This document shows positions 1 through 64,000 of a DNA stretch of 64,000 nt, one piece after another; position 1 is the stretch's first letter; each line of letters starts with the position of its first letter. The stretch is from Levilactobacillus mulengensis (GTDB taxonomy: Bacteria; Bacillota; Bacilli; Lactobacillales; Lactobacillaceae). A program made the translations under genes and the position numbers. Where the stretch lies: contig NZ_RHNW01000008.1 in the NCBI RefSeq assembly GCF_003946045.1, forward strand, positions 1 through 64,000, in the 5' to 3' direction. A model generated the notes under the pieces. It worked only from the letters and a program-made list of their open reading frames with translations. It searched no databases and was not told the DNA's origin.

Positions 1-130
1 CTCACCAATTTATTTGATGAGGTTATCATATCGTGGATTTGCCGCCAATCATAGACGGTCAGTTATTTGGTGCTTACCAATCACAGTATGATTATGAATT
101 CATTTTGATTATCATGGGGAGATGTTTTGG

Positions 131-1381
131 ATGAGGAATAGATGGATTAAGGGTTCATTGTTGTTAGTTGTTGGCTTGCTGGCTTTGGTTGGGTGGTCGG
201 GTCGTGCCCGGGCGGCGGGTACTGATACTGTACCGTCGTACGTTGCCGAATTTTCTATCGCTCCATTTGATGGCTTCAGGTACAGTGGTTCTTCTGGCAC
301 TGTCGACGTTTACGACCTAGATAATAACCCCGCATCTGTCACAACTCTCATTGGCAAATCATCAGGCTTTAATGTTCTAAGTCCAATTCATTATCCCCAA
401 TTTATGGCAGCCATCAACCTAAACAAGGGAATCTTATACTACCAAGTGTCTTCAACTGACAAAACTCTGCCTCCGCTCTGGTATCCAGCAAATTCACAAA
501 CGGAACTAGCCTTGGATCTCGGTTCAACTACTACTAATGCAACTGCAGCCTTTACCGTTAAATTTGTCGATCAGGACAATACTGAACTAGACAAATCTGA
601 AAATATCAGCTTTGCCTATCGCGAGGCTCAGAACGGAAGCGACCCACTCACCAATTTAGCAGCAGCTCTCCAAACTGCAAGTCGAGACTTTCCCGGCTAC
701 TCGCTTGCCGCCGACAATCCCCTAACCGTTACACCGGCTACCGATAGTCAACCAACTACTTACACTTACCATTACACCAAGGACACCGCCACTGGCGGCA
801 ATACCAATACCGGTAATAACACCAATACTGGCACGAACACCAGCGGCATCGCCGGCACCAGTGGCACGGCCACTATGCCAACCACTGACAGTTCTAGTAG
901 TACCGCCAGTCAAGTTACCACGACCAAGGCACCGGTCCAACGCAAGGCTGTTTACGCCGTGAAGAAGATTGGCCTGTACAGTCAGCCGACATTTACTAAG
1001 CAGAGCCGCACGCGTTGGTTTACCAAGCAGACACGGCCCAACCGGCCGACGTTCACCGTCATCGGCTACGCCCGGTCCAAGGCGGGCAACCTGCGTTACA
1101 AGGTGCGGACAGCTGATGGGACGACCGGTTATATCACAGCGCGTTCAGCCTACGTGACGAACACCTACTACCAGCACAAGCCGGCTCAGGTCAAAGTCAT
1201 CAGTGCTAAGGGCCTGAACGCCTATGGAAACGTGGCGCTGAACGGTCAGAAGATTCGGCACTATAAGCGTGGATCTGTTTTGACCGTTAAAGCCATTAAG
1301 ACGCATGGCCTGACTACGCGGTTGGTACTCACTAACGGGCGCTACATTACCGGGAACAAGACTTTCGTGATTGCGAAATAG
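131..1381 (+). CDS. Secreted MucBP/DUF5776-like surface protein
   Basis: A 416-residue exported protein of unknown function, probably cell-surface associated. An ATG at 122 abuts the GGGGAG ribosome binding site, so the ATG at 131 (9 nt spacing) is the better start and gives an MRNRWIKG signal peptide with an ALVGWSG..ARA cleavage region. A MucBP-like segment lies near residues 140-215, followed by a Thr/Asn/Gly/Ser-rich linker (about 220-265). The C-terminus (about 270-410) has the pattern KKIGLYSQPTF..RTRW..NRPTF.V.GYARS and matches the C-termini of the proteins at 37.7 and 39.8 kb; I recognise it as DUF5776-like. There is no LPxTG motif, so attachment is either noncovalent or absent. The domain naming is from memory, not from a search. 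Confidence 0.8.
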   Translation: MRNRWIKGSLLLVVGLLALVGWSGRARAAGTDTVPSYVAEFSIAPFDGFRYSGSSGTVDVYDLDNNPASVTTLIGKSSGFNVLSPIHYPQFMAAINLNKGILYYQVSSTDKTLPPLWYPANSQTELALDLGSTTTNATAAFTVKFVDQDNTELDKSENISFAYREAQNGSDPLTNLAAALQTASRDFPGYSLAADNPLTVTPATDSQPTTYTYHYTKDTATGGNTNTGNNTNTGTNTSGIAGTSGTATMPTTDSSSSTASQVTTTKAPVQRKAVYAVKKIGLYSQPTFTKQSRTRWFTKQTRPNRPTFTVIGYARSKAGNLRYKVRTADGTTGYITARSAYVTNTYYQHKPAQVKVISAKGLNAYGNVALNGQKIRHYKRGSVLTVKAIKTHGLTTRLVLTNGRYITGNKTFVIAK

Positions 1382-1390
1382 ATGCAACGC

Positions 1391-1430
1391 AAAGACGCCA
1401 CAGTCGATTTGATTGTGACGTCTTTATTTG
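1391..1430 (+). terminator. Rho-independent terminator after the surface protein
   Basis: Arms AAAGACG and CGTCTTT with an inner CACA/TGTG pairing lie 10 nt after the stop codon, followed by a T-rich run. Confidence 0.75.
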
Positions 1431-1516
1431 GTTTAATTTTATGGAATTGTGGATTAACGTTACGCGCGATTACCTGGGCTAAACCAGTTTCACTAGTCCA
1501 GAGGCGAAGAACCAGT

Positions 1517-2227
1517 TTACCCCAAATAACCATCAGCAACGTGCTTGAAGTAATCGCCGAGATTCTGTGAGAACTGGGCCTTCTGTTTGGTCATGAATGC
1601 GGCGAACTTGGCCGGGCTATTGCGGCGGTAGTTATAGCCCCAGGCCGACAGCAGCATGAAGATCACATTTTGCCGCGGCAGGTCCTTGGGATCATACACG
1701 TCCGGTTGATACGCCGTCGGCCAATTCAGGCGGTCGATGCCCCAATATAGGAAGTAAACATTTTCCTCGGCCTGTTGGGACGCGAAGTCCAGTGACCAGT
1801 CGGCCGCCAGATTGCGCTCGGCGTCGCGCCAATTTTGCGCAGCCGGGTCCTGCCCGTCCAGCCAGTAGTCCCAGATGGTCAACTGCTTCAGGCGAATCCG
1901 CGTCAACATTTGTTCAAAGGCCGTGAGCGACTCGCCCGCCTCGCAGAACACGTTTAAGTTCAGCTTGTGCGTGTCGCTGTCGGTGAAGTAGCTGGCCTGG
2001 TCGTGTTCGCCCTGGTCCTCCCAGTAATACCGCTGGTAGTCCGCGGCAAAGCGCTGGGTGTCGCGCTCCGCCAAGATGCGCCAGTAGTCTTCGAAGTCGT
2101 CCAAGCCCTCTACTTCCAGGGGAAACTGTTCCCGCCGGTAGCGAAAATAGCCCTGGTACACGGCGGGTGAGGTCTGGTAATCGGTGTAGTCGTGACCATT
2201 CGAATGGCCGATGATAATTTTTTTCAA
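1517..2227 (-). CDS. Hypothetical protein, acidic, Trp/Tyr-rich
   Basis: A 236-residue soluble protein that I do not recognise. It starts MKKIIIGHSNGHDYTDY from a TTG codon (complement of 2225-2227) with a weak G-rich ribosome binding site upstream (GGGGGC, about 9 nt away). It is unusually rich in Asp, Glu, Tyr and Trp, for example DFEDYWRILAERD and TIWDYWLDG. No signal peptide, membrane segment or catalytic motif is visible. It stands alone on the minus strand between two plus-strand genes. The high-GC codon use matches its neighbours, so it looks native. Confidence 0.65.
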   Translation of the reverse strand: MKKIIIGHSNGHDYTDYQTSPAVYQGYFRYRREQFPLEVEGLDDFEDYWRILAERDTQRFAADYQRYYWEDQGEHDQASYFTDSDTHKLNLNVFCEAGESLTAFEQMLTRIRLKQLTIWDYWLDGQDPAAQNWRDAERNLAADWSLDFASQQAEENVYFLYWGIDRLNWPTAYQPDVYDPKDLPRQNVIFMLLSAWGYNYRRNSPAKFAAFMTKQKAQFSQNLGDYFKHVADGYLG

Positions 2228-2412
2228 GTCGTTTGCCCCCGGAGATTAGTGGTCCTAGCTTAGCACAGATTGGGGGCTGGCGGGCCAGTTATTTTGGTTG
2301 GCAACGGATTGGTGGGTGGATAGTTCTGCGGTTCAATTGGCGGTGAGCTAAAATTTAGGTGATTGGCTACTTGTCGCTCATCCTAACAGCGATTGAGAAA
2401 GTAGGTGACACC

Positions 2413-2574
2413 ATGCCCAAACCAGAATCCGAACCATTCGCTAACGCCCGCACCCCAGAAGAGTTCCGCCAGATGATTGCCTCTGACAAGGTCAAGACCT
2501 ACGACTCGCTTGAAGAATTGTGGGCCGCTTTGGAACAAGACGATGACGAACCTGACAAAAAGAACGAGAACTAA
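2413..2574 (+). CDS. Small acidic protein, orphan antitoxin-like
   Basis: A 53-residue acidic protein starting MPKPESEPFANARTPEE. The reading frame is open further upstream, but the ATG at 2413 has AGGTG 7 nt before it, so I prefer it. The segment KVKTYDSLEELWAALEQDDDE resembles the C-terminal, toxin-binding tail of RelB/DinJ-type antitoxins found in lactobacilli. This is a resemblance only: there is no recognisable DNA-binding half and no toxin gene next to it. A strong terminator follows directly. Confidence 0.5.
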   Translation: MPKPESEPFANARTPEEFRQMIASDKVKTYDSLEELWAALEQDDDEPDKKNEN

Positions 2575-2576
2575 GT

Positions 2577-2630
2577 AAAGGTCCAGTAACCGCACAACCC
2601 CGATGGTTGAACGTGTTACTGGACCTTTTT
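2577..2630. terminator. Terminator between convergent genes
   Basis: A long hairpin with 14-bp arms (AAAGGTCCAGTAAC / GTTACTGGACCTTT) and a T run on the plus strand. It separates the small acidic protein from the convergent aminotransferase. Confidence 0.85.
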
Positions 2631-2644
2631 CACTTATTTTTCTG

Positions 2645-3859
2645 TTAAAAGACTGGTTTCACCCCACGCACGGCGGCCTTCATCTGGTCGCCCAGCCGGT
2701 GCATGCCTGCGTCAATCACGTCCGGCGTCAGGCCGCTGAAGCACAGGCGCATGCCGTTGTGCACGTCGCGGGCCGGGTAGAAATTGGTGCTCGGCACGTA
2801 ACTCACGTGGGCGTTTGGCATGACCTGCGACCGCAGCAACTGGTCGACGTCGATGTCCGCTGGCAAGGTCACCCAGTCGAAGAAGCCCCCGGCTGGCGTG
2901 GTAAACGTCGCCTCGTCCGGGAAGTAGGCCCGCAGCGCCGCCACCATCGCCGCACACTGCTCGCGGTAGTGGTCCTTCAAGACCGTCACGTGGGCGTCCA
3001 AGTCGTTGACGTCCAGGTAGGCGTTGATGGCCGCGTGGGTCACGCCGGTCGCCTCCAGGTCACTGGCCAGCCGCACTTTTAAAATGGCCGCCAACAGGTC
3101 CCCGTCGGCCACCAACCACCCCGTCCGCAGCGCTGGCATCAGAATTTTCGACAGGCTCGACACGAAGATCACCCGGCCCTCGGTGTCAAAACTCTTGATG
3201 GCCGGCAGTGGCAGTTGGTCGTAGCCCAGGTCCCGGTACGGCGAGTCCTCTAAAATGATGAAGTCATAGCGGTTCGCCAGCGCAACCAGCTGTTGACGCT
3301 TGGCCACGCTCATGGTGATGCCGGTCGGGTTGTGAAAGTCCGGCACGGTGTATAACAGCTTGATGCCCGGATGGCGTTTTAAGGTAGTTTCTAGCGCGTC
3401 TAGGTCCAGGCCATCTGCTTGTAAGCCCACGCCGTAATACGTCGGCTGGTAGAGGTCTAAGGCCGCCAGTGCGCCCACGTAGGTCGGCACCTCGACCGCC
3501 ACCTCGTCGCCGGGGTTCAGGAGCGCCTTCGCCACTAGCTCAATGGCCTGCTGGCCGCCGACCGTCAAAATCACGTGGTCCGCAGTGGTCGTGACCCGCC
3601 CCCATTTGCCAATTCGCGCCGCCAGCTTCGCCCGCAAGTCCGGGTTCCCCTGGGTCGACTGATACTGAAAAAGGTGCGCGCCCTGCGTGTCAATGGCGGT
3701 GTTAAAGGCTTCCTTGACCGCCGCCACCGGGAACAGGCTTTCGTTGGGACTCCCGGCCGCAAACGAGATGGCGCGGGGATCTGGGTCGTTGACGAACAGG
3801 CCGCTTAGGGCGGAAGGGACATCCGGGTTCACCCGGGTTGCTAACAGATCATTTAACAT
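2645..3859 (-). CDS. PLP-dependent class I/II aminotransferase
   Basis: A 404-residue fold-type I aminotransferase of the MocR/2-aminoadipate (LysN-like) group, cytoplasmic, probably acting on aromatic or branched amino acids or 2-oxoadipate. Visible hallmarks are the PDFHNPTG motif (about residue 175), SSLSKILMPALRTGW carrying the PLP lysine (about 235), and a late R.CFSG substrate-carboxylate segment. There is no fused N-terminal helix-turn-helix, so this is an enzyme and not a MocR regulator. A GTG at 3868 is possible, but the ATG at 3859 is better spaced from AAAGGTG. A leader of about 100 bp separates it from a dispersed repeat on the same strand, and a LysR gene is divergent 1 kb away. 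The substrate cannot be read from the sequence. Confidence 0.85.
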   Translation of the reverse strand: MLNDLLATRVNPDVPSALSGLFVNDPDPRAISFAAGSPNESLFPVAAVKEAFNTAIDTQGAHLFQYQSTQGNPDLRAKLAARIGKWGRVTTTADHVILTVGGQQAIELVAKALLNPGDEVAVEVPTYVGALAALDLYQPTYYGVGLQADGLDLDALETTLKRHPGIKLLYTVPDFHNPTGITMSVAKRQQLVALANRYDFIILEDSPYRDLGYDQLPLPAIKSFDTEGRVIFVSSLSKILMPALRTGWLVADGDLLAAILKVRLASDLEATGVTHAAINAYLDVNDLDAHVTVLKDHYREQCAAMVAALRAYFPDEATFTTPAGGFFDWVTLPADIDVDQLLRSQVMPNAHVSYVPSTNFYPARDVHNGMRLCFSGLTPDVIDAGMHRLGDQMKAAVRGVKPVF

Positions 3860-3961
3860 GACAGTCACACCTTTCTGGCAGCTGCTTTGGCTGCCGGTTC
3901 TTCTTTGATTTGGTTCTTGTTTGAAACCTTAAACCCTAAGACCTTTGGGTCAAAAACAATG

Positions 3962-4162
3962 GACAGCTGGCCGCCTGCGGCTTCCAGGTACTACGCCTGC
4001 TGTGGGGCCGGTTTCCGCCTGAGGTGCGGGCTCCCACCTCAACTTTGAGCCCTGCTAGGATCATGCAGGTCTCAAAGGTTGTCCCGTGCTGTAAGGCCGA
4101 GAAAAATCGCTCGGTCTAACACCACCGACACAGCCGTCTCCGTACCTGGCTTCCTCCGGCTC
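3962..4162 (-). repeat. Dispersed element, subfamily A (copy A1)
   Basis: One of 18 related intergenic elements in this window; strand is the direction in which the shared core reads CTTTGAGAC..GCTCAAAG then GAAGACCG..AGGCT. It carries the A module (GTGTTAGACCGAG, loop CGATTTTT, CTCGGCC..ACAGCAC on the minus strand). The ends pair as CCAGGTA/TACCTGG. It lies upstream of the aminotransferase and on the same strand. Confidence 0.85.
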
Positions 4163-4170
4163 TGGTTGTG

Positions 4171-4212
4171 CGTTGCCTTTGACCGCGGCTTAGTGCCCGG
4201 TCAAAGGCAACG
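4171..4212. repeat. Perfect 15-bp inverted repeat
   Basis: The arms CGTTGCCTTTGACCG and CGGTCAAAGGCAACG flank a 12-nt loop. It lies between dispersed elements A1 and B1 and has no T tract on either side, so it is unlikely to be a simple terminator. It could be an operator or an outlying arm of the repeats. Confidence 0.7.
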
Positions 4213-4369
4213 GTGGTGGCGAACCGGCATCCAAAGTCGTTGGCCGTCAGTGTGGCGGTCCGGTTAAGCTGACTCTGTTGGCTTGGTGGGCGGCGACTGT
4301 GGAGCCTAACCTATTAGCTAATACTTCTAGTCCTGGCTCGGTTACGCCCCCCACCACACAACGTCGGAC

Positions 4370-4480
4370 AGTGAAAATTGGCTTAACCGTGGAATTCACA
4401 GATTCATTCGGGCAGTGAAACCACTCCCCCAGTTCAGCCGCTGACCACCGCCAAATGCCGGTCAGGAAGCCTGGCGTCTT
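4370..4480 (+). repeat. Decayed B-type element fragment
   Basis: The pieces GTGAAAATTGGCTTAACCGTGGAATTCAC and the following pairing resemble the start of a B element (GTGAAAATGGGCTCAGCCGTGGGA) but the core is not preserved. I treat it as a remnant and do not count it among the 18 copies. Confidence 0.4.
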
Positions 4481-4502
4481 TGCTGCCAACAGCGGCTAGC
4501 CT

Positions 4503-4676
4503 GCCGAGAGGGCGGTAAAAATGGGCTCAGCCGTAGGATTTACAGCGCGCTAGCGGTGTAAATGGTGACTTTGAGACTCGTCCTATGAGGCTCAAAGCAA
4601 GTCGGAAGACCGCTTCCCAGGCTTCCGGCGTCCTCCCCACCGCGTTCCGGCCCATTTTTACCGCCCGGTAAGGCCC
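4503..4676 (+). repeat. Dispersed element, subfamily B (copy B1)
   Basis: The termini are a perfect 17-bp inverted repeat, GGGCGGTAAAAATGGGC (4510-4526) and its complement (4650-4666). Inside are CAGCCGTAGGA, a variable hairpin (ATTTAC/GTAAAT), the core hairpin CTTTGAGAC..GCTCAAAG and the hairpin CGGAAG..CTTCCG around GACCG. It lies upstream of the LysR gene, on the same strand. Confidence 0.9.
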
Positions 4677-4879
4677 AGCTACCGCTACAGTTGCCAGCAA
4701 CGATAAGGCGCCTGGTTTCCGCCAACCTGCATTTTAAGAAGTCACCGGCCGAACCTGCTGGGGGTGGTTTCCTCTGACCACGCGTTTATGATAAGATACT
4801 GGTGACAGAAAAACCATTTCAACTATCCAGAAATAACGTGAATGTAATTCATCTTTACCAATCTCAGGAGGTGTCGTCG

Positions 4880-5788
4880 ATGTTACCGTTTGCCTATCGC
4901 GTCTTTCAAGCTATTGTTCAAGAACAAACTTTCTACCGAGCGGCGCAAACGCTGAACGTGACGCCTTCAGCCATCAGCCACTCCGTTAACCAGCTGGAAA
5001 AGGAGCTGGGCTTTCCGCTCTTCATCCGTAATCGAACCGGCGTGGAGCTCACCCCGGATGGCGAAAGCGTGCTGCCACTGATTCAGGGCGTCATCAACGC
5101 CGAGGACCGGCTCCAACAGGCCGCCGCCAACATTAACGGCATGAACGCCGGATCCGTGCGGCTGGGGGCCTTCTCCTCCGTCTGCATTTCCTGGCTGCCA
5201 CCGATCATTCGGCAGTTCAAACAGGATTTCCCCCAAATCGACATCAATTTAGAACAGGCCGGCTTCAGTGACATCGCGGCCGCCGTCAAAACCGGGCGCT
5301 TGGATTTAGGCCTGTCCGCCTTGCCGGTCGCGGAAAAATTAACCGTCCTGCCGCTGGTCAAGGACGAAATCTACTGCATCACGCCCAACGATTTCATCCC
5401 CGCCAACCGCACGACGGTCACGGCCGCCGACCTGGTCGACCAGAACTTCATTTTGCAGCGGGGCGACTACGACAAGGACACCAAGGCCGCGCTGGACCAC
5501 TACCAAATTCGGCCGAACGCGTTGCGGTTCTCCATCGACGACCAGTCCATCCTGGCGATGGTCGAGGCCGGCATGGGCATGGGCATTTTGCCCGAGCTGG
5601 CGCTGGAACGGGTCAGTGGCAACGTGAACGTCTACCCATTTGACCAGCGGTTCTACCGGACGATTTGCTTGGTGGTCAACTCTGAGCAGGCCAAGGCACC
5701 GTCGACGGCCAAGATGATTGCGGCAATCACGGCTTACGTCGCCCACAAATACCCAGACAAGGTCCTGCAACACCCACACGTGGGGTAA
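4880..5788 (+). CDS. LysR-family transcriptional regulator
   Basis: A 302-residue LysR-type activator/repressor. The N-terminal winged helix-turn-helix (about residues 1-60) reads FYRAAQTLNVTPSAISHSVNQLEKELG with the family's conserved SAIS recognition helix. The periplasmic-binding-like effector domain spans about 90-300 (VRLGAFSSVCISWLPPIIRQF; GRLDLGL; MVEAGMGMGILPE). The frame is open to 4802, but AGGAGGTG at 4866-4873 fixes the ATG at 4880. It is divergent from the aminotransferase, so by the usual LysR habit that gene may be its target, although 1 kb of repeats separates them. The effector is unknown. Confidence 0.88.
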   Translation: MLPFAYRVFQAIVQEQTFYRAAQTLNVTPSAISHSVNQLEKELGFPLFIRNRTGVELTPDGESVLPLIQGVINAEDRLQQAAANINGMNAGSVRLGAFSSVCISWLPPIIRQFKQDFPQIDINLEQAGFSDIAAAVKTGRLDLGLSALPVAEKLTVLPLVKDEIYCITPNDFIPANRTTVTAADLVDQNFILQRGDYDKDTKAALDHYQIRPNALRFSIDDQSILAMVEAGMGMGILPELALERVSGNVNVYPFDQRFYRTICLVVNSEQAKAPSTAKMIAAITAYVAHKYPDKVLQHPHVG

Positions 5789-5799
5789 ACTTCGCTTTT

Positions 5800-6115
5800 G
5801 CCTCCGGAAACGTGAAAATGAGACCGGAGCATGGTGGGCAAGACGGTGTTGTGCTGGCCGTTCCCGGCGGTGGGTTCAAGGTGCCCTGCTGTGGGGCCGG
5901 TTCCCGCCTGAGGTACAGGCTCCCACCTCAACTTTGGGCCCTGCCAGGATCATGCAGGTCTCAAAGGTTGTCCCGTGCTGTAAGGCCGAGAAAAATCGCT
6001 CGGTCTAACACCACCGACACAGCTGGGCACCTTGCCCCACCTCTGGTCACTGACACAAACACGGTCACTTTCCACTGCGAAACGGTCATTTTCACACTCC
6101 CTGCGGCTGACACTG
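5800..6115 (-). repeat. Dispersed element, subfamily A with long outer arms (copy A2)
   Basis: The longest copy. It has the A module plus outer arms GTGAAAATGA..CGG near 5812 and CGGTCATTTTCAC near 6082. The inner part is nearly identical to A1 over GTCCCGTGCTGTAAGGCCGAG and the following CGGTCTAACACCACCGACACAGC region. It fills the gap after the LysR gene. Confidence 0.88.
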
Positions 6116-6175
6116 GTTTAGCCCTATGGTGCGTGTCAATTGCTTGTTCTGTTCCAACTTAACTCTGATTAAACC

Positions 6176-6229
6176 AAATACCGCGGAAGTCCTTGGCCAT
6201 TTGTTTGGCTGGACTTCCGCGGTATTTTT
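6176..6229. terminator. Bidirectional terminator
   Basis: The arms AAATACCGCGGAAGTCC and GGACTTCCGCGGTATTT enclose an 18-nt loop with T runs on both strands. It ends the AAA ATPase gene on the minus strand and any read-through from the plus strand. Confidence 0.88.
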
Positions 6230-6293
6230 CTTGTCGTCTATTTTAAAATTTCATTTCATCTATGAGTAACCTTCATCTTAACTTCATCAGCAT

Positions 6294-7538
6294 TTAGAAG
6301 TGCTTGTCCGTTAAATGAGGGACGGCCCCATACCTCCCCAAGATATAGTCCTTCCCATAACTCGCATCGTTCCGTACCTTCTGATTGCCGTTGACCTTGA
6401 CTGAATCCAGTGAATACAGGTCCGACATCCCCGCCGGATTCTTATCCACGAACCAGACCTCGTCTCGGCGAAAATTGGTTTTATCTAACGTGAAGAGTTC
6501 CTGGGTGGTGAAAATTAATTGGGCGCCACGCGGGTTGATTTGCGCGTCATGAAATAGGATTAAGATGTAGCGCAACAGTAACGGGTGGAGCTTGGCATCC
6601 AGCTCATCCACGATGACCGTGCCGCCCTCATCCAACGTTTGTTTCAAATCAACGTACAGCCACAACATTTTGCGCGTCCCACTGGATTCCGCGCTGATTG
6701 GCGTCTGGAGAAGTTCCCCCGTCGTGGGATTGCGGTGATAGCTGACGACACGTTGTCGGGCTTCATTTTCATCGGCGAAGTCATCTTGCACGACACCTAA
6801 CTGGGCGATTCCCACATCGACCGCTTGGACAAACTGTTCAAATTTCTGTTTCTCTTGCGGATCAGTCAGCAGCGCAATCATTGGACTCAGTGATTGCCGT
6901 GAACGAAAGCGCGCGGTCTTGGTCACCTCATTCTGCGGATTCCCGTAGTCTACGATTCGTAAAGCTCGGAACCAATCGGCGACCTCCCGAATGATAGGGA
7001 TTTCTAACCGAGACAGTGCGGACAGCAGTAACGACTTCTTCGTGATCAGTTTGGCCAGCGTCTGAACCTCCGCCTGTTCCGTCAGGCTACCCACGATTCC
7101 CGTGTCAGTGCGGTCAAAGATTTCCAGATACTGCTCGCCCACTTTACTTTTATCCCGCTGATACAAGTATTCTTCTGTCACGGCTTGCTTGGTGGTACTA
7201 AATCCATACTGATAGATGTTCGTCCGCGTGGAAAATAAAACGCTGAACTCCGTCGGAACGCTGGGGTCCTCAAACCAGTAAGGCGTAACCTTCTTCAATG
7301 CATCCTCATCCGCAAACGAGGTCAGCACCACATCCGTCATGACACTTAGCGCGTGAATGACGTTGCTCTTGCCAGACGCGTTGGCGCCGTATAGGGCAGC
7401 CAGCTTTAACACCCGTTCGTGCAAAACGTCAGTCACTACATCCGTTGGGAGTTCCTTCAATGCTGAAGCAGTCAGGTCCAGCGTGACTTCCTGGCGAAAC
7501 GATTTAAAGTTTTTAAATGTAAACTGATGCAACATCAT
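6294..7538 (-). CDS. Stand-alone AAA ATPase (AAA_15/AAA_21, abortive-infection-like)
   Basis: A 414-residue SMC/ABC-like P-loop ATPase. Walker A is LYGANASGKSNVI (about residues 50-62) after FKNFKSFRQEV. An ABC-type signature region ISAESSGTRKM lies near 285, and Walker B with the catalytic glutamate is GTVIVDELDAKLHP near 310. This layout is that of the OLD/AbiL/RloC-like ATPases, often phage defence proteins, but the RloB- or nuclease-type partner normally encoded next door is absent. A terminator follows at once and the upstream region is noncoding. The start is one of GTG 7544, ATG 7538 or ATG 7535; AGAGG favours 7538/7535. The defence role is inference. Confidence 0.8.
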   Translation of the reverse strand: MMLHQFTFKNFKSFRQEVTLDLTASALKELPTDVVTDVLHERVLKLAALYGANASGKSNVIHALSVMTDVVLTSFADEDALKKVTPYWFEDPSVPTEFSVLFSTRTNIYQYGFSTTKQAVTEEYLYQRDKSKVGEQYLEIFDRTDTGIVGSLTEQAEVQTLAKLITKKSLLLSALSRLEIPIIREVADWFRALRIVDYGNPQNEVTKTARFRSRQSLSPMIALLTDPQEKQKFEQFVQAVDVGIAQLGVVQDDFADENEARQRVVSYHRNPTTGELLQTPISAESSGTRKMLWLYVDLKQTLDEGGTVIVDELDAKLHPLLLRYILILFHDAQINPRGAQLIFTTQELFTLDKTNFRRDEVWFVDKNPAGMSDLYSLDSVKVNGNQKVRNDASYGKDYILGRYGAVPHLTDKHF

Positions 7539-7775
7539 CCTCACCTCTTGGGTTAAAGATACCTGTTGTAACAGTTATTAGCAAGTAATTACGATATTTT
7601 CTCAAATATATAGAAATTACTGATTGATAAAAGAATTTCGTTATAAATCTAGAAATAAATCGCCATAACAAACCAACCTGAATTTTTCGCTACCCCACTA
7701 TTTGTTTAAAGCAATGCACTATTCAACGCAAAAAGAATTGCTTAACACAACTAGTATCCACCATGCTTATCGTGC

Positions 7776-7781
7776 TATAAT
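7776..7781 (+). promoter_or_regulatory. Extended -10 promoter element
   Basis: TGCTATAAT is a perfect extended -10 about 40 bp upstream of the secreted protein at 7823. I see no convincing -35. Confidence 0.55.
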
Positions 7782-7822
7782 GGCGAAGTAATTTCGACTA
7801 TACATAAATTGGAGGCACCACC

Positions 7823-8551
7823 ATGAACAAGTTACTTAAAGTTTCTGCAATCACTGCCCTGACATTTAGCCTGGGCGCTGTGATCGTACCTAGCACTACT
7901 TTGTCAGCTAGCGCTAAGAAAAAGTCTGCTAAGGTTATCCGTTCCAAGAAGATGAAGAAGACCGCTTATCACGCTAACGGCGGCTACATCTACTCCAGCG
8001 CCAAGCTGACCAAGAAGTCCCACAAGGCATTCAACTACCTGAAGACGACTTTCTACGCGACCAAGTCAGTGACGGTCAAGAAAACTAATGGTAAGACTGC
8101 CACTTACTACTACATCAAGAACAGCAAGGGCAACGTCAAGGGGTATATCTGGAAGGGTAACCTGAAGAAGGTTAATACCAAGGCTTTAGCTCAACGAAGA
8201 GCTGACATCAAGCATGTGTTAGCTGCTATTCGTTCGATGAGTACTGACGACCAAGGCTGGGCATTAGATTCTATGAAATATGTCACTACTAGCAACACCT
8301 ACGACGATTCCCAACTCCCCTACGCTATCGACCAAATCCACGGTGAATCGATTAAAGATGGGCAGGCTGCACTCCAAGTAAACGCCAGCTTCAAAGGACG
8401 TTTCAGCTCTACTACTAATGCTAAATTAGCTGCTTTCAGCGATCAATTAGCTGATACGATTGCTTCCAATACAAGCGACGATTACGATATCGACGAAGCT
8501 GCTCAAACTCTCGTTGATGCCTTGCAAGACGCTGTTTCAAGTCTCCGTTAA
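7823..8551 (+). CDS. Secreted Lys-rich protein of unknown function
   Basis: A 242-residue exported protein with GGAGG 7 nt before ATG. The signal peptide is [31 protein letters not shown]. Residues about 35-125 are strongly basic and Tyr-rich (HANGGYIYSSAKLTKKSHK, YYYIKNSKGNVKGYIWKGNLKK), a module I have seen at the N-terminus of lactobacillar cell-wall proteins and which probably binds the wall. The C-terminal half (about 130-242) is acidic and helical with no recognised motif. It is followed by a strong terminator. No function can be assigned. Confidence 0.78.
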   Translation: MNKLLKVSAITALTFSLGAVIVPSTTLSASAKKKSAKVIRSKKMKKTAYHANGGYIYSSAKLTKKSHKAFNYLKTTFYATKSVTVKKTNGKTATYYYIKNSKGNVKGYIWKGNLKKVNTKALAQRRADIKHVLAAIRSMSTDDQGWALDSMKYVTTSNTYDDSQLPYAIDQIHGESIKDGQAALQVNASFKGRFSSTTNAKLAAFSDQLADTIASNTSDDYDIDEAAQTLVDALQDAVSSLR

Positions 8552-8578
8552 CACTTATTTCCACTAAAATAACCAAAT

Positions 8579-8630
8579 AAAACACCTGAGAAGAACGCGC
8601 ATGGGTTGCGCCGCCTTCTCAGGTGTTTTT
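8579..8630. terminator. Bidirectional terminator
   Basis: The arms AAACACCTGAGAAG and CTTCTCAGGTGTTT have T-rich flanks on both strands and serve the secreted protein (plus) and the LPxTG protein (minus). Confidence 0.85.
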
Positions 8631-8753
8631 AGTCAGTTTGATCTTATTTGAGTACAACATGTTCTGATTCCAGAAAAGATATAACTACTGGTAAACCCAA
8701 TCCGACTAGCTAAATGGACCAAACCAGTATTGACCGCAGAGATGGTACATATC

Positions 8754-11093
8754 TTATTTGGTCTTCCGTTTGAAACTGCATAAACTCAGCAAACTCACCA
8801 ACAACGCCACGCCCCACGCGATAGATCCGCGACTGTTGTTGGTCTGGGGCAACGTCATACTGCCAACGCTGTTCGAGAGGACTTGGTCGCCCGTCTCTTC
8901 GCTTTCGGTCAGATTGGCCGTCGTGGTGTCCCCCGATTGGCCCTGGTATTGATGCTGATGGCCGTAACTACCAGTACTCAGCTGACTGGCTTGACCACCC
9001 ACGCTGACGCCCGTGCCAGTGCCATTAGCGCCACCAGTTGGGAGTCCACCCGGCGTTCCCGGGACCACAACATCCCCGTCGCCCACCGGATCACCCGTAA
9101 CCGTTGGGCCGCCCGGGTGGTGGCCGTTACCGGTCTCGTTGCCCGGCGTGCCGGCATCCCCGTCCTGGCCACTGTCTGGCGTTTCCGCCCCAGCTCCGGG
9201 ACCATCAGGCGTGGTGGTCGTGCCGCCACCGTTCGTGTTGCCGCTACCTTGGTTCCCATTCCCATTTCCCTGGTTGCCGTTGCCGCCCGGCTTGTTTCCT
9301 TCAGCGTCCGCCTCCTCTTCCACGTAAACGTAAGTCACGTCAACGGCGGTCTCACCGTACGTCCCGGTCGCGTTTTCCGGTGTCGCTTGGAGCACGTATC
9401 CCGGAATCTCCGCTGGGGTCGTCGTGTAGGCTTCCCCGACCAGGCCCGGCTTCAACGTCTGGGCTGGGGCGACGTCTTTACCCGCCTCATCGACGTAGTG
9501 GACCGTCACGCTGGCCGCGGATTGGGCGATGGTGTAGGGTTGGACGACTATGAATGTGGCAGCGCCCGTATTGACATCGGATACCCCAATCATGTAATGG
9601 TAGTAGGGCTGGACGTCCACGTTCACGTCCGCATGACCCGGAATGGCAGTAGCTCCGGGCTTTTGGTCCTGCAACCCAGTGTAGTACAAACCGCCTTGAC
9701 CATCTGAAACCGCGGTCCCGCCCGCAAAATAGGCCTGATACGTGAAGCCATCGTCACTGTTATAAAAGGCTAGTGGCGTCAGCACGTCCTTGCCTACCAG
9801 TTGCACCACCTCACCATCGATTGTCGTGCAGGCAATTTGCAGGTGCCCTTCACGATCTTTATCACTGATGACAACCGGGTCCAACGTAATCAGCTGGCCG
9901 ATGCTATTAAACGCAAAGGGATTAGTTGGATCGACTTTTCCTTTAAGTGGTGAAAAATCCTGAATATTATTATGAAACAACAGTACCGCCTCAATATTCG
10001 GCAAAGTCGCCAGCGGCGTGATATCTTTAATCCGGTTGTACTGGAGGTCAAGCTCCGTCAAGTGTTGCAGATTGGCCAGTGGCGTGACATCGACAATGTC
10101 CCCATAAGCCGCGCCGGGATGCTCTTGAAAGGAACCACCAAAGTTCGCGCTTTCCAAGTTCACCGCGTACTGCAAGCCTTCCAGCGAGTAAGCGGTCTTG
10201 CCGTCGATGTAGGTGCTGTGACTGTGTTTGCTCAAACTTTTGATCAACGCCATATCTTCCTGCGTAATGTCAGCCACGCTACTCCAGGTTTTGTCGGTAT
10301 CGGTCAACTCCTGCAATGCCTGAAGGACCACCTGTTGCAGCTGCTTATTCGGCATCCACAAGTCAATCGTCGCTGTCTCCTTGGTGTGGGTCAATTTCAT
10401 CGTCGTGGTCTTGCCTAACTCGACCTGAACCAACGGCACGGCCGCGGTGACTAAATCAGCTTCCAGCGCGTCGACCATGGCAGCCGCTGAAACAGGCGTC
10501 ACCTCGGCCGGGCGGGTCTCGGGCACGGTAACGCTCACTGGCGTCACGGCAGTCGCCGGTGTGACCGCGGTTGCGGGTTGCGCGACTACCGGTTCGCTTG
10601 TGGCTGGCGTGGTGGCCGTAGCCAGTTCGCTCTCAGTCGCTGGGACCACACTTTCAGCTAAATCGGTGACTGGGCGCGTATTGCCAACTGGCGCTTGCGT
10701 TGGTGTTTCAGTCTCAGGAATTTCTGCCCCAACCACCGGCTGGTTATTTGTGGTAGCGTTCTCATTTGCATCGTTATCACTAACCGTCTGTTCAGTCTCA
10801 TTACCCTCTGTCGCAGGTGTTTCGGTAGTCGTTTTTCCACTAGCAGATTCGTCGACGGATGTTTCTGCTGTAACAGTTTCTGCATCCGTCACCGCAGAAT
10901 CAGCCGGCGCTGCCTCATCCCCAACGGGCCTTTCCGCAAAAGCCGTCACAGTCGGCACACTCGGTGCCACGTTAGCTTGGGCGGTCGTCCCCGCTCCCAA
11001 CAAGACGGCCCCACTAATAATTCCGGCCGTAACCCACAGCTTACCCTTTTTATACATCTTATAGTGTCTCTTCTCAGTCTGTTCAATTCTCAT
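8754..11093 (-). CDS. LPxTG-anchored leucine-rich-repeat/MucBP surface protein
   Basis: A 779-residue sortase-anchored surface protein, likely an adhesin. In order: a KxYKxGKxW-type signal peptide (YKMYKKGKLWVTAGI, cleavage near GTTAQA), a Thr/Pro/Glu/Val-rich stalk (about 45-215), internalin-like leucine-rich repeats (about 300-390; LTELDLQYNRIKDITPLATL), a MucBP domain (about 535-592; VTVHYVDEAGKDVAP), a Gly/Asn/Gln-rich linker (about 592-745), then LPQTN, a hydrophobic segment and KRKTK. GGGGGAG precedes the ATG by about 7 nt. The long plus-strand reading frames across this region are artefacts of its biased composition. MucBP proteins bind mucin glycans in the family; that is not shown here. 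Confidence 0.92.
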   Translation of the reverse strand: MRIEQTEKRHYKMYKKGKLWVTAGIISGAVLLGAGTTAQANVAPSVPTVTAFAERPVGDEAAPADSAVTDAETVTAETSVDESASGKTTTETPATEGNETEQTVSDNDANENATTNNQPVVGAEIPETETPTQAPVGNTRPVTDLAESVVPATESELATATTPATSEPVVAQPATAVTPATAVTPVSVTVPETRPAEVTPVSAAAMVDALEADLVTAAVPLVQVELGKTTTMKLTHTKETATIDLWMPNKQLQQVVLQALQELTDTDKTWSSVADITQEDMALIKSLSKHSHSTYIDGKTAYSLEGLQYAVNLESANFGGSFQEHPGAAYGDIVDVTPLANLQHLTELDLQYNRIKDITPLATLPNIEAVLLFHNNIQDFSPLKGKVDPTNPFAFNSIGQLITLDPVVISDKDREGHLQIACTTIDGEVVQLVGKDVLTPLAFYNSDDGFTYQAYFAGGTAVSDGQGGLYYTGLQDQKPGATAIPGHADVNVDVQPYYHYMIGVSDVNTGAATFIVVQPYTIAQSAASVTVHYVDEAGKDVAPAQTLKPGLVGEAYTTTPAEIPGYVLQATPENATGTYGETAVDVTYVYVEEEADAEGNKPGGNGNQGNGNGNQGSGNTNGGGTTTTPDGPGAGAETPDSGQDGDAGTPGNETGNGHHPGGPTVTGDPVGDGDVVVPGTPGGLPTGGANGTGTGVSVGGQASQLSTGSYGHQHQYQGQSGDTTTANLTESEETGDQVLSNSVGSMTLPQTNNSRGSIAWGVALLVSLLSLCSFKRKTK

Positions 11094-11316
11094 TCGTTTT
11101 CTCCCCCGAAATATTGGTCTAGTTCGCTAATGCTACTTAAGATTGAGGCCACCGGTCTTTCTAAGTGCCTCGAACAAAAATCAGTATATCTGGTATTTTA
11201 AAACTTGTGGTGGATTATTAACAAAATAAACCGATTTCTTTATCCGCTGACCTTGCAACGCCTTTTCACTGATGGCAGGATAAGCCTTTCAATCTTGCAT
11301 AACCAAGTTAGACATC

Positions 11317-11349
11317 AAAAAAGCGGCTAGACGTGGTGTCCTAGCCGCT
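11317..11349 (-). terminator. Terminator of the HTH/small-protein pair
   Basis: On the minus strand GAGCGGCTAG and CTAGCCGC form a stem followed by six T residues. Confidence 0.8.
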
Positions 11350-11362
11350 CGTTACTAGTTAT

Positions 11363-11524
11363 TCAGTTTCGCCAAAAGGCTTCCCAAGCTCTTTCTAGCC
11401 GTTCAGCCAGGGTTGGCTTATCTTCACCAATATCTTTTAGTAGCTGACGCACCTTGGCCTTATTCTTCTCAACTTCTACCGGATCATGGGCACGGACTTC
11501 AAAGGACCGATTATCTTCTACCAT
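11363..11524 (-). CDS. Small charged protein overlapping the HTH gene
   Basis: A 53-residue protein found by reading the minus strand: MVEDNRSFEVRAHDPVE, then a Lys/Arg/Glu-rich helical stretch, ending ERAWEAFWRN. It starts inside the 3' end of the helix-turn-helix gene (about 14 bp overlap), with GGGGG 6 nt before the ATG at 11524; an ATG at 11530 is also in frame. The overlap points to translational coupling. The composition is antitoxin-like (charged, helical), but there is no family match I can name. Confidence 0.6.
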   Translation of the reverse strand: MVEDNRSFEVRAHDPVEVEKNKAKVRQLLKDIGEDKPTLAERLERAWEAFWRN

Positions 11525-11804
11525 ATCCATCCCCCGAATCCATGGCTAATCTTTTAAGCAGTCGGCTATAAGTCTTTGACGGCAGAACTAATTTCTTCGC
11601 AACAAGTAACGCTTTAAAAGCACTTGCATCCTGCGACAAACGGAACAGGCTTTCCTGAGCATGTGACTGTAGCACTAAACCTTCCTCGATGTGACGCAAA
11701 CACCGCCAGTCCATTCCGAGAACTAACGCATATTCCTGCATAGACAGATGGAACGCCACCCAAATCTTTTTTATTTGAACATTCCGCAAAAATTGATAGG
11801 CCAT
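11511..11804 (-). CDS. HTH-type small protein
   Basis: A 97-residue protein starting MAYQFLRNVQIKKIWVAF; the reading frame runs upstream to 11918, but AGAGGAAG about 8 nt before the ATG at 11804 marks the start. The middle reads like a helix-turn-helix (FHLSMQEYALVLGMDWRCLRHIEEG), as in XRE/HigA-type antitoxins or regulators. The C-terminus is basic (LVLPSKTYSRLLKRLA). It overlaps the next gene, so the two make a bicistronic unit closed by a terminator. It may be a toxin-antitoxin or regulatory pair; neither half is identified beyond the fold. Confidence 0.6.
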   Translation of the reverse strand: MAYQFLRNVQIKKIWVAFHLSMQEYALVLGMDWRCLRHIEEGLVLQSHAQESLFRLSQDASAFKALLVAKKLVLPSKTYSRLLKRLAMDSGDGYGRR

Positions 11805-12003
11805 TAGCTGCTTCCTCTCACGTACTCCCAGACAAGCGTCGCGCCAAGTATACCATGGTTGAACTGAAAAACCGTGGGGCGCAACTTCACATCGGAATTC
11901 AAATAATGTGAAGAACAAAAGATTGCGTGAAATATTGCCGCCATCCTCACCTTAGCTTAAGCTACCCCATCCACCGCAATCACATCTGCAGTCCCACCAT
12001 CTG

Positions 12004-12218
12004 TTTGGTCTGAGTTGGCTGGAGCCGGAGCCAGTTCAGGTTGGCCACCTGTGACAGTGGTGTTAGCCGGTGTCCTTCCGGCTTACAGCACGGGCCATGT
12101 TAGAAACTCGTGATCTTCGAGGTTCTAACATGAACTCGAAGACCGCCCTTTGGCTTCGAGTGGGCCCCATAGGTGGTCAACCTGAAACTGGCGGAGGCGG
12201 AAGCCAGCTCAGACCAAA
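12004..12218 (+). repeat. Dispersed element, subfamily A (copy A10)
   Basis: The outer arms start TTTGGTCTGAG (12004) and end CTCAGACCAAA (12218). The A-module hairpin is GTGTTAGCCGG, loop TGTCCTT, CCGGCTTACAGCAC. In the core hairpin the arms have become GTTAGAA/TTCTAAC, which is a complete change of sequence with pairing kept. Confidence 0.82.
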
Positions 12219-12225
12219 CCAAGCC

Positions 12226-12262
12226 AAAAACGGCCGGACTCCGTGTGGGAGGCCGGCCGTTC
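12226..12262 (-). terminator. Terminator of the sigma factor/DUF2922 cluster
   Basis: The arms AACGGCCGG and CCGGCCGTT, plus an inner CTCC/GGAG pair, are followed by T residues on the minus strand. Confidence 0.75.
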
Positions 12263-12295
12263 TCAGGTTGTGTGACGTTTTATTCGGTTACGTGA

Positions 12296-12541
12296 CTACG
12301 CAGCGGGCGTTGGTTCCGCCGCGGTGCCGCCCATCAAGGCCGTCTTCGTTGTTTCCACGATGTCGGCGCGCACTGGGGTGGCATAGAGTGGCTGGTCATC
12401 CTTGACAAACAGCTTGGCGTCGGCGATTTGTTTCATGAGACTCGCCACTTCTTCGCCGGTCAGGTTGGTGTTGACGTACTTCAACCGCAAATGCTTGATC
12501 CGCAGGTCGGTCCCTTTAAAGCTCAATTCTAATGACTTCAT
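12296..12541 (-). CDS. DUF2922 family protein
   Basis: An 81-residue protein matching the DUF2922 pattern: LELSFKGTDLRIKHLRLKYVNTNLTGEEVASLMKQIADAKLF, then VRADIVETTKTAL. AAAGGGAG sits about 7 nt before the ATG. DUF2922 proteins of lactobacilli and bacilli are encoded with a DUF1659 protein, as here, and have no known function. It is last of three genes and ends in an Ala/Pro/Glu tail. Confidence 0.82.
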   Translation of the reverse strand: MKSLELSFKGTDLRIKHLRLKYVNTNLTGEEVASLMKQIADAKLFVKDDQPLYATPVRADIVETTKTALMGGTAAEPTPAA

Positions 12542-12576
12542 TTAATAACTCCCTTTCGATGACTGAGTGACGGACG

Positions 12577-12774
12577 TTAGGCGACGATGTCTTGCGTGGC
12601 AACGGTCGCGGATTGGAAAGGTAACCCGGTCAATTGTGCCAGAATGCCGCCAAAGTTTTCAATTTGCTTAGTATCCGGTGCGGGCACCGCGTTTTGAAAG
12701 GTGACTTTCACGGGGTGGGCCGAGTCGGCGCCTAAGCTAAAGATGATGGTGGTCTTATTCCAGTTGTTATGCAT
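12577..12774 (-). CDS. DUF1659-like small protein
   Basis: A 65-residue protein (MHNNWNKTTIIFSLGADSAHPVKVTFQNA) whose size, layout and position next to a DUF2922 gene fit DUF1659. AAGGGAG precedes the ATG. It lies 35 nt upstream of the DUF2922 gene, so they are probably one transcript. Function unknown. Confidence 0.68.
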   Translation of the reverse strand: MHNNWNKTTIIFSLGADSAHPVKVTFQNAVPAPDTKQIENFGGILAQLTGLPFQSATVATQDIVA

Positions 12775-12865
12775 GGTGGTACTCCCTTCGTGACGCTGAT
12801 TTTGGTAAGTGATTGGCCAACCCTTACACTCCTACTAACGAAATCCGGCGGTGATTTGTAACCCC

Positions 12866-13429
12866 CTAATTCGAAAAGTTTTCCGGTGGCGTTAAATTGC
12901 GGACCAATCGGCGAATCAGCGAGCGCCGCCATTTATAAACGGTATTGCGACTGACGCTGTGGCGGGCCGCAATCTCCTCGGCCGTCAGCTGGTCGAGCAG
13001 CGTGCCCACCAGGTAGCGCCACTCCCCGGTCGTGCCGGCGCCGCCAATCACCTTCAATAGATACTGGCGAAAGTCGGCCTGGCCGATGGCATCTAAAATG
13101 TCGTCGTCACTGGCAACCGCCGTGATCAACTCGTCTTGATTGCCGGGCTCCTGGCGTTCCAGCTGTTTGCGGTCGCGGCGCAGCTTATCCAACAGCGTCC
13201 AATAGATCTTCTGCTGGGCATACGCCAAGAATTGGTGTGGCTTGGTCTCGGGATTCTCGGGAAAAGCGGCGTAAATTTCTGGAAATAACAGCCGGGCCTC
13301 CTGCAAGTAATCCTCGTAATCGGCGTGACTGCGGTTCATGTGTAGCCGTTTCAGCGCGGCAAATAAAATAATCTCGTGGTCCCCGTCGTACAGAAACCGG
13401 TAAGCAGCGGCGTGTGGTGACTCCTTCAT
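12866..13429 (-). CDS. Sigma-70 family (ComX/SigH-like) sigma factor
   Basis: A 187-residue alternative sigma factor of the lactobacillar SigH/ComX type. Region 2-like helices cover about residues 5-95 (ALKRLHMNRSHADYEDYLQEARLLF; QFLAYAQQKIYWTLLDKLRRDRK), and a region 4 helix-turn-helix sits at the end (LTAEEIAARHSVSRNTVYKWRRSLIRRLVR). GAGAGG 9 nt upstream favours the ATG at 13429 over the one at 13450. It heads the minus-strand cluster with the DUF1659 and DUF2922 genes about 90 bp away. It may control these genes; its regulon is unknown. Confidence 0.82.
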   Translation of the reverse strand: MKESPHAAAYRFLYDGDHEIILFAALKRLHMNRSHADYEDYLQEARLLFPEIYAAFPENPETKPHQFLAYAQQKIYWTLLDKLRRDRKQLERQEPGNQDELITAVASDDDILDAIGQADFRQYLLKVIGGAGTTGEWRYLVGTLLDQLTAEEIAARHSVSRNTVYKWRRSLIRRLVRNLTPPENFSN

Positions 13430-13691
13430 TTGAATCATCCTCTCAAACATGATGATCCATGGCCATGGATGAGTCCCACTTTACCCGAGCGACCTTTTTT
13501 TGCCGAACAGCGAATATTTGCCACAATGACCCTAATATTTGTCAAATATCCAACTGGTTTACCCCACAAATTGCCACCGTGGGCAGCCTGACGGGATTCG
13601 TTAAAATAGTGAAATTAGCGAAAAATTCAGTTATTTGTCGATTTAAGCCTTAAAATTTTTAATTTTTTGTCCACATCACCCCAATTAGTGG

Positions 13692-13697
13692 TATAAA
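13692..13697 (+). promoter_or_regulatory. Candidate -10 of the secreted propeller-like protein
   Basis: TGGTATAAA, an extended -10 form, lies 50 bp before the start, with TTGTCC at 13667-13672 as a weak, wide-spaced -35 (19 bp). Confidence 0.4.
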
Positions 13698-13746
13698 TAG
13701 TTATGTAATCGGTTTACCTACATATATCCAGAGGAGATTTTTAGTT

Positions 13747-14853
13747 ATGAAAAAAGCAGCATTGTTAACGGCTGTGGCCGCTGCCGCGCTCTTATTTGGC
13801 GGTACCACGACCTTAGCGCACGCCAAGACGTATACCCAACACGGTAATGCGCTGGCCAACTACAACGTCAACAAGTACAAGACGGTTAAGAACAAGAACA
13901 TGTTCGTAAAGCGTTACACGTTCAAGCAAAGTTACTCGGACATTTTCCAAACAAAGCCAACCAGCATCTCCAGCATCAAGGGCAAGAAGGTTGCATTCAA
14001 GTCCAACGTGTTCCTGCCCGTCACTTACAACCGGTCCGCTGACTGGGGCAACCCACAAAGTGAAGTGCTGTCTAAGGATGGCAACACGATGTACGAACTG
14101 ATCACCACCAGCTCACAGAGTACGCGTGGCTGGATTGTTCGTTACAACTTGGGTGCTTTGCGGAGTAAATTTGGCATCAGCACCACCCACATGGACGCCC
14201 TGCGTCGCGCTTCTTACGACCACTCCGTCAAGCAAATGACCAGCACCGACAAGGCCATCATGAAGTACATCAAGATCGGGCCTAAGTTTAATACCGGCCA
14301 TGGTCAATCACTGGCCATGAACCCTAAGAACGGCCAACTCTGGTTCATCGGCGCCCCCGTCAAGGTTCACTCCAACGTGCAACAGGTTTCGACCAGCACG
14401 CTGAAGCCAACCAAGAAGATCAACTTCATGTTGAAGAGCACCGTTACCATGGGCTCTAACCTGACGTTTGATAAGAAGGGTAATGCCTACTTCTTCACTT
14501 ACTCTAATGGTGGCTGGGCTCCTAAGGGCGCCGTCAAGATCTACAAGGGTAAGATCAACAAGAAGTCCGTTAAGTTCCACTTAGTCATGCAGGGTCTGCG
14601 TTACCGTCCAGGTACCAAGCCTCAATCCATGGACTACAACGTTAAGCGCAACCGCCTGTACTTCCTCTCTGACAGCAGTATTTCATCCGTGCCCGTTTCC
14701 AAGCTGGGCCATTTGAAGGCTAGCCAGGTCGAAGCCACGAACCTCAACGGCAAGCGTGAATTCGAAAGTCTCCAATTCACCAAGAACGGTGCCGGTTACC
14801 TGATGACCAACAAGGCCGCCGAGTTGATGAAGACGACTAGTAACAACTTTTAG
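13747..14853 (+). CDS. Secreted protein, beta-propeller-like
   Basis: A 368-residue exported protein with AGAGGAG upstream. The signal peptide MKKAALLTAVAAAALLFGGTTTLAHA is followed by repeated blades of about 45-60 residues with Asn/Lys turns (LAMNPKNGQLWFIGAP, LTFDKKGNAYFFTYS, MDYNVKRNRLYFLSDS). This layout suggests a beta-propeller. Orthologue-like extracellular proteins of unknown role occur in lactobacilli. No anchor motif is present. It is monocistronic, with a terminator 15 bp after the stop. Confidence 0.78.
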   Translation: MKKAALLTAVAAAALLFGGTTTLAHAKTYTQHGNALANYNVNKYKTVKNKNMFVKRYTFKQSYSDIFQTKPTSISSIKGKKVAFKSNVFLPVTYNRSADWGNPQSEVLSKDGNTMYELITTSSQSTRGWIVRYNLGALRSKFGISTTHMDALRRASYDHSVKQMTSTDKAIMKYIKIGPKFNTGHGQSLAMNPKNGQLWFIGAPVKVHSNVQQVSTSTLKPTKKINFMLKSTVTMGSNLTFDKKGNAYFFTYSNGGWAPKGAVKIYKGKINKKSVKFHLVMQGLRYRPGTKPQSMDYNVKRNRLYFLSDSSISSVPVSKLGHLKASQVEATNLNGKREFESLQFTKNGAGYLMTNKAAELMKTTSNNF

Positions 14854-14868
14854 CTTATAATTGAAATG

Positions 14869-14908
14869 GAGCAGTAACTGCGAGTGGTCCGCAGCTACTG
14901 CTCTTTTT
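14869..14908 (+). terminator. Terminator after the propeller-like gene
   Basis: A stem GAGCAGTA..CTGCG / CGCAG..TACTGCTC followed by five T residues. Confidence 0.82.
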
Positions 14909-15296
14909 GGTTTGCTTCTTTTGGTTTTGTTTGTTTTTGGTTATGTATTTGTTTGGGGATATATCCGTTTGGAGATTAAGGGATTAGGGTCAAGAGCGTG
15001 TAGAGACAGTGTGGTGGCTGACTTGCCGCCTGCTCATACTGGGTCGAAGATAACCAATGGTTTGGGTGGGAGTGGTGCTCTCTGGCAGCCGTGGTACGGG
15101 TCTGGCGGCGTTGTTACGTTGGATTGCGCTGGTGCTTTTGGCGTATTACGTTTAGATTGTGTTGGACCATCGCTCAGCTTCTATGTACGTGTGGCCAACG
15201 AAATGTTGTGGCGGCAAAACTACACTGGATTACTAAATCTAATCCACCACATTGTGGCCAACCATCCCCTGCCACCACCATGCTGGTCACATCTGC
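14909..15296. other. Noncoding stretch without clear features
   Basis: No gene with a credible ribosome binding site is seen on either strand. The composition is GC-rich like the dispersed elements, and short pieces recall their ends, but no copy can be delimited. Confidence 0.5.
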
Positions 15297-15470
15297 GTTA
15301 GCCGTAAGGGCGGTCGAAATAGGATCAGCCGTGGGATTTACGGAGCGGAGCGCAGTAAATGGTGACTTTGAGACGTGGGGTTCGGCTCAAAGCAAGCCCA
15401 GAGACCGACTCTTGGCTCTGGGCGTCCTGCCCACAGCGTTCCGCCCTATTTAGACTGCCCGGTAAGGCGA
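15297..15470 (+). repeat. Dispersed element, subfamily B (copy B2)
   Basis: It begins GTTAGCCGTAAGGGCGG and ends CTGCCCGGTAAGGC. The inner hairpins are ATTTAC/GTAAAT, CTTTGAGAC/GGCTCAAAG and CCCAGAG/CTCTGGG around GACCG. Confidence 0.85.
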
Positions 15471-15501
15471 AAAACAAAGACCAGTGATCAAGGACTGAAC
15501 A

Positions 15502-15533
15502 AATGGTGGGGACAATGTTATACTGGCCCCGAG
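15502..15533 (+). promoter_or_regulatory. Candidate promoter of an antisense RNA
   Basis: TGAACA and TATACT are separated by 17 bp and point toward the 3' side of the small membrane-protein gene at 15673-15801 (minus). Together with the hairpin at 15577-15622 this could give a short convergent RNA. Confidence 0.35.
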
Positions 15534-15576
15534 GTGGGCTTGACCCATCTGTGAAACACACCATAACTCAATCTCC

Positions 15577-15622
15577 AACAAAGGGAACACTAACGTCGCG
15601 GTCGGCATTAATGGTCCCTTTG
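15577..15622. repeat. Imperfect hairpin between convergent small transcripts
   Basis: AAAGGGA and TCCCTTT with an inner CACTAA/TTAATG pairing. It is stable-looking but lacks a clean T run on both strands, so I do not call it a terminator. Confidence 0.5.
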
Positions 15623-15672
15623 CTAACTCTCTAAGTAATTTTGGGTCATAACCCGTACACTCATCAACTACT

Positions 15673-15801
15673 TTACGACCAAACGGACCAGATCCACCCA
15701 ATAGCAAAGACGATGATCAAGGCAAACAACTCCTCCCGCATTTCTTGGTGAGTCGTGCGCCGTAAACTAACCTTAACGTGACGCGTTTCCAGTAATTTCA
15801 A
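15673..15801 (-). CDS. Small membrane peptide, type I toxin-like
   Basis: A 42-residue peptide starting from TTG with AGAGGTG about 9 nt upstream. The N-terminal half is basic (MKLLETRHVKVSLRRTTHQ), followed by REELFALIIVFAIGWIWSVWS, a C-terminal membrane span. The size, the hydrophobic helix and a possible convergent RNA below it recall type I toxins, but the order (charged head, membrane tail) differs from Fst. No homologue recalled; it could be a chance frame. Confidence 0.4.
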   Translation of the reverse strand: MKLLETRHVKVSLRRTTHQEMREELFALIIVFAIGWIWSVWS

Positions 15802-16072
15802 TTGCTAGACACCTCTCTTAAATTCACTCCTAACGTTACTTGTTTACCAGGTAAATAGCCACAATAATCGTACCAACAGGGTTATCCAGTCAACTGGTTG
15901 TTAGTCGCCGGACCAAAAGACTTTCTACTTAACCAAAATTAATAATGCTTTGGTCTTTAATTTATAGTAAATCTCTTGTAAACTGGTTCTGGGACATATC
16001 ATTCTTCTCGCTTTCAATTGGTTTTCGTCGACTTGATTGTAGCACAGAGGTGGTATGCCTCTTTTTTAATGC
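15802..16072. other. Noncoding, AT-richer stretch
   Basis: No gene, element copy or strong hairpin is seen here. A long plus-strand reading frame that begins at 15945 runs antisense through the YolD-like gene and has no ribosome binding site. Confidence 0.5.
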
Positions 16073-16105
16073 AAAAATAGTGTTGATGGATTTCCCCATC
16101 AACAC
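16073..16105 (-). terminator. Second terminator of the polymerase operon
   Basis: Perfect 10-bp arms GTGTTGATGG and CCATCAACAC with TATTTTT after them on the minus strand. It backs up the hairpin at 16125-16169. Confidence 0.75.
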
Positions 16106-16124
16106 CAAATATCATAGAACCACT

Positions 16125-16169
16125 AAAAGAAGCACCCTCACCAATTCAACTTGGTCAGGGTGCTTCTTT
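16125..16169 (-). terminator. Terminator overlapping the end of the YolD-like gene
   Basis: The arms AAGCACCCT.ACCAA and TTGGT.AGGGTGCTT enclose a 6-nt loop, with TTCTTTTAG after it on the minus strand. The stop codon at 16155 lies within the stem. Confidence 0.75.
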
Positions 16170-16547
16170 AGTTGGCGCCACGCACCGAATCGCTGCCAGC
16201 TGGAGCCGCCGGAATTCTCCGGAAGCCAGTTGGACGACGATTTGGTCGTCAAATTCGCCCACGACCACGCCGTCGATGACGGTGATGGCCTGGTTATCAT
16301 CGAACACATTCAGCTGGAGATGGACCGGGCGATGGTTTTGCCAGGCTGCGGCGAGACGCTCACTGACGTCCGCCGCAGTCTGTTCCGGCAATGGCTGTTC
16401 CACCTGCTCCGCCGCGTGCATTTTAGCCAAGGCACTGGTATGGTCGGACAGGTAGAACCCGCCCCACTTCAGCATGCCGCGGTCCTGATAGTCGCGCCGA
16501 AAAAAGTCTTGCGCGAGCTGATCATCTGACGATTTTTTCAGGTACAT
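16155..16547 (-). CDS. YolD-like protein
   Basis: A 130-residue protein with the YolD-like signature RGMLKWGGFYLSDHTSAL (about residues 22-39) and a C-terminal beta domain (VIDGVVVGEFDDQIVVQL). YolD-like proteins are encoded with UvrX-type Y-family polymerases and are thought to act with them in SOS mutagenesis, by analogy with UmuD. AGGAAG favours the ATG at 16547 over a GTG at 16556. It is the last gene of the operon, 12 bp after the preceding stop. Confidence 0.8.
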   Translation of the reverse strand: MYLKKSSDDQLAQDFFRRDYQDRGMLKWGGFYLSDHTSALAKMHAAEQVEQPLPEQTAADVSERLAAAWQNHRPVHLQLNVFDDNQAITVIDGVVVGEFDDQIVVQLASGEFRRLQLAAIRCVAPTKEAP

Positions 16548-16559
16548 GGCGCTCACTTC

Positions 16560-16868
16560 CTAGCGAATCCAGCGTTGACTCAACGGCCAGCGCACGTGAC
16601 CGAAGTCAACAAAATTTAACGTCAGCGCAGTTCCCCGCCGCACCTGACTGATGACGCGCTCCAACACTTCCAAATCGGTCGTCCGCAGCGAATGCAACGG
16701 AATCGACCGCTCCCGGTGTTTCGGCCGGCGAATGTCTAAGAAGAAATTGAATACGTGGCCATACTGGTTATTGACCACGTCGATGCGGTACTGGCAATGC
16801 CACTGCGCAGTAAAGAGGGGCTGCAGGCGCGCTAGAATCAGCGCCGACTCCTTGGTTTCATCAATCAA
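16560..16868 (-). CDS. Small protein of the Y-family polymerase operon
   Basis: About 102 residues if read from TTG at 16868 (GGGGGG precedes it, giving MIDETKESALILARLQPLF); an ATG at 16892 gives 110. It overlaps the end of the polymerase gene, so it is translationally coupled. It has a compact alpha/beta look with basic patches (DIRRPKHRERSIPLHSLR) and no motif I know. Such a small gene regularly sits between UvrX-type polymerase and YolD genes in lactobacilli. Function unknown. Confidence 0.68.
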   Translation of the reverse strand: MIDETKESALILARLQPLFTAQWHCQYRIDVVNNQYGHVFNFFLDIRRPKHRERSIPLHSLRTTDLEVLERVISQVRRGTALTLNFVDFGHVRWPLSQRWIR

Positions 16869-18159
16869 AACTATTCCCCCCATTATGCCCACCGACCAGT
16901 GCGGCCCGGCTTAACATGGTCCCGCCAGGCATCAGACTGCTGGCCGGAATCACGGCCGTCTTGCCAAATTTATCCCGGAGCTCATCGAGGACCCGGTCGA
17001 ACCGGTCATCCTTAATTTGCCGCTCCGGGTCTTGAAACAGGTCCAGCTGCAACTTGCCACTGTGGCTCAGTCGTGAGAGGCCCACACCCAAATTACGGAC
17101 GGGTTGGCCCTCCCAATTTTCCCGAAACAACGTCACAAATTCCCGGATAATCGTCTGGGCGTTGTCGGTCGGGTCGATACGGCGGCTGTGACTCATGCCA
17201 CTGCGGCCGTCGCTGGCTTTGCCATCCCAAGCAAAGCCCACGAAAAGACTGATACAGCCAGCCTGCTGGTGGTGATGGCGCATGCGCGAGGTCGTCTGCT
17301 GGACGATTTCACGTAGGACCAATTCAATTTCTCGTTGAACACGGTAGTCGCGGGGCAAGACCTGTGAGTTGCTCCAGCTCTTCTCCTTGGGCGGGCGGAC
17401 CTGTTGGAAATGGCTGCGGTCGATGCCCCAGGCCAGGGCGAAGAGTTGCGCGCCAATCATCCCCATTTCATGGCGGAGTTCGTACGGATTGACGTGGGCC
17501 AGGTCGCCCATGCTGTGGATGCCCAAGCGCTGAAGGTGGGCGGCCGTGCGGTGGCCGATGCTCCAGACCTTTTCCAAATTGGTGATGGGCCAAATGTACT
17601 TGGGAAAAGTCTCGTAGGTCAGGCGGCCAATCAATTCGTGGTCGTGCTTCGCCTGCAGGTCGAGGGCCAGCTTGGCCTGCACGGGGTTCTCGCCAATGCC
17701 CACGGTGGTGTACAGCCCCAGCTCGTTGCGGATGCGTAGCTGAATCTTACGCGCCACCTCTTCCGGCGTGCGGCCAAATAACCGCCACGACTTGGTCATG
17801 TCCAGAATGGATTCGTCGATTGAGTAGGGAAAGAGATCGGTGTCTGCCACGTACTCGCGGAAAATTTTATTGATGGCCAAATTCTTTTGAATGTACAGAT
17901 TCATTCGTGGCGGCACCACCAAAATCCGTTCATCGTGTGGGACCTCGTATTGCCGCGACACATTGCTGATGCCAAACAATTTCTTCGCCATGGGCGAGGC
18001 CGCCAACACCAGACCACTCCCCGTGTTGTCCGCTTCCGACATCACAATGATGACCGATTTCAGCGGATTCAGTCCCCGCTCAACGCTCTCGACGCTGGCG
18101 TAAAAGGACTTATTATCAATCATGAAAAATAATCCGTGCGGTTCCTGCGAGTAATCCAT
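16861..18159 (-). CDS. uvrX: Y-family DNA polymerase (UvrX/UmuC-like)
   Basis: A 432-residue error-prone translesion polymerase of the Gram-positive UvrX/UmuC branch. The N-terminal IMS domain opens FFMIDNKSFYASVE, with the first catalytic aspartate (D) near residue 14 and SVE after it. The second site is YSIDESILDMT (about 122-132). The thumb helix-hairpin-helix (VWSIGHRTAAHLQRLGIHSMGDLAHV) and little finger follow. GGGAGG 8 nt before the ATG at 18159 fixes the start; the frame is open to 18249 through a repeat. The promoter holds an SOS box (18401-18414), so LexA control is expected. The symbol is by family. Confidence 0.88.
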   Translation of the reverse strand: MDYSQEPHGLFFMIDNKSFYASVESVERGLNPLKSVIIVMSEADNTGSGLVLAASPMAKKLFGISNVSRQYEVPHDERILVVPPRMNLYIQKNLAINKIFREYVADTDLFPYSIDESILDMTKSWRLFGRTPEEVARKIQLRIRNELGLYTTVGIGENPVQAKLALDLQAKHDHELIGRLTYETFPKYIWPITNLEKVWSIGHRTAAHLQRLGIHSMGDLAHVNPYELRHEMGMIGAQLFALAWGIDRSHFQQVRPPKEKSWSNSQVLPRDYRVQREIELVLREIVQQTTSRMRHHHQQAGCISLFVGFAWDGKASDGRSGMSHSRRIDPTDNAQTIIREFVTLFRENWEGQPVRNLGVGLSRLSHSGKLQLDLFQDPERQIKDDRFDRVLDELRDKFGKTAVIPASSLMPGGTMLSRAALVGGHNGGNSFD

Positions 18160-18180
18160 GGCGCATGCCTCCCTTGGTTT

Positions 18181-18303
18181 AGGCTCGTTGTCCGGTCTCC
18201 GGAGGCGTGAAAATGGTGCGGAACGCTGTGGGCGCACGTCTGGAGCCAAAGGCCAGTCCCACGGCTGACACCATTTTCACGCCTCCTGCGACAAACACGA
18301 GCC
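18181..18303 (-). repeat. Dispersed element, shortened B type (copy B3)
   Basis: Perfect 18-bp arms GGAGGCGTGAAAATGGTG (18201-18218) and its complement (18269-18286). The inside keeps CAGCCGTGGGA and GCCCACAGCGTTCCG but lacks the first hairpin and most of the second. It lies between the SOS promoter and the polymerase ribosome binding site, on the same strand, so it is transcribed in the leader. Confidence 0.88.
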
Positions 18304-18394
18304 TTAAACGTCTACCATAGTAAGCTCAATCTATCTGACTAGGTCCATCCCAATCCAGCCAACGCAAACAAGTGCTTAACAACTTGCTGTTCTC

Positions 18395-18423
18395 ATTATA
18401 CGAACACTTGTTCTGATTTGCAA
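18395..18423 (-). promoter_or_regulatory. SOS-regulated promoter with LexA box
   Basis: On the minus strand TTGCAA (18418-18423), 17 bp, TATAAT (18395-18400). The spacer contains the palindrome GAACACTTGTTC (18402-18413), a Gram-positive SOS (Cheo-type) box. LexA bound here would block RNA polymerase directly. Confidence 0.88.
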
Positions 18424-18666
18424 GGGGAAATTGCCTCATCCTGGTCAATTTTTTACGATTAGTCGACTGGCAGTCCGATCGGTTGTCAGGTCATTTCACT
18501 TATCCCATGATTAGCGGTTGTGAGTAGTGACCAATTCCCCAAGATTATCTTGTACTCCGTAAACTACGCAAGCGGCTCACCATCTTTTAACCATCATTCA
18601 TTTACTTAACCAACATTCTGTTATTTCATTCATTTTTGATAGCTTTTATTTGCGAGTCGTGTTAGA

Positions 18667-18767
18667 ATGTACTTGTGAAGTTAGCCCTAGTCAACTAGCT
18701 TCCTCAACTTTTAAAACAGGATTGGTTTGCCGCACTTAAACACGGTGAAATCGATCCTGTTTTTTTC
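18667..18767 (+). ncRNA. Candidate small RNA
   Basis: A stretch of about 100 nt with no reading frame, made of a hairpin (GAAGTTAG / CTAGCTTC, 18677-18702) and a strong terminator hairpin (ACAGGAT / ATCCTGT with inner TTT.CCG / CGG.AAA, 18716-18760) ending in seven T residues. TTAGAAT just upstream could be its -10. No upstream plus-strand gene needs this terminator. An alternative is a relic leader. Confidence 0.45.
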
Positions 18768-18868
18768 GTGATTTTAACGATTAATTTGTCTGTTACAACT
18801 AGTCGGTTCTGGCTAACTGCATGCGCTTACCAATTTGAACCTTTTCACCCACAAGCGATTAGTTGCGT

Positions 18869-18911
18869 GAAAAAGCACCACGGCGGTCCTTTAGGACGTT
18901 CCGTGGTGCTT
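18869..18911 (-). terminator. Terminator of the thiamine salvage operon
   Basis: On the minus strand AAGCACCACGG and CCGTGGTGCTT with a run of T residues, 13 bp after thiE. Confidence 0.85.
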
Positions 18912-18924
18912 CGTTTGCTTCTAT

Positions 18925-19572
18925 TTAAAAGGCTTGGCGCATGGCTTGCACGTCCACCACCGGGTCAGCACTGCGCGTCAACAAGGTGATGACCGCCACG
19001 CCGGCAGCCCCACTCTTGGCGATGGCTGGCAGTGAGGCGACCGTCACGCCACCAATGGCCACAATCGGCACGTTGGCTTGCTCGACCAATTTCTGCAGCC
19101 CATCGACACCCATGACCGGGTCGGCGTCGTCCTTTGATACCGTTGGGTAGATGGGGCCGCTACCGATATAGTCGATGCCACGTAACTTATTTGCCGCCGC
19201 GACCTGCTTGGCCGTGTTGCAGGACAGGCCGATAAACATGTCCCGGTCGGCCACTTCCTTGATCACACTCTGAATCTTCTGGTCACTCTGCCCCACGTGG
19301 ATACCGTCCGCGTTTAGCAGCAGCGCCAGTTCCACATCGTCGTCCACGATAAAGGGAATGTTGGCGTCGTGACACTGGACCCGCAAGTCGCTGCCCAGCG
19401 CCAACCGTTGTTCATCGGTCAGCTGGCTGTTGCCCTTGTCCCGAAACTGAAAAGCCGTGATGCCGGCCTTTAGCATGGTTGCCAATACCTGACGTAAATC
19501 TTGACCGGGAACGTCCTGGCTCCCCGCCACAAAGTAGGCCCGCAATAGGCCTGGTTCAAACGTTACTGACAT
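18925..19572 (-). CDS. thiE: Thiamine-phosphate synthase
   Basis: A 215-residue TIM-barrel enzyme joining HMP-PP and hydroxyethylthiazole phosphate to give thiamine phosphate. Hallmarks are FQFRDKG (pyrophosphate binding, about 42-48), VDDDVELALLLNADGIHVGQSD (about 76-97), YIGSGPIYPTVSKDDA and IVAIGGV. Its ATG overlaps the thiD stop (TAATG), which indicates translational coupling. It is the last gene of thiM-thiD-thiE; without thiC or thiG in view the operon salvages, and does not make, the precursors. Confidence 0.95.
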   Translation of the reverse strand: MSVTFEPGLLRAYFVAGSQDVPGQDLRQVLATMLKAGITAFQFRDKGNSQLTDEQRLALGSDLRVQCHDANIPFIVDDDVELALLLNADGIHVGQSDQKIQSVIKEVADRDMFIGLSCNTAKQVAAANKLRGIDYIGSGPIYPTVSKDDADPVMGVDGLQKLVEQANVPIVAIGGVTVASLPAIAKSGAAGVAVITLLTRSADPVVDVQAMRQAF

Positions 19573-20387
19573 TACTCAGCGCCTCCTTGATTGTATGCCC
19601 AATGATTCAGTGGGCCGTGACCGTTGCCGACCGCGATGGGATTCGCGATGGCCGCCGTCACGTAATCTTTACCGATACGAATGGCTGTTTCAAAATCCTT
19701 GCCCTTAGCGAGTTCGGCGGTGATGCACGACGACAGCGTATCGCCCGTCCCGTGCGTCCGGACCGTATCCACCCGTGGCGCCGTCAGCCAAAATGACCGA
19801 CCGTCTTCTAACAAAACAAAATCGCTCGCCTGGTCTGGCGTGGCCTCGTGACCGCCTTTAATGATGACGTTCTTGGCGCCGAGGTCCTGTAGGGCCACCG
19901 CCGCGCGTTCCATCCCCTGGCCGTCGGTGATGGTCGTGCCGGTCAGGCGTTCGGCCTCTGGTAGGTTTGGTGTCAGCACGTCCGCCAGTGGAATGAGTTC
20001 ATCGCGCACCGTGGCCACCGCGTCGTCTGCCAACAGGGCCGCGCCGCCCTTGGCAATCATGACGGGATCAACCGTTAAGGGGCCAAAATTGTACTTTTTC
20101 AAATTTTCAACGACCCCGTGCACGTGCTCGGCATCCGCTAACATCCCCGTCTTGCAGGCCCGAATCCTCAGGTCCGCCGCCAAGGACGCAAATTGTTCAT
20201 CAATCAATTTCTGCGGCAGCGCCATAAAGTCCTGCACACCCAACGTGTTTTGCGCGGTCACCGCAACAATCACGGCCGTGGCGAAAACGTTGCGCTCCTG
20301 CATCGTTTTTAAATCCGCCATGACACCGGCACCACCGCCGCTGTCAGTCCCCGCAATCGTCAAGGTTTGTGGAAATTCATTTGCCAT
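19572..20387 (-). CDS. thiD: Hydroxymethylpyrimidine (phosphate) kinase
   Basis: A 271-residue ribokinase-fold kinase that phosphorylates HMP and HMP-P for thiamine synthesis. It begins TLTIAGTDSGGGAGVMADLKTM, has DPVMIAKGGA, and ends with the anion-hole/catalytic motif VRTHGTGDTLSSCITAELAKG (about residues 208-228). It overlaps thiE by one base. Its distance from thiM (340 bp) is filled by a dispersed element on the same strand, so it may have its own leader. Confidence 0.94.
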   Translation of the reverse strand: MANEFPQTLTIAGTDSGGGAGVMADLKTMQERNVFATAVIVAVTAQNTLGVQDFMALPQKLIDEQFASLAADLRIRACKTGMLADAEHVHGVVENLKKYNFGPLTVDPVMIAKGGAALLADDAVATVRDELIPLADVLTPNLPEAERLTGTTITDGQGMERAAVALQDLGAKNVIIKGGHEATPDQASDFVLLEDGRSFWLTAPRVDTVRTHGTGDTLSSCITAELAKGKDFETAIRIGKDYVTAAIANPIAVGNGHGPLNHWAYNQGGAE

Positions 20388-20410
20388 ACTACCTTCATCC
20401 CTTCATCTAT

Positions 20411-20617
20411 TCGGGTTCAGCTCGCAGTCGCCTCCGGGATAATGAAAATTGGGCCGGAACACGGTGGGCAGGACGTCAGAAGCCTGTGAAGCGGTCTTCT
20501 AACTCGCTTTGAACCGCCAAACCCGCGTTTCAAAGACGCCATTTCCTGATAAAATCAGGAAATCCCACGGCTGAGCCCATTTTCATTATCCCTCCGGCTG
20601 ACACTAGTTGAGCCCGA
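20411..20617 (-). repeat. Dispersed element, subfamily B, inside the thi operon (copy B4)
   Basis: Outer arms TCGGGTTCAGCT / AGTTGAGCCCGA extend the usual ends (GATAATGAAAATTGGGCC / GGGCTCAG..CCATTTTCATTATC). The inner hairpins in the element's direction are ATTTCCTGA/TCAGGAAAT, CTTTGAAAC/GGTTCAAAG and GTTAGAAG/CTTCTGAC. It reads with thiD and ends about 24 bp before its start. Confidence 0.9.
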
Positions 20618-20726
20618 ACAGCCAGTCTTTGCTTTTGCTTACTTGGTTTTACTTTTTGAGCTTTGCCACCCTCATGGCTTTAGCCAATCAATTCTTTTTC
20701 CATTGTACTTATGAATCCTTGAGTCT

Positions 20727-21518
20727 TTATGCCTCGAAGTCGGCAATACCTTCAATATCTGCGACCGTGGTCATTTGTAGGGCGTCTAGGAGTTTCATGA
20801 TGAACGTGCCCGCTCCAAGGTTTGGCGTGGCGTCGTGGACCAGTTGGCCCATGGCCGCGAAGACCAGGCAGGCCGTTTGGGCAGCTTCATAATAGTCGTC
20901 CGTGACCGCGCAGAAGGCCGCCACGATGCTCGATAGCATGTCGCCGGAGCCCACATGGACCTGGAACAATGACGTGCCATTCTTGACCTTGACCGCTTGG
21001 GTGCCGTCGGTAATGACGTCAGTGGGGCCAGACAGGATGACCACGCAACTTAATTTCTGCGCGCAGGCCTTGGCGATGGCCTCGACGTCCCCAGCGCCCT
21101 CACCCGCGTCGATGCCCTTGGCCTGCCAGTCGACACCGGCCAGCGCCGCGATTTCCCCGGCATTGCCGCGAATCACATCTGGGTGAAAATCATTTAGAAG
21201 GCCAGTCGCCATCTGCATCCGGTATTTCACGGCGCCAACTGCCACCGGATCGATGACCAGTGGGCGGTGTTGCCGGTTAGCGGACTGCCCGACCGCGCGA
21301 ATCTGCGTGATCTGCGTAGAGGTAACCGCTCCCAAATTCAGACAAACAGCCCCAGCGAGTCCGACCATTTCGTCGGCCTCCGCCACTTCCTCAGACATGA
21401 TGGGCGACGCGCCAATCGCGTTGATGCCGTTGGCCACGTCCTGGACGGTGACGAAGTTGGAAACGTTGAAAACAATGGGGTTCTTGGCTCGCAATTCATC
21501 TAACAATGCAACTTTCAT
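20727..21518 (-). CDS. thiM: Hydroxyethylthiazole kinase
   Basis: A 263-residue ribokinase-fold enzyme that phosphorylates hydroxyethylthiazole in thiamine salvage. The N-terminus LRAKNPIVFNVSNFVTVQDVANGINAIGASPIMSEE is diagnostic. Later motifs are VIDPVAVGAVKYR, GNAGEIAALAG and VHVGSGDMLSSIVAAF; the last matches the GC/SGD catalytic loop around residue 192. AAGGGAGG precedes the ATG by 6 nt. First gene after the TPP riboswitch. Confidence 0.95.
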   Translation of the reverse strand: MKVALLDELRAKNPIVFNVSNFVTVQDVANGINAIGASPIMSEEVAEADEMVGLAGAVCLNLGAVTSTQITQIRAVGQSANRQHRPLVIDPVAVGAVKYRMQMATGLLNDFHPDVIRGNAGEIAALAGVDWQAKGIDAGEGAGDVEAIAKACAQKLSCVVILSGPTDVITDGTQAVKVKNGTSLFQVHVGSGDMLSSIVAAFCAVTDDYYEAAQTACLVFAAMGQLVHDATPNLGAGTFIMKLLDALQMTTVADIEGIADFEA

Positions 21519-21682
21519 GATTGTCCTCCCTTGATTAACGCCGCTGATTTTTCCTGTGACGGGTTGGTGCTCCGGACTGATATTTCAGCCACTAGTTAGG
21601 TCTAGAATACCAGTTAGTCAAGTCATGTGATGGCTTCTCGACCCGCAACGGTCAGGTGGTTAACTAACCGTTTGGGCAAATA

Positions 21683-21727
21683 AAAACGGGTCACCGGCTC
21701 ACATCGAGGTGAACTGGTGGCCCGTCT
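21683..21727 (-). terminator. Expression-platform terminator of the TPP riboswitch
   Basis: On the minus strand ACGGGCCACC.GTTCACC and its pairing GGTGACCCGT form a hairpin followed by TTTTTATTT, just downstream of the aptamer and 165 bp before thiM. This fits transcription attenuation when TPP is bound. Confidence 0.82.
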
Positions 21728-21733
21728 GGGTAC

Positions 21734-21820
21734 CACGACACATTCCCTCCGCAAGTCTGAACTTGACAGGTTCCAAGGGATCGCGGTCACCCGCATCTCA
21801 GCCCAATCGTGGACACCCCT
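21734..21820 (-). ncRNA. TPP riboswitch (THI element)
   Basis: The minus strand shows the conserved GGGCTGAGATG(CG), CGATCCCTTGGAACCTG and GCGGAGGGA segments, closed by P1 CCACGA (21807-21812) / TCGTGG (21734-21739). It controls thiM-thiD-thiE. Confidence 0.95.
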
Positions 21821-21877
21821 AGTGTTCTAGTTATCTTAAGTATAACAGGTTTCGGTAACAGGGCAACGCCACTCGTA

Positions 21878-22708
21878 TTAGTGGGTAATTCGTTGTGCCG
21901 CTTCACCAACGACTCGCCACAGCCGGTCGATTGTCTTGTCCGACAGGAACCGCCGCGCTAGCAAAATTTGACTGCCGGAGCCGGCATGGTACCGGGTCTT
22001 GGGCCGCCGGGATAACGCCGCCCGGTCGACTAGTCTGGCAATCACCTGGGGCTTGCTGGAGAACCGTTTGACCGCGGTTAAAATGGCTGCCGCCCGGTCC
22101 GCCGTTTCCTGGTATGGCCCCTGCGCCGAGGTCTCACGGAGATGGTTAGCCGCAATGTCGGCCCACTCGGATTGGATGGCCCCGGGTTCGATGACCACCG
22201 TGTCAATGCCCAACGGCTTCAGTTCCAGCCGAAGCGCGTCGGAAAGACCTTCCAGCGCAAATTTGGACGCCACGTACCAACTGGCCAGTGGTTGCGCCAC
22301 CTTGCCGTCCACCGAGGTGATGTTAATGATCCGACCACTGTGTTGTTGGCGCATCATCGGCAGGACGGACTGAATCAGCCGCGCCGCCCCGAACAAGTTC
22401 ACGTCAAATTGGTCGCGGGCTTGGTCCATGGGCACGTCTTCCAGCGCGCCCATCAGGCCGTAACCGGCGTTGTTCACTAAAATATCGACCCGTCCGGTTT
22501 CACTCACAATCCGGTCGACCACGTTTTCCACGCTAATGGGGTCCGTCACGTCTAACGCCAACGTGGTGATGCCCAAATCGTCTAAATCATTCATTCGGTT
22601 GACCCGCCGCGCACCCGCGTAAACAATCACGCCGTTACGGTGCAGGCTGCGGGCAATCGCATTGCCGATGCCGGATGAGGCACCAGTCACTAAAGCCACT
22701 TTTCTCAT
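21878..22708 (-). CDS. Short-chain dehydrogenase/reductase
   Basis: A 276-residue classical SDR. The nucleotide-binding motif is VTGASSGIG (about residues 7-15), NNAGYG lies near 87, and the catalytic Ser (NITSVDG) and Tyr-Lys (SWYVASK) near 138-156. The basic arginines after the first motif (GARRVNR) suggest NADP(H). AGAGGAGGG before the ATG at 22708 sets the start, although the frame runs on into the upstream repeat. The longer C-terminus (about 30 residues, LSRRPKTRYHAGSGSQ) places it with oxidoreductases annotated as acting on retinol- or steroid-like substrates; the substrate is unknown. It is monocistronic. Confidence 0.88.
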   Translation of the reverse strand: MRKVALVTGASSGIGNAIARSLHRNGVIVYAGARRVNRMNDLDDLGITTLALDVTDPISVENVVDRIVSETGRVDILVNNAGYGLMGALEDVPMDQARDQFDVNLFGAARLIQSVLPMMRQQHSGRIINITSVDGKVAQPLASWYVASKFALEGLSDALRLELKPLGIDTVVIEPGAIQSEWADIAANHLRETSAQGPYQETADRAAAILTAVKRFSSKPQVIARLVDRAALSRRPKTRYHAGSGSQILLARRFLSDKTIDRLWRVVGEAAQRITH

Positions 22709-22737
22709 AAAATAACCCTCCTCTGGGTTCGGTTCTG

Positions 22738-22960
22738 GGTTCTGGGGTTGGAACTTCCACCGGAGGCGTGGTGGGTACTCCCGCCTGTGGGGCACACCCG
22801 AAGCCAAAGTACGGTCTTCGGATTCGCCTTGAAGCCTCGCTAAAGTTCGCGAGTCTCCAAGGTCGGCCCGTGCTGTAAGCCGGCAAAACCGCCGACTAAC
22901 ACCACTGTCACAGGTCTCTGTACCCACCACGCCTCCGGTTCCAGTCCCAACCCCAGAACC
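22738..22960 (-). repeat. Dispersed element, subfamily A with extended palindromic arms (copy A3)
   Basis: Perfect 14-bp outer arms GGTTCTGGGGTTGG (22738-22751) and complement (22947-22960), plus perfect 18-bp inner arms CCGGAGGCGTGGTGGGTA (22760-22777) and complement (22921-22938). The A-module hairpin has arms CGGC/GCCG. It ends about 13 bp upstream of the SDR ribosome binding site and reads with the gene. Confidence 0.9.
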
Positions 22961-23410
22961 ACGCCTCGTTAGTTTGTTTTTCTTCGTTCTTCTATTGTGT
23001 GTCAGTCTCATTTGGACTAACTCGAACGACCATCGCAATTAGGTGATGATCCATTACTCTAGCTACTTATCTTTAGAATAGCCAGTTTAAGTAAGCGATT
23101 GCAATTAATCTGACATGTTTTGAGGGATTATTGGGAAAATAGATTGGGTCGAACAAATCGATTACCCGTTACTTAGGAAGTATCCCTCGAAACACCAGGT
23201 GAATCGTTCTAAATCTCGGCCCGATTTCTCTAATCGTTATGACAAAACAGCCGTTACCCCGGAGAAAAAACCTTTCTTGAGCCAAATTCACTCTTGTTTC
23301 ACCAACGACTAGTTTGTTCTCGTTTCAATAAAACACAACCACACCACCAAATCCACCACACACCAACCCAATGAAGCCATAACCGCAAGCAGTTACGACA
23401 CTCACCATGT
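22961..23410. other. Noncoding stretch
   Basis: AT-richer than the flanking elements. I see no gene, element copy or strong terminator. Confidence 0.5.
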
Positions 23411-23584
23411 AAGCCGTGAGGGCGGTAAAAATGGGCTCAGCCGGGGGATTTTCTGAGTGTTCCCCTCAGAAAATGGCGACTTTGAGACGCGCCTTTCGGC
23501 TCAAAGCGAGGTGAAGGACCGCCCCTCAGGCTTTCGCCGTCCTGCCCCCAGCGTTCCGGCCCATTTTTACCGCCCGGTAAGGCG
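23411..23584 (+). repeat. Dispersed element, subfamily B (copy B5)
   Basis: Terminal arms GGGCGGTAAAAATGGGC and complement, perfect over 17 bp as in B1. Inner hairpins are ATTTTCTGAG/CTCAGAAAAT, CTTTGAGAC/GGCTCAAAG and GGTGAAG/CTTTCGCC. It lies convergent to, and 16 bp beyond, the end of the exporter permease gene. Confidence 0.9.
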
Positions 23585-23600
23585 ACCACCAACGACCAGC

Positions 23601-24359
23601 CTAAACCGTTAACTGCTTACGGTCATTGTAGAAGCCGCGGTAGGCCCAGTAGCACGCCAGCACCGACCCAATACTAGTCGCCGACATCAGCATGAACGTC
23701 ACCATGATTTGGTATTTAATCGCCCGGACCGGGTCGACGCCCGCGAAGATCAGACCGGACATCATCCCCGGCAAGCTCACGATACCCACGGTCTTGGCGG
23801 AATCAATCGTCGGCTGCATGCCCGTCTTGATGCTATCGCGGAGGATTTCCTTGGAGGCATCCTTCAAGTCCGCGCCCAATGCCAATTTTTCCAGCACGGC
23901 CTGGCGCTCCTGTCTGAACTGGGCGTTGAGGTTGCGGTAACACAGGCCAATCGCGACCATCGAGTTGGAGGCAATCATCCCCGAGATGGGAATCATCTGG
24001 CTCGGGATAAACTTGATGGCACCGGCCAGCATCAACACGCCCAGGGTCACGCTGGTACTGATGAGGATGGCGCCAATTGAAATCGGTAGGGCGTTGGGAA
24101 TCCCATTACTTCGCTGTTTGGCGTTGTACCCCGCATTGAAAATAATAATCAAAATCAAAATTGCCGTTAACCAAATATTGTTGAGGCGAAACACGTATTT
24201 TAATAAGTAGCCGACCACAAACAGTTGGATCACGGCGCGCACGACCCCGATAATCATGTCGCGGTCGATGCCGAGTTTTTCCTTCCAGCCGATTGCCAGG
24301 GCAATCACAACCAGCCCCAACGCCAACATCAAGGATTGATTATTCACTGCTAAATTCAT
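23601..24359 (-). CDS. fetB: FetB-like ABC transporter permease (UPF0014)
   Basis: A 252-residue integral membrane protein with about seven spans, UPF0014/FetB family. Recognisable are VVRAVIQLFVVGYLLKYVF, ILIIIFNAGYNAKQR and the long cytoplasmic loop ALGADLKDASKEILRDSIKTGMQPTIDSAKTVGIVSLPGMMSGLIFAGVDP. It works with the ATPase directly upstream (adjacent, no gap). In E. coli FetAB exports iron and protects from oxidative stress; the metal here is inferred from family only. Confidence 0.85.
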   Translation of the reverse strand: MNLAVNNQSLMLALGLVVIALAIGWKEKLGIDRDMIIGVVRAVIQLFVVGYLLKYVFRLNNIWLTAILILIIIFNAGYNAKQRSNGIPNALPISIGAILISTSVTLGVLMLAGAIKFIPSQMIPISGMIASNSMVAIGLCYRNLNAQFRQERQAVLEKLALGADLKDASKEILRDSIKTGMQPTIDSAKTVGIVSLPGMMSGLIFAGVDPVRAIKYQIMVTFMLMSATSIGSVLACYWAYRGFYNDRKQLTV

Positions 24360-25007
24360 TTAAGCACCTCCCACGATGCGGCCATTTTCAATGGTTATCA
24401 GCCGTTTGGCCGCGTCGATTTCCGCTTGGTCATGCGTGATGGCAATGATGGTCAGCTTGTCATCCTGGTTAAAATGCTCGACCAAAGACCAGACAAACGC
24501 CCTGTTCTCGGCATCCAACCCGGCCGTCACCTCGTCTAAAATCAGGACTTCCGGGTAGATCATCACGTTACGTAACAGCGCGACCCGTTGTCGTTGCCCA
24601 CCGGACAGGTCGTTGACGCCTTTGTCCAGGTCGCTGGCACTCAGGCCCACGTATGCCAACCCACGAACGGCCCGCGCCTCATCAAACGGCAACTGGCGAA
24701 TTTGATACGGAAAGCTCAGGTTGTCACGCACCGTTTGCCCAAACAGAGTCGGTTGTTGAAAGCTGTACGAGACCCGCCGCCGATACGCGATGGGGTCGTA
24801 ATCTTCCACCGATTTGCCGTCAAATAATAGCGTCCCGCTGGTCGGACTCAGCAACGACGCAATCAGCCGCACTAGTGTGGACTTGCCCCCACCGGACGGT
24901 CCCGACAGCGTCACCCACTCCTGGGCATCGATGGACAGGTTAATATCTTGTAGGATGAGCGTATCGTCTACCTGGTAGCCCACATGTTGCAATTCAATCA
25001 AACTCAC
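24360..25007 (-). CDS. fetA: FetA-like ABC transporter ATP-binding protein
   Basis: A 215-residue ABC ATPase. Walker A is SGPSGGGKSTL (about 35-45), the Q-loop SFQQPTLFGQTV, the signature LSGGQRQRVALLRN (about 135) and Walker B EVLILDEVTAGLD. The H-loop is AITHD. The gene ends immediately before the permease, so the two are co-translated. It carries no membrane segment, consistent with a two-gene exporter. Confidence 0.87.
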   Translation of the reverse strand: MSLIELQHVGYQVDDTLILQDINLSIDAQEWVTLSGPSGGGKSTLVRLIASLLSPTSGTLLFDGKSVEDYDPIAYRRRVSYSFQQPTLFGQTVRDNLSFPYQIRQLPFDEARAVRGLAYVGLSASDLDKGVNDLSGGQRQRVALLRNVMIYPEVLILDEVTAGLDAENRAFVWSLVEHFNQDDKLTIIAITHDQAEIDAAKRLITIENGRIVGGA

Positions 25008-25172
25008 GAGCCATCACTCCTCATTTAATATTCTCACTAATTGTACCCAAACGCCGGCCCTTTCACTATGGAAACGACTCCACAATTTTTCGAATCGTCA
25101 CCAGGGACTTAGTGGGTTCCCGCCATCACTAATTTCCGAACCAGCCACGGCCCGGCGACCGCTAAAGTTTGG

Positions 25173-25178
25173 TATAAT
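25173..25178 (+). promoter_or_regulatory. Extended -10 promoter of the methyltransferase gene
   Basis: TGGTATAAT, a consensus extended -10, 65 bp before the start codon; the -35 is poor, as is usual with TGn elements. Confidence 0.6.
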
Positions 25179-25244
25179 GTTTAGGACCGTGTTAATCGGT
25201 AAGTGTCTGACACTTTATGACTGAAGTTTTATATAGGAGAAAAT

Positions 25245-26801
25245 ATGCCAAACTTTGAATCCAATAATCACCGTGGCAACCATTATAACCGCCACGACCA
25301 TAATGACCGGCAAGACCGGCGCGGCAACGACCGTAACCGCAATGACCGGCACAGTTACCGCGACCAACGCGGAGACAACCGCCACGACCGCGGCTACAAC
25401 GACCGGCGCCGGCAGGAACGGGAAGCCCCCAGTGTCGAGGTCGAAGTTGGCCAACGTTTCCCACTGACCATCAAGCGCATGGGCATCAACGGCGAAGGAA
25501 TCGGCTACTACAAGCGGATGACCGTCTTCGTGCCCGGCGCCCTGACCGGTGAAGAGGCCGTCGTCGAGGTCACCAACGTGGCGACCCGCTACTTACGCGG
25601 CAAGGTCCACCGGATTCGCCTCGCCAGTCCGCACCGCGTTGAGCCCCGCGACAGCTATGCCGATGAGGTCGGTGGCTTCGAACTGGAACATTTAGCTTAT
25701 CCCGAACAATTGGCCTTCAAACGCGACATCGTGGCCCAATCCCTGGAGCGCTACCAACCCCAAGGCTTCCGCAGTTACGATCTCCGGCCAACGCTCGGCA
25801 TGACCGACCCTTACGGCTACCGCAACAAGGCCCAATTTCAGGTTCGGCGCAACGCCGACGGTAAAATTGAAGCTGGACTGTACGCCGAACGCAGCCATGA
25901 TTTAGTCGACCTGACGACCTGCTCCGTACAAATGCCGGCAACCATGACCGTCATGCGCGCCGTCGTGGCTATGCTCCAAGACCTGGACATGCCCATCTAC
26001 GATGAAGAAGCCGGCTCCGGTATCGTGAAAACACTGGTCGTTCGGGCCGCCGCGCACACCGACGACGTCCAACTGACCATCATCACCAACTCCCAGAAGC
26101 TGCCCCGCAAGCACGAATTGCTGGACCGCATCGCCGCAGAGCTGCCCCAAGTGACCTCCGTCATGCAAAACGTCAACCCCGGGAAGACCTCACTGGTCTG
26201 GGGCGACGAGACCAAGCATTTGGCCGGCAACGACGCGATCACTGAAAAATTAGACGGCTTATCTTTCAAACTATCCGCTCGTGCGTTTCTACAATTGAAC
26301 CCGAGCCAGATGGAAGTCCTCTACGGTGAGGCCAAGAAGGCCCTGGACCTCCAACCGGGCGAGACCGTGGTCGATGCCTACTCCGGTATCGGAACGATTG
26401 GCCTGTCCTTAGCCGACGTGGCCGAAGAGGTTCGCGGGATGGATGTCATCCCCGAAGCCGTCGACGATGCCAACGCCAACGCGGCCGCTAACGGCATTAC
26501 CAACGCCCATTACGAAGTTGGGACCGCCGAAGAGCTGTTGCCGAAATGGCTGATGGCGGGCTTCCGGCCGGACTCAATCGTGGTCGATCCACCCCGTACT
26601 GGTCTGGACGACACGCTGATCGATACCATCCTCGGCGTGCGCCCCGAGAAGTTCGTCTACATTTCCTGCAACCCCTCGACCTTGGCCAAGGACCTGGTCA
26701 AATTAACCAGCGATTACCAGGTCGATTATATCCAATCCGTGGACATGATGCCCCAAACGGCCCGGTGCGAAGCGGTCGTCAAACTAAGTCGCCGTCAATA
26801 G
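25245..26801 (+). CDS. RlmD/RumA-family 23S rRNA (uracil-5-)-methyltransferase, Fe-S ligands absent
   Basis: A 518-residue SAM-dependent RNA m5U methyltransferase. Residues 1-62 are a low-complexity Asn/Arg/Asp/His head (RHDHNDRQDRRGNDRNRNDRH). A TRAM domain follows (about 65-125), then the SAM domain with VVDAYSGIGTIGLSLA (about 372), the nucleophile loop VYISCNPSTLAKDL (Cys near 473) and the base Glu in PQTARCEAVVKL. The stretch that in RumA holds the CxxxxxCGGC cluster ligands reads DSYADEVGGFELEHL, with no cysteine. The target uridine (1939 or 747) cannot be told. AGGAG before the ATG supports the start. Confidence 0.88.
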   Translation: MPNFESNNHRGNHYNRHDHNDRQDRRGNDRNRNDRHSYRDQRGDNRHDRGYNDRRRQEREAPSVEVEVGQRFPLTIKRMGINGEGIGYYKRMTVFVPGALTGEEAVVEVTNVATRYLRGKVHRIRLASPHRVEPRDSYADEVGGFELEHLAYPEQLAFKRDIVAQSLERYQPQGFRSYDLRPTLGMTDPYGYRNKAQFQVRRNADGKIEAGLYAERSHDLVDLTTCSVQMPATMTVMRAVVAMLQDLDMPIYDEEAGSGIVKTLVVRAAAHTDDVQLTIITNSQKLPRKHELLDRIAAELPQVTSVMQNVNPGKTSLVWGDETKHLAGNDAITEKLDGLSFKLSARAFLQLNPSQMEVLYGEAKKALDLQPGETVVDAYSGIGTIGLSLADVAEEVRGMDVIPEAVDDANANAAANGITNAHYEVGTAEELLPKWLMAGFRPDSIVVDPPRTGLDDTLIDTILGVRPEKFVYISCNPSTLAKDLVKLTSDYQVDYIQSVDMMPQTARCEAVVKLSRRQ

Positions 26802-26877
26802 ATTAATAGGCAGCATGCACTTTTCGTGTTAGACTTTTAGTTAAACATTGGTTGTGGGTTAGGAACTAGTTCGCCTT

Positions 26878-27103
26878 ACTGGGTAGTGAAAACAAGTCGC
26901 GACCTGACGCGTTCCCGGCGGCGGGTTCAACCAGCCCTGCTGTGGGGGCCGGCTCCAGCCTGTGGAGCGGTCTGGGGCCTCGCCTTGAAACCTCGCTGAA
27001 AATCGCAAGTTTCCAAGGTCGTCCCGTGCTCTAGGCTGAGTAAGAACCTCAGCCAAGACCACCGACACAGCTGGTCAGGTTGACCCGCCTCTGGTCACTC
27101 ACA
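26878..27103 (-). repeat. Dispersed element, subfamily A (copy A4)
   Basis: The A-module hairpin on the minus strand is GGTCTTGGCTGAG, loop GTTCTTA, CTCAGCCTAGAGC. The core hairpin arms are CTTGGAAAC..GGTTTCAAGG-like. It starts about 75 bp after the methyltransferase stop and is antisense to it. Confidence 0.82.
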
Positions 27104-27320
27104 TGGATTACGATGGCTTCATTACCCGTGTGGCTCACGTTAGCTGATGATCCACTGGATTATTTTCCACGTGTGCCTGTACGTGACTACCTTATGGTTT
27201 GAGTTAACCAGCAATCTATTAGTCACTTAACGGATTAATTGGATTACTAGTACCACCCGATGTTTGGACAAACACCCAATCAATAATACCTATCGAATTT
27301 TTAGAAAGTTGGCAAATGAC

Positions 27321-27770
27321 ATGCAAGATCCTTTCAAGGGCTTTAACGACGATGACGATGATCAAAACAATCAAAATGGTAACGGCCCTCAAGGACTGCC
27401 GTTACCCCCAAACTATGCGACCGTCGTTAACCCTGAGACGGGGAATATGCGGATCGCCAAGGTTGGTTTCTCGTGGACGATGTTCTTCTTCAGTCCCCTC
27501 CCCAGCATTTTTCGGGCGGACTGGTATAACTTCCTATGTATTGTCGGCGTTGAGTTGGGCGCGTTCATGCTCCTGTCGATGACCACGACTGCCAGCCAGT
27601 TTGCCGTAATCATCAACTCCTCCTTCACCCTGTTCTTCGGGCTGGTATGGGGGTCGCTCTACAACTTGATGTACTTCAAGCATCTATTCAACCGCGGTTT
27701 CCGCCCAGCAGATGAGCGGTCACGCGACCTCTTAACGCGGACCCATTACTGGTCCCAACCTAAAGAGTAA
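27321..27770 (+). CDS. DUF2628-like small membrane protein
   Basis: A 149-residue membrane protein. The acidic, Asn-rich N-terminus (FNDDDDDQNNQNGNGPQG) is followed by KVGFSWTMFFFSPLPSIFRADW, typical of DUF2628 proteins, and two or three spans (YNFLCIVGVELGAFMLL; FAVIINSSFTLFFGLVWGSLYNLMY). The frame opens with a TTG at 27264, but the ATG at 27321 with GAAAG upstream is more likely. It is monocistronic with its own terminator. Function unknown. Confidence 0.7.
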   Translation: MQDPFKGFNDDDDDQNNQNGNGPQGLPLPPNYATVVNPETGNMRIAKVGFSWTMFFFSPLPSIFRADWYNFLCIVGVELGAFMLLSMTTTASQFAVIINSSFTLFFGLVWGSLYNLMYFKHLFNRGFRPADERSRDLLTRTHYWSQPKE

Positions 27771-27808
27771 GTGGCTTAGGGATTCGGTTACTAAATTTTA
27801 CCTAAACG

Positions 27809-27851
27809 AAAAGGATTGACTCAGCTTTGATGGCTGGATCAATCCTTTTTT
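27809..27851 (+). terminator. Terminator of the DUF2628-like gene
   Basis: AAAAGGATTGA and TCAATCCTTTT around a 19-nt loop, followed by T residues. Confidence 0.85.
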
Positions 27852-28081
27852 GGTGCAGATGATTTTCTGTTTTAGACGTTAAACGCGAGAATACAAAATC
27901 CGTTATATCAAACCATTTAAATGCTGATATGGAGGGCTTTTAGGCGGTTATTCGTCCTAACTCTGGTACACTGAATTTTGTAGAGAAGTTAATGACGACC
28001 GGCAAATCTAATTGTAAGGGACTGGGGCTTATGACGTGAGTTGTAAGAGCGTTTCACCATACCAAGCGAAAGGAGGTTGCC

Positions 28082-28237
28082 TTGTCTTGGATAGCTGTCA
28101 CGTTACTTGACCTAGTCGCTTTTGGCGTTGTTTTGATATCGCTCTGTACTTTGTTGGTACACCGATTGACGAGCCTCGTTAAGGCTATCGTTAAGTTTCA
28201 AAAGACGTGGCGCCAATTTAAACACCCGGACAAATAA
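28082..28237 (+). CDS. Type I toxin-like small membrane peptide
   Basis: A 51-residue peptide starting from TTG, 5 nt after AGGAGG (28071-28076). It has one hydrophobic span (WIAVTLLDLVAFGVVLISLCTLLV) and then a basic tail (HRLTSLVKAIVKFQKTWRQFKHPDK). The downstream hairpin and a convergent promoter at 28358-28363 give the layout of Fst/Lpt-type type I modules: a toxin mRNA and a convergent antisense RNA overlapping at a shared terminator. A truncated second copy of the 3' part follows. The toxin action (membrane damage) is inferred from this architecture only. Confidence 0.65.
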   Translation: MSWIAVTLLDLVAFGVVLISLCTLLVHRLTSLVKAIVKFQKTWRQFKHPDK

Positions 28238-28238
28238 A

Positions 28239-28278
28239 AATCGCCCTCTGAACTTCCACAGTCTAGGACGATTTTTGT
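28239..28278. terminator. Shared terminator of toxin mRNA and antisense RNA
   Basis: AAAATCG.CCT and AGG.CGATTTTT form a hairpin with T (plus) and T-equivalent (minus) runs on both sides, as expected for convergent type I transcripts. Confidence 0.75.
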
Positions 28279-28352
28279 TCGGTTTATAACTGTCGGTCGT
28301 GAATAACGACTCTGCCATTGGCGGGGGTGCTCTAACACCTTCGCCTTTGTTG
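28240..28352 (-). ncRNA. Candidate antitoxin RNA (copy 1)
   Basis: A minus-strand extended -10, TGGTATACT (TATACT at 28358-28363), lies just upstream of a stretch that is nearly repeated 215 bp further on. The transcript would run through GCACCCCCGCC to the shared terminator and overlap the 3' end of the toxin mRNA. Confidence 0.55.
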
Positions 28353-28399
28353 CGTTTAGTATACCATGAGAGTTAACTGATTCCCACCATTTAAATCTA

Positions 28400-28452
28400 T
28401 CACTAAGTTACAAAAGACGTGGCATGACTTTAAACATCCTGACAAACTAAAA
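28400..28452 (+). pseudogene. Truncated 3' copy of the toxin gene
   Basis: Translating gives KSITKLQKTWHDFKHPDKL, matching the tail KAIVKFQKTWRQFKHPDK of the intact peptide. There is no start, ribosome binding site or membrane segment before it. It is a decayed tandem duplicate. Confidence 0.7.
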
Positions 28453-28567
28453 TCGTCCTCTAAATTTTCGGCGGTTTAGAACGATTCATTGTCTGTTATA
28501 AAAACTGTTGATTGTAAACAACGACTCTACCATCGGCGGGGGTGGTCCAACACCTTCGCCTTTGTTG
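28450..28567 (-). ncRNA. Candidate orphan antitoxin RNA (copy 2)
   Basis: It repeats copy 1 (promoter TGGTATACT at 28573-28580, the GGCGGGGGTGnTCnAACACC block, a terminator hairpin AAATCG.CCT/CGATT) but now faces only the truncated toxin. If transcribed, it could still act in trans on the intact toxin mRNA. Confidence 0.5.
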
Positions 28568-28632
28568 CACTGAGTATACCATGTAGCACTCAAAATTCAC
28601 AAAGTTTTTATCTCGTAAATACCATTCAGTCA

Positions 28633-29376
28633 CTAAGCCTGCTTGGTTGGGTAGATTGTAAACTCGTTAACATTGACCTCGGCCGGTTGGTCGATAGCGA
28701 AGTTGACCACGCGCGCGATGGCATCTGGGGTGATTCCAACTGCATCGTACAATTGGTCCATGCCCTGTTTGGCCGTAGCATCCGTAATCGTGTGCAATAA
28801 TTCCGTATTGATGGCGGCTGGATACAGCGTGGCCGTCCGGATGTTGGTCCCTTCCTGAGCACTTTCAGTCCGGATAACTTCCATTAAATTCCGCACCGCA
28901 AACTTCGTGGCACCGTAAACCCCAGCGCCAGGGAAACTCTTGATGCCGGCAACAGAAGAGGTCGTGACGATTTGGCCATGCTTTTGCGCGGTGAAGTCAG
29001 GCATCACAGCGGCGACCCCGTTGAGCACCCCTTTCAAATTAATGTCGATCATGTCGTTCCATTCCTGCGTCTTCAGCGCACTGATGGGTGAAGTCGGCAT
29101 AATGCCGGCATTGTTGAAGATGACGTCGATTCCGCCAAATTGAGACTTAGCCAGGTCAACCAATCCCCGAACTTCAGCGGCATCCCGCACATCGGTCACC
29201 TGGTAAGCAGCCTGCCCGCCAGCAGCGGTAATTTCTTGGACCAGACTCTGTAACCGGTCTTCACGCCGCGCGCCCAGAACCACTTTGGCGCCATTACTAG
29301 CCAACAATTTCGCGGTCGCAGCCCCAATCCCTGAGGATGCCCCGGTAATCACAACAACTTTATTTGCAACAGTCAT
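28633..29376 (-). CDS. Short-chain dehydrogenase/reductase
   Basis: A 247-residue classical SDR. TGASSGIGAATA (about residues 12-23), NNAGIMPTSP, the catalytic Ser in TTSSVAGIKS and GVYGATKFAVRNL (Tyr/Lys) are all present. GARREDR after beta-2 suggests NADP(H). TAGGAGC 9 nt before the ATG at 29376 sets the start. The C-terminal segment PAEVNVNEFTIYPTKQA is typical of the YdfG/serine-3-dehydrogenase-like branch. It is monocistronic, and the true substrate is unknown. It is only distantly like the SDR at 21.9 kb, so the two are not a recent duplication. Confidence 0.9.
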   Translation of the reverse strand: MTVANKVVVITGASSGIGAATAKLLASNGAKVVLGARREDRLQSLVQEITAAGGQAAYQVTDVRDAAEVRGLVDLAKSQFGGIDVIFNNAGIMPTSPISALKTQEWNDMIDINLKGVLNGVAAVMPDFTAQKHGQIVTTSSVAGIKSFPGAGVYGATKFAVRNLMEVIRTESAQEGTNIRTATLYPAAINTELLHTITDATAKQGMDQLYDAVGITPDAIARVVNFAIDQPAEVNVNEFTIYPTKQA

Positions 29377-29627
29377 AAATAAATCGCTCCTATCTCGTAA
29401 TTGATGCATTTAGTATATGAGGTTCGAGCGACTCGAAGTCAAGCGTCCGGTTGAAATTAATTTTTGACTGACGACAGGGATACGGGCAACGCCTTATTGT
29501 GCCGTACTGACAGGCTGGAACGGCAACGGTTAACGCCCAACTTGCCAGGCCAAAATAACTTTAATCCCAACAATACAAAACACCTCGCTACACAGTCCGG
29601 ATCACTAACTGCGGGTTAGGCCAGTCT

Positions 29628-29903
29628 CAGCCGCAGGGATGGTGAAAATGAGCCAACTGGGTAAGTATCAGTGACCAGAGGCAGGCCAAGATTCGCAGCT
29701 GTGTCGATGGTCTTGACTGAGCGATTTTCTCAGTTTAGACCATGGGACGACCTTGGAGACTGTGAATTTCAGGCTCCAAGGCGAGACGGAAGACCGCTCC
29801 TCAGGCTGGAGTCGTTCCCCACAGCAGGGTATCTTGAGTCTGCCGGCGGGAACGACTTGCTTGCTCACCGTGACGCGGCTCATTTTCACCAGCCCGGAGG
29901 CAA
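29628..29903 (+). repeat. Dispersed element, subfamily A with full outer arms (copy A5)
   Basis: Outer arms CAGCCGCAGGGATGGTGAAAATGAGCC and GGCTCATTTTCACCAGCCCGGAGG are those of B elements, but the inside has the A module (ATGGTCTTGACTGAG, loop CGATTTT, CTCAGTTTAGACCAT) before the common core. This copy links the two subfamilies. It reads with the DUF368 gene downstream. Confidence 0.88.
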
Positions 29904-30025
29904 TGACAACGACCAACCCGCAAATGTTAAGTTATCCTGTGATTGTGGGGGAGTGATTGCCTCCGCCCACCAATTCTGGTATCTTAGGGGAAAACGCGAA
30001 CCGACGAACTAAGGAGAAGACGCTT

Positions 30026-30883
30026 ATGCAAACGACTCGACCCGACAGCCCGGTGAAACGCTTCTTTAAAGGCATCATCATCGCCCTGGGCTTCATCCTC
30101 CCCGGTGTTTCTGGCGGGGTATTGGCCGCCATCCTCGGAATTTACGAACGACTCCTGGGTTTCATGGCCCATTTCCGCCAAAATTTCAAACGGGACTTCT
30201 GGTACTTTGTGCCGGTTGGCCTGGGTGGCATCGTGAGCATCGCCCTGTTATCCGCCCCGCTGGAATACTTGCTAGACCACTGGCAGGTCATTGTCCTCTG
30301 GGGCTTTGCCGGCGCCATTGTCGGCACCCTACCGGCATTGACTCAAACCGCCAGCTCCCAAACACCCCGGGACGGCATCGACCACCTCTGGTTCTGGGGC
30401 ACGCTGTTGATCAGCGGCGGCCTCCTGTATTTCATGAGTGACCTTTTTGGCACCCTGCCCGCTAATTTCTGGGGCTTCGTGGTGGCCGGCGCCCTGATTG
30501 CACTGGGTGTCCTGGTCCCCGGGCTGAGTCCGTCGAACCTCCTGTTGATTCTGGGACTATTCACGCCCATGTTGACTGGCTTTAAAAATTTCGACATTCT
30601 GGGCGTCTACCTGCCGATTGCGCTGGGTGGCATCCTAGCCATGGCGCTCTTCTCTAAGAGCATGGACTACCTGATTCACCATTTTCATTCGCGAGTCTAC
30701 CACTTCATTCTGGGTATCGTGACCGCCAGCACCATTTTGATTCTCGTCCCCAACAGTCACGCCGCCGAGAGCATTTCGTATGCCGGTGCGACCTGGCTAA
30801 CGCTAGTGTGGAGCGCCCTGGCGCTGGTCGCAGGGATTGCCCTAGGCTATTGGATGAGTCAGCTCGAGGAAAAATATAAGTAA
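30026..30883 (+). CDS. DUF368 (PopT-like) undecaprenyl-phosphate translocase
   Basis: A 285-residue integral membrane protein of the DUF368 family, with about eight or nine spans. The duplicated signature is visible as GFILPGVSGGVLAAILGIYE (about 20-40) and GVLVPGLSPSNLLLILGLFTPM (about 165-190). DUF368 proteins recycle undecaprenyl phosphate across the membrane for wall synthesis. AAGGAG 9 nt before the ATG at 30026 marks the start; the frame is open from 29957. A terminator follows at once. The assignment to the family is firm; the lipid substrate is by analogy. Confidence 0.87.
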   Translation: MQTTRPDSPVKRFFKGIIIALGFILPGVSGGVLAAILGIYERLLGFMAHFRQNFKRDFWYFVPVGLGGIVSIALLSAPLEYLLDHWQVIVLWGFAGAIVGTLPALTQTASSQTPRDGIDHLWFWGTLLISGGLLYFMSDLFGTLPANFWGFVVAGALIALGVLVPGLSPSNLLLILGLFTPMLTGFKNFDILGVYLPIALGGILAMALFSKSMDYLIHHFHSRVYHFILGIVTASTILILVPNSHAAESISYAGATWLTLVWSALALVAGIALGYWMSQLEEKYK

Positions 30884-30887
30884 ATGA

Positions 30888-30926
30888 TGGACCATCCAAC
30901 TGGCAGCCTAGTTGGATGGTTTTTTA
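30888..30926 (+). terminator. Terminator of the DUF368 gene
   Basis: ACCATCCAACT and AGTTGGATGGT with six T residues. Confidence 0.88.
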
Positions 30927-31035
30927 ATGCGCGTGAAAATAAATCTATCTTGCTAAAAAAATCCACGTTCTTTTTACGCAGTTAACCTATGGAAGCCAAA
31001 ATTCAGGTCCCTATTCGGAGGGATTCTTTGCTTTT

Positions 31036-31055
31036 TGATAGCAGATTGGCTATCA
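31036..31055. promoter_or_regulatory. Operator-like inverted repeat of the HigBA-type module
   Basis: TGATAGC, 6 nt, GCTATCA lies just before the ribosome binding site of the toxin gene. Autoregulation by the antitoxin is expected for this family. Confidence 0.65.
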
Positions 31056-31068
31056 TAGGAGGTGCAAT

Positions 31069-31422
31069 TTGATTGAATTTGATTACTATAGTTGGTCTGA
31101 ATTTCAAAAATTTTTGTCGTCATTGCCACAAAAAGATGAAATTGAACTCGCATCAACCATCTCAAAGATTCAGAAGTACGGCATGCAGATTGCCAAACAA
31201 CAGGGTTGGGTCAAGAAATTGGCCCGTAACCTATTCGAAATTAGAACGCAACGTGCACACAATATTCAACGAATTATCTATTTTCACATCGAAAATGACC
31301 AGTATATTATCACACATGGTTTTACCAAGAAAACACAGAAGACCCCTCTGAAGGAAATCAGCAAGGGACGTCAACGAAGAATTATCTATCTAACCAGAAA
31401 GGATCACCCTCATGACAACTAA
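31069..31422 (+). CDS. higB: HigB/RelE-superfamily toxin
   Basis: A 117-residue protein of the phage-derived Gp49-like/HigB group of mRNA interferases. It starts from TTG, 6 nt after AGGAGG (MIEFDYYSWSEFQKFLSSLPQKDEIEL). The conserved core is GWVKKLARNLFEIRTQRAHNIQRIIYFHIEND, followed by ITHGFTKKTQKTPLKEI with the typical FxKKTQKTP block. The toxin precedes the antitoxin, as in higBA, and the genes overlap by 11 bp. Confidence 0.85.
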   Translation: MIEFDYYSWSEFQKFLSSLPQKDEIELASTISKIQKYGMQIAKQQGWVKKLARNLFEIRTQRAHNIQRIIYFHIENDQYIITHGFTKKTQKTPLKEISKGRQRRIIYLTRKDHPHDN

Positions 31423-31690
31423 AATTGATGCCTATATTGCCAAACGAAGTGCTGAGGACCCAACTTTCGCCAAAGCTGCAAAGCAACAAAGTCTAAACCT
31501 TGACGTCGCCGTTGCCGTCACTCGCCTGCGGGCAGAACAAAAAATGAGCCAGCGCGAATTCGCCCGGTTAGTGGGTAAACCCCAATCAACCATCGCCCGC
31601 ATTGAAGAGGGTAAGATGAACGTCTCGGTCCTGTTGCTCAAGGAAATTGCCATTGCCGTCAACAAAGAACTATCCATCCAATTTATTTAA
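31412..31690 (+). CDS. higA: HigA-type XRE antitoxin
   Basis: A 92-residue XRE-family antitoxin. The helix-turn-helix runs over about residues 42-70 (RAEQKMSQREFARLVGKPQSTIARIEEGK). The N-terminal part (IDAYIAKRSAEDPTFAKAAKQQSLNLDVAVAV) would wrap the toxin. It overlaps the toxin gene, and a bidirectional terminator follows. It probably binds the inverted repeat at 31036-31055. Confidence 0.87.
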   Translation: MTTKIDAYIAKRSAEDPTFAKAAKQQSLNLDVAVAVTRLRAEQKMSQREFARLVGKPQSTIARIEEGKMNVSVLLLKEIAIAVNKELSIQFI

Positions 31691-31695
31691 CGCCA

Positions 31696-31734
31696 AAACA
31701 GCTAACCCGCCGTAAAGTGGATTAGCTGTTTTTA
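31696..31734. terminator. Bidirectional terminator
   Basis: AACAGCTAA and TTAGCTGTT, with T runs on both strands, between higA (plus) and glpK (minus). Confidence 0.85.
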
Positions 31735-31741
31735 TTTACGC

Positions 31742-33259
31742 TTAATCTTGATTAGGTTTAAACGCCCGCGTTGCCGCAACGGCCTGTTGCCAGCCTGCAT
31801 AGAGGCGGTGCCGTTGGTCATCGTCCATGTTTGGCGTGAAGGTCCGGCTAGCATTTCTGATTTCCTTGATCTCATCAATGCTCTGCCAGAAGCCCACGGC
31901 CAGGCCGGCCACGATAGCCGCTCCCATCGCCGTGGTTTCCTCATCGGCGGCTCGTTGAACGGGAATATTTAAAATATCCGCCTGGAACTGCATCAGGTAG
32001 CGGTTCCGCGAGGCCCCACCATCGGCCATCAATTCGGGCACCTTGATTCCGGTATCCTGCTTCATCGTCAACAGAACATCGCGTGTCTGGTACGCAATCG
32101 ACTGCAGAGTCGCCTTCACGAAGTCGTTCCGGTCGGTCCCGCGGGTCAGACCGAAGACAGCTCCTTTGGCGTCCGGATCCCAGTACGGCGCACCCAGTCC
32201 GTTAAAGGCGGGCACAACGTAGACTTCATCCTCGTCGGTCGAGGCCATGGCCGCTTGCCGGGATTCGGGCACGCTACTGATGATCTGCATGCTTTCGTGC
32301 AGCCAAGCCAGCGCGGTCCCGGCCACCAAAATGGACCCTTCGAGCGCGTAGGTCACCTCGCCGTTCATTTCATAAGCAATCGTCGTCAATAGGTTGTGCT
32401 TCGACAGTTGCGGTTCTTTCCCGGTGTTCATCATGACGAAAGCCCCGTCGCCATAAGTGTTCTTGACGGTCCCGGGTTCCACGGCCAGCTGGCCCAGCAA
32501 GGCCGCCGACTGGTCCCCGACGATTCCTGCGATGGGCACTTCCACCCCGTAAAATTGGAAATTCTGGGTGACGCCGTAGACTTCCGAACTCGATTTAACC
32601 TCCGGCAACATGGCCGCCGGGATGTTGAGCCAGCTTAAAATATCCTGGTCCCATTCCAACGTGTGAATGTTGAAGAGCATGGTCCGACTCGCGTTACTGT
32701 AGTCGGTGACGTGAATATTTCCGCCAGACAATTTCCAAGCCAGCCAACTATCCACGGTCCCAAAGAGCAACTCACCATTTTCGGCACGTTCTTGAGCACC
32801 CGGCACGTGGTCTAAAATCCAGCGCACCTTGGTCGCACTGAAGTACGCGTCGACCACCAGACCGGTCTTTTCCTTAATCGTTTCCGCCCGGCCCGCCGCG
32901 ACCAATTCCTTGGCCAGGGGCGCCGTCTGTTGACTTTGCCAACCAATGGCATGATAAATGGGTTCGCCGGTAACCTTATCCCACACAATCGTGGTTTCCC
33001 GTTGGCTACTGATCCCGATGGCCTGGATATTTTCCGGGTGAATCGACGCATCGATCAGCGCGCTCGCAATCACGGACAACACACTGTTCCAAATCTCATT
33101 GGCATCGGATTCGACCCAGCCCTTGTGTGGATAATACTGGGGAACCTCCTTGTAGCCTTCGATGACCTTGCGCCCAGTATGATCGAAAATCATTGCCCGC
33201 GTGCTACTGGTTCCTTGGTCGATCGCTAAGATATAGTTTTCCGGCTGTTTAAGTGCCAT
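31742..33259 (-). CDS. glpK: Glycerol kinase lacking the HPr phosphorylation histidine
   Basis: A 505-residue FGGY kinase that converts glycerol to glycerol 3-phosphate. It opens [18 protein letters not shown], with later [20 protein letters not shown] and [13 protein letters not shown]. In most Firmicute enzymes HPr phosphorylates a histidine in the YHFYG/YHFFG loop; here the loop reads [13 protein letters not shown], so the His position is Gln. Next to it [10 protein letters not shown] and [13 protein letters not shown] also depart from the usual GDQQAAL and TYGTG. GGAGGGAG before the ATG at 33259 sets the start. No glpF or glpO lies beside it. A cre-like site upstream suggests CcpA control. 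Confidence 0.93.
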
Positions 33260-33288
33260 ATGTAAAACTCCCTCCAAAATATCACTGT

Positions 33289-33302
33289 GGTAAGCGGTTC
33301 CA
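33289..33302 (-). promoter_or_regulatory. cre-like (CcpA) site upstream of glpK
   Basis: On the minus strand TGGAACCGCTTACC matches the cre consensus at 12 of 14 positions. TATGAT at 33317-33322 would be the -10, placing the site downstream of the start of transcription. Confidence 0.5.
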
Positions 33303-33394
33303 AATTCGCTGCGTCTATCATAGCACGCCGCTTGTGAAAAACGCTAGAGTTTGCCCCAACCTCCTCCGCCCTTGAAACTTTCTTAAGGTTTGAG

Positions 33395-33596
33395 CGGCTG
33401 TTTCCCGCCTCCGGCCTCCAGGGATTCCACCTGCTGTGGGGCCCGGTTCCGGCCTGAGAAGCGGTCCGCCACCTCGCTTTGAAGCCTCGCTAAGACCCGC
33501 GAGTCTCCAAAGTCGTCCCGTGCTGTAAGGCCGGGAAAGTTCACCCGGTCTAACACCACCGACACAGCTGGCTCCATCCCTGGCTGCCTGCGGCTA
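33395..33596 (-). repeat. Dispersed element, subfamily A (copy A6)
   Basis: The A-module hairpin is GTGTTAGACCGGG, loop TGAACTTT, CCCGGCCTTACAGCAC. The core hairpin is CTTTGGAGAC/GCTTCAAAG-like. It lies upstream of the glpK promoter, on the same strand. Confidence 0.85.
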
Positions 33597-33762
33597 ACAT
33601 CCGTTCAACCCGTTAAGTGGCGGTCCTGATTGTGTTTCAATTGTTCTTGAAGTCAGCTTCTGACTGTCATTGCCCTTCCTGGACCTGTTTGATTTGACAA
33701 CGACTTAATAGCTAAGGTTAGCTAACTAAACGCCTTAAACACGTTCTATTAAGCTGAGCTAT

Positions 33763-34413
33763 TTAGTCCACAACTAGCTTTTGACCCGCTAGAAACGACT
33801 TCTCAAAGTCCGCATCATTCTTGATTTTCTTGCCGAACTCGTCAATTAGCGCGTGAAATTCCTGGTAGTCCGCTAGTTCCAGTTGAAATTGGCTGAGAAC
33901 TTTCTTTTGAAAAGCTAGATACGTCTTGGGCATTGTTGCGCCCAGCCACGTGAATAGTCGGCGAGCGTAGGTGTCGACCATGAAGGTGCCGTGGTCCAGC
34001 GTGTACATTAAAATGTAATCCGCCGTTTCATTGCCGATACCGGTGATGCTCATCAGGTCTTGGCGTAGACTAGCCCCGTCACGGCGTTTCAACACGTCCA
34101 GATTATCATCTGCTTGGCCCAACCAATCGGCGAGTGCCAGGATAGCGGGTCCCTTGCGATTGTAGAAGCCACTAGTCTTGATCAGCGGTGTGATCGTCGC
34201 CGGCGTTAATTCTCGCAACTCAGTGGGCACGAACCCCGTCTCCCGTTTTAGATTGATCAAGGATGGTTCCACATTGCGCCAATTGGTGTTTTGCACCAGA
34301 ATGGCGCCCAACATGATTTCAATCGGTGTTTCGGCCCAGGGCGTTCCCGGCTTTAACCAGGGCTGTGGACCCATCTGCTTGGCCATTTCACGGTATAATT
34401 CTTCAATTGTCAT
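33763..34413 (-). CDS. HhH-GPD DNA glycosylase (endonuclease III-like, MagIII type)
   Basis: A 216-residue base-excision repair enzyme. The N-terminal IEIMLGAILVQNTNWRNVEPSLINL and the helix-hairpin-helix LMSITGIGNETADYILMY are present, then the catalytic Asp in FMVDTYARRLF (about residue 140). The lysine that gives endonuclease III its lyase activity (in GVGRKTA) is Glu here (GIGNETA), and the Fe-S cysteines are absent. Both features point to a monofunctional glycosylase such as 3-methyladenine glycosylase. GGGAGAG precedes the ATG. Confidence 0.85.
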   Translation of the reverse strand: MTIEELYREMAKQMGPQPWLKPGTPWAETPIEIMLGAILVQNTNWRNVEPSLINLKRETGFVPTELRELTPATITPLIKTSGFYNRKGPAILALADWLGQADDNLDVLKRRDGASLRQDLMSITGIGNETADYILMYTLDHGTFMVDTYARRLFTWLGATMPKTYLAFQKKVLSQFQLELADYQEFHALIDEFGKKIKNDADFEKSFLAGQKLVVD

Positions 34414-34440
34414 CCGATTCTCTCCCTATTCTTTTTGTTG

Positions 34441-34638
34441 TCCTGGCGCTGTCCGTTCCCGGCGGTGGACTCAAGCAGGCCTGCTATGGGGTCGGTTCCA
34501 GCCTGAGAAGCGGTCTTCCACCTCGACTTTGCGCCTGAGAACCGGTCGCAAAGATCGACCCGTGGGCTAGGCTGGAATAACACCAGCCAAGACCACCGAC
34601 ACAGCCGGCCAGCTTGGTCCACCTCTGGTCACTAACAT
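34441..34638 (-). repeat. Dispersed element, subfamily A (copy A7)
   Basis: The A-module hairpin is GGTCTTGGCTGG, loop, CCAGCCTAGCCC; the core second hairpin GGAAGACCGCTTCTCAGGCTGG is complete. It begins about 28 bp upstream of the glycosylase start and reads with it. Confidence 0.85.
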
Positions 34639-34827
34639 CGGCTAGTACAACTCATTTTCGTAATCTTGGGACTGACTACTTATTTAACTACCAGACAGCC
34701 AGCCGTTTCGGCGTTCTGCAGTTTATCATGTAAAAACTAATTGATAACCAATAACATTAGACTTCCAATTATACAACTGCCGACATCAATCCGTGACTTA
34801 GCCGCCTGCTAACCTCCTCGCCAAATC

Positions 34828-34859
34828 AAAAAAGCCAACCACAAAAAACGTGGTTGGCC
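34828..34859 (-). terminator. Terminator of the 87-residue gene
   Basis: On the minus strand GCCAACCAC / GTGGTTGGC with TTTTTT after it. Confidence 0.85.
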
Positions 34860-34873
34860 GCTAACTCTTTTGT

Positions 34874-35137
34874 TTATTTGGCGTCGCTATTGCGCTTGAT
34901 GACCAAGCGAATATCGTCGTCAACACCTTCTGGGTTCAACTCTTCTTTGTAATCGAAGTTGGCGCTCTGGAAGTACTTCTTGATTTCATCGTTGATTGTC
35001 TCTACGGCGCGAACATCTTGGTCTTGCCGTTTCAATAAAAGCGTGTATTCTTTTGAGTCTTCATCGACGTTTTCGAAACTGTATTCAACCGCTTCGGAAT
35101 TCAAAATTTCTTGAATCAACTGCCGTTCTGTCATCAT
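34874..35137 (-). CDS. Hypothetical small acidic protein
   Basis: An 87-residue acidic soluble protein: MMTERQLIQEILNSEAVEYSFENVDEDSKEYTLLLKRQDQD, then a helix (ETINDEIKKYFQSANF). It has an alternating strand/helix pattern. GAGGT lies 5-6 nt before the first ATG. No family recognised. It is monocistronic, with its own terminator and a dispersed element about 150 bp upstream on the same strand. Confidence 0.7.
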   Translation of the reverse strand: MMTERQLIQEILNSEAVEYSFENVDEDSKEYTLLLKRQDQDVRAVETINDEIKKYFQSANFDYKEELNPEGVDDDIRLVIKRNSDAK

Positions 35138-35281
35138 GTTTACCTCGCTTAAATTTAGTCTACTTCTCTATTGTAGGGTTCTTTTCAAAGTTTGTTAACT
35201 ATTTTGTTACACCTTCACTAAGTTTCGGGTGACAAACGTTCTTTGGGTCCTTAGAATAGGAGTAAGTCTAAACTAGTCTTT

Positions 35282-35555
35282 GTCAGCGCCTCCGGGATGG
35301 TGAAAACTGGGCCGGAACGCTGTGCTGTCCGTTCCCGGCGGCGGGCTCAAGGCGTCCTGCTATGGGGTCGGTTCCAGCCTAAGGTCAGGCTTCCACCTCG
35401 ACTTTGAGCCAAAAATCGGTCTCAAAGGTCGTCCCATGGACTAGGCTGGAAAAGAACTCCAGCCAAGACCATCGACACAGCTGGACACCTTGGCCCGCCT
35501 CTGGTCACTAACACAGACCTCGCCCGCTCAGTTTTACCATTCTCGCGGTTAACCT
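35282..35555 (-). repeat. Dispersed element, subfamily A with outer arms (copy A8)
   Basis: The outer arms are CCTCCGGGATGGTGAAAACTGGGC and CTCAGTTTTACCATTCTCGCGG. The A-module hairpin is ATGGTCTTGGCTGGAG, loop TTCTTTT, CCAGCCTAGTCCAT. It is read toward the 87-residue gene and lies back to back with B6. Confidence 0.87.
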
Positions 35556-35620
35556 CAGCTCAAAATCTTACCCATTCGTCAACGCAGATTAGAAAAACGA
35601 ATAGTGTGGGTTAAACTCGT

Positions 35621-35805
35621 GTTAGCCGTGAGGGCGGCCCAAATCGACTCAGCCGTAGGAGTGCGCTAAACGGTGAACCTTGCCGTTTAGCGCACTGGCA
35701 TCTTTGAAACTCGCACTTTGAGGTTCAAAGTGAGTACGGAGACCGCTCTTTGGCTCCGTGCGTTCGCCTACCGCGTTCCGGTCGGTTTAGGCCGCCCGGT
35801 AAGGC
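35621..35805 (+). repeat. Dispersed element, subfamily B (copy B6)
   Basis: GTTAGCCGTGAGGGCGGCC to GGCCGCCCGGTAAGGC. The variable hairpin is the longest of all copies (AGTGCGCTAAACGG / CCGTTTAGCGCACT, 14 bp). The core hairpin shows the paired change CTTTGAAAC/GGTTCAAAG, then ACGGAG/CTCCGT. It ends 46 bp before the amidotransferase start and reads with it. Confidence 0.9.
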
Positions 35806-35851
35806 CCTGACAACACCAGTTCAACACCGAAACAAGAGAGGAAGCGACGCT

Positions 35852-36577
35852 ATGCGTCCACGTATTGCTTTGCCCGCCGACACACTCGACGAGGCAACGA
35901 ACATTATTAATGAAAGAAATGCGGCCTTTGCGCCCCGACCGGCCGTTGAAGCCATTGTCAAAACTGGCGGTCTACCCATTATTTTGCCTAGTATCGACCC
36001 CGAAGACGTCGCCGATTACCTATCCCTATTTGACGGAGTCGCCTTCTTGGGCGGTGCCGACGTTGACCCGACCTTCTTTGGCGAGGAACCGCACGTCCGG
36101 TTGGGCAAGACCTACCGCAAGCGCGACCTGTTTGAAATTGAACTGCTGAAGCAGGCGGTTGCCGCCAACAAGGCCATTCTCGGTATTTGCCGCGGGCTCC
36201 AATTAATTAATGTTGGCCTGGGCGGCACGCTCTACCAGGACTTGAGTGAGGACCCCACGGCCCAGCTCAAACACAGTCAGGCCGCCATGGGCAACCAACC
36301 CAGCCATCACGTCACTGTCGTTCCTGGCAGCACGCTGGCCACGCTGACTGGCGACCGGCCCTACGTGAATTCCCGCCACCACCAGGCCATCAAGGCTGTC
36401 GCGCCAAGTCTACGCGTCACGGCGACGGCCGACGACCAGGTCATCGAAGCCCTGGAATCCAAGGATAGCGACCAAATTTTAGGTGTGCAGTGGCATCCGG
36501 AAAACATGTACAAGCACCACGCCGAATCGCGACAAATTTTCCAAAATTTCGTCGACCGGGCCGCAGCGCGCATGTAA
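35852..36577 (+). CDS. Class I glutamine amidotransferase-like (gamma-glutamyl hydrolase, peptidase C26)
   Basis: A 241-residue cytoplasmic enzyme of the PuuD-like family (gamma-glutamyl-gamma-aminobutyrate hydrolase). The nucleophile elbow is ILGICRGLQLINV (Cys near residue 112), the catalytic His-Glu is GVQWHPENM, and the early motif FLGGADVDPTFFGEEP is conserved in the family. GAGAGGA before ATG 35852 sets the start; the frame runs upstream into the dispersed element. The physiological gamma-glutamyl substrate is unknown. Confidence 0.88.
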   Translation: MRPRIALPADTLDEATNIINERNAAFAPRPAVEAIVKTGGLPIILPSIDPEDVADYLSLFDGVAFLGGADVDPTFFGEEPHVRLGKTYRKRDLFEIELLKQAVAANKAILGICRGLQLINVGLGGTLYQDLSEDPTAQLKHSQAAMGNQPSHHVTVVPGSTLATLTGDRPYVNSRHHQAIKAVAPSLRVTATADDQVIEALESKDSDQILGVQWHPENMYKHHAESRQIFQNFVDRAAARM

Positions 36578-36658
36578 AATTGTGGTAAAGGGCCTTTTCA
36601 TTGGCCGCCACTTCCTATACACTAGACCTTGTAGCAAAAAAATTGGAGGCGAGCATCA

Positions 36659-37315
36659 GTGGCAAAAATGAAGGACTTTGGGCAACGCATGCGCTTTTTG
36701 GGTTTCTCTATCGTCCTGAATTCAGCCGCTAACGCTTTAACCATCTCAACCAACCTCGGGAGTGCCGTCTGGACGGGGTCTTCCGTCAACTTGGCTAACT
36801 GGATCAATGTCCCCTTGGGAACCACCCTGTTCATGTACGGCATCGTGATTACCCTGTTGAACCAACTATTGTTGGGGCAATTTGACCGCAGGCGATTTAT
36901 TTCCAACCTGCTATACATCATCCCCTTCAGTTACCTGGTCGAGTGGATCGGATACTTCTGGAACTGGATTGGCGTTGGCCGCCTGCCGTTAACTGGGCGG
37001 GTCATCGTCGATATCATCGGCCTGTTTGGCGTGGCCTTTGCCGTCTCCATTTATAACCGGTGTAATATCATCATGCATCCCAACGATGATTTGGCCTACA
37101 TCCTGCGGTTCAAATACCTGCGGGGATCGGCCATCATTGCCCAGTGGGCCAGCTACGCACCACCCCTGCTGATCATCATTCTCTCCTATATTTTCACGGG
37201 CGAGTTACACGCGATTGGCTTCGGGACAGTCTGGGCACTGGTCACCCAGGGTATCGTCATGGGCTGGGCGGATTACCACGTTTTCCCCCAATTAAAACAT
37301 CACGTGGATGTGTAA
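36659..37315 (+). CDS. YczE/YyaS-like integral membrane protein
   Basis: A 218-residue membrane protein with five or six spans. The N-terminus LGFSIVLNSAANALTISTNLGSAVWTGSSVNLA, with its short re-entrant-like Gly/Ser segment, is typical of YczE/YitT-like proteins. It starts from GTG at 36659 with GGAGG 9 nt upstream (an ATG at 36668 would be 18 nt away). It follows the amidotransferase by 81 bp with no terminator between, so the two may be cotranscribed. No function is established for the family. Confidence 0.75.
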   Translation: MAKMKDFGQRMRFLGFSIVLNSAANALTISTNLGSAVWTGSSVNLANWINVPLGTTLFMYGIVITLLNQLLLGQFDRRRFISNLLYIIPFSYLVEWIGYFWNWIGVGRLPLTGRVIVDIIGLFGVAFAVSIYNRCNIIMHPNDDLAYILRFKYLRGSAIIAQWASYAPPLLIIILSYIFTGELHAIGFGTVWALVTQGIVMGWADYHVFPQLKHHVDV

Positions 37316-37354
37316 CCTCAAAATTTACTAACAATTTTCTCATTTAATGACCAC

Positions 37355-37393
37355 AGCGTCGTTTGACTCCTCGGAGCCGAACGGCGCTTTTCT
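37355..37393 (+). terminator. Terminator after the YczE-like gene
   Basis: AGCGTCGTT.GACTC and GGAG.CGAACGGCGCT, a mostly paired hairpin followed by TTTTCTTATT. Confidence 0.7.
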
Positions 37394-37671
37394 TATTGCC
37401 TTGGTTTTTCTAGCCAACTAATCGGTCGATAAATTCAAAGACAACTATCGTCGTTCGAGAAGACTGATCTCATCAGTTTTGAACGTGTTATTTGGTTCAA
37501 CTTACCATCCCCACGGAACTTTCTGGCCCAAAACCGTTCCGCCCTTTTGCCATTATATCAATTGTGTGCAATTTTATTTAAGCGGTTACATTTACACATT
37601 AAACTTTTATTCAATCTTCATGAATGCCGTCACAATACGATTTAAACTAGCAATTATTACCGAATTCATGG

Positions 37672-37677
37672 TATACT
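37672..37677 (+). promoter_or_regulatory. Promoter of surface protein 1
   Basis: CATGGTATACT, an extended -10, 40 bp before the start. The same 11-mer precedes the paralogue at 39.8 kb. The stretch 37394-37660 holds no gene that I can support. Confidence 0.6.
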
Positions 37678-37717
37678 GCATTTAATAAATAGAACAAAAG
37701 TAAAGGGAGTGTGCTAA

Positions 37718-39574
37718 ATGACTAGGGGACTTAGCAAATTAATGACTGCCACCTTCACACTGATTTTATTAGGGGGCGTGGCCACACCAGCGGTGGCTTA
37801 CGCGGATTCTTCGACAGATACTGTCACAGCTACGACTAAAGCTGACGACAATAAGGTCACCTACCACGTAAGTGTCGTTGAAACACCTTATGCCTTGATT
37901 TCTTCGACTAGCGGTATCGAAAAAACTCCGATTCTCACCGGTTGGCCCGATACTTTAACAACTGATCAGCTTACAGATGACGACTACATCCAAAAACTGA
38001 TGACCGAAAATCCAGAAAACTCCGCTGACACTGTCGACAATTACCGGGGAGTAATGACTCAATATTCCGCAGACGACATCACTGTAAATCCTAAAGAATC
38101 TTTCCTGCAATACCAGTTAAACTCTGTAAATATCTCAATGTCCGCAAATGAATATGTTAAAATGATGCTTTTGCCTTCGTATGTGACGCTGTGGAATGCT
38201 TACGCCTATGCTAATTTAGAAAATGGCGTCATGAATCGTGACGATCTCATCGCCTACTACGAGAAAAACGTCGGACCGGAACTGATTGCGTTAGGGGCAA
38301 CTCAGGAAATCGTCCAGACCTACAATCCCGGTTCATGGAGTGAAAAGCATTTCAATGAAGAATTTAAACTCATGTATCAGCAGGATTACGACAACGTTAA
38401 ATCAGCCCCAATTCTAAATAAACTATCTGATGAGCAATTCATGAAGATTGACCTGACCGGAACAATTAATGAACAAATGAAACTCTGGTTAGTTCCAATT
38501 TCTAATTACTATACTAAGCTTCCCGATGGTTCATACAAATTAAGTGGACTGATAACAGGTAACTTCCAATTTCTAAACTTTGGGACACCTGACCCCGTCA
38601 TCCCCGACCCAACGCCGACCCCAACGCCAGCCAAGAGCCAACCGGTGACGGTGACCTACGTCGATGACCAAGGCAAGACGCTAGCACCCAGCAAGACGTT
38701 GACCGGCGACCTGGATGCCACCTACCAGAGTGACGCCCTGAACATCGCCGGCTACAAGCTGAGCAAGACGCCCGCTAACGCCACTGGCAAATTTACCAGC
38801 GACACGCAGACCGTGACCTACGTATACACCAAGCAAGGCACGCTGCAAAGCGGTTCGGCGGCCGACACCATCGAGACCACCACGTTGGCTCCTAAGGGCG
38901 CCGTCGTTTATGCCACCAAGAAGGTCGGCCTCTACAAGACGGCCACCTTCTCCAAGAAGAACCTGAAGCGTTGGTACGTGAAGAAGTCTCGGACGAACCG
39001 GCCGATGTTTGTGGTCACCGGCTACGCGACCTCTAAGAACGGCGTCAAACGGTACCGTGTCAAGGATGTCAACCATCACAGCAAGACGGCTGGCAAGACC
39101 GGTTACCTCACGACCAACAACGCCTACACCACTACCGTTTACTACGCGACTAAGCACAAGACCGTGACGGTGATCAATCCAACTGGGGTCAACAGTTACG
39201 CCAAGAAGACGTTAACTGGCAAAAAGACCCACTACCGTCAAGGACAGACGCTGACCGTTAAAAAAGTGGTTACCAACAAGTTAACGACCCGTTTCGTTCT
39301 CAAGAATGGCCGTTACCTGACCGCTAACAAGAAACTGGTTCAGGCGGGCAAAGTCACGATGCCACGGCAGATCAAGACGACCCACGCCATCAACCGTTAC
39401 AGCAACGTTAAACTCACCAAGCAGAATAGACACCTCAAGAAGGGCACCAAATTAGCCGTCCGCGGCTGGGCTTACTCAAATACCAACAATTTCAGTAAGC
39501 ACGACACGCTGCGGTACCACGTGGCTGGCGGGTACATCACCGCTAACCAGCACCTGGTGAAAACCATTCGTTAA
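37718..39574 (+). CDS. MucBP/DUF5776-like surface protein 1
   Basis: A 618-residue secreted protein with AAAGGGAG upstream. The signal peptide is MTRGLSKLMTATFTLILLGGVATPAVAYA. A unique N-terminal domain (about 30-290) is followed by a Pro/Thr linker (PDPTPTPTPAKS), a MucBP domain (about 305-365; VTVTYVDDQGKTLAPSKTL), a DUF5776-like module (about 385-530; KKVGLYKTATFSKKNLKRWYVKKSRTNRPMFVVTGY) and a further basic repeat to the end. There is no LPxTG. The basic C-terminus probably binds wall polymers. It is a tandem paralogue of the next gene: N-domains diverged, MucBP and C-terminal modules closely alike. Confidence 0.87.
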   Translation: MTRGLSKLMTATFTLILLGGVATPAVAYADSSTDTVTATTKADDNKVTYHVSVVETPYALISSTSGIEKTPILTGWPDTLTTDQLTDDDYIQKLMTENPENSADTVDNYRGVMTQYSADDITVNPKESFLQYQLNSVNISMSANEYVKMMLLPSYVTLWNAYAYANLENGVMNRDDLIAYYEKNVGPELIALGATQEIVQTYNPGSWSEKHFNEEFKLMYQQDYDNVKSAPILNKLSDEQFMKIDLTGTINEQMKLWLVPISNYYTKLPDGSYKLSGLITGNFQFLNFGTPDPVIPDPTPTPTPAKSQPVTVTYVDDQGKTLAPSKTLTGDLDATYQSDALNIAGYKLSKTPANATGKFTSDTQTVTYVYTKQGTLQSGSAADTIETTTLAPKGAVVYATKKVGLYKTATFSKKNLKRWYVKKSRTNRPMFVVTGYATSKNGVKRYRVKDVNHHSKTAGKTGYLTTNNAYTTTVYYATKHKTVTVINPTGVNSYAKKTLTGKKTHYRQGQTLTVKKVVTNKLTTRFVLKNGRYLTANKKLVQAGKVTMPRQIKTTHAINRYSNVKLTKQNRHLKKGTKLAVRGWAYSNTNNFSKHDTLRYHVAGGYITANQHLVKTIR

Positions 39575-39590
39575 CGAGGCTCCTTGAAAT

Positions 39591-39627
39591 GAAGTTCGGA
39601 CCACACTGGTCTGAGCTTCTTTTTTTG
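39591..39627 (+). terminator. Terminator after surface protein 1
   Basis: GAAGTTCGGACCA and TGGTCTGAGCTTC around CAC, with seven T residues. Confidence 0.85.
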
Positions 39628-39786
39628 CGGATTTTTACGTGATCTGAACTTTCTCACGTTATCCCTTTTTATAAAATATGTGCAATGTTAATTCAACTGA
39701 TTAACGACCTTCAAAATCATTTGTCAGACTAGCTATAATCGCCTTCATATGGGCGATAGTTGTAGCTTTAAGCCGTATATTCATGG

Positions 39787-39792
39787 TATACT
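39787..39792 (+). promoter_or_regulatory. Promoter of surface protein 2
   Basis: CATGGTATACT again, 43 bp before the start, identical to the box before surface protein 1. Confidence 0.6.
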
Positions 39793-39834
39793 TCTACTAG
39801 ATAATAGGACAAAAAGTAAAAGGAGTGTTCAAAA

Positions 39835-41499
39835 ATGACTAGGGGCTTTAGACAACTCGTGACCGTGAGTCTCGCCATGATTTTATTTGGCGGGATTCTC
39901 AGTCCCAGCGTCATTCACGCTGAAGCCGCCACCGCCGTCTCGACCGCTACGACACCCACTGCCAAACAAACCTATACCATTAGCTCCGTCGAACTGCCCT
40001 ACACGAAACTGATCATGAACCAGCAAGTGACCAAGGACTACTGGTTCCAAAAGGATATGACCGGTGATACTGATGGTGGGCCTCATGCCCTCACTGTAGG
40101 TCAATTGGAAAATACCACCTACATGGGCAGTTTCGTCAAATACAACAATAATGACGACATGGCCGCCAGCTTACCTTATATTTATCAAGGACTCTTTGCT
40201 AATCCAACCATTGCCCAAGACACGACTGTCGGTGAATTTTTGTACGATCTGAATACCGACGACTTTTCCAGCGCCGCCGACTATGTCGAAAGCAGCCGTC
40301 TCAGTACTTTCATCACCACCTGGTGGTTGAAAAACCTGGCACAATATCAAATCGACCAAAGTAATTACGCACAGATGCAGTCGGACTATCATAGTTTCTT
40401 GCGTGACTATCTGATTACTACCGGCGCGGACGAGAACATTATTAGCCAATATGACAACATGTTCGCTACAAAGGAAAACTTTGAAGAACCAAATATTCAG
40501 AAAATGCTCTATACGCAGCTATTCCCCGGTCTCGTCAAGGCGAACTATCTAGGCCAATACACCAACGAACAACTGGCCCAGTTGAATCCAGAAACTTCTG
40601 CGGCAGAAACAGAACGGGCCTTGAACCAACCGATGACGGACTTCCTATTGCCACAGGAAAATGACACCTACCAGCTCAGCGGCCTGCTGATGACGATGGA
40701 AATCAAAATCTTTAGTTCCGACAACACCCTGTTGCCACCAACCACGACACCAGAGCCGAACCCCAATCCGCAGCCAACGCCTGACCCAGACCCCGTAACC
40801 AGCCAACCCGTGACAGTCCGTTACGTCGATACCGCTGGCAAGGCAATCGCCCCAGTCAAAACGCTGACGGGTGACCTGGGAACGAGCTACCAGAGTACCG
40901 CGCTGAAAATTGCCAACTACACCTTAAAGACGACGCCAACCAACGCCACCGGTAAATTTACCAGCCAGGCGCAGACCGTCACCTACGTGTACCAGGCTAT
41001 CCTGACGAGTGGTGCTGGCGCCGCAGTCGTGGCTCCCAAAGGCACAGTGGTTTACGCGATGAAGAAGATTGGCCTGTATCGGTCAGCCACCTTCACGAAA
41101 AAGGCCCGTAAACAGTGGTACGCGAAAAAGTCCCGGCAAAACCGGCCGATGTTTGTCGTCACCGGCTACGCCAAGTCCAAGAACGGCGTCAAACGGTACC
41201 GCGTCAAGGACGTCAACCACCACAGTAAGACGGCTGGCAAGACCGGGTATATCACGGCCAATAGTCGCTACACCGCCCGTGTTTACTATGCCAAGAAGCA
41301 GCCTAAGATCACCGTGATCAACCAAGCTGGCGTTAACGCCTACAGTAAAAAGTCTCTAACGGGCAAACGCCACCACTATCGTCAAGGCCAGGTCCTCAAG
41401 GTGAAGAAAATCGTGACCCACAATCTGACGACCCGGTTCGTCCTCACTAATGGCACCTACGTCACCGCCAACAAGAAGCTGGTTCAGACGGTTAAATAG
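39835..41499 (+). CDS. MucBP/DUF5776-like surface protein 2
   Basis: A 554-residue secreted paralogue of the preceding gene, with AAAGGAG upstream. The signal peptide is MTRGFRQLVTVSLAMILFGGILSPSVIHAEA. The N-domain (about 30-300) shares only scattered motifs (SSVELPYTKL against SVVETPYALI). After a Pro/Asn linker come MucBP (about 322-383) and the DUF5776-like end (about 395-554), almost identical to copy 1 over KSKNGVKRYRVKDVNHHSK. The extra basic repeat of copy 1 is missing. It has its own promoter and no terminator before the next element. Confidence 0.87.
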   Translation: MTRGFRQLVTVSLAMILFGGILSPSVIHAEAATAVSTATTPTAKQTYTISSVELPYTKLIMNQQVTKDYWFQKDMTGDTDGGPHALTVGQLENTTYMGSFVKYNNNDDMAASLPYIYQGLFANPTIAQDTTVGEFLYDLNTDDFSSAADYVESSRLSTFITTWWLKNLAQYQIDQSNYAQMQSDYHSFLRDYLITTGADENIISQYDNMFATKENFEEPNIQKMLYTQLFPGLVKANYLGQYTNEQLAQLNPETSAAETERALNQPMTDFLLPQENDTYQLSGLLMTMEIKIFSSDNTLLPPTTTPEPNPNPQPTPDPDPVTSQPVTVRYVDTAGKAIAPVKTLTGDLGTSYQSTALKIANYTLKTTPTNATGKFTSQAQTVTYVYQAILTSGAGAAVVAPKGTVVYAMKKIGLYRSATFTKKARKQWYAKKSRQNRPMFVVTGYAKSKNGVKRYRVKDVNHHSKTAGKTGYITANSRYTARVYYAKKQPKITVINQAGVNAYSKKSLTGKRHHYRQGQVLKVKKIVTHNLTTRFVLTNGTYVTANKKLVQTVK

Positions 41500-41509
41500 T
41501 CGTTTGATT

Positions 41510-41685
41510 CGCCTTGCCGGGTGGTGAAAATAGCCCGGAACGCGGTGGGAAGGACGCGGGAAGCCTGAGATTCGGTCTTCCCACTTGCTTTGAGCCGCCA
41601 ACACCGCGTCTCAAAGTCACCATTTCCTGAAGAACACAGGAAATCCCACGGCTGAGGCTATTTTCACCGCCCTCACGGCTAACAA
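41510..41685 (-). repeat. Dispersed element, subfamily B (copy B7)
   Basis: Ends GGGTGGTGAAAATAGCC and GGCTATTTTCACCGCCC. In its direction the hairpins are ATTTCCTG/CAGGAAAT, CTTTGAGAC/GGCTCAAAG and GGGAAG/CTTCCC. It starts 10 bp after surface protein 2 and is antisense to it. Confidence 0.9.
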
Positions 41686-41902
41686 TGTGTTTAACCACCT
41701 GACCAACATCTGTTGCGGTAGTGACGTCGATTATCTACTTTCCATGTAAATCAAAAACGGCAGTCCACCACTTGGGTGAGCTGCTGCTTTTAGATTACGA
41801 TGCTTATGATTAATTAATTGAGAAGAACATGGCCACACATTTATCCAACGAACCAGATAAACCAGTTAGCCAACCACTCACCAACTTACGGGTTAAATCT
41901 GT

Positions 41903-42082
41903 GTCAGCCGCAGGGCTGGTGAAAATGGGCTCAGCCGTGGGAGTTACCTTAGCGGGTTCCCCGCTTAGGTAACTGCTATCTTTGAGACGTGACTTTCGGC
42001 TCAAAGTAAGTCTGAAGACCGCTTCTCAGGCTTCAGACGTGCGCCCACAGCGTCACGGCCCATTTTCACCAACCCGGAGGCG
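41903..42082 (+). repeat. Dispersed element, subfamily B (copy B8)
   Basis: GTCAGCCGCAGGGCTGGTGA to TCACCAACCCGGAGGC. The variable hairpin is AGTTACCTTAGCGG / CCGCTTAGGTAACT (14 bp), then CTTTGAGAC/GGCTCAAAG and GTCTGAAG/CTTCAGAC (8 bp). It lies just beyond the end of the sedolisin gene, 217 bp from B7 in opposite orientation. Confidence 0.9.
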
Positions 42083-42106
42083 ATGATAAAAACTAGTTTA
42101 ACCCAG

Positions 42107-43951
42107 TTATTTGAAAACCTTGGCTAACTGGTCAAAGTCCAGCGTCCCCAAGCCGGCCGCCTGGTTATAAGTCTTCCCCGGCTGCCCAACGTAGAACAAG
42201 TTCCCGTTGTTCGTAGCCGAATCCAATTTGGTAAACGGTGACTGACTGGTCTGGGCCAACGCGTAAAGCTGTGGGTTCCACAGCCCCATGCGCTTGCTGC
42301 GACCGCTATTGATAACGGCCGCCATCGCCGCAAACTGAGGCGCCACGACGCTGGTCCCACCGGTCAGTTCCCAGCCATCCGCGCTGGTGTACTCATCATA
42401 CCCCGTCAACGGATCAGCGTTAGCCACGACGTCTGGGAAGTTCCGCCCACTGGCCGTCCCGGTGATCAGGCTCGGATTCTCTCGGGGCAACCCACTCGCC
42501 GTCAGGTATTGCCGCGCATTATAGGTGTTCACGCCGGACACGCCCTTCTGATACTGCGGGGTTGCGTACAGTTCGGAAATGCCGCCACCACTGCCGCTCT
42601 GAAGCGTGTCCATCAAATCAGAATTCTTTTTGAAAAAGCCCTTATCTTGGAAGTAGGCGTCAAAGAGTTCGTCGCCGCCCCAGGTCCGTTCCTTGGGGAT
42701 GTCGACCTTGATGCCGTTGGCCAGCGTGCCAGAGACTGGCAACGTGGTCCCACCGGTGGCCGTGACCCACGGATTGTTGGCAGGGAAGTTGGCGTAAATG
42801 CCTTCGTTGGTGTTGCCCCGGCTATCGAGCTCTTCACCATAGGCCCCGGAGTCCCCGCTTGCCGCAAAGGTCGAGATACCTTGAATTGCGCCTTGCGCCA
42901 GCAACGTGTTCATGATGCTGCCATAAAGTGGTGTTAACAGGTGCTCCCGGTTCAGACTCTGGAGCACGCCTTCGGACAGACCCCAGCTCAGCGATAACGA
43001 ACTGGCTTGATTTTCACCAAAGGCTGTGGCAAAGGCATTGAGCCAACCCACGTCACTCAACGACGCCGTGTAGACGCGAATCTTGGCTTTCGGTGCGATG
43101 GCCCCGGCCTGTTCAACGTCTAGCGAGGTTTCTTCGTTGCCCGGATCGACGTTGCCCCAGATATTCATGCCGCCAGTAGTCTTCACACTGATGCGGCTGG
43201 CGGACGACGCAACGCCCTCCTCGGACCAGAAATGAGTGATATCATTCTTGTTGACCTTGCTAAAGCTAATGATGCCAATCGTTTGGCCCTTGCCGTCATT
43301 GCCCTTGGCCAGGCTCGTCGCATTGTATTGGCTCAAGAAATTCTGCGGCGCCCCATCACTGGTCGGCCCGTCGGAACTGGTACTGGACGCATCCGCTAGA
43401 CTACGCATCTTCGCCAGGTTCGTGATGCCGACGACCGCCTTGATAGGCTTAGCCACGTTGCTGGGCAACTTGGGCGACTTCTTAGAAAATTGAATCTTCT
43501 TGCCGTGGTAGGTGGCCGTCTTCAGGTTCGTCGCGAAGGTCTTGTTCACCGCCGCCGTGCTCCCCTTGATCTGCATGATCAGGCCATCGTTAAAGGTCGT
43601 CACCTTAAACTTGCGTGACTTGAAATACTTGGCCAAACGCTTCGTGGTGGTCGTGGACTGCCCAAATTTTTGCCGAAACTGCTTGGGCGTCAAATAAGAC
43701 TTGAACTGTTTATTTCCCGACGTATTCACGGCATAGGCGGTCTTGGTCAGCTGCGCGCTATTCCGCGTGTTTAAGACCAGGTCCAACGTCACGGTTTTAC
43801 TGCCAGAAACGGGTTTCACATTTTTTAAATTGGTTAATTCACTCTCACGGTACGGTGTCGCCAGCGTGCTGGTGCTAGCCGCGGTCGCTGTGACGCCACC
43901 GAAACTGCCCAGCCCCACAATCAAGCCGGCCACAATCAGACGAATCCTCAT
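42107..43951 (-). CDS. Secreted S53 family serine-carboxyl peptidase (sedolisin)
   Basis: A 614-residue exported acid-active peptidase with a pro-kumamolisin activation domain. A signal peptide (MRIRLIVAGLIVGLGSFGGVTATAA) is followed by the prodomain (about 35-190; LTPKQFRQKFGQ). The S53 domain (about 210-614) shows the catalytic Glu/Asp pair in NEETSLDVEQ, the oxyanion Asp in FAASGDSGAYG, and the nucleophile in GGTSVVAPQFAA, with a Ca2+-site-like end. GGAGGGG before the ATG at 43951 sets the start. It probably degrades protein outside the cell at low pH. It stands alone, with no transporter nearby. Confidence 0.9.
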   Translation of the reverse strand: MRIRLIVAGLIVGLGSFGGVTATAASTSTLATPYRESELTNLKNVKPVSGSKTVTLDLVLNTRNSAQLTKTAYAVNTSGNKQFKSYLTPKQFRQKFGQSTTTTKRLAKYFKSRKFKVTTFNDGLIMQIKGSTAAVNKTFATNLKTATYHGKKIQFSKKSPKLPSNVAKPIKAVVGITNLAKMRSLADASSTSSDGPTSDGAPQNFLSQYNATSLAKGNDGKGQTIGIISFSKVNKNDITHFWSEEGVASSASRISVKTTGGMNIWGNVDPGNEETSLDVEQAGAIAPKAKIRVYTASLSDVGWLNAFATAFGENQASSLSLSWGLSEGVLQSLNREHLLTPLYGSIMNTLLAQGAIQGISTFAASGDSGAYGEELDSRGNTNEGIYANFPANNPWVTATGGTTLPVSGTLANGIKVDIPKERTWGGDELFDAYFQDKGFFKKNSDLMDTLQSGSGGGISELYATPQYQKGVSGVNTYNARQYLTASGLPRENPSLITGTASGRNFPDVVANADPLTGYDEYTSADGWELTGGTSVVAPQFAAMAAVINSGRSKRMGLWNPQLYALAQTSQSPFTKLDSATNNGNLFYVGQPGKTYNQAAGLGTLDFDQLAKVFK

Positions 43952-44183
43952 GAGCATCCCCTCCATTTATGCTTTATTATACCCCGCCACTCCGCGAAAA
44001 GGTGGCGCAAATCACTAGTTGATGATGACATAATTAAATGGTCGAACCAAGGTCCCGCTAAATGGTGGGTGGCCGTTACCGGCCGTAGTGGTCTGACCGC
44101 TTACGTTTGTGACCACTTGAAATGGTTTCGTGGGTTAAGGGCGGGGCAATTTCGTGATTTTGACGGACTTTTGGTGGGTTAAC

Positions 44184-44229
44184 TAAAAACAGGTTCCGTG
44201 GCCTTGTTTTTTGGTCGCGGAAACCTGTT
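44184..44229. terminator. Hairpin terminator
   Basis: AACAGGTT.CCG.GGCC and its complement form a long stem; a T-rich tail follows on the minus strand (TTTTTAG) and a weaker one on the plus. Confidence 0.65.
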
Positions 44230-44346
44230 GTTTTGGCTGATTGTGTTTTGGGGGCAATGATTGTTGAGGGTTAGTTTTGGACTGGTTTGAAACTTACCAC
44301 AGTACGGGTAGGACTTGTTTGGACCGGGACTTGTCGTTCAGTTCGA

Positions 44347-44449
44347 ACTGTCTCGGTTCGTTACGCTAGTTCTACACGGAACAATCCTGGTCCTGGCGGC
44401 CTCTGAAACGTGCTCCGCGAGCCAGACTCCTGCGCTTAACCCGGCTAAG
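44347..44449. repeat. Tandem repeat unit 1
   Basis: A 103-bp unit repeated once after 127 bp. Conserved blocks are ACACGGAACAATCCTGGTCC, GAAACGTGCT and CGCGAGCCAG followed by CTGCGCTTAACCC. No gene is supported here. Confidence 0.85.
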
Positions 44450-44473
44450 AAAATATCCAGTCATCTCATTCAG

Positions 44474-44577
44474 ACTGTCTCAGTTCGTTATACTAATTCT
44501 ACACGGAACAATCCTGGTCCTGGCAACCTCCGAAACGTGCTACGCGAGCCAGGTCCCTGCGCTTAACCCCGACTAAG
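44474..44577. repeat. Tandem repeat unit 2
   Basis: The second unit matches the first at roughly 85% by eye. GGTCCTGGC and GCCAGGTCC can pair around the conserved GAAACGTGCT. It runs into the inverted repeat at 44570-44610. It could be a structured RNA, most likely read on the minus strand toward the hairpin at 44184. Confidence 0.8.
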
Positions 44578-44610
44578 CAATGACCCAAGCCCAGGGTCAT
44601 CACTTAGTCG
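44570..44610. repeat. Inverted repeat at the end of the tandem units
   Basis: CGACTAAG..ATGACCC, loop AAGCCC-like, GGGTCAT..CTTAGTCG, with a two-base bulge on each side. No T run on either strand. Confidence 0.7.
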
Positions 44611-44655
44611 ACGTTAATGCTCAGGACCTAAACAGCTCGCTCCACACTCTTTACT

Positions 44656-45540
44656 CTATAACTTTCCAGTCAAAATAAACTGCTTAACTTCCTTCAATGT
44701 CCGCTTGGATTCAGGCAGCTTGCCCCACAGGATGTAGTCGTGGAGCATCGACTTCAGTTCGTGAATCTTGGCTGGCGTGCCGCTGGCTTCGTTTAGCTTT
44801 TGAATCAGCCGTTCGTCATCTGCCGCCAGCAATTCATTAGTCCCGTAATACAAGAGAATTGGTCCCAAGTCGTCAAAGTCGCCATAAATGGGACTGACGA
44901 GGGGATCGGTCACGGGGTGGTCTCCCGCGTAATCGAAGCCGATTTTTTTCAGAGTGGCCAGTGTGAGATACGGATCGTGCTTGGCCGCCGTTTGGAGGTC
45001 AGGATTCATCATGCTTAGGTCGGTCCACGGCGAAATCAGCACCGTCCCAGCTGGCAAGGGTTCTTGGTGAATTTTCAATTGTTGTAACAAAGTCAGCGCC
45101 AAGCCGCCCCCGGCCGAGTCCCCCATCAGGAAGAACTGGTCGTCCGGATACTGGGCCCGCAGGTAATCGTAGGCGTTCATGGCAAAAATCACCGTCTCGT
45201 CAACCGTTGCCTCTGGAACCAGGGGGTAATCAATGTAGGAGATTCGCAAATTAGCCTGTTGGACCAACGTTTCCATCAATTCACGATGGCTGTCGATGCC
45301 CTGCATGGTGTACGCACCGCCGTGAAATAACAACACGTGTTGCGGTAATGGCGCGCCCGAGGCAGCGGTCAGGATGCGGCCGCCGAAGACTTTGCGTTCC
45401 TTGGTCACGATGGTAGCCGGAAACTTTTCTGGCACCACGGCCCGGTTTTGCCGGCTAGGCTGTAAAAATGCTTGTTGAATCTGCTGTTTGAGCTGACTGT
45501 GCTGGGTCTTGAAGAGTAACCATTTCCCGCGCAAACTCAC
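44656..45540 (-). CDS. Alpha/beta hydrolase (HSL-type esterase)
   Basis: A 294-residue esterase of the hormone-sensitive-lipase family. The oxyanion-hole motif is LLFHGGAYTMQG (about residue 72), and the nucleophile elbow LMGDSAGGGLAL (Ser near 143) is followed by the Asp in LLYYGTNELLAADD and the His in SMLHDYILW. It starts from GTG at 45540 or 45549; AAGGG favours the former. It acts in the cytoplasm on small esters; the substrate is unknown. It is divergent from the phosphatase gene. Confidence 0.87.
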   Translation of the reverse strand: MSLRGKWLLFKTQHSQLKQQIQQAFLQPSRQNRAVVPEKFPATIVTKERKVFGGRILTAASGAPLPQHVLLFHGGAYTMQGIDSHRELMETLVQQANLRISYIDYPLVPEATVDETVIFAMNAYDYLRAQYPDDQFFLMGDSAGGGLALTLLQQLKIHQEPLPAGTVLISPWTDLSMMNPDLQTAAKHDPYLTLATLKKIGFDYAGDHPVTDPLVSPIYGDFDDLGPILLYYGTNELLAADDERLIQKLNEASGTPAKIHELKSMLHDYILWGKLPESKRTLKEVKQFILTGKL

Positions 45541-45708
45541 GACTATCACCCTTATCTTTTTTGACTTCGTTTTTTGCTCGACTCATATTGCCAGTATACA
45601 GCGTTTCCACTAAAAACGCTTCCCTCAGATTGAATTACTAGGTAATTTCCCGAAAAACCGTTAGAATAGAGGGCGTAACAGTAAATTTGAAAGGGTGGCA
45701 AGAAACCA

Positions 45709-46503
45709 ATGACAAATAACCGAAAATTAAACGTGACGGGCGGCTGGAACTTCCGAGAACTGGGCGGCTACACCACCGTTGACGGCCACTCGGTTAAGTG
45801 GCACAAGTTATTGCGGACAGACGGGCTAGCGCGCCTCACCCCGGATGACCAACAATTATTGACGGACTATGGCGTCGTTGCCGACGTTGATTTTCGCTCC
45901 AACGATGAAAAGAAACAGGCGCCGGACAAGGTTCCGGCTGGGGTAACCTATCATTTTCTCCCGGTCTTTCCGGCTGGCGACGAAACTGACGCTTCAGCCA
46001 CCCAGGAAGAACTCGAAGCCCGCTTCAACGGCGATGACCAGGCCGGGTACCGCCACATGTTAGACGTTTACCAAAAGATGGTGACGATGCCCACGGCGCA
46101 GGAAGCCTACCACAATTTCTTCGGCACGCTCCTCAGCAATGAAAAAGCCAATCAATCCGTGCTCTTCCACTGTACTGCTGGTAAGGATCGGACCGGGATG
46201 GGCGCGTTCTTAGCCTTGAGTGCCCTGAATGTTGATCCCCAAACCATTCATCAGGACTACCTATTAACGAATCCAAACGTTATGCCACTGGTAGACCGCC
46301 AAAGTGACAAGGCTCGTGAAGAAGGCCATTCAGAAGCCTTTGTGACCAACATCCGGGCACTGTCCACGGTCAACCCCGACTATTTGGCCGCGGCGACGAA
46401 GGTCATCAACACCCAGTACGGCGGCACGCAGGATTACCTACACGACGTTTTAGGCTTATCCCACAGCGACTTAACCACTTTGAAACGACTTTATTTGGAC
46501 TAA
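45709..46503 (+). CDS. Tyrosine-protein phosphatase (Y_phosphatase3 type)
   Basis: A 264-residue DSP/PTP-like phosphatase of the Listeria LipA type. It begins GGWNFRELGGYTTVDGHSVKWHKLLRTDGLARL, typical of the family. The P-loop is LFHCTAGKDRTGMGAF (CxxxxxR, Cys near residue 157), and the general acid region is DFRSNDEK. There is no signal peptide, so it is cytoplasmic. LipA-like enzymes act on phosphotyrosine and sometimes on phosphoinositides; here that is inference. It is monocistronic with a terminator. Confidence 0.9.
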   Translation: MTNNRKLNVTGGWNFRELGGYTTVDGHSVKWHKLLRTDGLARLTPDDQQLLTDYGVVADVDFRSNDEKKQAPDKVPAGVTYHFLPVFPAGDETDASATQEELEARFNGDDQAGYRHMLDVYQKMVTMPTAQEAYHNFFGTLLSNEKANQSVLFHCTAGKDRTGMGAFLALSALNVDPQTIHQDYLLTNPNVMPLVDRQSDKAREEGHSEAFVTNIRALSTVNPDYLAAATKVINTQYGGTQDYLHDVLGLSHSDLTTLKRLYLD

Positions 46504-46510
46504 ACATCCA

Positions 46511-46548
46511 CGCCAGGCTAACCGTTTTAACGGGTAGTCTGGTTTTTT
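46511..46548 (+). terminator. Terminator after the phosphatase gene
   Basis: CAGGCTAACCGTT and AACGGGTAGTCTGG with six T residues. Confidence 0.82.
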
Positions 46549-46580
46549 AACCTCACCTATACGAAAGGAACTGATTGCTA

Positions 46581-47519
46581 ATGAAGAAGAAAACGTTGAC
46601 TTGGGCCCTTCCACTTGCTGGAATCGCCCTGACCTCACTGGCCGCCAGTGAGCACCTCTTTAACTTTGCCTTTAAACGCGTGAATTACGTCCCAGAAACC
46701 TCCGCGGACAAGCAAAAATACGCCGACGCCTATTACGCCTACGTTGATTGGTACCAGAAGATTCCTAAGGAAAAATGGTACCTGCACGAACACGACCCGC
46801 AGAACCGGATGGTGGCGGAGTACATCCCCGCGGAAACGCCGAGCGCCAAGACCGTGATCATTTCTCACGGCTACAAAGGCAATGGTGAAACTATGGCAAA
46901 CTTTGCCCAAATGTATCATCGCCTGGGCTTTAACGTCTTGTTGCCGGACGAACGGGGCCACGGTGAGAGTGCCGGGAAATACATCAGCTTTGGTTGGCTA
47001 GACCGGTTGGACTACCTGCAATGGATCCAGCAGGTCATCGACCGGGCCAACAGCGATGTCAAAATTTTGTTGTTCGGTGTCAGTATGGGCGGCGCCACAA
47101 TGGAGATGCTCTCCGGCGAAAGCCTCCCCACGCAGGTCAAGGCCATCATCGCCGACTGTGGCTATTCCAGCATCGAAGCGGAATTGACCTACCTGTTGAA
47201 ACGACAATTCCATTTGCCCAAGTACCCCATCGAGCCCCTCGTCAGCACCATTTCCAAGCGCCGGTTGGGCTACTACCTGGGCGACGTGACCGCCACGGAA
47301 CAACTGCGAAAAAATCAGCGGCCAATTCTCTTTATCCACGGTGAAAAGGACGTCTACGTGCCCGTGGGCATGGCTTACGAAAACTACGCGGCCACGCACG
47401 CCCCAAAGCAATTATGGATTGTGAAAAACGCCTCCCATGCGGAAAGTTTCTGGACCAACCCAGCGCGTTACCAACAACACGTGACGGAATTCCTCCAAAC
47501 TTACTTCGACGAGGACTGA
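46581..47519 (+). CDS. Alpha/beta hydrolase with N-terminal membrane anchor
   Basis: A 312-residue hydrolase. An N-terminal hydrophobic segment (LTWALPLAGIALTSLAASEHLF) either anchors it or acts as a signal, so the enzyme faces outward. SHGYKGNGE (oxyanion), LLPDERGHGES, the elbow LFGVSMGGATMEM (Ser near 160), FIHGEKDVYVP (Asp) and NASHAES (His) are all in place. It belongs to the YqkD/S33-like family. AAGGAA favours the ATG at 46581 over a TTG at 46575. It follows the phosphatase by 77 bp but behind a terminator. Confidence 0.87.
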   Translation: MKKKTLTWALPLAGIALTSLAASEHLFNFAFKRVNYVPETSADKQKYADAYYAYVDWYQKIPKEKWYLHEHDPQNRMVAEYIPAETPSAKTVIISHGYKGNGETMANFAQMYHRLGFNVLLPDERGHGESAGKYISFGWLDRLDYLQWIQQVIDRANSDVKILLFGVSMGGATMEMLSGESLPTQVKAIIADCGYSSIEAELTYLLKRQFHLPKYPIEPLVSTISKRRLGYYLGDVTATEQLRKNQRPILFIHGEKDVYVPVGMAYENYAATHAPKQLWIVKNASHAESFWTNPARYQQHVTEFLQTYFDED

Positions 47520-47663
47520 AGCTTAAGCCTAACTTAACGGCGTTTACAGCTTCCTTACGATTAACGTAGAATCTTCACACTTTAGTTTTTCTTTAGTAAT
47601 TTGTCAAAAAGTCATCATGAATTTACCCCTTTTCTCTTCACAAGCGGCGGGTATAGTAAACAT

Positions 47664-47868
47664 CATAGTAATTAGCCAATAACTATTACTAACCAAATTC
47701 TATATCCAATCCCTTTTAGATTCTCTCCCCCTAAGAGAATCCTTCCTGATTAGGTTCCCTCAAACCTAATCACCCCTCTAAGTTGCGTTTACACCCCCCT
47801 ATGTAAATGCACTCCTCATGAAAAAAGGTTCGCCGTACTCTTCCCCGAGAGTACGACGAACCTTTTAT
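47664..47868 (+). ncRNA. Candidate C-rich-loop small RNA
   Basis: No gene lies here, but five hairpins follow each other. The first is AGTAAT/ATTACT (47666-47691). Next, 8-bp stem GATTCTCT/AGAGAATC with loop CCCCCTA (47719-47741). Then a 9-bp stem GATTAGGTT/AACCTAATC with loop CCCTCA (47748-47771), and a 9-bp stem GCGTTTACA/TGTAAATGC with loop CCCCCCTA (47785-47810). The last is a terminator with 18-bp arms and loop TCCCCG (47823-47866). The linkers are C-rich too (TTCCT, ACCCCTC, ACTCCTC). TATAGT at 47652-47657 may be the -10. The form is that of LhrC, csRNA and RsaA-type RNAs, which pair to Shine-Dalgarno sequences. Confidence 0.65.
47822..47868. terminator. Strong bidirectional terminator
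   Basis: AAAAGGTTCG.CGTACTCT and AGAGTACG.CGAACCTTTT around TCCCCG. It ends the candidate RNA (plus) and the YoeB-type operon (minus). Confidence 0.9.
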
Positions 47869-47887
47869 TTTGGGCTGGAAACGAAAT

Positions 47888-48166
47888 TCACCTTTCATAA
47901 TGAGAATACGCAGAAAAAATAATAACTCTTTTGTTTTTAACGTCCACCTGGTAAACCACCCGGTGTTGTCGATTTATTCGCCGCGAATAGAATCCCTTTA
48001 CTGGAGGTGTCAGTTTTTCAAATGACTGTGTCTGCAAAAAAGGATTATTTTTTAGAGTTTGAATGACTTGTAAGAAACGCTTTTCTAAGTCACTACCCTT
48101 AATCCGTCGTAAATCTTTTTTCACCTGCGATTTAATCTCAATCGTATAGCTCAAATGGATTGCCAA
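47888..48166 (-). CDS. YoeB/Txe-type toxin
   Basis: A 92-residue mRNA interferase. The family pattern is clear: SYTIEIKSQVKKDLRRIKGSDLEKRFLQVIQTLKNNPF, FEKLTPPVKGFYSRRINRQHRVVYQVD and the C-terminal SAYSHYER with the catalytic His-Tyr. The start is TTG at 48166 or, overlapping the antitoxin stop (TTGA), TTG at 48154. It would cut mRNA at the ribosome, as YoeB does. It ends at the bidirectional terminator. Confidence 0.87.
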   Translation of the reverse strand: MAIHLSYTIEIKSQVKKDLRRIKGSDLEKRFLQVIQTLKNNPFLQTQSFEKLTPPVKGFYSRRINRQHRVVYQVDVKNKRVIIFSAYSHYER

Positions 48167-48405
48167 GCTCGGTCAAAATCTTCATTACTATCATCTGATC
48201 GATCTTGAATCTGCTTATCAACACCATGACTGATTAAAAACAGAGTTTCTTGAATAGCCTTCCACTCGTCTTCTCCGACTACAAAGGCACCTTTACCACC
48301 ATCGGCTGGTTCGATTTTAACAGCTTCTGCATTTGAATTAGCCTGCTTCATCAAAGAAATTAGTTCACGTTGGTCATGAGTTGGCACATACGGATTTTTC
48401 ATCAT
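48151..48405 (-). CDS. Phd/YefM-type antitoxin (partner of the YoeB-type toxin)
   Basis: An 84-residue antitoxin. AGGAGGG is 9 nt before ATG 48405 (MMKNPYVPTHDQRELISLMKQANSNAEAVKI); the frame is open to 48444. GAFVVGEDEWKAIQETLFLISHG is the DNA-binding/dimer part found in YefM-like proteins, and the C-terminal QDRSDDSNEDFDRAWQSI is the toxin-binding tail. It overlaps the toxin gene start, which is usual for these modules. Confidence 0.75.
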   Translation of the reverse strand: MMKNPYVPTHDQRELISLMKQANSNAEAVKIEPADGGKGAFVVGEDEWKAIQETLFLISHGVDKQIQDRSDDSNEDFDRAWQSI

Positions 48406-48486
48406 CAAAATCAGCCCTCCTATAGTCGATTTCACAAATTTCACTCATTATGCCTTCTTATTCACGCATTGTCAAACATCACTCAC

Positions 48487-48717
48487 CTACAACCACCGCC
48501 AAGCCTTATACAAATCTTGCCGGTGCTGGGTCTCGTGCGTCTGAGTTGCCTGGACTAGTTGCGCTTGAATAGCTGCCCACTGAGCTTCACTCATCAAAAT
48601 GGCCCCGTCATCGGTTTGCTGAGGTGATGCAATCTTGACGGCCTTTCCGGCATGAACTTGACGTAACAACTCTAACAAATGCTGTTGCGCATCAATTGGT
48701 GAATACACTTTTTCCAT
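48487..48717 (-). CDS. Second Phd/YefM-like antitoxin, no adjacent toxin of its own
   Basis: A 76-residue protein with GGGAGGAA before the ATG. MEKVYSPIDAQQHLLELLRQVHAGKAVKI and DGAILMSEAQWAAIQAQLVQATQ parallel the antitoxin downstream (AEAVKI, GAFVVGEDEWKAIQ), so the two are paralogues. The tail is TQTHETQHRQDLYKAWRWL. It lies 81 bp upstream of that gene in the same direction. It may be a fossil of a second module or a spare antitoxin. Confidence 0.68.
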   Translation of the reverse strand: MEKVYSPIDAQQHLLELLRQVHAGKAVKIASPQQTDDGAILMSEAQWAAIQAQLVQATQTHETQHRQDLYKAWRWL

Positions 48718-48765
48718 TGGCCATTCCTCCCATAGTTCACAGACAAGCTAACGACGTCGTCAAAT

Positions 48766-50064
48766 CTATCTGGTTAACCCTAAGCGGTTAAAGATAAAGT
48801 CCACGCGGCGCAAGTGATAATGATAGTCGAACGCATCATCAATCTGAGTTGGCGTTAACCGGTGCGTAATTTCCGCATTGGCTTCCACCAGTGGCCGGAA
48901 CTGGGTCTGTTGGTCCCAGGCTTGAGCGGTCAGCGGTTGGACCAAATCATAGGCCGCCTCACGACTGAGTCCCGTTTCAATCAGCTTCAACAATAGCCGT
49001 TGACTGTAGATCAGCCCATACGTCCGGTTCATATTGGCCTTCATGGTTTCTGGGAAGACATCCAGGTTCGTCAAGATGCCGTTAATTCGGTGCAGCATGT
49101 AGTCCAGCAGTGTCGTGCTCTCAGGCAAAATCATGCGTTCAGCTGAGGAATGGGAAATGTCCCGTTCGTGCCAGAGACTCACGTTCTCATACGCCGTGAC
49201 CATGGTCCCCCGTAAGACACGGGCCAGGCCGGTCACGTTTTCGGAACCGATGGGATTACGCTTGTGCGGCATGGCTGAGGAGCCCTTTTGTCCGGCACTA
49301 AAATGTTCTTCCACTTCATGGATTTCTGAGCGTTGTAGGCTCCGAATCTCCGTGGCAATATTTTCGACACCCGTCCCAATCAAGGCCAACATTGAAATGT
49401 AGTCGGCATGCAGGTCCCGTGGCAGCACTTGGCTGGCAATGGGTTGCGCACTGATTCCAAGCTCTTCACAGACTGAGGCTTCGACTTCTGGTGGCACGTT
49501 AGCAAACGTCCCGACTGCCCCGCTGATTTTCCCCGTCTCCACGGCGGTTGCGGCTTGGTCAAAACGAGCCAAGTTCCGTTCCATTTCCGCGTAGAAGCGC
49601 GCAATCTTTAAGCCAAACGTGGTGGGCTCTGCCTGAACCCCATGGGTGCGACCAATCATGACCGTATCTTTATAATGAAGCGCCATGCCCTTAAGTCTTG
49701 CAATCAACGTCACCAAGTCCTGTCGTAACACGGCATTGGCTTGCTTTAATCGGTAACCCTGAGCCGTGTCGACCACGTCCGTACTGGTGACCCCAAAGTG
49801 AATCCATTTGCGTTCGGCGCCTAGTGATTCCGAAACATCCCGCGTAAAGGCGACCATATCATGGTGGGTAACGGCTTCAATCTCGGCGATACGGTCGACA
49901 TCAAAGGTCGCGTTCTCACGAATCTTACGTGCATCTTCAGCGGGGACTTCGCCCAACTTTGCCCAAGCCTCGTCAATGGCAATTTCCACGGCAAGCCAAG
50001 ACTGATACTGGTTTTCTAGGGACCAAATCTGGCCCATCTCTGGTCGGGTATAGCGTTCTAACAT
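48766..50064 (-). CDS. purB: Adenylosuccinate lyase
   Basis: A 432-residue lyase of the fumarase/aspartase superfamily, acting twice in purine synthesis (SAICAR to AICAR; adenylosuccinate to AMP). It begins MLERYTRPEMGQIWSLENQY, with THHDMVAFTR, the conserved signature GSSAMPHKRNPIGSENVTGLAR (about residue 260) and WHERDISHSSAERMILPE. GAGGAGGAA is 7 nt before ATG 50064. It is divergent from purA across a 275-bp region with PurR boxes. Confidence 0.96.
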   Translation of the reverse strand: MLERYTRPEMGQIWSLENQYQSWLAVEIAIDEAWAKLGEVPAEDARKIRENATFDVDRIAEIEAVTHHDMVAFTRDVSESLGAERKWIHFGVTSTDVVDTAQGYRLKQANAVLRQDLVTLIARLKGMALHYKDTVMIGRTHGVQAEPTTFGLKIARFYAEMERNLARFDQAATAVETGKISGAVGTFANVPPEVEASVCEELGISAQPIASQVLPRDLHADYISMLALIGTGVENIATEIRSLQRSEIHEVEEHFSAGQKGSSAMPHKRNPIGSENVTGLARVLRGTMVTAYENVSLWHERDISHSSAERMILPESTTLLDYMLHRINGILTNLDVFPETMKANMNRTYGLIYSQRLLLKLIETGLSREAAYDLVQPLTAQAWDQQTQFRPLVEANAEITHRLTPTQIDDAFDYHYHLRRVDFIFNRLGLTR

Positions 50065-50094
50065 GCACATTTCCTCCTCGAAAATAGGTAAAAC

Positions 50095-50120
50095 ACGAAC
50101 ATTAATTTTAATTTTCGTTC
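50095..50120. promoter_or_regulatory. PurR box pair before purB
   Basis: ACGAACATT (50095-50103) and AATTTTCGTT (50110-50119) form the inverted, CGAA/TTCG-centred arrangement of Gram-positive PurR boxes. They lie between the purB -10 (TGATAAAAT, 50136-50144 on the minus strand) and its start codon. Confidence 0.55.
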
Positions 50121-50245
50121 TTTTCTCTGATATCTATTTTATCACAGAACATCCCACTTTAGCTAGTAGTTTACGCGGTATATCCCTTATTAATTAATTT
50201 CTACCCATAATTAAAAGAACTTTATACTGCATTATTAAATAAATT

Positions 50246-50307
50246 GTTCGCATTTCACTTGCTTTTTAATTCCGAACTTGATACACTTATTCTTGCTGGG
50301 TGTTCGG
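50246..50307 (+). promoter_or_regulatory. purA promoter with PurR boxes
   Basis: TTGCTT (50259-50264), 17 bp, TACACT (50282-50287). CCGAAC (50272-50277) sits in the spacer, with GTTCG at 50246-50250 and a further GTTCGG at 50302-50307. The PurR consensus core is CCGAAC. Confidence 0.6.
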
Positions 50308-50338
50308 CCTGGCAAATAATAACGATGAGGTGTTTGCA

Positions 50339-51625
50339 ATGTCATCAACAGTAGTAGTTGGTAGTCAATGGGGCGATGAAGGTAAAGGAAAGATCACGGA
50401 TTTTCTGAGTGAGAAGGCTGATGTCATTGCCCGCTACCAAGGTGGTGACAATGCCGGCCACACCATTGTTTTCAATGGTCAAACGTTCAAGTTGCGGCTG
50501 ATTCCTTCTGGAATTTTCTACGCCGACAAGCTGAGCGTGATTGGTAATGGAGTCGTCGTCAATCCGAAATCTCTGATTGAAGAACTGACTTACCTCCATG
50601 AAAATGGTATTTCTACCGATAATTTACGGATTTCCGACCGGGCCCACGTGATTCTGCCCTACCACATCTTGTTAGACCAAGCGCAAGAAAAGGCGAAGGA
50701 AAACAAGATTGGAACCACTAATAAGGGTATCGGCCCGGCTTACATGGATAAAGCCGAACGAATCGGAATTCGAATCGCGGATCTGTTGGACCACGACATT
50801 TTCGCTGATAAATTACGCCAAAACTTAATTGAAAAGAATAATGTTCTAACCAAGTTATACGATGTCGAACCGCTTAACTTTGATGATGTTTTCGATGAAT
50901 ACTATGCACTGGGCCAACAGATCAAGGGCCACGTCACCGACACGTCCGTCGTGATCAACGATGCGATTGACGCCGGTAAGAACGTCCTCTTCGAAGGCGC
51001 TCAAGGGGTGATGTTAGATATCGACCACGGAACTTACCCATTCGTCACGTCCTCGAACCCCGTTGCCGGTGGGGTAACCATCGGTGCCGGCGTGGGCCCA
51101 ACCAAGATCGACCACGTTGTCGGCGTCTGCAAGGCCTACACGTCACGGGTCGGCGATGGCCCGTTCCCGACTGAACTCTTTGATGAGATTGGGGACACCA
51201 TCCGTGAGACTGGCCACGAATACGGGACGGTTACGAAGCGTCCTCGGCGAATCGGTTGGTTTGACAGCGTCGTTCTCCGCCACGCCAAACGCGTTTCTGG
51301 TTTAACGAGCCTGTCTCTAAACTGCCTCGACGTCCTGACTGGTCTCAAGACTGTTAAGATCTGTAAAGCTTACGAATTAAACGGCGAGGCCATTTACCAC
51401 TACCCCGCTAGCCTGGTCGACCTGGACGCCTGCCAACCCATCTATGAAGAATTCCCTGGCTGGACGGAAGACATCACCGGCTGTCACTCAGTCGAAGACC
51501 TTCCCGTCAACGCCCAAAACTACGTCAAGCGCCTCGCCGAACTGGTGGGTGTGGATATCGCCACGCTCTCCGTCGGTCCCGACCGCGAACAGACCAACAT
51601 TTTACAAGACGTCTGGAACGCCTAA
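50339..51625 (+). CDS. purA: Adenylosuccinate synthase
   Basis: A 428-residue GTPase-like ligase that makes adenylosuccinate from IMP, aspartate and GTP. It begins [22 protein letters not shown] (P-loop-like), with GGDNAGHT, the [23 protein letters not shown] signature (about residue 220) and [11 protein letters not shown]. The frame opens upstream at 50300, but GAGGTG and the family's length fix the ATG at 50339. Followed at 25 bp by guaC. Confidence 0.96.
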
Positions 51626-51650
51626 CCCCACGAACAAGGAGTGACTGCAC

Positions 51651-52637
51651 ATGCATCCCGCTGAAGTATTTGATTACGAAGATATTCAACTGATTCCTAA
51701 CAAATGTATCATCGACAGTCGAAGCGAGACCGATACCAGTATTGAGTTCGGTCCCCACCGGTTTAAAATTCCGGTCGTTCCCGCGAACATGGAAACGGTC
51801 ATCAATGAGCCCTTAGCCATTTGGCTCGCCCAACATGATTATTTCTATGTTATGCACCGGTTCCACCCAGAAGAACGCCGTGGCTTCATTGAACGGATGC
51901 ACGCCAAGTCCCTCTTTGCTTCCATTAGTGTGGGGGTCAAGGACGACGAGCACGCCTTCATTGACGAACTTGCCGCAGCCGACCTGGTACCCGAATACAT
52001 CACGATTGATATCGCGCACGGTCACAGTGACGCGGTCATTCGGATGATCAAGCAGATCAAGACCAAATTGCCCGATAGCTTTGTGATTGCCGGAAACGTC
52101 GGCACGCCGGAAGCCGTTCGGGAATTGGAAAACGCCGGTGCCGACGCCACCAAGGTCGGTATCGGACCTGGTAAGGCCTGCATCACCAAGCTCAAAACGG
52201 GCTTCGGGACCGGTGGTTGGCAACTCGCAGCTGTTCGGCTTTGCGCCAAGGCTGCTCGGAAGCCAATCATCGCTGACGGTGGGATTCGCTACAACGGCGA
52301 TATCGCCAAGTCGATTCGTTTCGGTGCCAGCATGGTCATGATTGGCTCAATGTTAGCCGGTCACGAACAATCGCCTGGTAGTCTGTTAACCATCGACGGC
52401 CGGACCTTCAAGCAATACTGGGGTTCCGCCTCTGAAAAGCAAAAAGGCGCCTACCGCAACGTTGAGGGTAAGCAGATGCTGGTCCCTTACCGCGGCGATA
52501 TCGCCAACACGTTAAACGCCATGCAAGAAGACCTGCAGTCGTCAATTTCCTATGCAGGTGGCCGTAATCTGCTGGACATTCGGACCGTGGACTACGTTAT
52601 CGTGAAGAGTTCCATCATGAACGGCGACAATTACTAA
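51651..52637 (+). CDS. guaC: GMP reductase
   Basis: A 328-residue TIM-barrel enzyme that reduces GMP to IMP with NADPH. The N-terminus [23 protein letters not shown] marks the Firmicute (GuaC type 2) branch. The catalytic Cys loop is [19 protein letters not shown] (Cys near residue 174), followed by [28 protein letters not shown] precedes the ATG. Together with purA it turns guanine nucleotides into AMP, so a joint operon makes metabolic sense. Confidence 0.95.
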
Positions 52638-52644
52638 CCAAACT

Positions 52645-52692
52645 AAAAGTCACGCGTCCTTTCCGGTGTGGAAAGTGACGCGTGACTTTTTG
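52645..52692. terminator. Bidirectional terminator
   Basis: AAAAGTCACGCGTC and GACGCGTGACTTTT with an inner CTTTCC/GGAAAG, serving guaC and the convergent CPBP gene. Confidence 0.9.
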
Positions 52693-52700
52693 CTTATTAT

Positions 52701-53468
52701 TTAGTTCAAAAAGCGAGCCCGAATGTCTGCCAACTTAGACCGCCGCAACATGAACCAGGCAACGCCGCCATAGACGACCAGTGGCCCGATACCCGCCCAG
52801 GCAGGTAAATTTACGCCCTGCTGGAGCAATCCCGTATTGACCAACACCTGGGCATCCTCCAAGAAATGCCAGGCAATCGTCCACAACAAGCTGCCCGTCC
52901 GGAGATACATGGCACTCGTCAGCAGGCCAAACCCGAAGGCCATCAGGACTTGCCCGACAGTCATGGTCAGGCTTTGGTGGGACAAATTGATCAAATGGCT
53001 CGCAGCAAACAATAAACTACTGAAGATTGCCGCTAACCACACGCCCCATCGCACATTGCTGGCAAATCGCCGAAGAAAGCCACCGAGCAAGATGCCTCTA
53101 AACAACGTCTCCTCAAAGATGGCAATCAGCAACGCCAGTAACACCAGCAGGGCTGAGTGCTCCGTAAAGCGTTTGGCCGTGACCAGCATGGACCCATTTA
53201 CAACCATAAAAAATACGGGGACCCCATTGGTCTTAACCTGTTGCCAAAATGGCAGCTCCGACTTCAACCGAATCGGCACACCTAACCAAAACCGGTTAGC
53301 CAAGCAAACGATTACTAGGACAACAATTTCTTCCAAAAACGATGTTAACATCGTCGACAAGCTGGCTTTTTTCAACAGATAACCGACAATATTCATGACG
53401 GCGATTACCAGTACCCACGTTAGGATGAGCTGGTATGCCGGCTGTCTTCTTCCCTGATTTAATTCCAA
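52701..53468 (-). CDS. CPBP family intramembrane metalloprotease
   Basis: A 255-residue membrane protein of about eight spans, CAAX-protease/bacteriocin-processing (Abi) family. The three motifs are IFEETLFRGILLG (EExxxR, about residue 118), LFAASHLINL (FxxxH) and TIAWHFLEDA (HxxxD). It starts from TTG at 53468, preceded by GGGGAG. Such proteins can give bacteriocin immunity, but no bacteriocin gene is near. It has no operon partner. Confidence 0.87.
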   Translation of the reverse strand: MELNQGRRQPAYQLILTWVLVIAVMNIVGYLLKKASLSTMLTSFLEEIVVLVIVCLANRFWLGVPIRLKSELPFWQQVKTNGVPVFFMVVNGSMLVTAKRFTEHSALLVLLALLIAIFEETLFRGILLGGFLRRFASNVRWGVWLAAIFSSLLFAASHLINLSHQSLTMTVGQVLMAFGFGLLTSAMYLRTGSLLWTIAWHFLEDAQVLVNTGLLQQGVNLPAWAGIGPLVVYGGVAWFMLRRSKLADIRARFLN

Positions 53469-53562
53469 AAAATTCTCCCCTTCTCTTGCCCCTACAAACT
53501 CAGTCTATCGCTACCTAACACAGGTTTCCCCGAAACTTCTGTGCCAGTGGCAACTAAGCTAA

Positions 53563-54282
53563 TTACTTCGTTTCTGCGGTCAAAACGGCCGTCTTATCTG
53601 GCTTGATTCCGAAGTAGGTTGGAATCAATTCGGCTAAGGCTGCCATGGCCTCATTGGCCCGGGCGGCCTGGTCGGCGTTGACCGATTCCATCACGACAAT
53701 CCCGTTGGTAGTGTCGTCCGTCAACATGGTCCGTTGGGCTTCCCGCCAGTTCAGGCTCCGGCATACGGCGCCCTCATCATCGTAGTAAATCATTTCGCCA
53801 GCTCGGGCCGGGTCATCCTCTTCTGCACCCAATGGGAAGAAGGATTCGCCGCCTTGCGCCGTGCCTAAATGCAGGTCACCGGCAATTTTATCTCGGTCCT
53901 CAATGCCGACTGGCACGCCATAACGCAGTGAAATACTGTTATACACGTCAACCAGTGGCTCAATTGGCGTGAACTCGTGGCCCTGACTAGCCCGCTTCAA
54001 CAGGGCTTCAATCGAAGAACGCGCCCCTTTACGCTTGGGAAATTGTTGGTACGCCTCCCGCCATTCGGCCACCACCGGGTTATTCCGGAAGGGGTCAACC
54101 TTGGTAAATTTGTCGGATTCTGCCGTCGCCGTGCGCAACAGTTCTTGGCGTTCGGCCAGATTATCATCCGTATCATGGTTATCAAAGCCCGTCAGCCACA
54201 TCAAATTGATCTGTGCCTCCGGATACGTTTGCCAAAAACTATCGTCAATCATGACATCCTTCATCGTCATTGTTTTATTCAT
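53563..54282 (-). CDS. B3/B4 tRNA-binding domain protein
   Basis: A 239-residue stand-alone B3/B4 domain protein, related to the editing region of the PheRS beta subunit. Typical segments are NPVVAEWREAYQQFPKRKGARSSIEALLKRA (about 68-98), PLVDVYNSISLRYGVPVGIEDRDKI and YYDDEGAVCRSLNWREAQRTMLTDDTTNGIVVMES. It may edit mischarged tRNA, as shown for some family members; here this is inferred. Start ATG 54282 or 54270; GAAAGG abuts the first, so the second is possible. Confidence 0.8.
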   Translation of the reverse strand: MNKTMTMKDVMIDDSFWQTYPEAQINLMWLTGFDNHDTDDNLAERQELLRTATAESDKFTKVDPFRNNPVVAEWREAYQQFPKRKGARSSIEALLKRASQGHEFTPIEPLVDVYNSISLRYGVPVGIEDRDKIAGDLHLGTAQGGESFFPLGAEEDDPARAGEMIYYDDEGAVCRSLNWREAQRTMLTDDTTNGIVVMESVNADQAARANEAMAALAELIPTYFGIKPDKTAVLTAETK

Positions 54283-54356
54283 CCTTTCGGTTAATCGTTT
54301 GTTAAATCTCTTACTCTCTCATCATATGCTACTGGCAAAAATTTGCAACGATAGTT

Positions 54357-54393
54357 AAAAACGGCCCATCCTATTTTGCGGATGAGCCGTTCT
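54357..54393 (-). terminator. Terminator of the mntH1-usp1 operon
   Basis: On the minus strand AACGGCTCATCC and GGATGGGCCGTT with TTTTAAC after it. Confidence 0.8.
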
Positions 54394-54425
54394 TGCTTTT
54401 TAGCAAATCTTTTTCTAATTGTGCT

Positions 54426-54857
54426 TTACCGAATCACCAGCACCGAGACCGGCGCATACTTAGCCATGTACGCGGCCTGGCTACCAAAGTGGCGGCTGAC
54501 CCCCTTCTTGGCAATCGACCCAACAATAAGAATGTCCGGCTTAACCTGGGGAATGATCTCCTTCACGATGGTCTCACCCGGCTCGCCCTCCGCAATCATG
54601 ATGCGGACAGCGGCAACGCCCGCGTCCTCTGCCTGCTGCTGGTACTCACGGACGTGCCGTTTTAAATCGTCATATTGCCCGTGGATAAAATCCGTATCCA
54701 GCGCTTGGTAAACGTTCATAGTTTCCTTTTCCAATACCGACGCGATCACTAGCTCGGCTCCGTCTCGTTTTGCCTGATGAATCGCGTACCTAAAGGCTAA
54801 CAAGGCATCCGCCGAATCGTCAACACCGACTAAAATTCGTTTAAACGTGGTTGGCAT
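54426..54857 (-). CDS. Universal stress protein 1
   Basis: A 143-residue UspA-family protein: KRILVGVDDSADALLAFRYAIHQAKRDGAELVIASVLE at the start and the ATP-binding signature ILIVGSIAKKGVSRHFGSQAAYMAKYAPVSVLVIR at the end (GxxGxxxx form GSIAKKGVSRHFGS). It begins 12 bp after mntH1 and is cotranscribed. It is about 80% identical to usp2 by eye. The link between usp and the metal importer is conserved in both copies. Confidence 0.9.
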   Translation of the reverse strand: MPTTFKRILVGVDDSADALLAFRYAIHQAKRDGAELVIASVLEKETMNVYQALDTDFIHGQYDDLKRHVREYQQQAEDAGVAAVRIMIAEGEPGETIVKEIIPQVKPDILIVGSIAKKGVSRHFGSQAAYMAKYAPVSVLVIR

Positions 54858-54869
54858 GCACTCATCCCC

Positions 54870-56432
54870 CTATTTTTCCTTGGCCGCGATTGATGCGGCC
54901 AGGCGCTTGTTGCCAAAATGTAATTCCACAATGGTCCACGCCAACAAGCCCAGCACGGCCGCAATCAACGCGTAGGCAATGCCATTGGCCAGGGCTAACG
55001 TGCCACCTGTGACGTTACTGCCGAAGAAGGCCTGAACTTGCCCCGGCATGCCTTCCAGATTCAACCCGGTCAAGGCAATGACGGAGAACCAGCCTAAGAT
55101 CTTGAGCCACCAGGAGTTCTTGAAACGCTCGCCCATTTCCAATTTGCTATCGGTCATCATCAAGAGGGGCAGCATGGAAAATGGCAGGGCAAACGCCAGA
55201 AAGACTTGCGAATTGTTCATTAAATCATTCAGTGCTTCGTGTTCCGCAATCGCACTCTTGCCGCTGGTCAACATGACACAAATCAAGACAGGAATCACTG
55301 ACAGCAACCGGGTTACCAGCCGCCGTAGCCACAGGGGCATCCGCATGTGCACGAAACCCTCCATAATAACTTGCCCGGATAGCGTCCCGGTAATCGTGGA
55401 GTTTTGCCCGGAAGCCAGTAAGGCCACGGCGAACAGCGTAGATAAAACACCGGTCCGTGCAACACTGCTCAGGACGCCATTGCTCATGGTCGTCGTATCT
55501 GACAGCGCGTGGAACAGGCCGAAGAAGGAAGGATCCTTGACGGCGCCGGTCTTGAAGACGGCGACCCCCATGATCAGCAGTAGCGCGTTGACGAAGAAGG
55601 CAAAGGTCAGTTGAATGTTCGAATCTAGTCCAGCAAATTTAACCGTCCGTGCCACATCTTCCTCATCGTTGTGGTCGATCGACCGCGTCTGGGAAATAGC
55701 CGAGTGCAGGTACAAATTGTGGGGCATGACGGTGGCCCCGATGATGCCGAGCGCCCCGTTTAATGGCGTCATCCCGGCAACCGCGTGGGCCGTCGAGAAC
55801 GTTTCGCCAGTCGGAATCAGGCCCTTGAAGACGCCACCCCAATCGGGATTGGACAAAGCAACCTGATAGACGAAGACGAAGAGAATCACCATGATCAAGC
55901 AAACCACGATGGCTTCAATTTTTCGAAAACCAACCTTGGTCAGCAATAATAGCAACAGCACATCAAAGACCGTGATGAAGACGGCGATGACCAACGGAAT
56001 GTGGAACAGCAGGTACAACGCAATCGCTGCTCCAATAACTTCCGCAATATCCGTCGCCATAATGGCCAATTCGGTTAATAACCATAAAACTACCCCTAGC
56101 GATTTACTGGTCCGCGCGCGAATGGCTTGGGCCAGATCCATCTGACTCACGATACCAAGTTTAGCCGCCATGTATTGTAACAGCATCGCAATCAAACTTG
56201 ACATCAAGATGACAGACATCAGCAGGTACTGGAAATTTTGACCACCGGTAATTGACGTCGACCAGTTCCCGGGATCCATGTACCCCACGGCAACCAACGC
56301 ACCAGGCCCTGAGTACGCAAACAAGGTTTTCCAGAAACCAATGTCCTTGGGCACCTTGACCGTCCCATTGATTTCCTCCAGTGAGCGGCCGTTCGCGTAT
56401 TCAATCAGCTTGTGCTTCTTTTCTTCTGGCAT
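54870..56432 (-). CDS. mntH: NRAMP-family Mn2+/H+ symporter 1
   Basis: A 520-residue, 11-12-span divalent-metal importer. The metal site DPGNW in VAVGYMDPGNWSTSITGGQ (about residue 45) and the transport-motif stretch GATVMPHNLYLHSAISQTR (about 225) are intact, so Mn2+ (possibly Fe2+) uptake is expected. AGGAGGAG before ATG 56432 gives MPEEKKHKLIEYANGRSLEEING; the frame runs to 56453. An operator-like box lies 86 bp upstream. It is a paralogue of mntH2, strongest in the membrane core, divergent in the last 60 residues. Confidence 0.93.
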   Translation of the reverse strand: MPEEKKHKLIEYANGRSLEEINGTVKVPKDIGFWKTLFAYSGPGALVAVGYMDPGNWSTSITGGQNFQYLLMSVILMSSLIAMLLQYMAAKLGIVSQMDLAQAIRARTSKSLGVVLWLLTELAIMATDIAEVIGAAIALYLLFHIPLVIAVFITVFDVLLLLLLTKVGFRKIEAIVVCLIMVILFVFVYQVALSNPDWGGVFKGLIPTGETFSTAHAVAGMTPLNGALGIIGATVMPHNLYLHSAISQTRSIDHNDEEDVARTVKFAGLDSNIQLTFAFFVNALLLIMGVAVFKTGAVKDPSFFGLFHALSDTTTMSNGVLSSVARTGVLSTLFAVALLASGQNSTITGTLSGQVIMEGFVHMRMPLWLRRLVTRLLSVIPVLICVMLTSGKSAIAEHEALNDLMNNSQVFLAFALPFSMLPLLMMTDSKLEMGERFKNSWWLKILGWFSVIALTGLNLEGMPGQVQAFFGSNVTGGTLALANGIAYALIAAVLGLLAWTIVELHFGNKRLAASIAAKEK

Positions 56433-56517
56433 GCTCTCACTCCTCCTGGTCAACTTTTCTGACCAACGCTAGTGTACGGCAATGCCCAGCTGCCGGCGCT
56501 GCTAAATGGTGAGTCGT

Positions 56518-56545
56518 TAAATTTAGGGGGGTGACGGTTAATTTT
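56518..56545. promoter_or_regulatory. MntR/DtxR-type operator candidate before mntH1
   Basis: TTTAGGGGGGTGACGGTTAA, a slightly longer form of the TTTAGGG.GAC..TTAA box found twice near the regulator gene. Confidence 0.5.
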
Positions 56546-56553
56546 AAGGAATC

Positions 56554-56592
56554 AAAAAAGCCGCTAGACCACGTTTTAGTGGGCTAACGGCT
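56554..56592 (-). terminator. Terminator beyond element A9
   Basis: On the minus strand GCCGTTAGCCCAC and GTGGTCTAGCGGC with TTTTTT after it. It would end transcripts arriving from usp2. Confidence 0.82.
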
Positions 56593-56640
56593 TAGTTCGT
56601 ACGCTTTTACTATCTTACATCGATGTTGCATCGCCTGATC

Positions 56641-56842
56641 ACTTTCGTTCCCGACGGCAGGCTCAAGCTCCCCTGCTATGGGGAACGGCTCCAGCCTGGG
56701 AAACGGTCTTCCGCCTCGCCTGAAAGCCTGGAAAACCACCAGTCTCCCAGGTCGTCCCGTGCTCTAAACTGAGAAAATCACTCAGTTAAGACCACCGACA
56801 TAGCTGGTCCGCTTGACCTGCCTCTGGTCACTGACACTGATC
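56641..56842 (-). repeat. Dispersed element, subfamily A (copy A9)
   Basis: The A-module hairpin is GGTCTTAACTGAG, loop TGATTTT, CTCAGTTTAGAGC. The core second hairpin GGAAGACCG..CCAGGCT is present. It lies after usp2 and before a terminator, so it is in the 3' untranslated region. Confidence 0.83.
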
Positions 56843-56894
56843 ACGCCTTTTCACATAATTTTAAGAAGCTATTGTTCTTGTAACATCATAATCC

Positions 56895-57326
56895 CTACCG
56901 AATGACCATCACAGAAATGGGTGCATACTTTGCCATGTAGGCCGCTTGGCTCCCGAAGTAACGGCTGACGCCCTTCTTGGCGATTGAGCCGATGACTAAT
57001 AAGTCTGGTTTGACGTGGGGAATCACGTCGCGGACGATGGTTTCCCCTGGTTCGCCCTCCGCGATAACCATTTTCACGTCTGCGACACCAGCATCTTGGG
57101 CCTGCTTTTGATAGGCTTGCATGTGCGCCCGCAGCTCGTCTCGTTCCCCGTGGACGTAGTCGCTATCTAAGGCTTGGTAGACGTTCATATCGTCGTGTTC
57201 CAGGACCGACACAATAATCAGTTCGGCCGCATCTCGTTTGGCTTGGTGAATGGCGTAGTCAAACGCTAATAACGCGTCTGCCGAGTCATCGACCCCCACT
57301 AAAATTCGTTTAAACGTCGTTGCCAT
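56895..57326 (-). CDS. Universal stress protein 2
   Basis: A 143-residue UspA paralogue of usp1, differing mainly in the central helix (DDMNVYQALDSDYVHGERDELRAHMQAYQKQA) and keeping the C-terminal nucleotide-binding pattern (VIGSIAKKGVSRYFGSQAAYMAKYAPISVMVIR). It begins 3 bp after mntH2, closer than the first pair. Confidence 0.9.
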   Translation of the reverse strand: MATTFKRILVGVDDSADALLAFDYAIHQAKRDAAELIIVSVLEHDDMNVYQALDSDYVHGERDELRAHMQAYQKQAQDAGVADVKMVIAEGEPGETIVRDVIPHVKPDLLVIGSIAKKGVSRYFGSQAAYMAKYAPISVMVIR

Positions 57327-57329
57327 GAG

Positions 57330-58922
57330 CTATGCCTCCTCGTTTCCTAAAGACTTCTCAGCCTTTTCAGCTGCCAGTTCTGCGATTAACCGCTTGCTAC
57401 CCTTATGGAGTTCTAGAATCATCCAAGCTAACAGAATAATAATGGCCGCGTCCAAAACGTAAGCAATCACATTTGCCGTGGATGTTTGGCTCGCCGTAAT
57501 GGCGTTGCCGTAGAATCCTTGGATAGAAGCTGGCATGTTAATCAGGTTCAAGTAGGTCAGGGCCAGCACAGAAATCCAGCCGAGCACCTTGATCCACATC
57601 GCGTTCTTGAACCGCTTGCCCATTTCAACCGCACTGTCCGTCATCATTAACAACGGTAGCATGGAGAATGGCAGGGCAAAGGCCAAGAAAACTTGTGAGT
57701 TGTTCATCAAATCATTTAACGCCTCATGTTCATCGATGGCACTCTTGCCACTGGTCAGCATGACACAAATCAAGACAGGAATCACGGACAGTAGCCGGGT
57801 GACTAAGCGCCGCAACCACAATGGCATCCGCATGTGTACGAAGCCTTCCATGATAACTTGACCAGACAAGGTCCCCGTAATCGTTGAGTTTTGCCCAGAA
57901 GCTAACAAGGCAACGGCAAACAGCGTTGACAGAATCCCCGTCCGGGCCACGCCAGCCAACACCCCGTTACTCATGGTACTGGTGTCGGACAAGGCTTGGA
58001 ACAGGCCGAAGAATGATGGGTCTTTGACGGACCCACTCTTGAAGACGGCAACCCCCATGATCAACAGCAAGGCGTTCACGAAGAAAGCCAAGGTCAATTG
58101 GATGTTGGAGTCCCAGCTGGTAAATTTAACCGTCCGGGCCACGTCTTCTTCATCGTTATGATCAATTTCCCGCGTTTGCGAAATGGCTGAATGCAGGTAA
58201 AGGTTATGGGGCATAACCGTCGCCCCGATAATTCCCAAGGCCCCACTGATAGGCGTTTGTCCACCAATGTGTGGCGTGGAAGCGACCGTCTTCATGCTAG
58301 GAATCAAGCCGCCAAAGACGCCACCCCAGTCAGGGTTAGACAAGGCGACTTCGTAAGCGAAGACCACCAGGATTACTAAAATCAGGCAAACTACGATGGC
58401 TTCAATCTTCCGGAAGCCAATCTTGGTCAGCAACAATAAGAGCAAAACATCTAACACCGTGATAAACACGGCAATGACCAATGGAATGTGGAACAGCAGA
58501 TATAAGGCAATTGCGGCCCCAATAACTTCCGCAATATCCGTTGCCATAATGGCAAACTCCGTCATGATCCACAGCACGATGCCGAGGGACTTGCTGGTCC
58601 GCGCCCGAATGGCTTGGGCCAAGTCCATTTGACTCACGATACCAAGTTTAGCCGCCATGTATTGCAGTAACATCGCGATCAAACTTGAAATCAAGATAAT
58701 CGACATTAATAAGTATTGGAAATTTTGCCCACCAGTGATGGACGTTGACCAGTTACCTGGATCCATGTAACCGACCGCAACTAACGCACCAGGCCCGGAG
58801 TACATAAATAGTGTTTTCCAGAACCCTTTCCCCTTTGGTACTTTAACGGTACCGTTAATCTCTTCAAGTGACCGCCCATTGGCATATTCAATGAGTTTGT
58901 GCTTCTTTGGTGTATCACTCAA
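57330..58922 (-). CDS. mntH: NRAMP-family Mn2+/H+ symporter 2
   Basis: A 530-residue paralogue of mntH1. DPGNWSTSITGGQ and GATVMPHNLYLHSAISQTREIDHNDEEDVARTVKF are conserved. The extracellular loop SMKTVASTPHIGGQTPISG and the C-terminus (LHKGSKRLIAELAAEKAEKSLGNEEA) differ from copy 1. It starts from TTG at 58922 (AAGGGGG, 8 nt away) and not from the TTG at 58928. An operator-like box is 68 bp upstream, and the DtxR-like gene is divergent 390 bp away. Confidence 0.93.
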   Translation of the reverse strand: MSDTPKKHKLIEYANGRSLEEINGTVKVPKGKGFWKTLFMYSGPGALVAVGYMDPGNWSTSITGGQNFQYLLMSIILISSLIAMLLQYMAAKLGIVSQMDLAQAIRARTSKSLGIVLWIMTEFAIMATDIAEVIGAAIALYLLFHIPLVIAVFITVLDVLLLLLLTKIGFRKIEAIVVCLILVILVVFAYEVALSNPDWGGVFGGLIPSMKTVASTPHIGGQTPISGALGIIGATVMPHNLYLHSAISQTREIDHNDEEDVARTVKFTSWDSNIQLTLAFFVNALLLIMGVAVFKSGSVKDPSFFGLFQALSDTSTMSNGVLAGVARTGILSTLFAVALLASGQNSTITGTLSGQVIMEGFVHMRMPLWLRRLVTRLLSVIPVLICVMLTSGKSAIDEHEALNDLMNNSQVFLAFALPFSMLPLLMMTDSAVEMGKRFKNAMWIKVLGWISVLALTYLNLINMPASIQGFYGNAITASQTSTANVIAYVLDAAIIILLAWMILELHKGSKRLIAELAAEKAEKSLGNEEA

Positions 58923-58989
58923 AATCAAGACCCCCTTCTGTTTCCTACAAGGCCCATTGTACCGTAAAGTTTACTTAAATCAAATAGAA

Positions 58990-59007
58990 ATTTAGGGTGA
59001 CTTAACT
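58990..59007. promoter_or_regulatory. MntR/DtxR-type operator candidate before mntH2
   Basis: ATTTAGGGTGACTTAACT; TTTAGG and CTTAA arms are partly palindromic, as in MntR boxes of related bacteria. Confidence 0.55.
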
Positions 59008-59267
59008 TTAAAATGTGAACTTGTTAATAATAATATTCGTAATTTAAGCGGTTTCATCCCCGGCCTTTCGCTACTGAATTTAGTGAACTTAATAAGTGAA
59101 ATCCATCGAAAAGTTTTTTTGGTTCACAAAACTTTTGAACGATAAATGCCGTTAATCAGGCATTTTATTCTAAAATTGTTATTTAAAGCCATCAAAATTT
59201 TTATGACTGAACAGAAAGATTTGCAACTTTCGACCGTTACCAGTAGAATTTAAACTAGTAAAATAAA
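59008..59267. other. AT-rich divergent promoter region
   Basis: About 260 bp of AT-rich DNA between mntH2 (minus) and the regulator (plus) with no gene. Promoters must lie here but I cannot place hexamers with confidence. Confidence 0.45.
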
Positions 59268-59287
59268 TTTTTAGGGGCACTTAACTA
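59268..59287. promoter_or_regulatory. MntR/DtxR-type operator candidate before the regulator
   Basis: TTTTTAGGGGCACTTAACTA, matching the boxes before mntH1 and mntH2, 28 bp before the start codon, which suggests autoregulation. Confidence 0.5.
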
Positions 59288-59314
59288 TTTTCAATTCACT
59301 GGGGAGTTGATTGG

Positions 59315-59980
59315 ATGTCGAACCATCAAAATACTTATTTAAAAATCATCGCGGAGTGTAGCTTTGCCCGCGCTCGTGTCAGCAATAAACAGATTATTCA
59401 CTTCGCCAACGTGACTCCGGCCACAGTCACTGAGACGACCCGCCAACTACAGGCGCAGGGGCTCGTCCATCGGCGCCGCTATACAGGGGTGACGCTGACC
59501 GAACAGGGTAAGGCTGTCGCCGGCCACTTACTCTACGCTTACCGATTGTGCGAGGTCTTTTGTGATCAGCAGTTACACCTGCCGCTCGCGCAGATTCCAG
59601 CACAAGCCTGGCAAATGGCTGATGCCTTAACCCCCGTCACAGTGAGTGCGCTGGCCGAGTACCTCGACCATCCACAGCGGAGTCCCTTTGGCGGCCTGCT
59701 GGATTCGACGGCCCTGCCAGACGATAGCCACATTACCCGTCTCAGCGACGTACCAGTGGCGACAACGGTCACGCTGACCGGCTACCTGGAAACGGCTAAT
59801 TTGGTGGCTTACGTCGATCACCTAGCCCTGCCGTTGAATGTGCCAGTTACGATTGTCGCACGTGATGAGGAGCTACATCTGCTCTATCTACAGTTGCCGG
59901 ATGACCGGGAAGTGACCGTGAACGCGCTGGTGGCCACGTACCTGTATACGGTGCCGGTCATGGCTTCGGTTGGGCGTTAG
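59315..59980 (+). CDS. DtxR/MntR-like regulator with apparently lost metal ligands
   Basis: A 221-residue DtxR-family protein with GGGGAG upstream. The N-terminal winged helix reads VSNKQIIHFANVTPATVTETTRQLQAQGLVHRRRYTGVTLTEQGKAVA. A dimer domain (about 70-125) and a C-terminal FeoA/SH3-like domain (about 145-215) follow. Aligned by eye to B. subtilis MntR, its six metal ligands D8, E11, H77, E99, E102 and H103 fall on T, K, Y, W, A and D. The helix that normally holds E..E-H reads PAQAWQMADALTP. The fold is kept but metal sensing is doubtful. It is divergent from mntH2. Confidence 0.82.
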   Translation: MSNHQNTYLKIIAECSFARARVSNKQIIHFANVTPATVTETTRQLQAQGLVHRRRYTGVTLTEQGKAVAGHLLYAYRLCEVFCDQQLHLPLAQIPAQAWQMADALTPVTVSALAEYLDHPQRSPFGGLLDSTALPDDSHITRLSDVPVATTVTLTGYLETANLVAYVDHLALPLNVPVTIVARDEELHLLYLQLPDDREVTVNALVATYLYTVPVMASVGR

Positions 59981-59995
59981 CGATTAGAATACATT

Positions 59996-60045
59996 AAAGG
60001 CAGCGGACACGACTTTAGAAACTACGCCGTGCCTGCTGTCTTTTT
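59996..60045 (+). terminator. Terminator of the DtxR-like gene
   Basis: AAAGGCAGCGGACACG and CGTGCCTGCTGTCTTT (imperfect) around a loop, with T residues after. Confidence 0.72.
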
Positions 60046-60109
60046 GATTGTGTCTTGTTATAGGAATAAAATAAAAAATGTAGTTTCAAAACTCAGTGAA
60101 TCATTCAAG

Positions 60110-60445
60110 CTACTTATCCCAAAGGATACGCCGGATATGCCTAGTATTTATGCAAACTAATTTTTTTACTCGAACAGCGTATATTGGCACACCTGCAGGA
60201 CCTGCCGAAAAATTGATGTTTACGCCATAACAAGTTAATTTATTATTACCCGATTGTAGTTTACTATCAGCTCGTGACATAACTTTTGGGAACGCAAACA
60301 TAGAAGCAATTGGATGACCGTTCTTTAATACATACAAGCGAACCGCATTTTGAGGTGAATACGGAATAACTGTTACAACAGTTGTAGCGCTCCATACAAC
60401 TGCAAAGAGCAAAAACATTAGGATAGTTCTTTTTCTTTTCTTCAA
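60110..60445 (-). CDS. Small membrane-anchored protein, island paralogue 1
   Basis: A 111-residue protein that starts from TTG at 60445 (GGGGGAAG, about 6 nt away): MKKRKRTILMFLLFAVVWSATTVVTVIPYSPQNAVRLYVLKNGHPIAS. One N-terminal membrane span or signal, then an exported domain of about 75 residues. The block PxxPQNAVRLYVLKNGHPIA is shared with four other genes in 60.1-62.8 kb. No known family. AT-richer than the flanks. Confidence 0.68.
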   Translation of the reverse strand: MKKRKRTILMFLLFAVVWSATTVVTVIPYSPQNAVRLYVLKNGHPIASMFAFPKVMSRADSKLQSGNNKLTCYGVNINFSAGPAGVPIYAVRVKKLVCINTRHIRRILWDK

Positions 60446-60522
60446 ATAACTTCCCCCAGACACACCCATTTTAATTAACCTATGCCTTACTTATCGCCAA
60501 GCCAAGTCTTGCGGATCCCTCT

Positions 60523-60770
60523 TTACGGTCCAACCGCATAGGCAGGCGCCGCAACATATTTATCATAGAAATGATTCTTAGAAACCTTATGTACCACTAC
60601 AACGTCCACGTCTGCGCTTTCTGTAGAAAAAGGCACATTGATTTGATAATGTAGCTGACTCTTGTTGCCACTGTAGTACTTAATTTCTGATTTAGGCAGC
60701 TTGCTGGGCCCGGAAAGCACAGCCGCAAACGGATACCCGCTTTGCAAAATACACAGTCTGACGGCATTCT
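60523..60770 (-). pseudogene. Truncated island paralogue 2
   Basis: About 74 codons remain open (from 60747: MQSGYPFAAVLSGPSKLPKSE), over 90% identical at DNA level to the 3' part of the gene at 62404. The match stops abruptly near 60768, where the membrane segment should begin. This is a recent partial duplicate without a start region. Confidence 0.78.
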
Positions 60771-60791
60771 AGCTTCAAGTTGAAATGAAAT

Positions 60792-61133
60792 TCAATCAAC
60801 ACTGTGGACCACATGTGTTCTGTACATATGTGAACCATGAGCTGGCTCACTCATGGCCACTGTGTTAATATTTATCCAACCATTTGATGCATCAAATGGC
60901 GTCCTAACTTCATAATATCTCCACTCTTTGCCACCAGAATAGCCCAGAGAATCATCTCCACTCAGTCTCTTAGGATCCTCAGTCAATGCAATAATCGGAT
61001 GTCCATTCTTTAGAATCACAAAACGCACTGCTTTTTGTGGAGTATCAGGTAACAGGGCTCTTATAAAAACAATAATCACTATGGAAGTGATAACTACCAA
61101 AAAAATCAATAATTTCAACAATCTTTTTTTCAT
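60792..61133 (-). CDS. Small membrane-anchored protein, island paralogue 3
   Basis: A 113-residue protein; GGGAGG is 6 nt before ATG 61133. MKKRLLKLLIFLVVITSIVIIVFIRALLP is the membrane segment, and DTPQKAVRFVILKNGHPIIALTEDPKRLSGDD is the family block. The end is GSHMYRTHVVHSVD. It is distant from copies 1 and 5 outside the shared block. Confidence 0.7.
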   Translation of the reverse strand: MKKRLLKLLIFLVVITSIVIIVFIRALLPDTPQKAVRFVILKNGHPIIALTEDPKRLSGDDSLGYSGGKEWRYYEVRTPFDASNGWININTVAMSEPAHGSHMYRTHVVHSVD

Positions 61134-61179
61134 AAAGACCTCCCTGATAATTTTCACAATAACTTAATGAATTCCCATT

Positions 61180-61548
61180 TTAATAATACGATAATTCCGG
61201 ATTCTTCCATTTCCTTGACGCGCGACCTTTATTTGCATCCCTCAAGGGCTTTCTAATGTGACTTGTAGAATGGGCAGTATAGCGCAGTCTCTTACTAGAT
61301 GTACTATAAACAGTCGCCATATGAAACCATCCGTTTTTTCGATTCCAAAATTGAATGACGTCACCTCGCGATGCATGTCTATTAATGGTACTTTGGTGTC
61401 TAGAAGTATAATGTTTTCTGTGCTTAACTTGTGTAAAGTACTTCCAAAACATTTGTACAGCCGTCCAAGTAGATGTGTACTTACGGTCTTTGTACGAAGC
61501 GTCATTGTAATAATGAATACCACAATTTAACGTTTTCACTTCTGCCAT
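61180..61548 (-). CDS. Amidase_6-like fragment lacking the catalytic Cys region
   Basis: A 122-residue protein resembling the C-terminal two thirds of the putative amidase domain (Amidase_6, NlpC/P60-like): GIHYYNDASYKDRKYTSTWTAV, GDVIQFWNRKNGWFHMATVYS and YTAHSTSHIRKPLRD. The family's first motif (C.NFVSQ, with the catalytic Cys) should precede GI.YYND and is absent; only 24 bp separate this frame from the next gene. The ribosome binding site is weak. I think it is a 5'-truncated relic of a wall-active amidase or toxin tip. Confidence 0.6.
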   Translation of the reverse strand: MAEVKTLNCGIHYYNDASYKDRKYTSTWTAVQMFWKYFTQVKHRKHYTSRHQSTINRHASRGDVIQFWNRKNGWFHMATVYSTSSKRLRYTAHSTSHIRKPLRDANKGRASRKWKNPELSYY

Positions 61549-61571
61549 TTAATCCATCTTTAACCCGTTAT

Positions 61572-61841
61572 CTAACTCAAAAATCCAAAATAGATAACCA
61601 TCCCCAGCACCATGAGACTGAAACTAATAATCGCGAATCGTCTTTGATTTAAAAATGAACAGATCGTAAATGCCAGCGCAAAGACTGTGGTTATCCCCCA
61701 CACCCAATTATTAATTGGGGAAGCTGCCTGAGCGGAAATGGCTTCCTCATTTATCATGTAACCTAGAATACAAAATGCCGTAACTATGAGCCCAACGAAT
61801 CCAAATAATTTCATGGGTATTTGCTTATTACGCAATATCAT
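61572..61841 (-). CDS. Small integral membrane protein
   Basis: An 89-residue protein with three membrane spans (KLFGFVGLIVTAFCILGYMI; NNWVWGITTVFALAFTICSFL; FAIISFSLMVLGMVIYFGFLS). GGGGAGAAGGG precedes ATG 61841; the frame is open to 61892. It lies 23 bp upstream of the amidase-like fragment in the same direction and could be its former immunity or partner protein. Unknown family. Confidence 0.62.
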   Translation of the reverse strand: MILRNKQIPMKLFGFVGLIVTAFCILGYMINEEAISAQAASPINNWVWGITTVFALAFTICSFLNQRRFAIISFSLMVLGMVIYFGFLS

Positions 61842-61979
61842 CCCTTCTCCCCAACCATTCCATATGCATTTTAGTCCATTTCTTAAAATCACTAATCACG
61901 GCACTCATCAACCTTGCTTCCCTTTTCTGATAACACGCTACTTGTCAGCTAGACCGCATTCGCAATGTATGTTGCTTTA

Positions 61980-62270
61980 TTAAAATGGACTATTGCCACC
62001 CATCTTCGATACACTCAGCATGCTGACATCTCCTCCTGCGAGGTAAGATTCAAATGGCTTTACGCTATAAATGACACCTGCTGTTTCCTTTCGTACGATA
62101 GTCGGCGTGTCTTTCACAGCTAATCTAGTCGGATTTGCTACAATAGTCGACTTCAAGCTTAAATTCTCTACCATTCGTAATCGAACGGCATTTTTCGATG
62201 AAAATGGTATCACAAAAGCTCCTACCACAAGTAAGAAGCATTATAGAAAAAAGTATAATGATTTTTGAAA
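61980..62270 (-). pseudogene. Frameshifted island paralogue 4
   Basis: The membrane segment is in one frame (LTRLLSKIIILFSIMLLT, about 62200-62260), and the rest (VVGAFVIPFSSKNAVRLRMVENLSLKSTIVANPTRL) is in another, joined if one T is removed near 62229. SSKNAVRL matches the family block. So the gene is a frameshift relic, unless the open part from GTG 62228 is still made. Confidence 0.6.
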
Positions 62271-62403
62271 GCAATCTGGTTAAAATAATTACATCTCCTA
62301 GCACAATTCACAGGGAACAGTCTATCTAAGTGCCATATATGTATGAAAACTGAGCGAATACACTGAAAAGTGTTCCATATTCGCAAAATCTATTGATCTT
62401 TCT

Positions 62404-62754
62404 TTACGGTCCAACCGCATAGGAAGGCGTCGCAACATATTTATTATAGAAATGGTTTTTAGAAACCCTATGTACCACTACAACGTCCACGTCGGCGCTT
62501 TCCGTAGCAAAAGGCACATTAATTTGATAATGTAACTGACTCTTGTTGCCACTGTAGTACTTAATTTCTGATTTAGGCAACTTGCTGGGCCCTGAAAGCA
62601 CAGCCGCAAACGGATGCCCGCTTTGTAAAATACACAGTCTAACGGCATTGCTTGGGATAAATGGCGTAAACGTCAGAAGCAAAACCAACAATACCACTAT
62701 CATCTCCAACCAGCTAACAGGCTTTTTGATCCACTGCTTAATGTTATCGTGCAT
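62404..62754 (-). CDS. Small membrane-anchored protein, island paralogue 5
   Basis: About 116 residues. SWLEMIVVLLVLLLTFTPFIPSNAVRLCILQSGHPFAAVLSGPSKLPKSE contains the membrane segment and the family block. The start is uncertain (ATG 62754, or GTG/TTG up to 62766, after AAGGAAAG). It is the intact parent or sister of the truncated copy at 60523. Confidence 0.7.
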   Translation of the reverse strand: MHDNIKQWIKKPVSWLEMIVVLLVLLLTFTPFIPSNAVRLCILQSGHPFAAVLSGPSKLPKSEIKYYSGNKSQLHYQINVPFATESADVDVVVVHRVSKNHFYNKYVATPSYAVGP

Positions 62755-62943
62755 ACCACTCACCAACTTTCCTTATATTTTTGTATTTCATACGCATCAG
62801 TGCTCACTCACACATCTTCTATCATGGCTATTATTAAGCGGCTTGATTTCAAGGATAAGCCTAATGTCAAGCATAGTAAATACCTTTCCTATTTTTACAA
62901 CTAATAGTTATAGCTAAAAACCATTTAACTCACTAATTTCACA

Positions 62944-62985
62944 AAAACAGCCGCTTTCGCCAGAACTTCCAGCGAAAACGACTAT
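62944..62985 (-). terminator. Terminator beyond nhaC
   Basis: On the minus strand AGTCG.TTTCGC and GCGAAAGCGGCT with GTTTTTG. The rest of 62767-63117 holds no gene that I can support. Confidence 0.68.
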
Positions 62986-63117
62986 TTTAAATAACATTCA
63001 TATCCATCGTGGTCATTTCACAACCACCCACTCATCCTCGGCCCCTAACCTGAGGCCACCCACAAGAACGACTGCTGGTCGTGCAATAACATGCGATGCT
63101 TCTATTCTAACTAGCGA

Positions 63118-64000
63118 TTAACGCCCGTCAGCGGCCATTGAGGCAGCCGTGGCGCTTTGATCATCAGATGATGGCAACCGCTTCAGACCAACGCCAGTGA
63201 ACCCACTGAGGATGGAGAAGACAGGTGAGAAGAGACTGAAGAAACAGAATGGCAGGTAAGCCAACGTGGAGACGCCCAACGTGTTGGCAGCGAAGACGGC
63301 AGCAACCCCCCAAGGAATCAAGTAGTTGATGACGGTCCCACCATCTTCCAAGACCCGGCTCAAGGCCAAGTTGTCTAATCCCCGGTCGTTAAAGGTTTGC
63401 TTGAACGCCTTCCCCGGTAAGATCACGGAGAGGTATTGTTCCCCAACGAAGATGTTCACGCCAATCCCGGAAAGGATAGCGGCGGTAACTAAGGAACCAG
63501 AACTCTTTAAACGCTTAGCCAATGGCACCATGGCCGTTTGGATGATGTTAAACTGCATCAGGAGGCCACCTAAGGTCAGCGTCAAGATAATCAAGGAGAC
63601 CGTCGCCATCATGGCGCTAATCCCACCACGGCTCAGTAACGCATCAACACTGGCGTTACCCGTCTTAGAAACGAATCCAGATTCAATCATGGTAGCGACA
63701 CTACTAATTGACGTTGAAGGCTTTTCGATGAATAACATCACGATCCCTAAACCAACGTTTAACAACAACGTTTCAATGGCTGGGATTTTCCGCCAAGCAC
63801 AGACGAACATCACGATGATTGGTAAAGCCGCCCACCAAGTAATGGAGAAGTTGGCGTTTAACGTGGCCACAGTCGCATTGATCTTACCCATGGCGTTGCT
63901 ATCAGATGCCCCGGTCCCCAGAATAAAGTAGAGAATCAAGGAAACAAAGAATGCGGGAATCGTGGACCACATTAAGTTTTTGATGTGGGCAAATAATTCG
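63118..64000 (-). CDS. nhaC: NhaC-type Na+/H+ antiporter, partial
   Basis: The C-terminal 293 or so residues of a membrane antiporter; the frame stays open to the window edge (ELFAHIKNLMWSTIPAFFVSLILYF), so the ATG at 63972 is internal. LLNVGLGIVMLFIEKPSTSISSVATMIESGFVSKTGNASVDALLSRGGISAMM and GVNIFVGEQYLSVILPGKAF are typical of NhaC (Na+/H+ or malate/lactate exchange). The C-terminus is Ala/Ser-rich. The ion and counter-ion are not resolved here. Confidence 0.88.
   Translation of the reverse strand, partial: ELFAHIKNLMWSTIPAFFVSLILYFILGTGASDSNAMGKINATVATLNANFSITWWAALPIIVMFVCAWRKIPAIETLLLNVGLGIVMLFIEKPSTSISSVATMIESGFVSKTGNASVDALLSRGGISAMMATVSLIILTLTLGGLLMQFNIIQTAMVPLAKRLKSSGSLVTAAILSGIGVNIFVGEQYLSVILPGKAFKQTFNDRGLDNLALSRVLEDGGTVINYLIPWGVAAVFAANTLGVSTLAYLPFCFFSLFSPVFSILSGFTGVGLKRLPSSDDQSATAASMAADGR

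What the first reader, a model, noticed from the sequence alone, without database searches (positions are those of the whole stretch)
3962..56842. A family of 18 modular, structured intergenic elements fills about 6% of the window
Seen directly: copies at 3962, 4503, 5800, 12004, 15297, 18181, 20411, 22738, 23411, 26878, 29628, 33395, 34441, 35282, 35621, 41510, 41903 and 56641. All share, in one direction, a core hairpin (CTTTGAGAC..GCTCAAAG) and a second hairpin (GAAGACCG..AGGCTTC) and then CCCCACAGCG/CCCCACAGCAG. Many also share outer inverted repeats (GGTGAAAATGGGC/GCCCATTTTCACC). All are intergenic and never inside a gene that I can support. I know of no named family like this in lactobacilli. 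The closest analogy is the BOX/RUP/SPRITE elements of pneumococcus. They may be nonautonomous mobile elements, structured RNAs, or both.
Basis: partly seen in the sequence, partly recalled or inferred. Interest (0 to 1): 0.88.

Follow-up and report, generated by a model that had tools for sequence, protein, structure and literature searches.

The report
Structured RNA-like repeats of Levilactobacillus
Hundreds of copies of a folded, non-coding DNA repeat sit between the genes of a food lactic acid bacterium, keep an RNA-like shape while their letters change, and mostly point the same end at the nearest gene, which hints at an unusual way of copying and may be new.

Summary
All 18 places carry one repeat family; 17 keep recognisable forms of both hairpins, 18181 is internally deleted. 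The organism is a Levilactobacillus near L. lanxiensis. A 464-kb sample of its genome holds 71 detected copies (about 475 extrapolated). A covariance model finds the family in 33 of 35 genus genomes and remote relatives in other Lactobacillaceae. No Rfam match reaches a curated threshold.

The copies share a three-hairpin, four-way-junction fold with strong covariation (44 of 56 pairs). Changes between orthologous copies favour G-U over A-C on one strand (30:8, one comparison per site): one strand seems selected as a folded single strand, most simply RNA. The outermost arms show no such bias (52:60).

New: the 3' end faces the nearest gene edge whatever the gene's direction (72 of 82 ends within 100 nt); convergent pairs are absent (0 of 43); a minority of copies carry an inverted copy of the gene-side flank on their 5' side; cores are exchanged in place between species.

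Best reading: non-autonomous repeats encoding a structured RNA, spreading by polar copying with fold-back. The mechanism is inferred; no enzyme was found.

The parts
3962..4170 (-). element, B-like/other type; HP2 at 4043-4077
   Evidence: not found by R1 at E<=0.01; end points approximate
4502..4673 (+). type A element
   Evidence: R1 164.0 bits
5859..6049 (-). type B element
   Evidence: end anchors; in A6; not found by R1 at E<=0.01
12023..12198 (+). other-type element
   Evidence: R1 65.2 bits
15300..15467 (+). type A element
   Evidence: R1 161.8 bits
18195..18293 (-). type A element with internal deletion (both hairpins lost)
   Evidence: R1 68.1 bits; ortholog whole in L045
20430..20599 (-). 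type A element; one outer arm swapped in L044
   Evidence: R1 158.4 bits
22759..22940 (-). other-type element
   Evidence: R1 55.1 bits
23412..23582 (+). type A element; arms and HP3 differ compensatorily in L044/L045
   Evidence: R1 171.1 bits
26910..27097 (-). type B element
29672..29854 (+). type B element inside A-like outer arms
33407..33595 (-). other-type element; type A at the same site in L044 and L045
   Evidence: R1 35.0 bits
34454..34631 (-). type B element; type A at the same site in L044 and L045
35330..35507 (-). type B element inside A-like outer arms
35624..35804 (+). type A element; only outermost arms left in L044
   Evidence: R1 175.8 bits
41512..41680 (-). type A element, 13 nt beyond the stop of gene 39835-41499
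   Evidence: R1 166.6 bits
41906..42081 (+). type A element of the young subfamily (unit about 41890-42104); type B core at the same site in L. wangkuiensis
   Evidence: R1 180.0 bits
56646..56830 (-). type B element
41753..41791 (.). hairpin of terminator type between the two elements; a similar hairpin lies 22 nt before the gene's stop in the element-free site of L. cerevisiae
   Evidence: homology inferred by reading
41861..41897 (+). 5' arm: inverted copy of the gene-side flank of the element at 41906
   Evidence: score 33; 1 of 500 shuffles reaches it, the best being 35
42097..42132 (-). original of that copy, reaching into the coding end of gene 42107-43966

Best explanation
A family of non-coding, non-autonomous interspersed repeats. 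Each copy carries a 170-190-nt core that one strand folds into an outer stem, an inner stem and three hairpins round a four-way junction (SHOWN as a covarying structure). That strand is under selection to fold as a single strand, most simply as RNA (SHOWN as a strand asymmetry; RNA itself INFERRED). New copies arose by a polar process that joins the element's 3' end to the existing gene-side flank and then folds back at the outer stem, so that part of the gene-side flank is copied in inverted orientation on to the 5' side (inverted copies SHOWN for a minority of copies; fold-back INFERRED). This lengthens the 5' side, so that 3' ends lie near gene edges and convergent pairs do not occur (geometry SHOWN; cause INFERRED). 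Once in place, copies persist for long and their cores are exchanged for cores of other copies without moving (SHOWN in 8 of 26 comparisons; the recombination process is INFERRED). The copying could be DNA template switching at the hairpin or target-primed reverse transcription of the RNA; the present data do not decide.
For: Structure: 31 of 56 pairs (type A, 21 copies) and 27 of 52 (type B, 25 copies) with compensatory changes; in 79 distinct type-A rows 97.7% of cells pair, 44 of 56 pairs have double changes, 0 of 500 shuffles reach any measure, slides of 1-3 columns fall to 34-51% (alignment fitted to the model). Single strand: G-U 116 against A-C 28 over all copies. One-sided transitions between orthologous copies: 42 against 10 in 16 comparisons of 12 sites; with one comparison per site 30 against 8 or 25 against 8. 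Outermost arms outside the model: 52 against 60. Polarity: within 100 nt of a gene edge the 3' end is the near one in 40 of 43 (own sample) and 32 of 39 (other species), at starts and stops; adjacent pairs -+ 31, ++ 9, -- 3, +- 0. Inverted flank copies: 28-90 nt out, 10 of 64 own pairs exceed the 99th percentile of swapped pairs (0.6 expected), same-orientation control 3 of 64 above the 95th. Site 41906 against L. cerevisiae. Exchange.
Against: Of 29 comparisons of C1 copies with two species at about 94% identity, 25 have a detected counterpart; short alleles mostly keep element parts, one (g12 at C1 201.2 kb) shows none and is ambiguous. Where a copy was gained or lost (C1 100267, 274696-275128) it is bounded by direct repeats of about 75 bp of 5' flank plus arm, which fits tandem duplication or unequal exchange as well. 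No enzyme: RVT_1 is absent from the own genome and present in 10 of 34 genus genomes; Y1_Tnp is absent from G012, which has 271 exact hairpins. Inverted copies beyond the arms are a minority, and weak in the other species (2 of 66 above the 99th percentile). 14 of 67 single copies have the 5' end nearer. No promoter-like excess on the sense side of the 5' flank, so transcription is not shown. 25 of 29 kept double changes between orthologs come from one site, window 23412. Gene edges come from ORFs called after masking the elements.
Confidence: 0.5

Rival explanations
1. Ordinary MITE: non-autonomous DNA transposon derivative mobilised in trans by an IS of the genus; the folding is a by-product of terminal inverted repeats, and polarity reflects a transposase preference.
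For: Dispersed, intergenic, inverted outer arms, type B inside type A arms; 5 Y1_Tnp genes in the own genome; two gained or lost copies bounded by direct repeats of about 75 bp.
Against: Outer arms vary in letters while complementarity is kept; no direct target duplication seen at the one element-free site; Y1_Tnp does not follow copy number, and the two Y1_Tnp genes in the 400-kb sample lie 12.8 and 8.7 kb from the nearest element; internal hairpins covary and show a one-strand bias. Other transposase families were not searched.
Confidence: 0.17
2. Host-useful RNA elements: each copy is a small RNA or an untranslated-region element that controls or insulates the neighbouring gene, kept by selection at its site.
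For: Selection on folding goes on after insertion: between orthologs one-sided changes of pairs are half of what the unpaired rate predicts (85 against 167) and favour G-U. Sites persist between species.
Against: No orientation bias to transcription: tandem-sense 25, tandem-anti 20, 22 and 20. Starts and stops are both used. Cores are swapped between types at one site. No promoter signal. Two of 35 genus genomes gave no R1 match.
Confidence: 0.15
3. DNA palindromes kept perfect by template switching during replication (quasipalindrome correction); the covariation is mutational and needs no function of the fold.
For: Coupled multi-base changes of both arms between near relatives (L047 and L048; window 23412); over all copies 826 cells with double changes against 116 G-U and 28 A-C. 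Arm homogenisation by template switching is described in PMC8604942 (abstract, seen in the listing).
Against: Does not predict the G-U over A-C excess of one strand in the core, absent from the outermost arms, nor conserved unpaired bases and the inner loop that is kept in other genera.
Confidence: 0.13

Closest known systems
BOX elements of Streptococcus pneumoniae (with RUP and SPRITE; PMC3049150, passages read)
   Same: Small interspersed intergenic repeats, modular, many copies, predicted RNA folds, inserted into one another, old insertions with little present activity.
   Different: Other modules and fold, as far as the passages tell; here a four-way junction with three hairpins closed by covarying outer stems, exchange of cores inside kept arms, 3' end towards gene edges and no convergent pairs (polarity of BOX was not in the passages that I read).
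ERIC/RU and other stem-loop families (PMC2267715, passages; RU-1/RU-2 from the abstract start of PMC2759123)
   Same: 100-200-bp intergenic repeats; ERIC is reported there to fold as RNA.
   Different: Not compared by sequence; here multibranched, with strand-specific selection tested; 0 to 279 exact hairpin copies per genome in the genus.
REP/BIME elements with RAYT transposases (recalled)
   Same: Abundant extragenic palindromes.
   Different: REP units are short single hairpins (recalled); here about 175-215 bp; Y1_Tnp genes do not follow copy number.
Eukaryotic SINEs (recalled; analogy only)
   Same: Short non-coding units with a structured RNA strand, many copies, polarity of the 3' end.
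   Different: No RVT_1 gene in the own genome, no direct target duplication seen at the one element-free site, prokaryote.

Membership tests
MITE | terminal inverted repeats | tested here: inconclusive
   Inverted outer arms exist, but letters differ between copies while complementarity is kept (44 of 70 own pairs above the 95th percentile of swapped pairs)
MITE | direct target site duplication on insertion | tested here: inconclusive
   None at the one element-free site (window 41906 against L. cerevisiae), an inverted copy instead; but two gained or lost copies in C1 are bounded by direct repeats of about 75 bp that include an element arm
MITE | AT-rich | tested here: not met
   Type-A copies 50-64% G+C; genome samples 51-52%
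MITE | cognate IS with the same ends in the genome | tested here: inconclusive
   Only Y1_Tnp was searched as transposase; no link
BOX/RUP/SPRITE | the sequence modules boxA/boxB/boxC, RUP or SPRITE | not tested
   No models of these were used; resemblance is of kind only
REP/BIME with RAYT | short REP hairpins linked to a RAYT (Y1_Tnp) gene | tested here: not met
   Element has three hairpins and about 175 nt; G012 and G030 have 271 and 111 exact hairpins and no Y1_Tnp match
Retroelement (SINE-like) | structured RNA strand | tested here: inconclusive
   Covariation and one-strand bias show a folded single strand; that it is RNA rather than ssDNA is inferred
Retroelement (SINE-like) | reverse transcriptase source | tested here: not met
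   RVT_1: 0 in G000, 10 of 34 genus genomes positive; past supply not excluded
Retroelement (SINE-like) | 3'-first insertion | tested here: inconclusive
   Polarity fits but other causes fit too
Known RNA family (Rfam 15) | match to a curated covariance model at its gathering score | tested here: not met
   (window); weaker searches, one sub-threshold match touching an element end (Ocean-VII, 17.2 against 53.5 bits)
Cis-regulatory leader/riboswitch | sense orientation upstream of genes | tested here: not met
   tandem-sense 25 against tandem-anti 20; 22 against 20

The most novel reading that the evidence does not exclude
A bacterial counterpart of SINEs: a non-autonomous element whose structured RNA is copied into DNA from its 3' end at a nicked gene-edge target, with the second strand self-primed by the snapped-back outer stem. 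That would leave the intact target at the 3' end and its inverted copy at the 5' end, explain the polarity, the absence of convergent pairs and the strand-specific selection together, and the same cDNA could replace cores of resident copies.
Probability: 0.12. Interest if true: 0.95.

Novelty: new variant of a known kind. Interest (0 to 1): 0.78.

Why it matters
A covarying, strand-selected fold in hundreds of copies, 2.7% of a bacterial genome sample even without its outer arms, has no Rfam match at a curated score. Its polarity towards gene edges regardless of transcription, the missing convergent pairs, the inverted flank copies and the in-place exchange of cores are not features that I know (recalled, not searched exhaustively) from other bacterial repeats, and they make the old question of how such repeats spread directly testable in harmless food bacteria.

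Tried and rejected
Composite transposon (two elements as ends of one unit): the 14 spacers between -+ pairs of the own sample share only one 22-nt match and the mates are no more alike than other copies. Own promoter in the 5' flank: no sense excess, 5.41 against 5.36, p=0.26, n=144, with a simple recalled consensus. Leader or terminator element: no orientation bias. Reverse transcriptase or Y1 transposase correlation: none seen. Plasmid or phage carriage: no match of window 41880-42110 in either collection (records near the own genome may be left out). Literature: 8 paper searches; of those aimed at lactobacilli the listed rows (1, 10, 3, 10 and 8; only part of the 46, 19 and 1,090 papers found) show no paper that by title or abstract start describes this family. 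PMC3049150 and PMC2267715 were seen in passages, all others only as listing rows. Recent simple transposition between sister species: not shown for the sampled sites.

Results and rows to know: 14 of 67 singles and 10 of 82 near ends oppose the polarity. Contexts were scored for 69 of 71 and 75 of 83 copies, those with genes on both sides. Searches left out the copy at 3962 and any copy below the thresholds. One search showed 20 ortholog pairs and totalled 18, leaving out the two with exchanged cores; 25 of its 29 kept double changes come from site 23412. One search used 16 pairs of 12 sites; one search repeats it with one pair per site. In one search one of the six foreign copies flagged as missing in C1 (g12 118730) is a mapping artefact. 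Searches scored at most 47 and 13 candidates per genome, so their counts are lower bounds.
Full report
What is there. The window belongs to a 3.11-Mb genome of 36 contigs whose RlmD protein is 99% identical to that of Levilactobacillus lanxiensis and 98% to that of L. wangkuiensis (93.5 and 94.1% nucleotide identity over chained matches). The hairpin CTTTGAGAC-N2-30-GCTCAAAG occurs 271 times exactly in this genome, 0 times in the reversed control. Among 58 genomes searched, 30 of 35 of the genus have it, with 1 to 279 exact matches, and 3 of 23 from other genera with one match each. A covariance model R1 from 21 type-A copies finds the family in 33 of 35 genus genomes and in none of the 23 others at E<=1e-6 (at most 47 candidates scored per genome). 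In an order-wide draw of 198 genomes it rings in the own genome and 3 others of the same family, from two other genera (13 candidates per genome), and in named loci of Secundilactobacillus kimchicus, S. oryzae, S. odoratitofui and S. similis (the weakest at E=0.0012). Of the four relatives shown as alignments, three (L165, L166, L083) lack the third hairpin; a GAGAC..GGCUC hairpin (in L166 partly) and an inner loop with CAG on one side and CGUUCC on the other are kept in those three (read from the alignments). In 464 kb of the own genome (window plus C1:1-400000) I count 71 copies, 2.69% of the bases without outer arms; extrapolated, about 475 per genome.

The fold. Type A: outer stem (GGTGAAAATGGGC type, letters variable), inner stem GTGGG/CCCAC, hairpin 1 (variable letters), hairpin 2 (CTTTGAGAC..GGCTCAAAG), hairpin 3 (GAAGACCG..AGGCTTC). 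Type B has the same topology with other letters and another outer stem; B is in places nested in A-like arms. Type A: 31 of 56 pairs with compensatory change in 21 copies; in 79 distinct rows 97.7% of cells pair, 44 of 56 pairs have double changes, no shuffle of 500 reaches any measure, and sliding the partner by one to three columns drops pairing to 34-51% (the alignment is fitted to the model). Type B: 27 of 52 pairs in 25 copies.

Which strand. In pairs whose majority is Watson-Crick, G-U outnumbers A-C 116 to 28 over 79 rows (28 columns against 9, p=0.0026). A cleaner test uses orthologous copies at one site: one-sided transitions give G-U 42 times and A-C 10 times (16 comparisons of 12 sites, not independent); with one comparison per site it is 30 to 8 (p=0.0005) or 25 to 8 (p=0.005), by the choice of comparison, and 6 sites lean to G-U against 0 or 1 to A-C. 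The outermost arms outside the model, which are complementary in many copies, show 52 and 60. So the core seems selected in place as a folded single strand, the one that reads CTTTGAGAC, and the outermost arms do not. RNA is the simplest single strand; a strand-specific ssDNA is not excluded. One-sided changes of pairs between orthologs are half of what the unpaired rate predicts (85 against 167); kept double changes (29 against 8.5) come almost all, 25 of 29, from site 23412.

Polarity. Copies are not oriented by transcription (tandem-sense 25, tandem-anti 20, divergent 13, convergent 11 in the own sample, 69 of 71 copies; 22, 20, 27, 6 in other species, 75 of 83 copies). But the 3' end faces the nearest gene edge, at starts and stops: among ends within 100 nt of a gene, 40 of 43 in the own sample and 32 of 39 in the other species (28 loci searched, 23 with copies) are 3' ends. 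Single copies: 27 of 32 and 26 of 35. Adjacent copies in one intergenic region read -+ 31 times, ++ 9, -- 3 and +- never. Genes are ORFs of at least 90 codons called after masking.

Inverted flank copies. The flank on the 5' side is often an inverted copy of the flank on the 3' side: next to the core (0-30 nt) 44 of 70 own pairs exceed the 95th percentile of swapped pairs, and 28-90 nt out 10 of 64 exceed the 99th, while the same-orientation control gives 3 of 64 above the 95th. In the other species it is weaker (18 of 81 above the 95th, and 2 of 66 above the 99th). At window 41512 the 5' arm matches the coding end of gene 39835-41499, and at 41906 that of gene 42107-43966 (1 of 500 shuffles reaches each score). 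For 41906 L. cerevisiae (L139) has no element: a similar terminator-like hairpin stands 22 nt before the gene's stop; in the window the hairpin at 41753-41791 is followed by about 98 nt, then the element unit, then the stop. R1 finds nothing in L139, though by eye an arm remnant lies at the other site, next to gene 1. I read the gene end as the original and the 5' arm as the copy; loss in L. cerevisiae without remnant is the alternative.

Persistence and exchange. Of 29 comparisons of C1 copies with two species, 25 have a detected counterpart at the orthologous place. The unmatched copies of either side were read in alignments: short alleles mostly keep element ends or arms; g12 at C1 201.2 kb keeps none and may be empty; at 226.9 kb C1 and g21 keep only a few bases of the 3' arm. 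At C1 100267 and 274696-275128 one species has one copy more, bounded by direct repeats of about 75 bp of 5' flank plus arm, which looks like duplication or unequal exchange. In 8 of 26 scored comparisons the other species' copy is closer to a paralog of the own sample than to its ortholog although the flanks agree (some by small margins), with breakpoints at the ends of the core in the examples read. The window's 33407 (other type) and 34454 (type B) face type A in both sisters; 41906 is type A here and type B inside the same arms in L. wangkuiensis. Near relatives L047 and L048 differ in a block of both arms at once.

Interpretation. I commit to non-autonomous repeats that encode a structured RNA and spread by a polar, fold-back copying process, with later exchange of cores (0.5). 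Target-primed reverse transcription from the RNA's 3' end with a self-primed second strand would explain polarity, inverted copies and strand selection together, but the own genome has no RVT_1 match, so I give it 0.12. DNA template switching at the hairpin explains inverted copies and coupled arm changes but not the strand bias. Host function at each site is not excluded by the in-place selection but is hard to square with the missing relation to transcription.

Against known kinds. No element reaches an Rfam gathering score (weaker searches, with one sub-threshold Ocean-VII match touching the end of the copy at 29672). It works like BOX and similar interspersed repeats and is of that kind; of the MITE criteria AT-richness is not met, direct duplication is inconclusive, and no cognate IS was found in the one transposase family searched. 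I found no paper on it among the rows listed by 8 searches of the held library, which does not prove that none exists.

Noticed in passing
window 21726-21830 (-): TPP riboswitch above Rfam's gathering score, 62.7 bits.
   Followed up: no
window 37718-39574 and 39835-41499: Two neighbouring genes with an internalin_J-like stretch far below the curated cut-off; perhaps surface proteins.
   Followed up: no
G000:C1:42643, C1:109602, C3:73244, C23:35650, C34:97085 (L029-L033): Five Y1_Tnp genes with frames of 140-146 codons, the size of IS200-type transposases (recalled); the two in the sample are not near any element.
   Followed up: partly
C1 100267-100443 and 274696-275128: A type B copy stands next to a type A copy, and about 75 bp of 5' flank plus 5' arm is directly repeated before each; the sister species has one copy less.
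   Followed up: partly
L045 12942-13287 and 14908-15337: Window 28051-28477 matches twice in L. wangkuiensis, about 2 kb apart: a local duplication or insertion.
   Followed up: no
G022, G031 (whole genomes), L096: Two genomes of the genus gave no R1 match although most carry many copies; the L. huananensis locus L096 has none either: a natural test of loss or late arrival.
   Followed up: no
L159-L162: Reverse transcriptase genes (348-349-codon frames) in some genus genomes; no RVT_1 match in the own genome.
   Followed up: no
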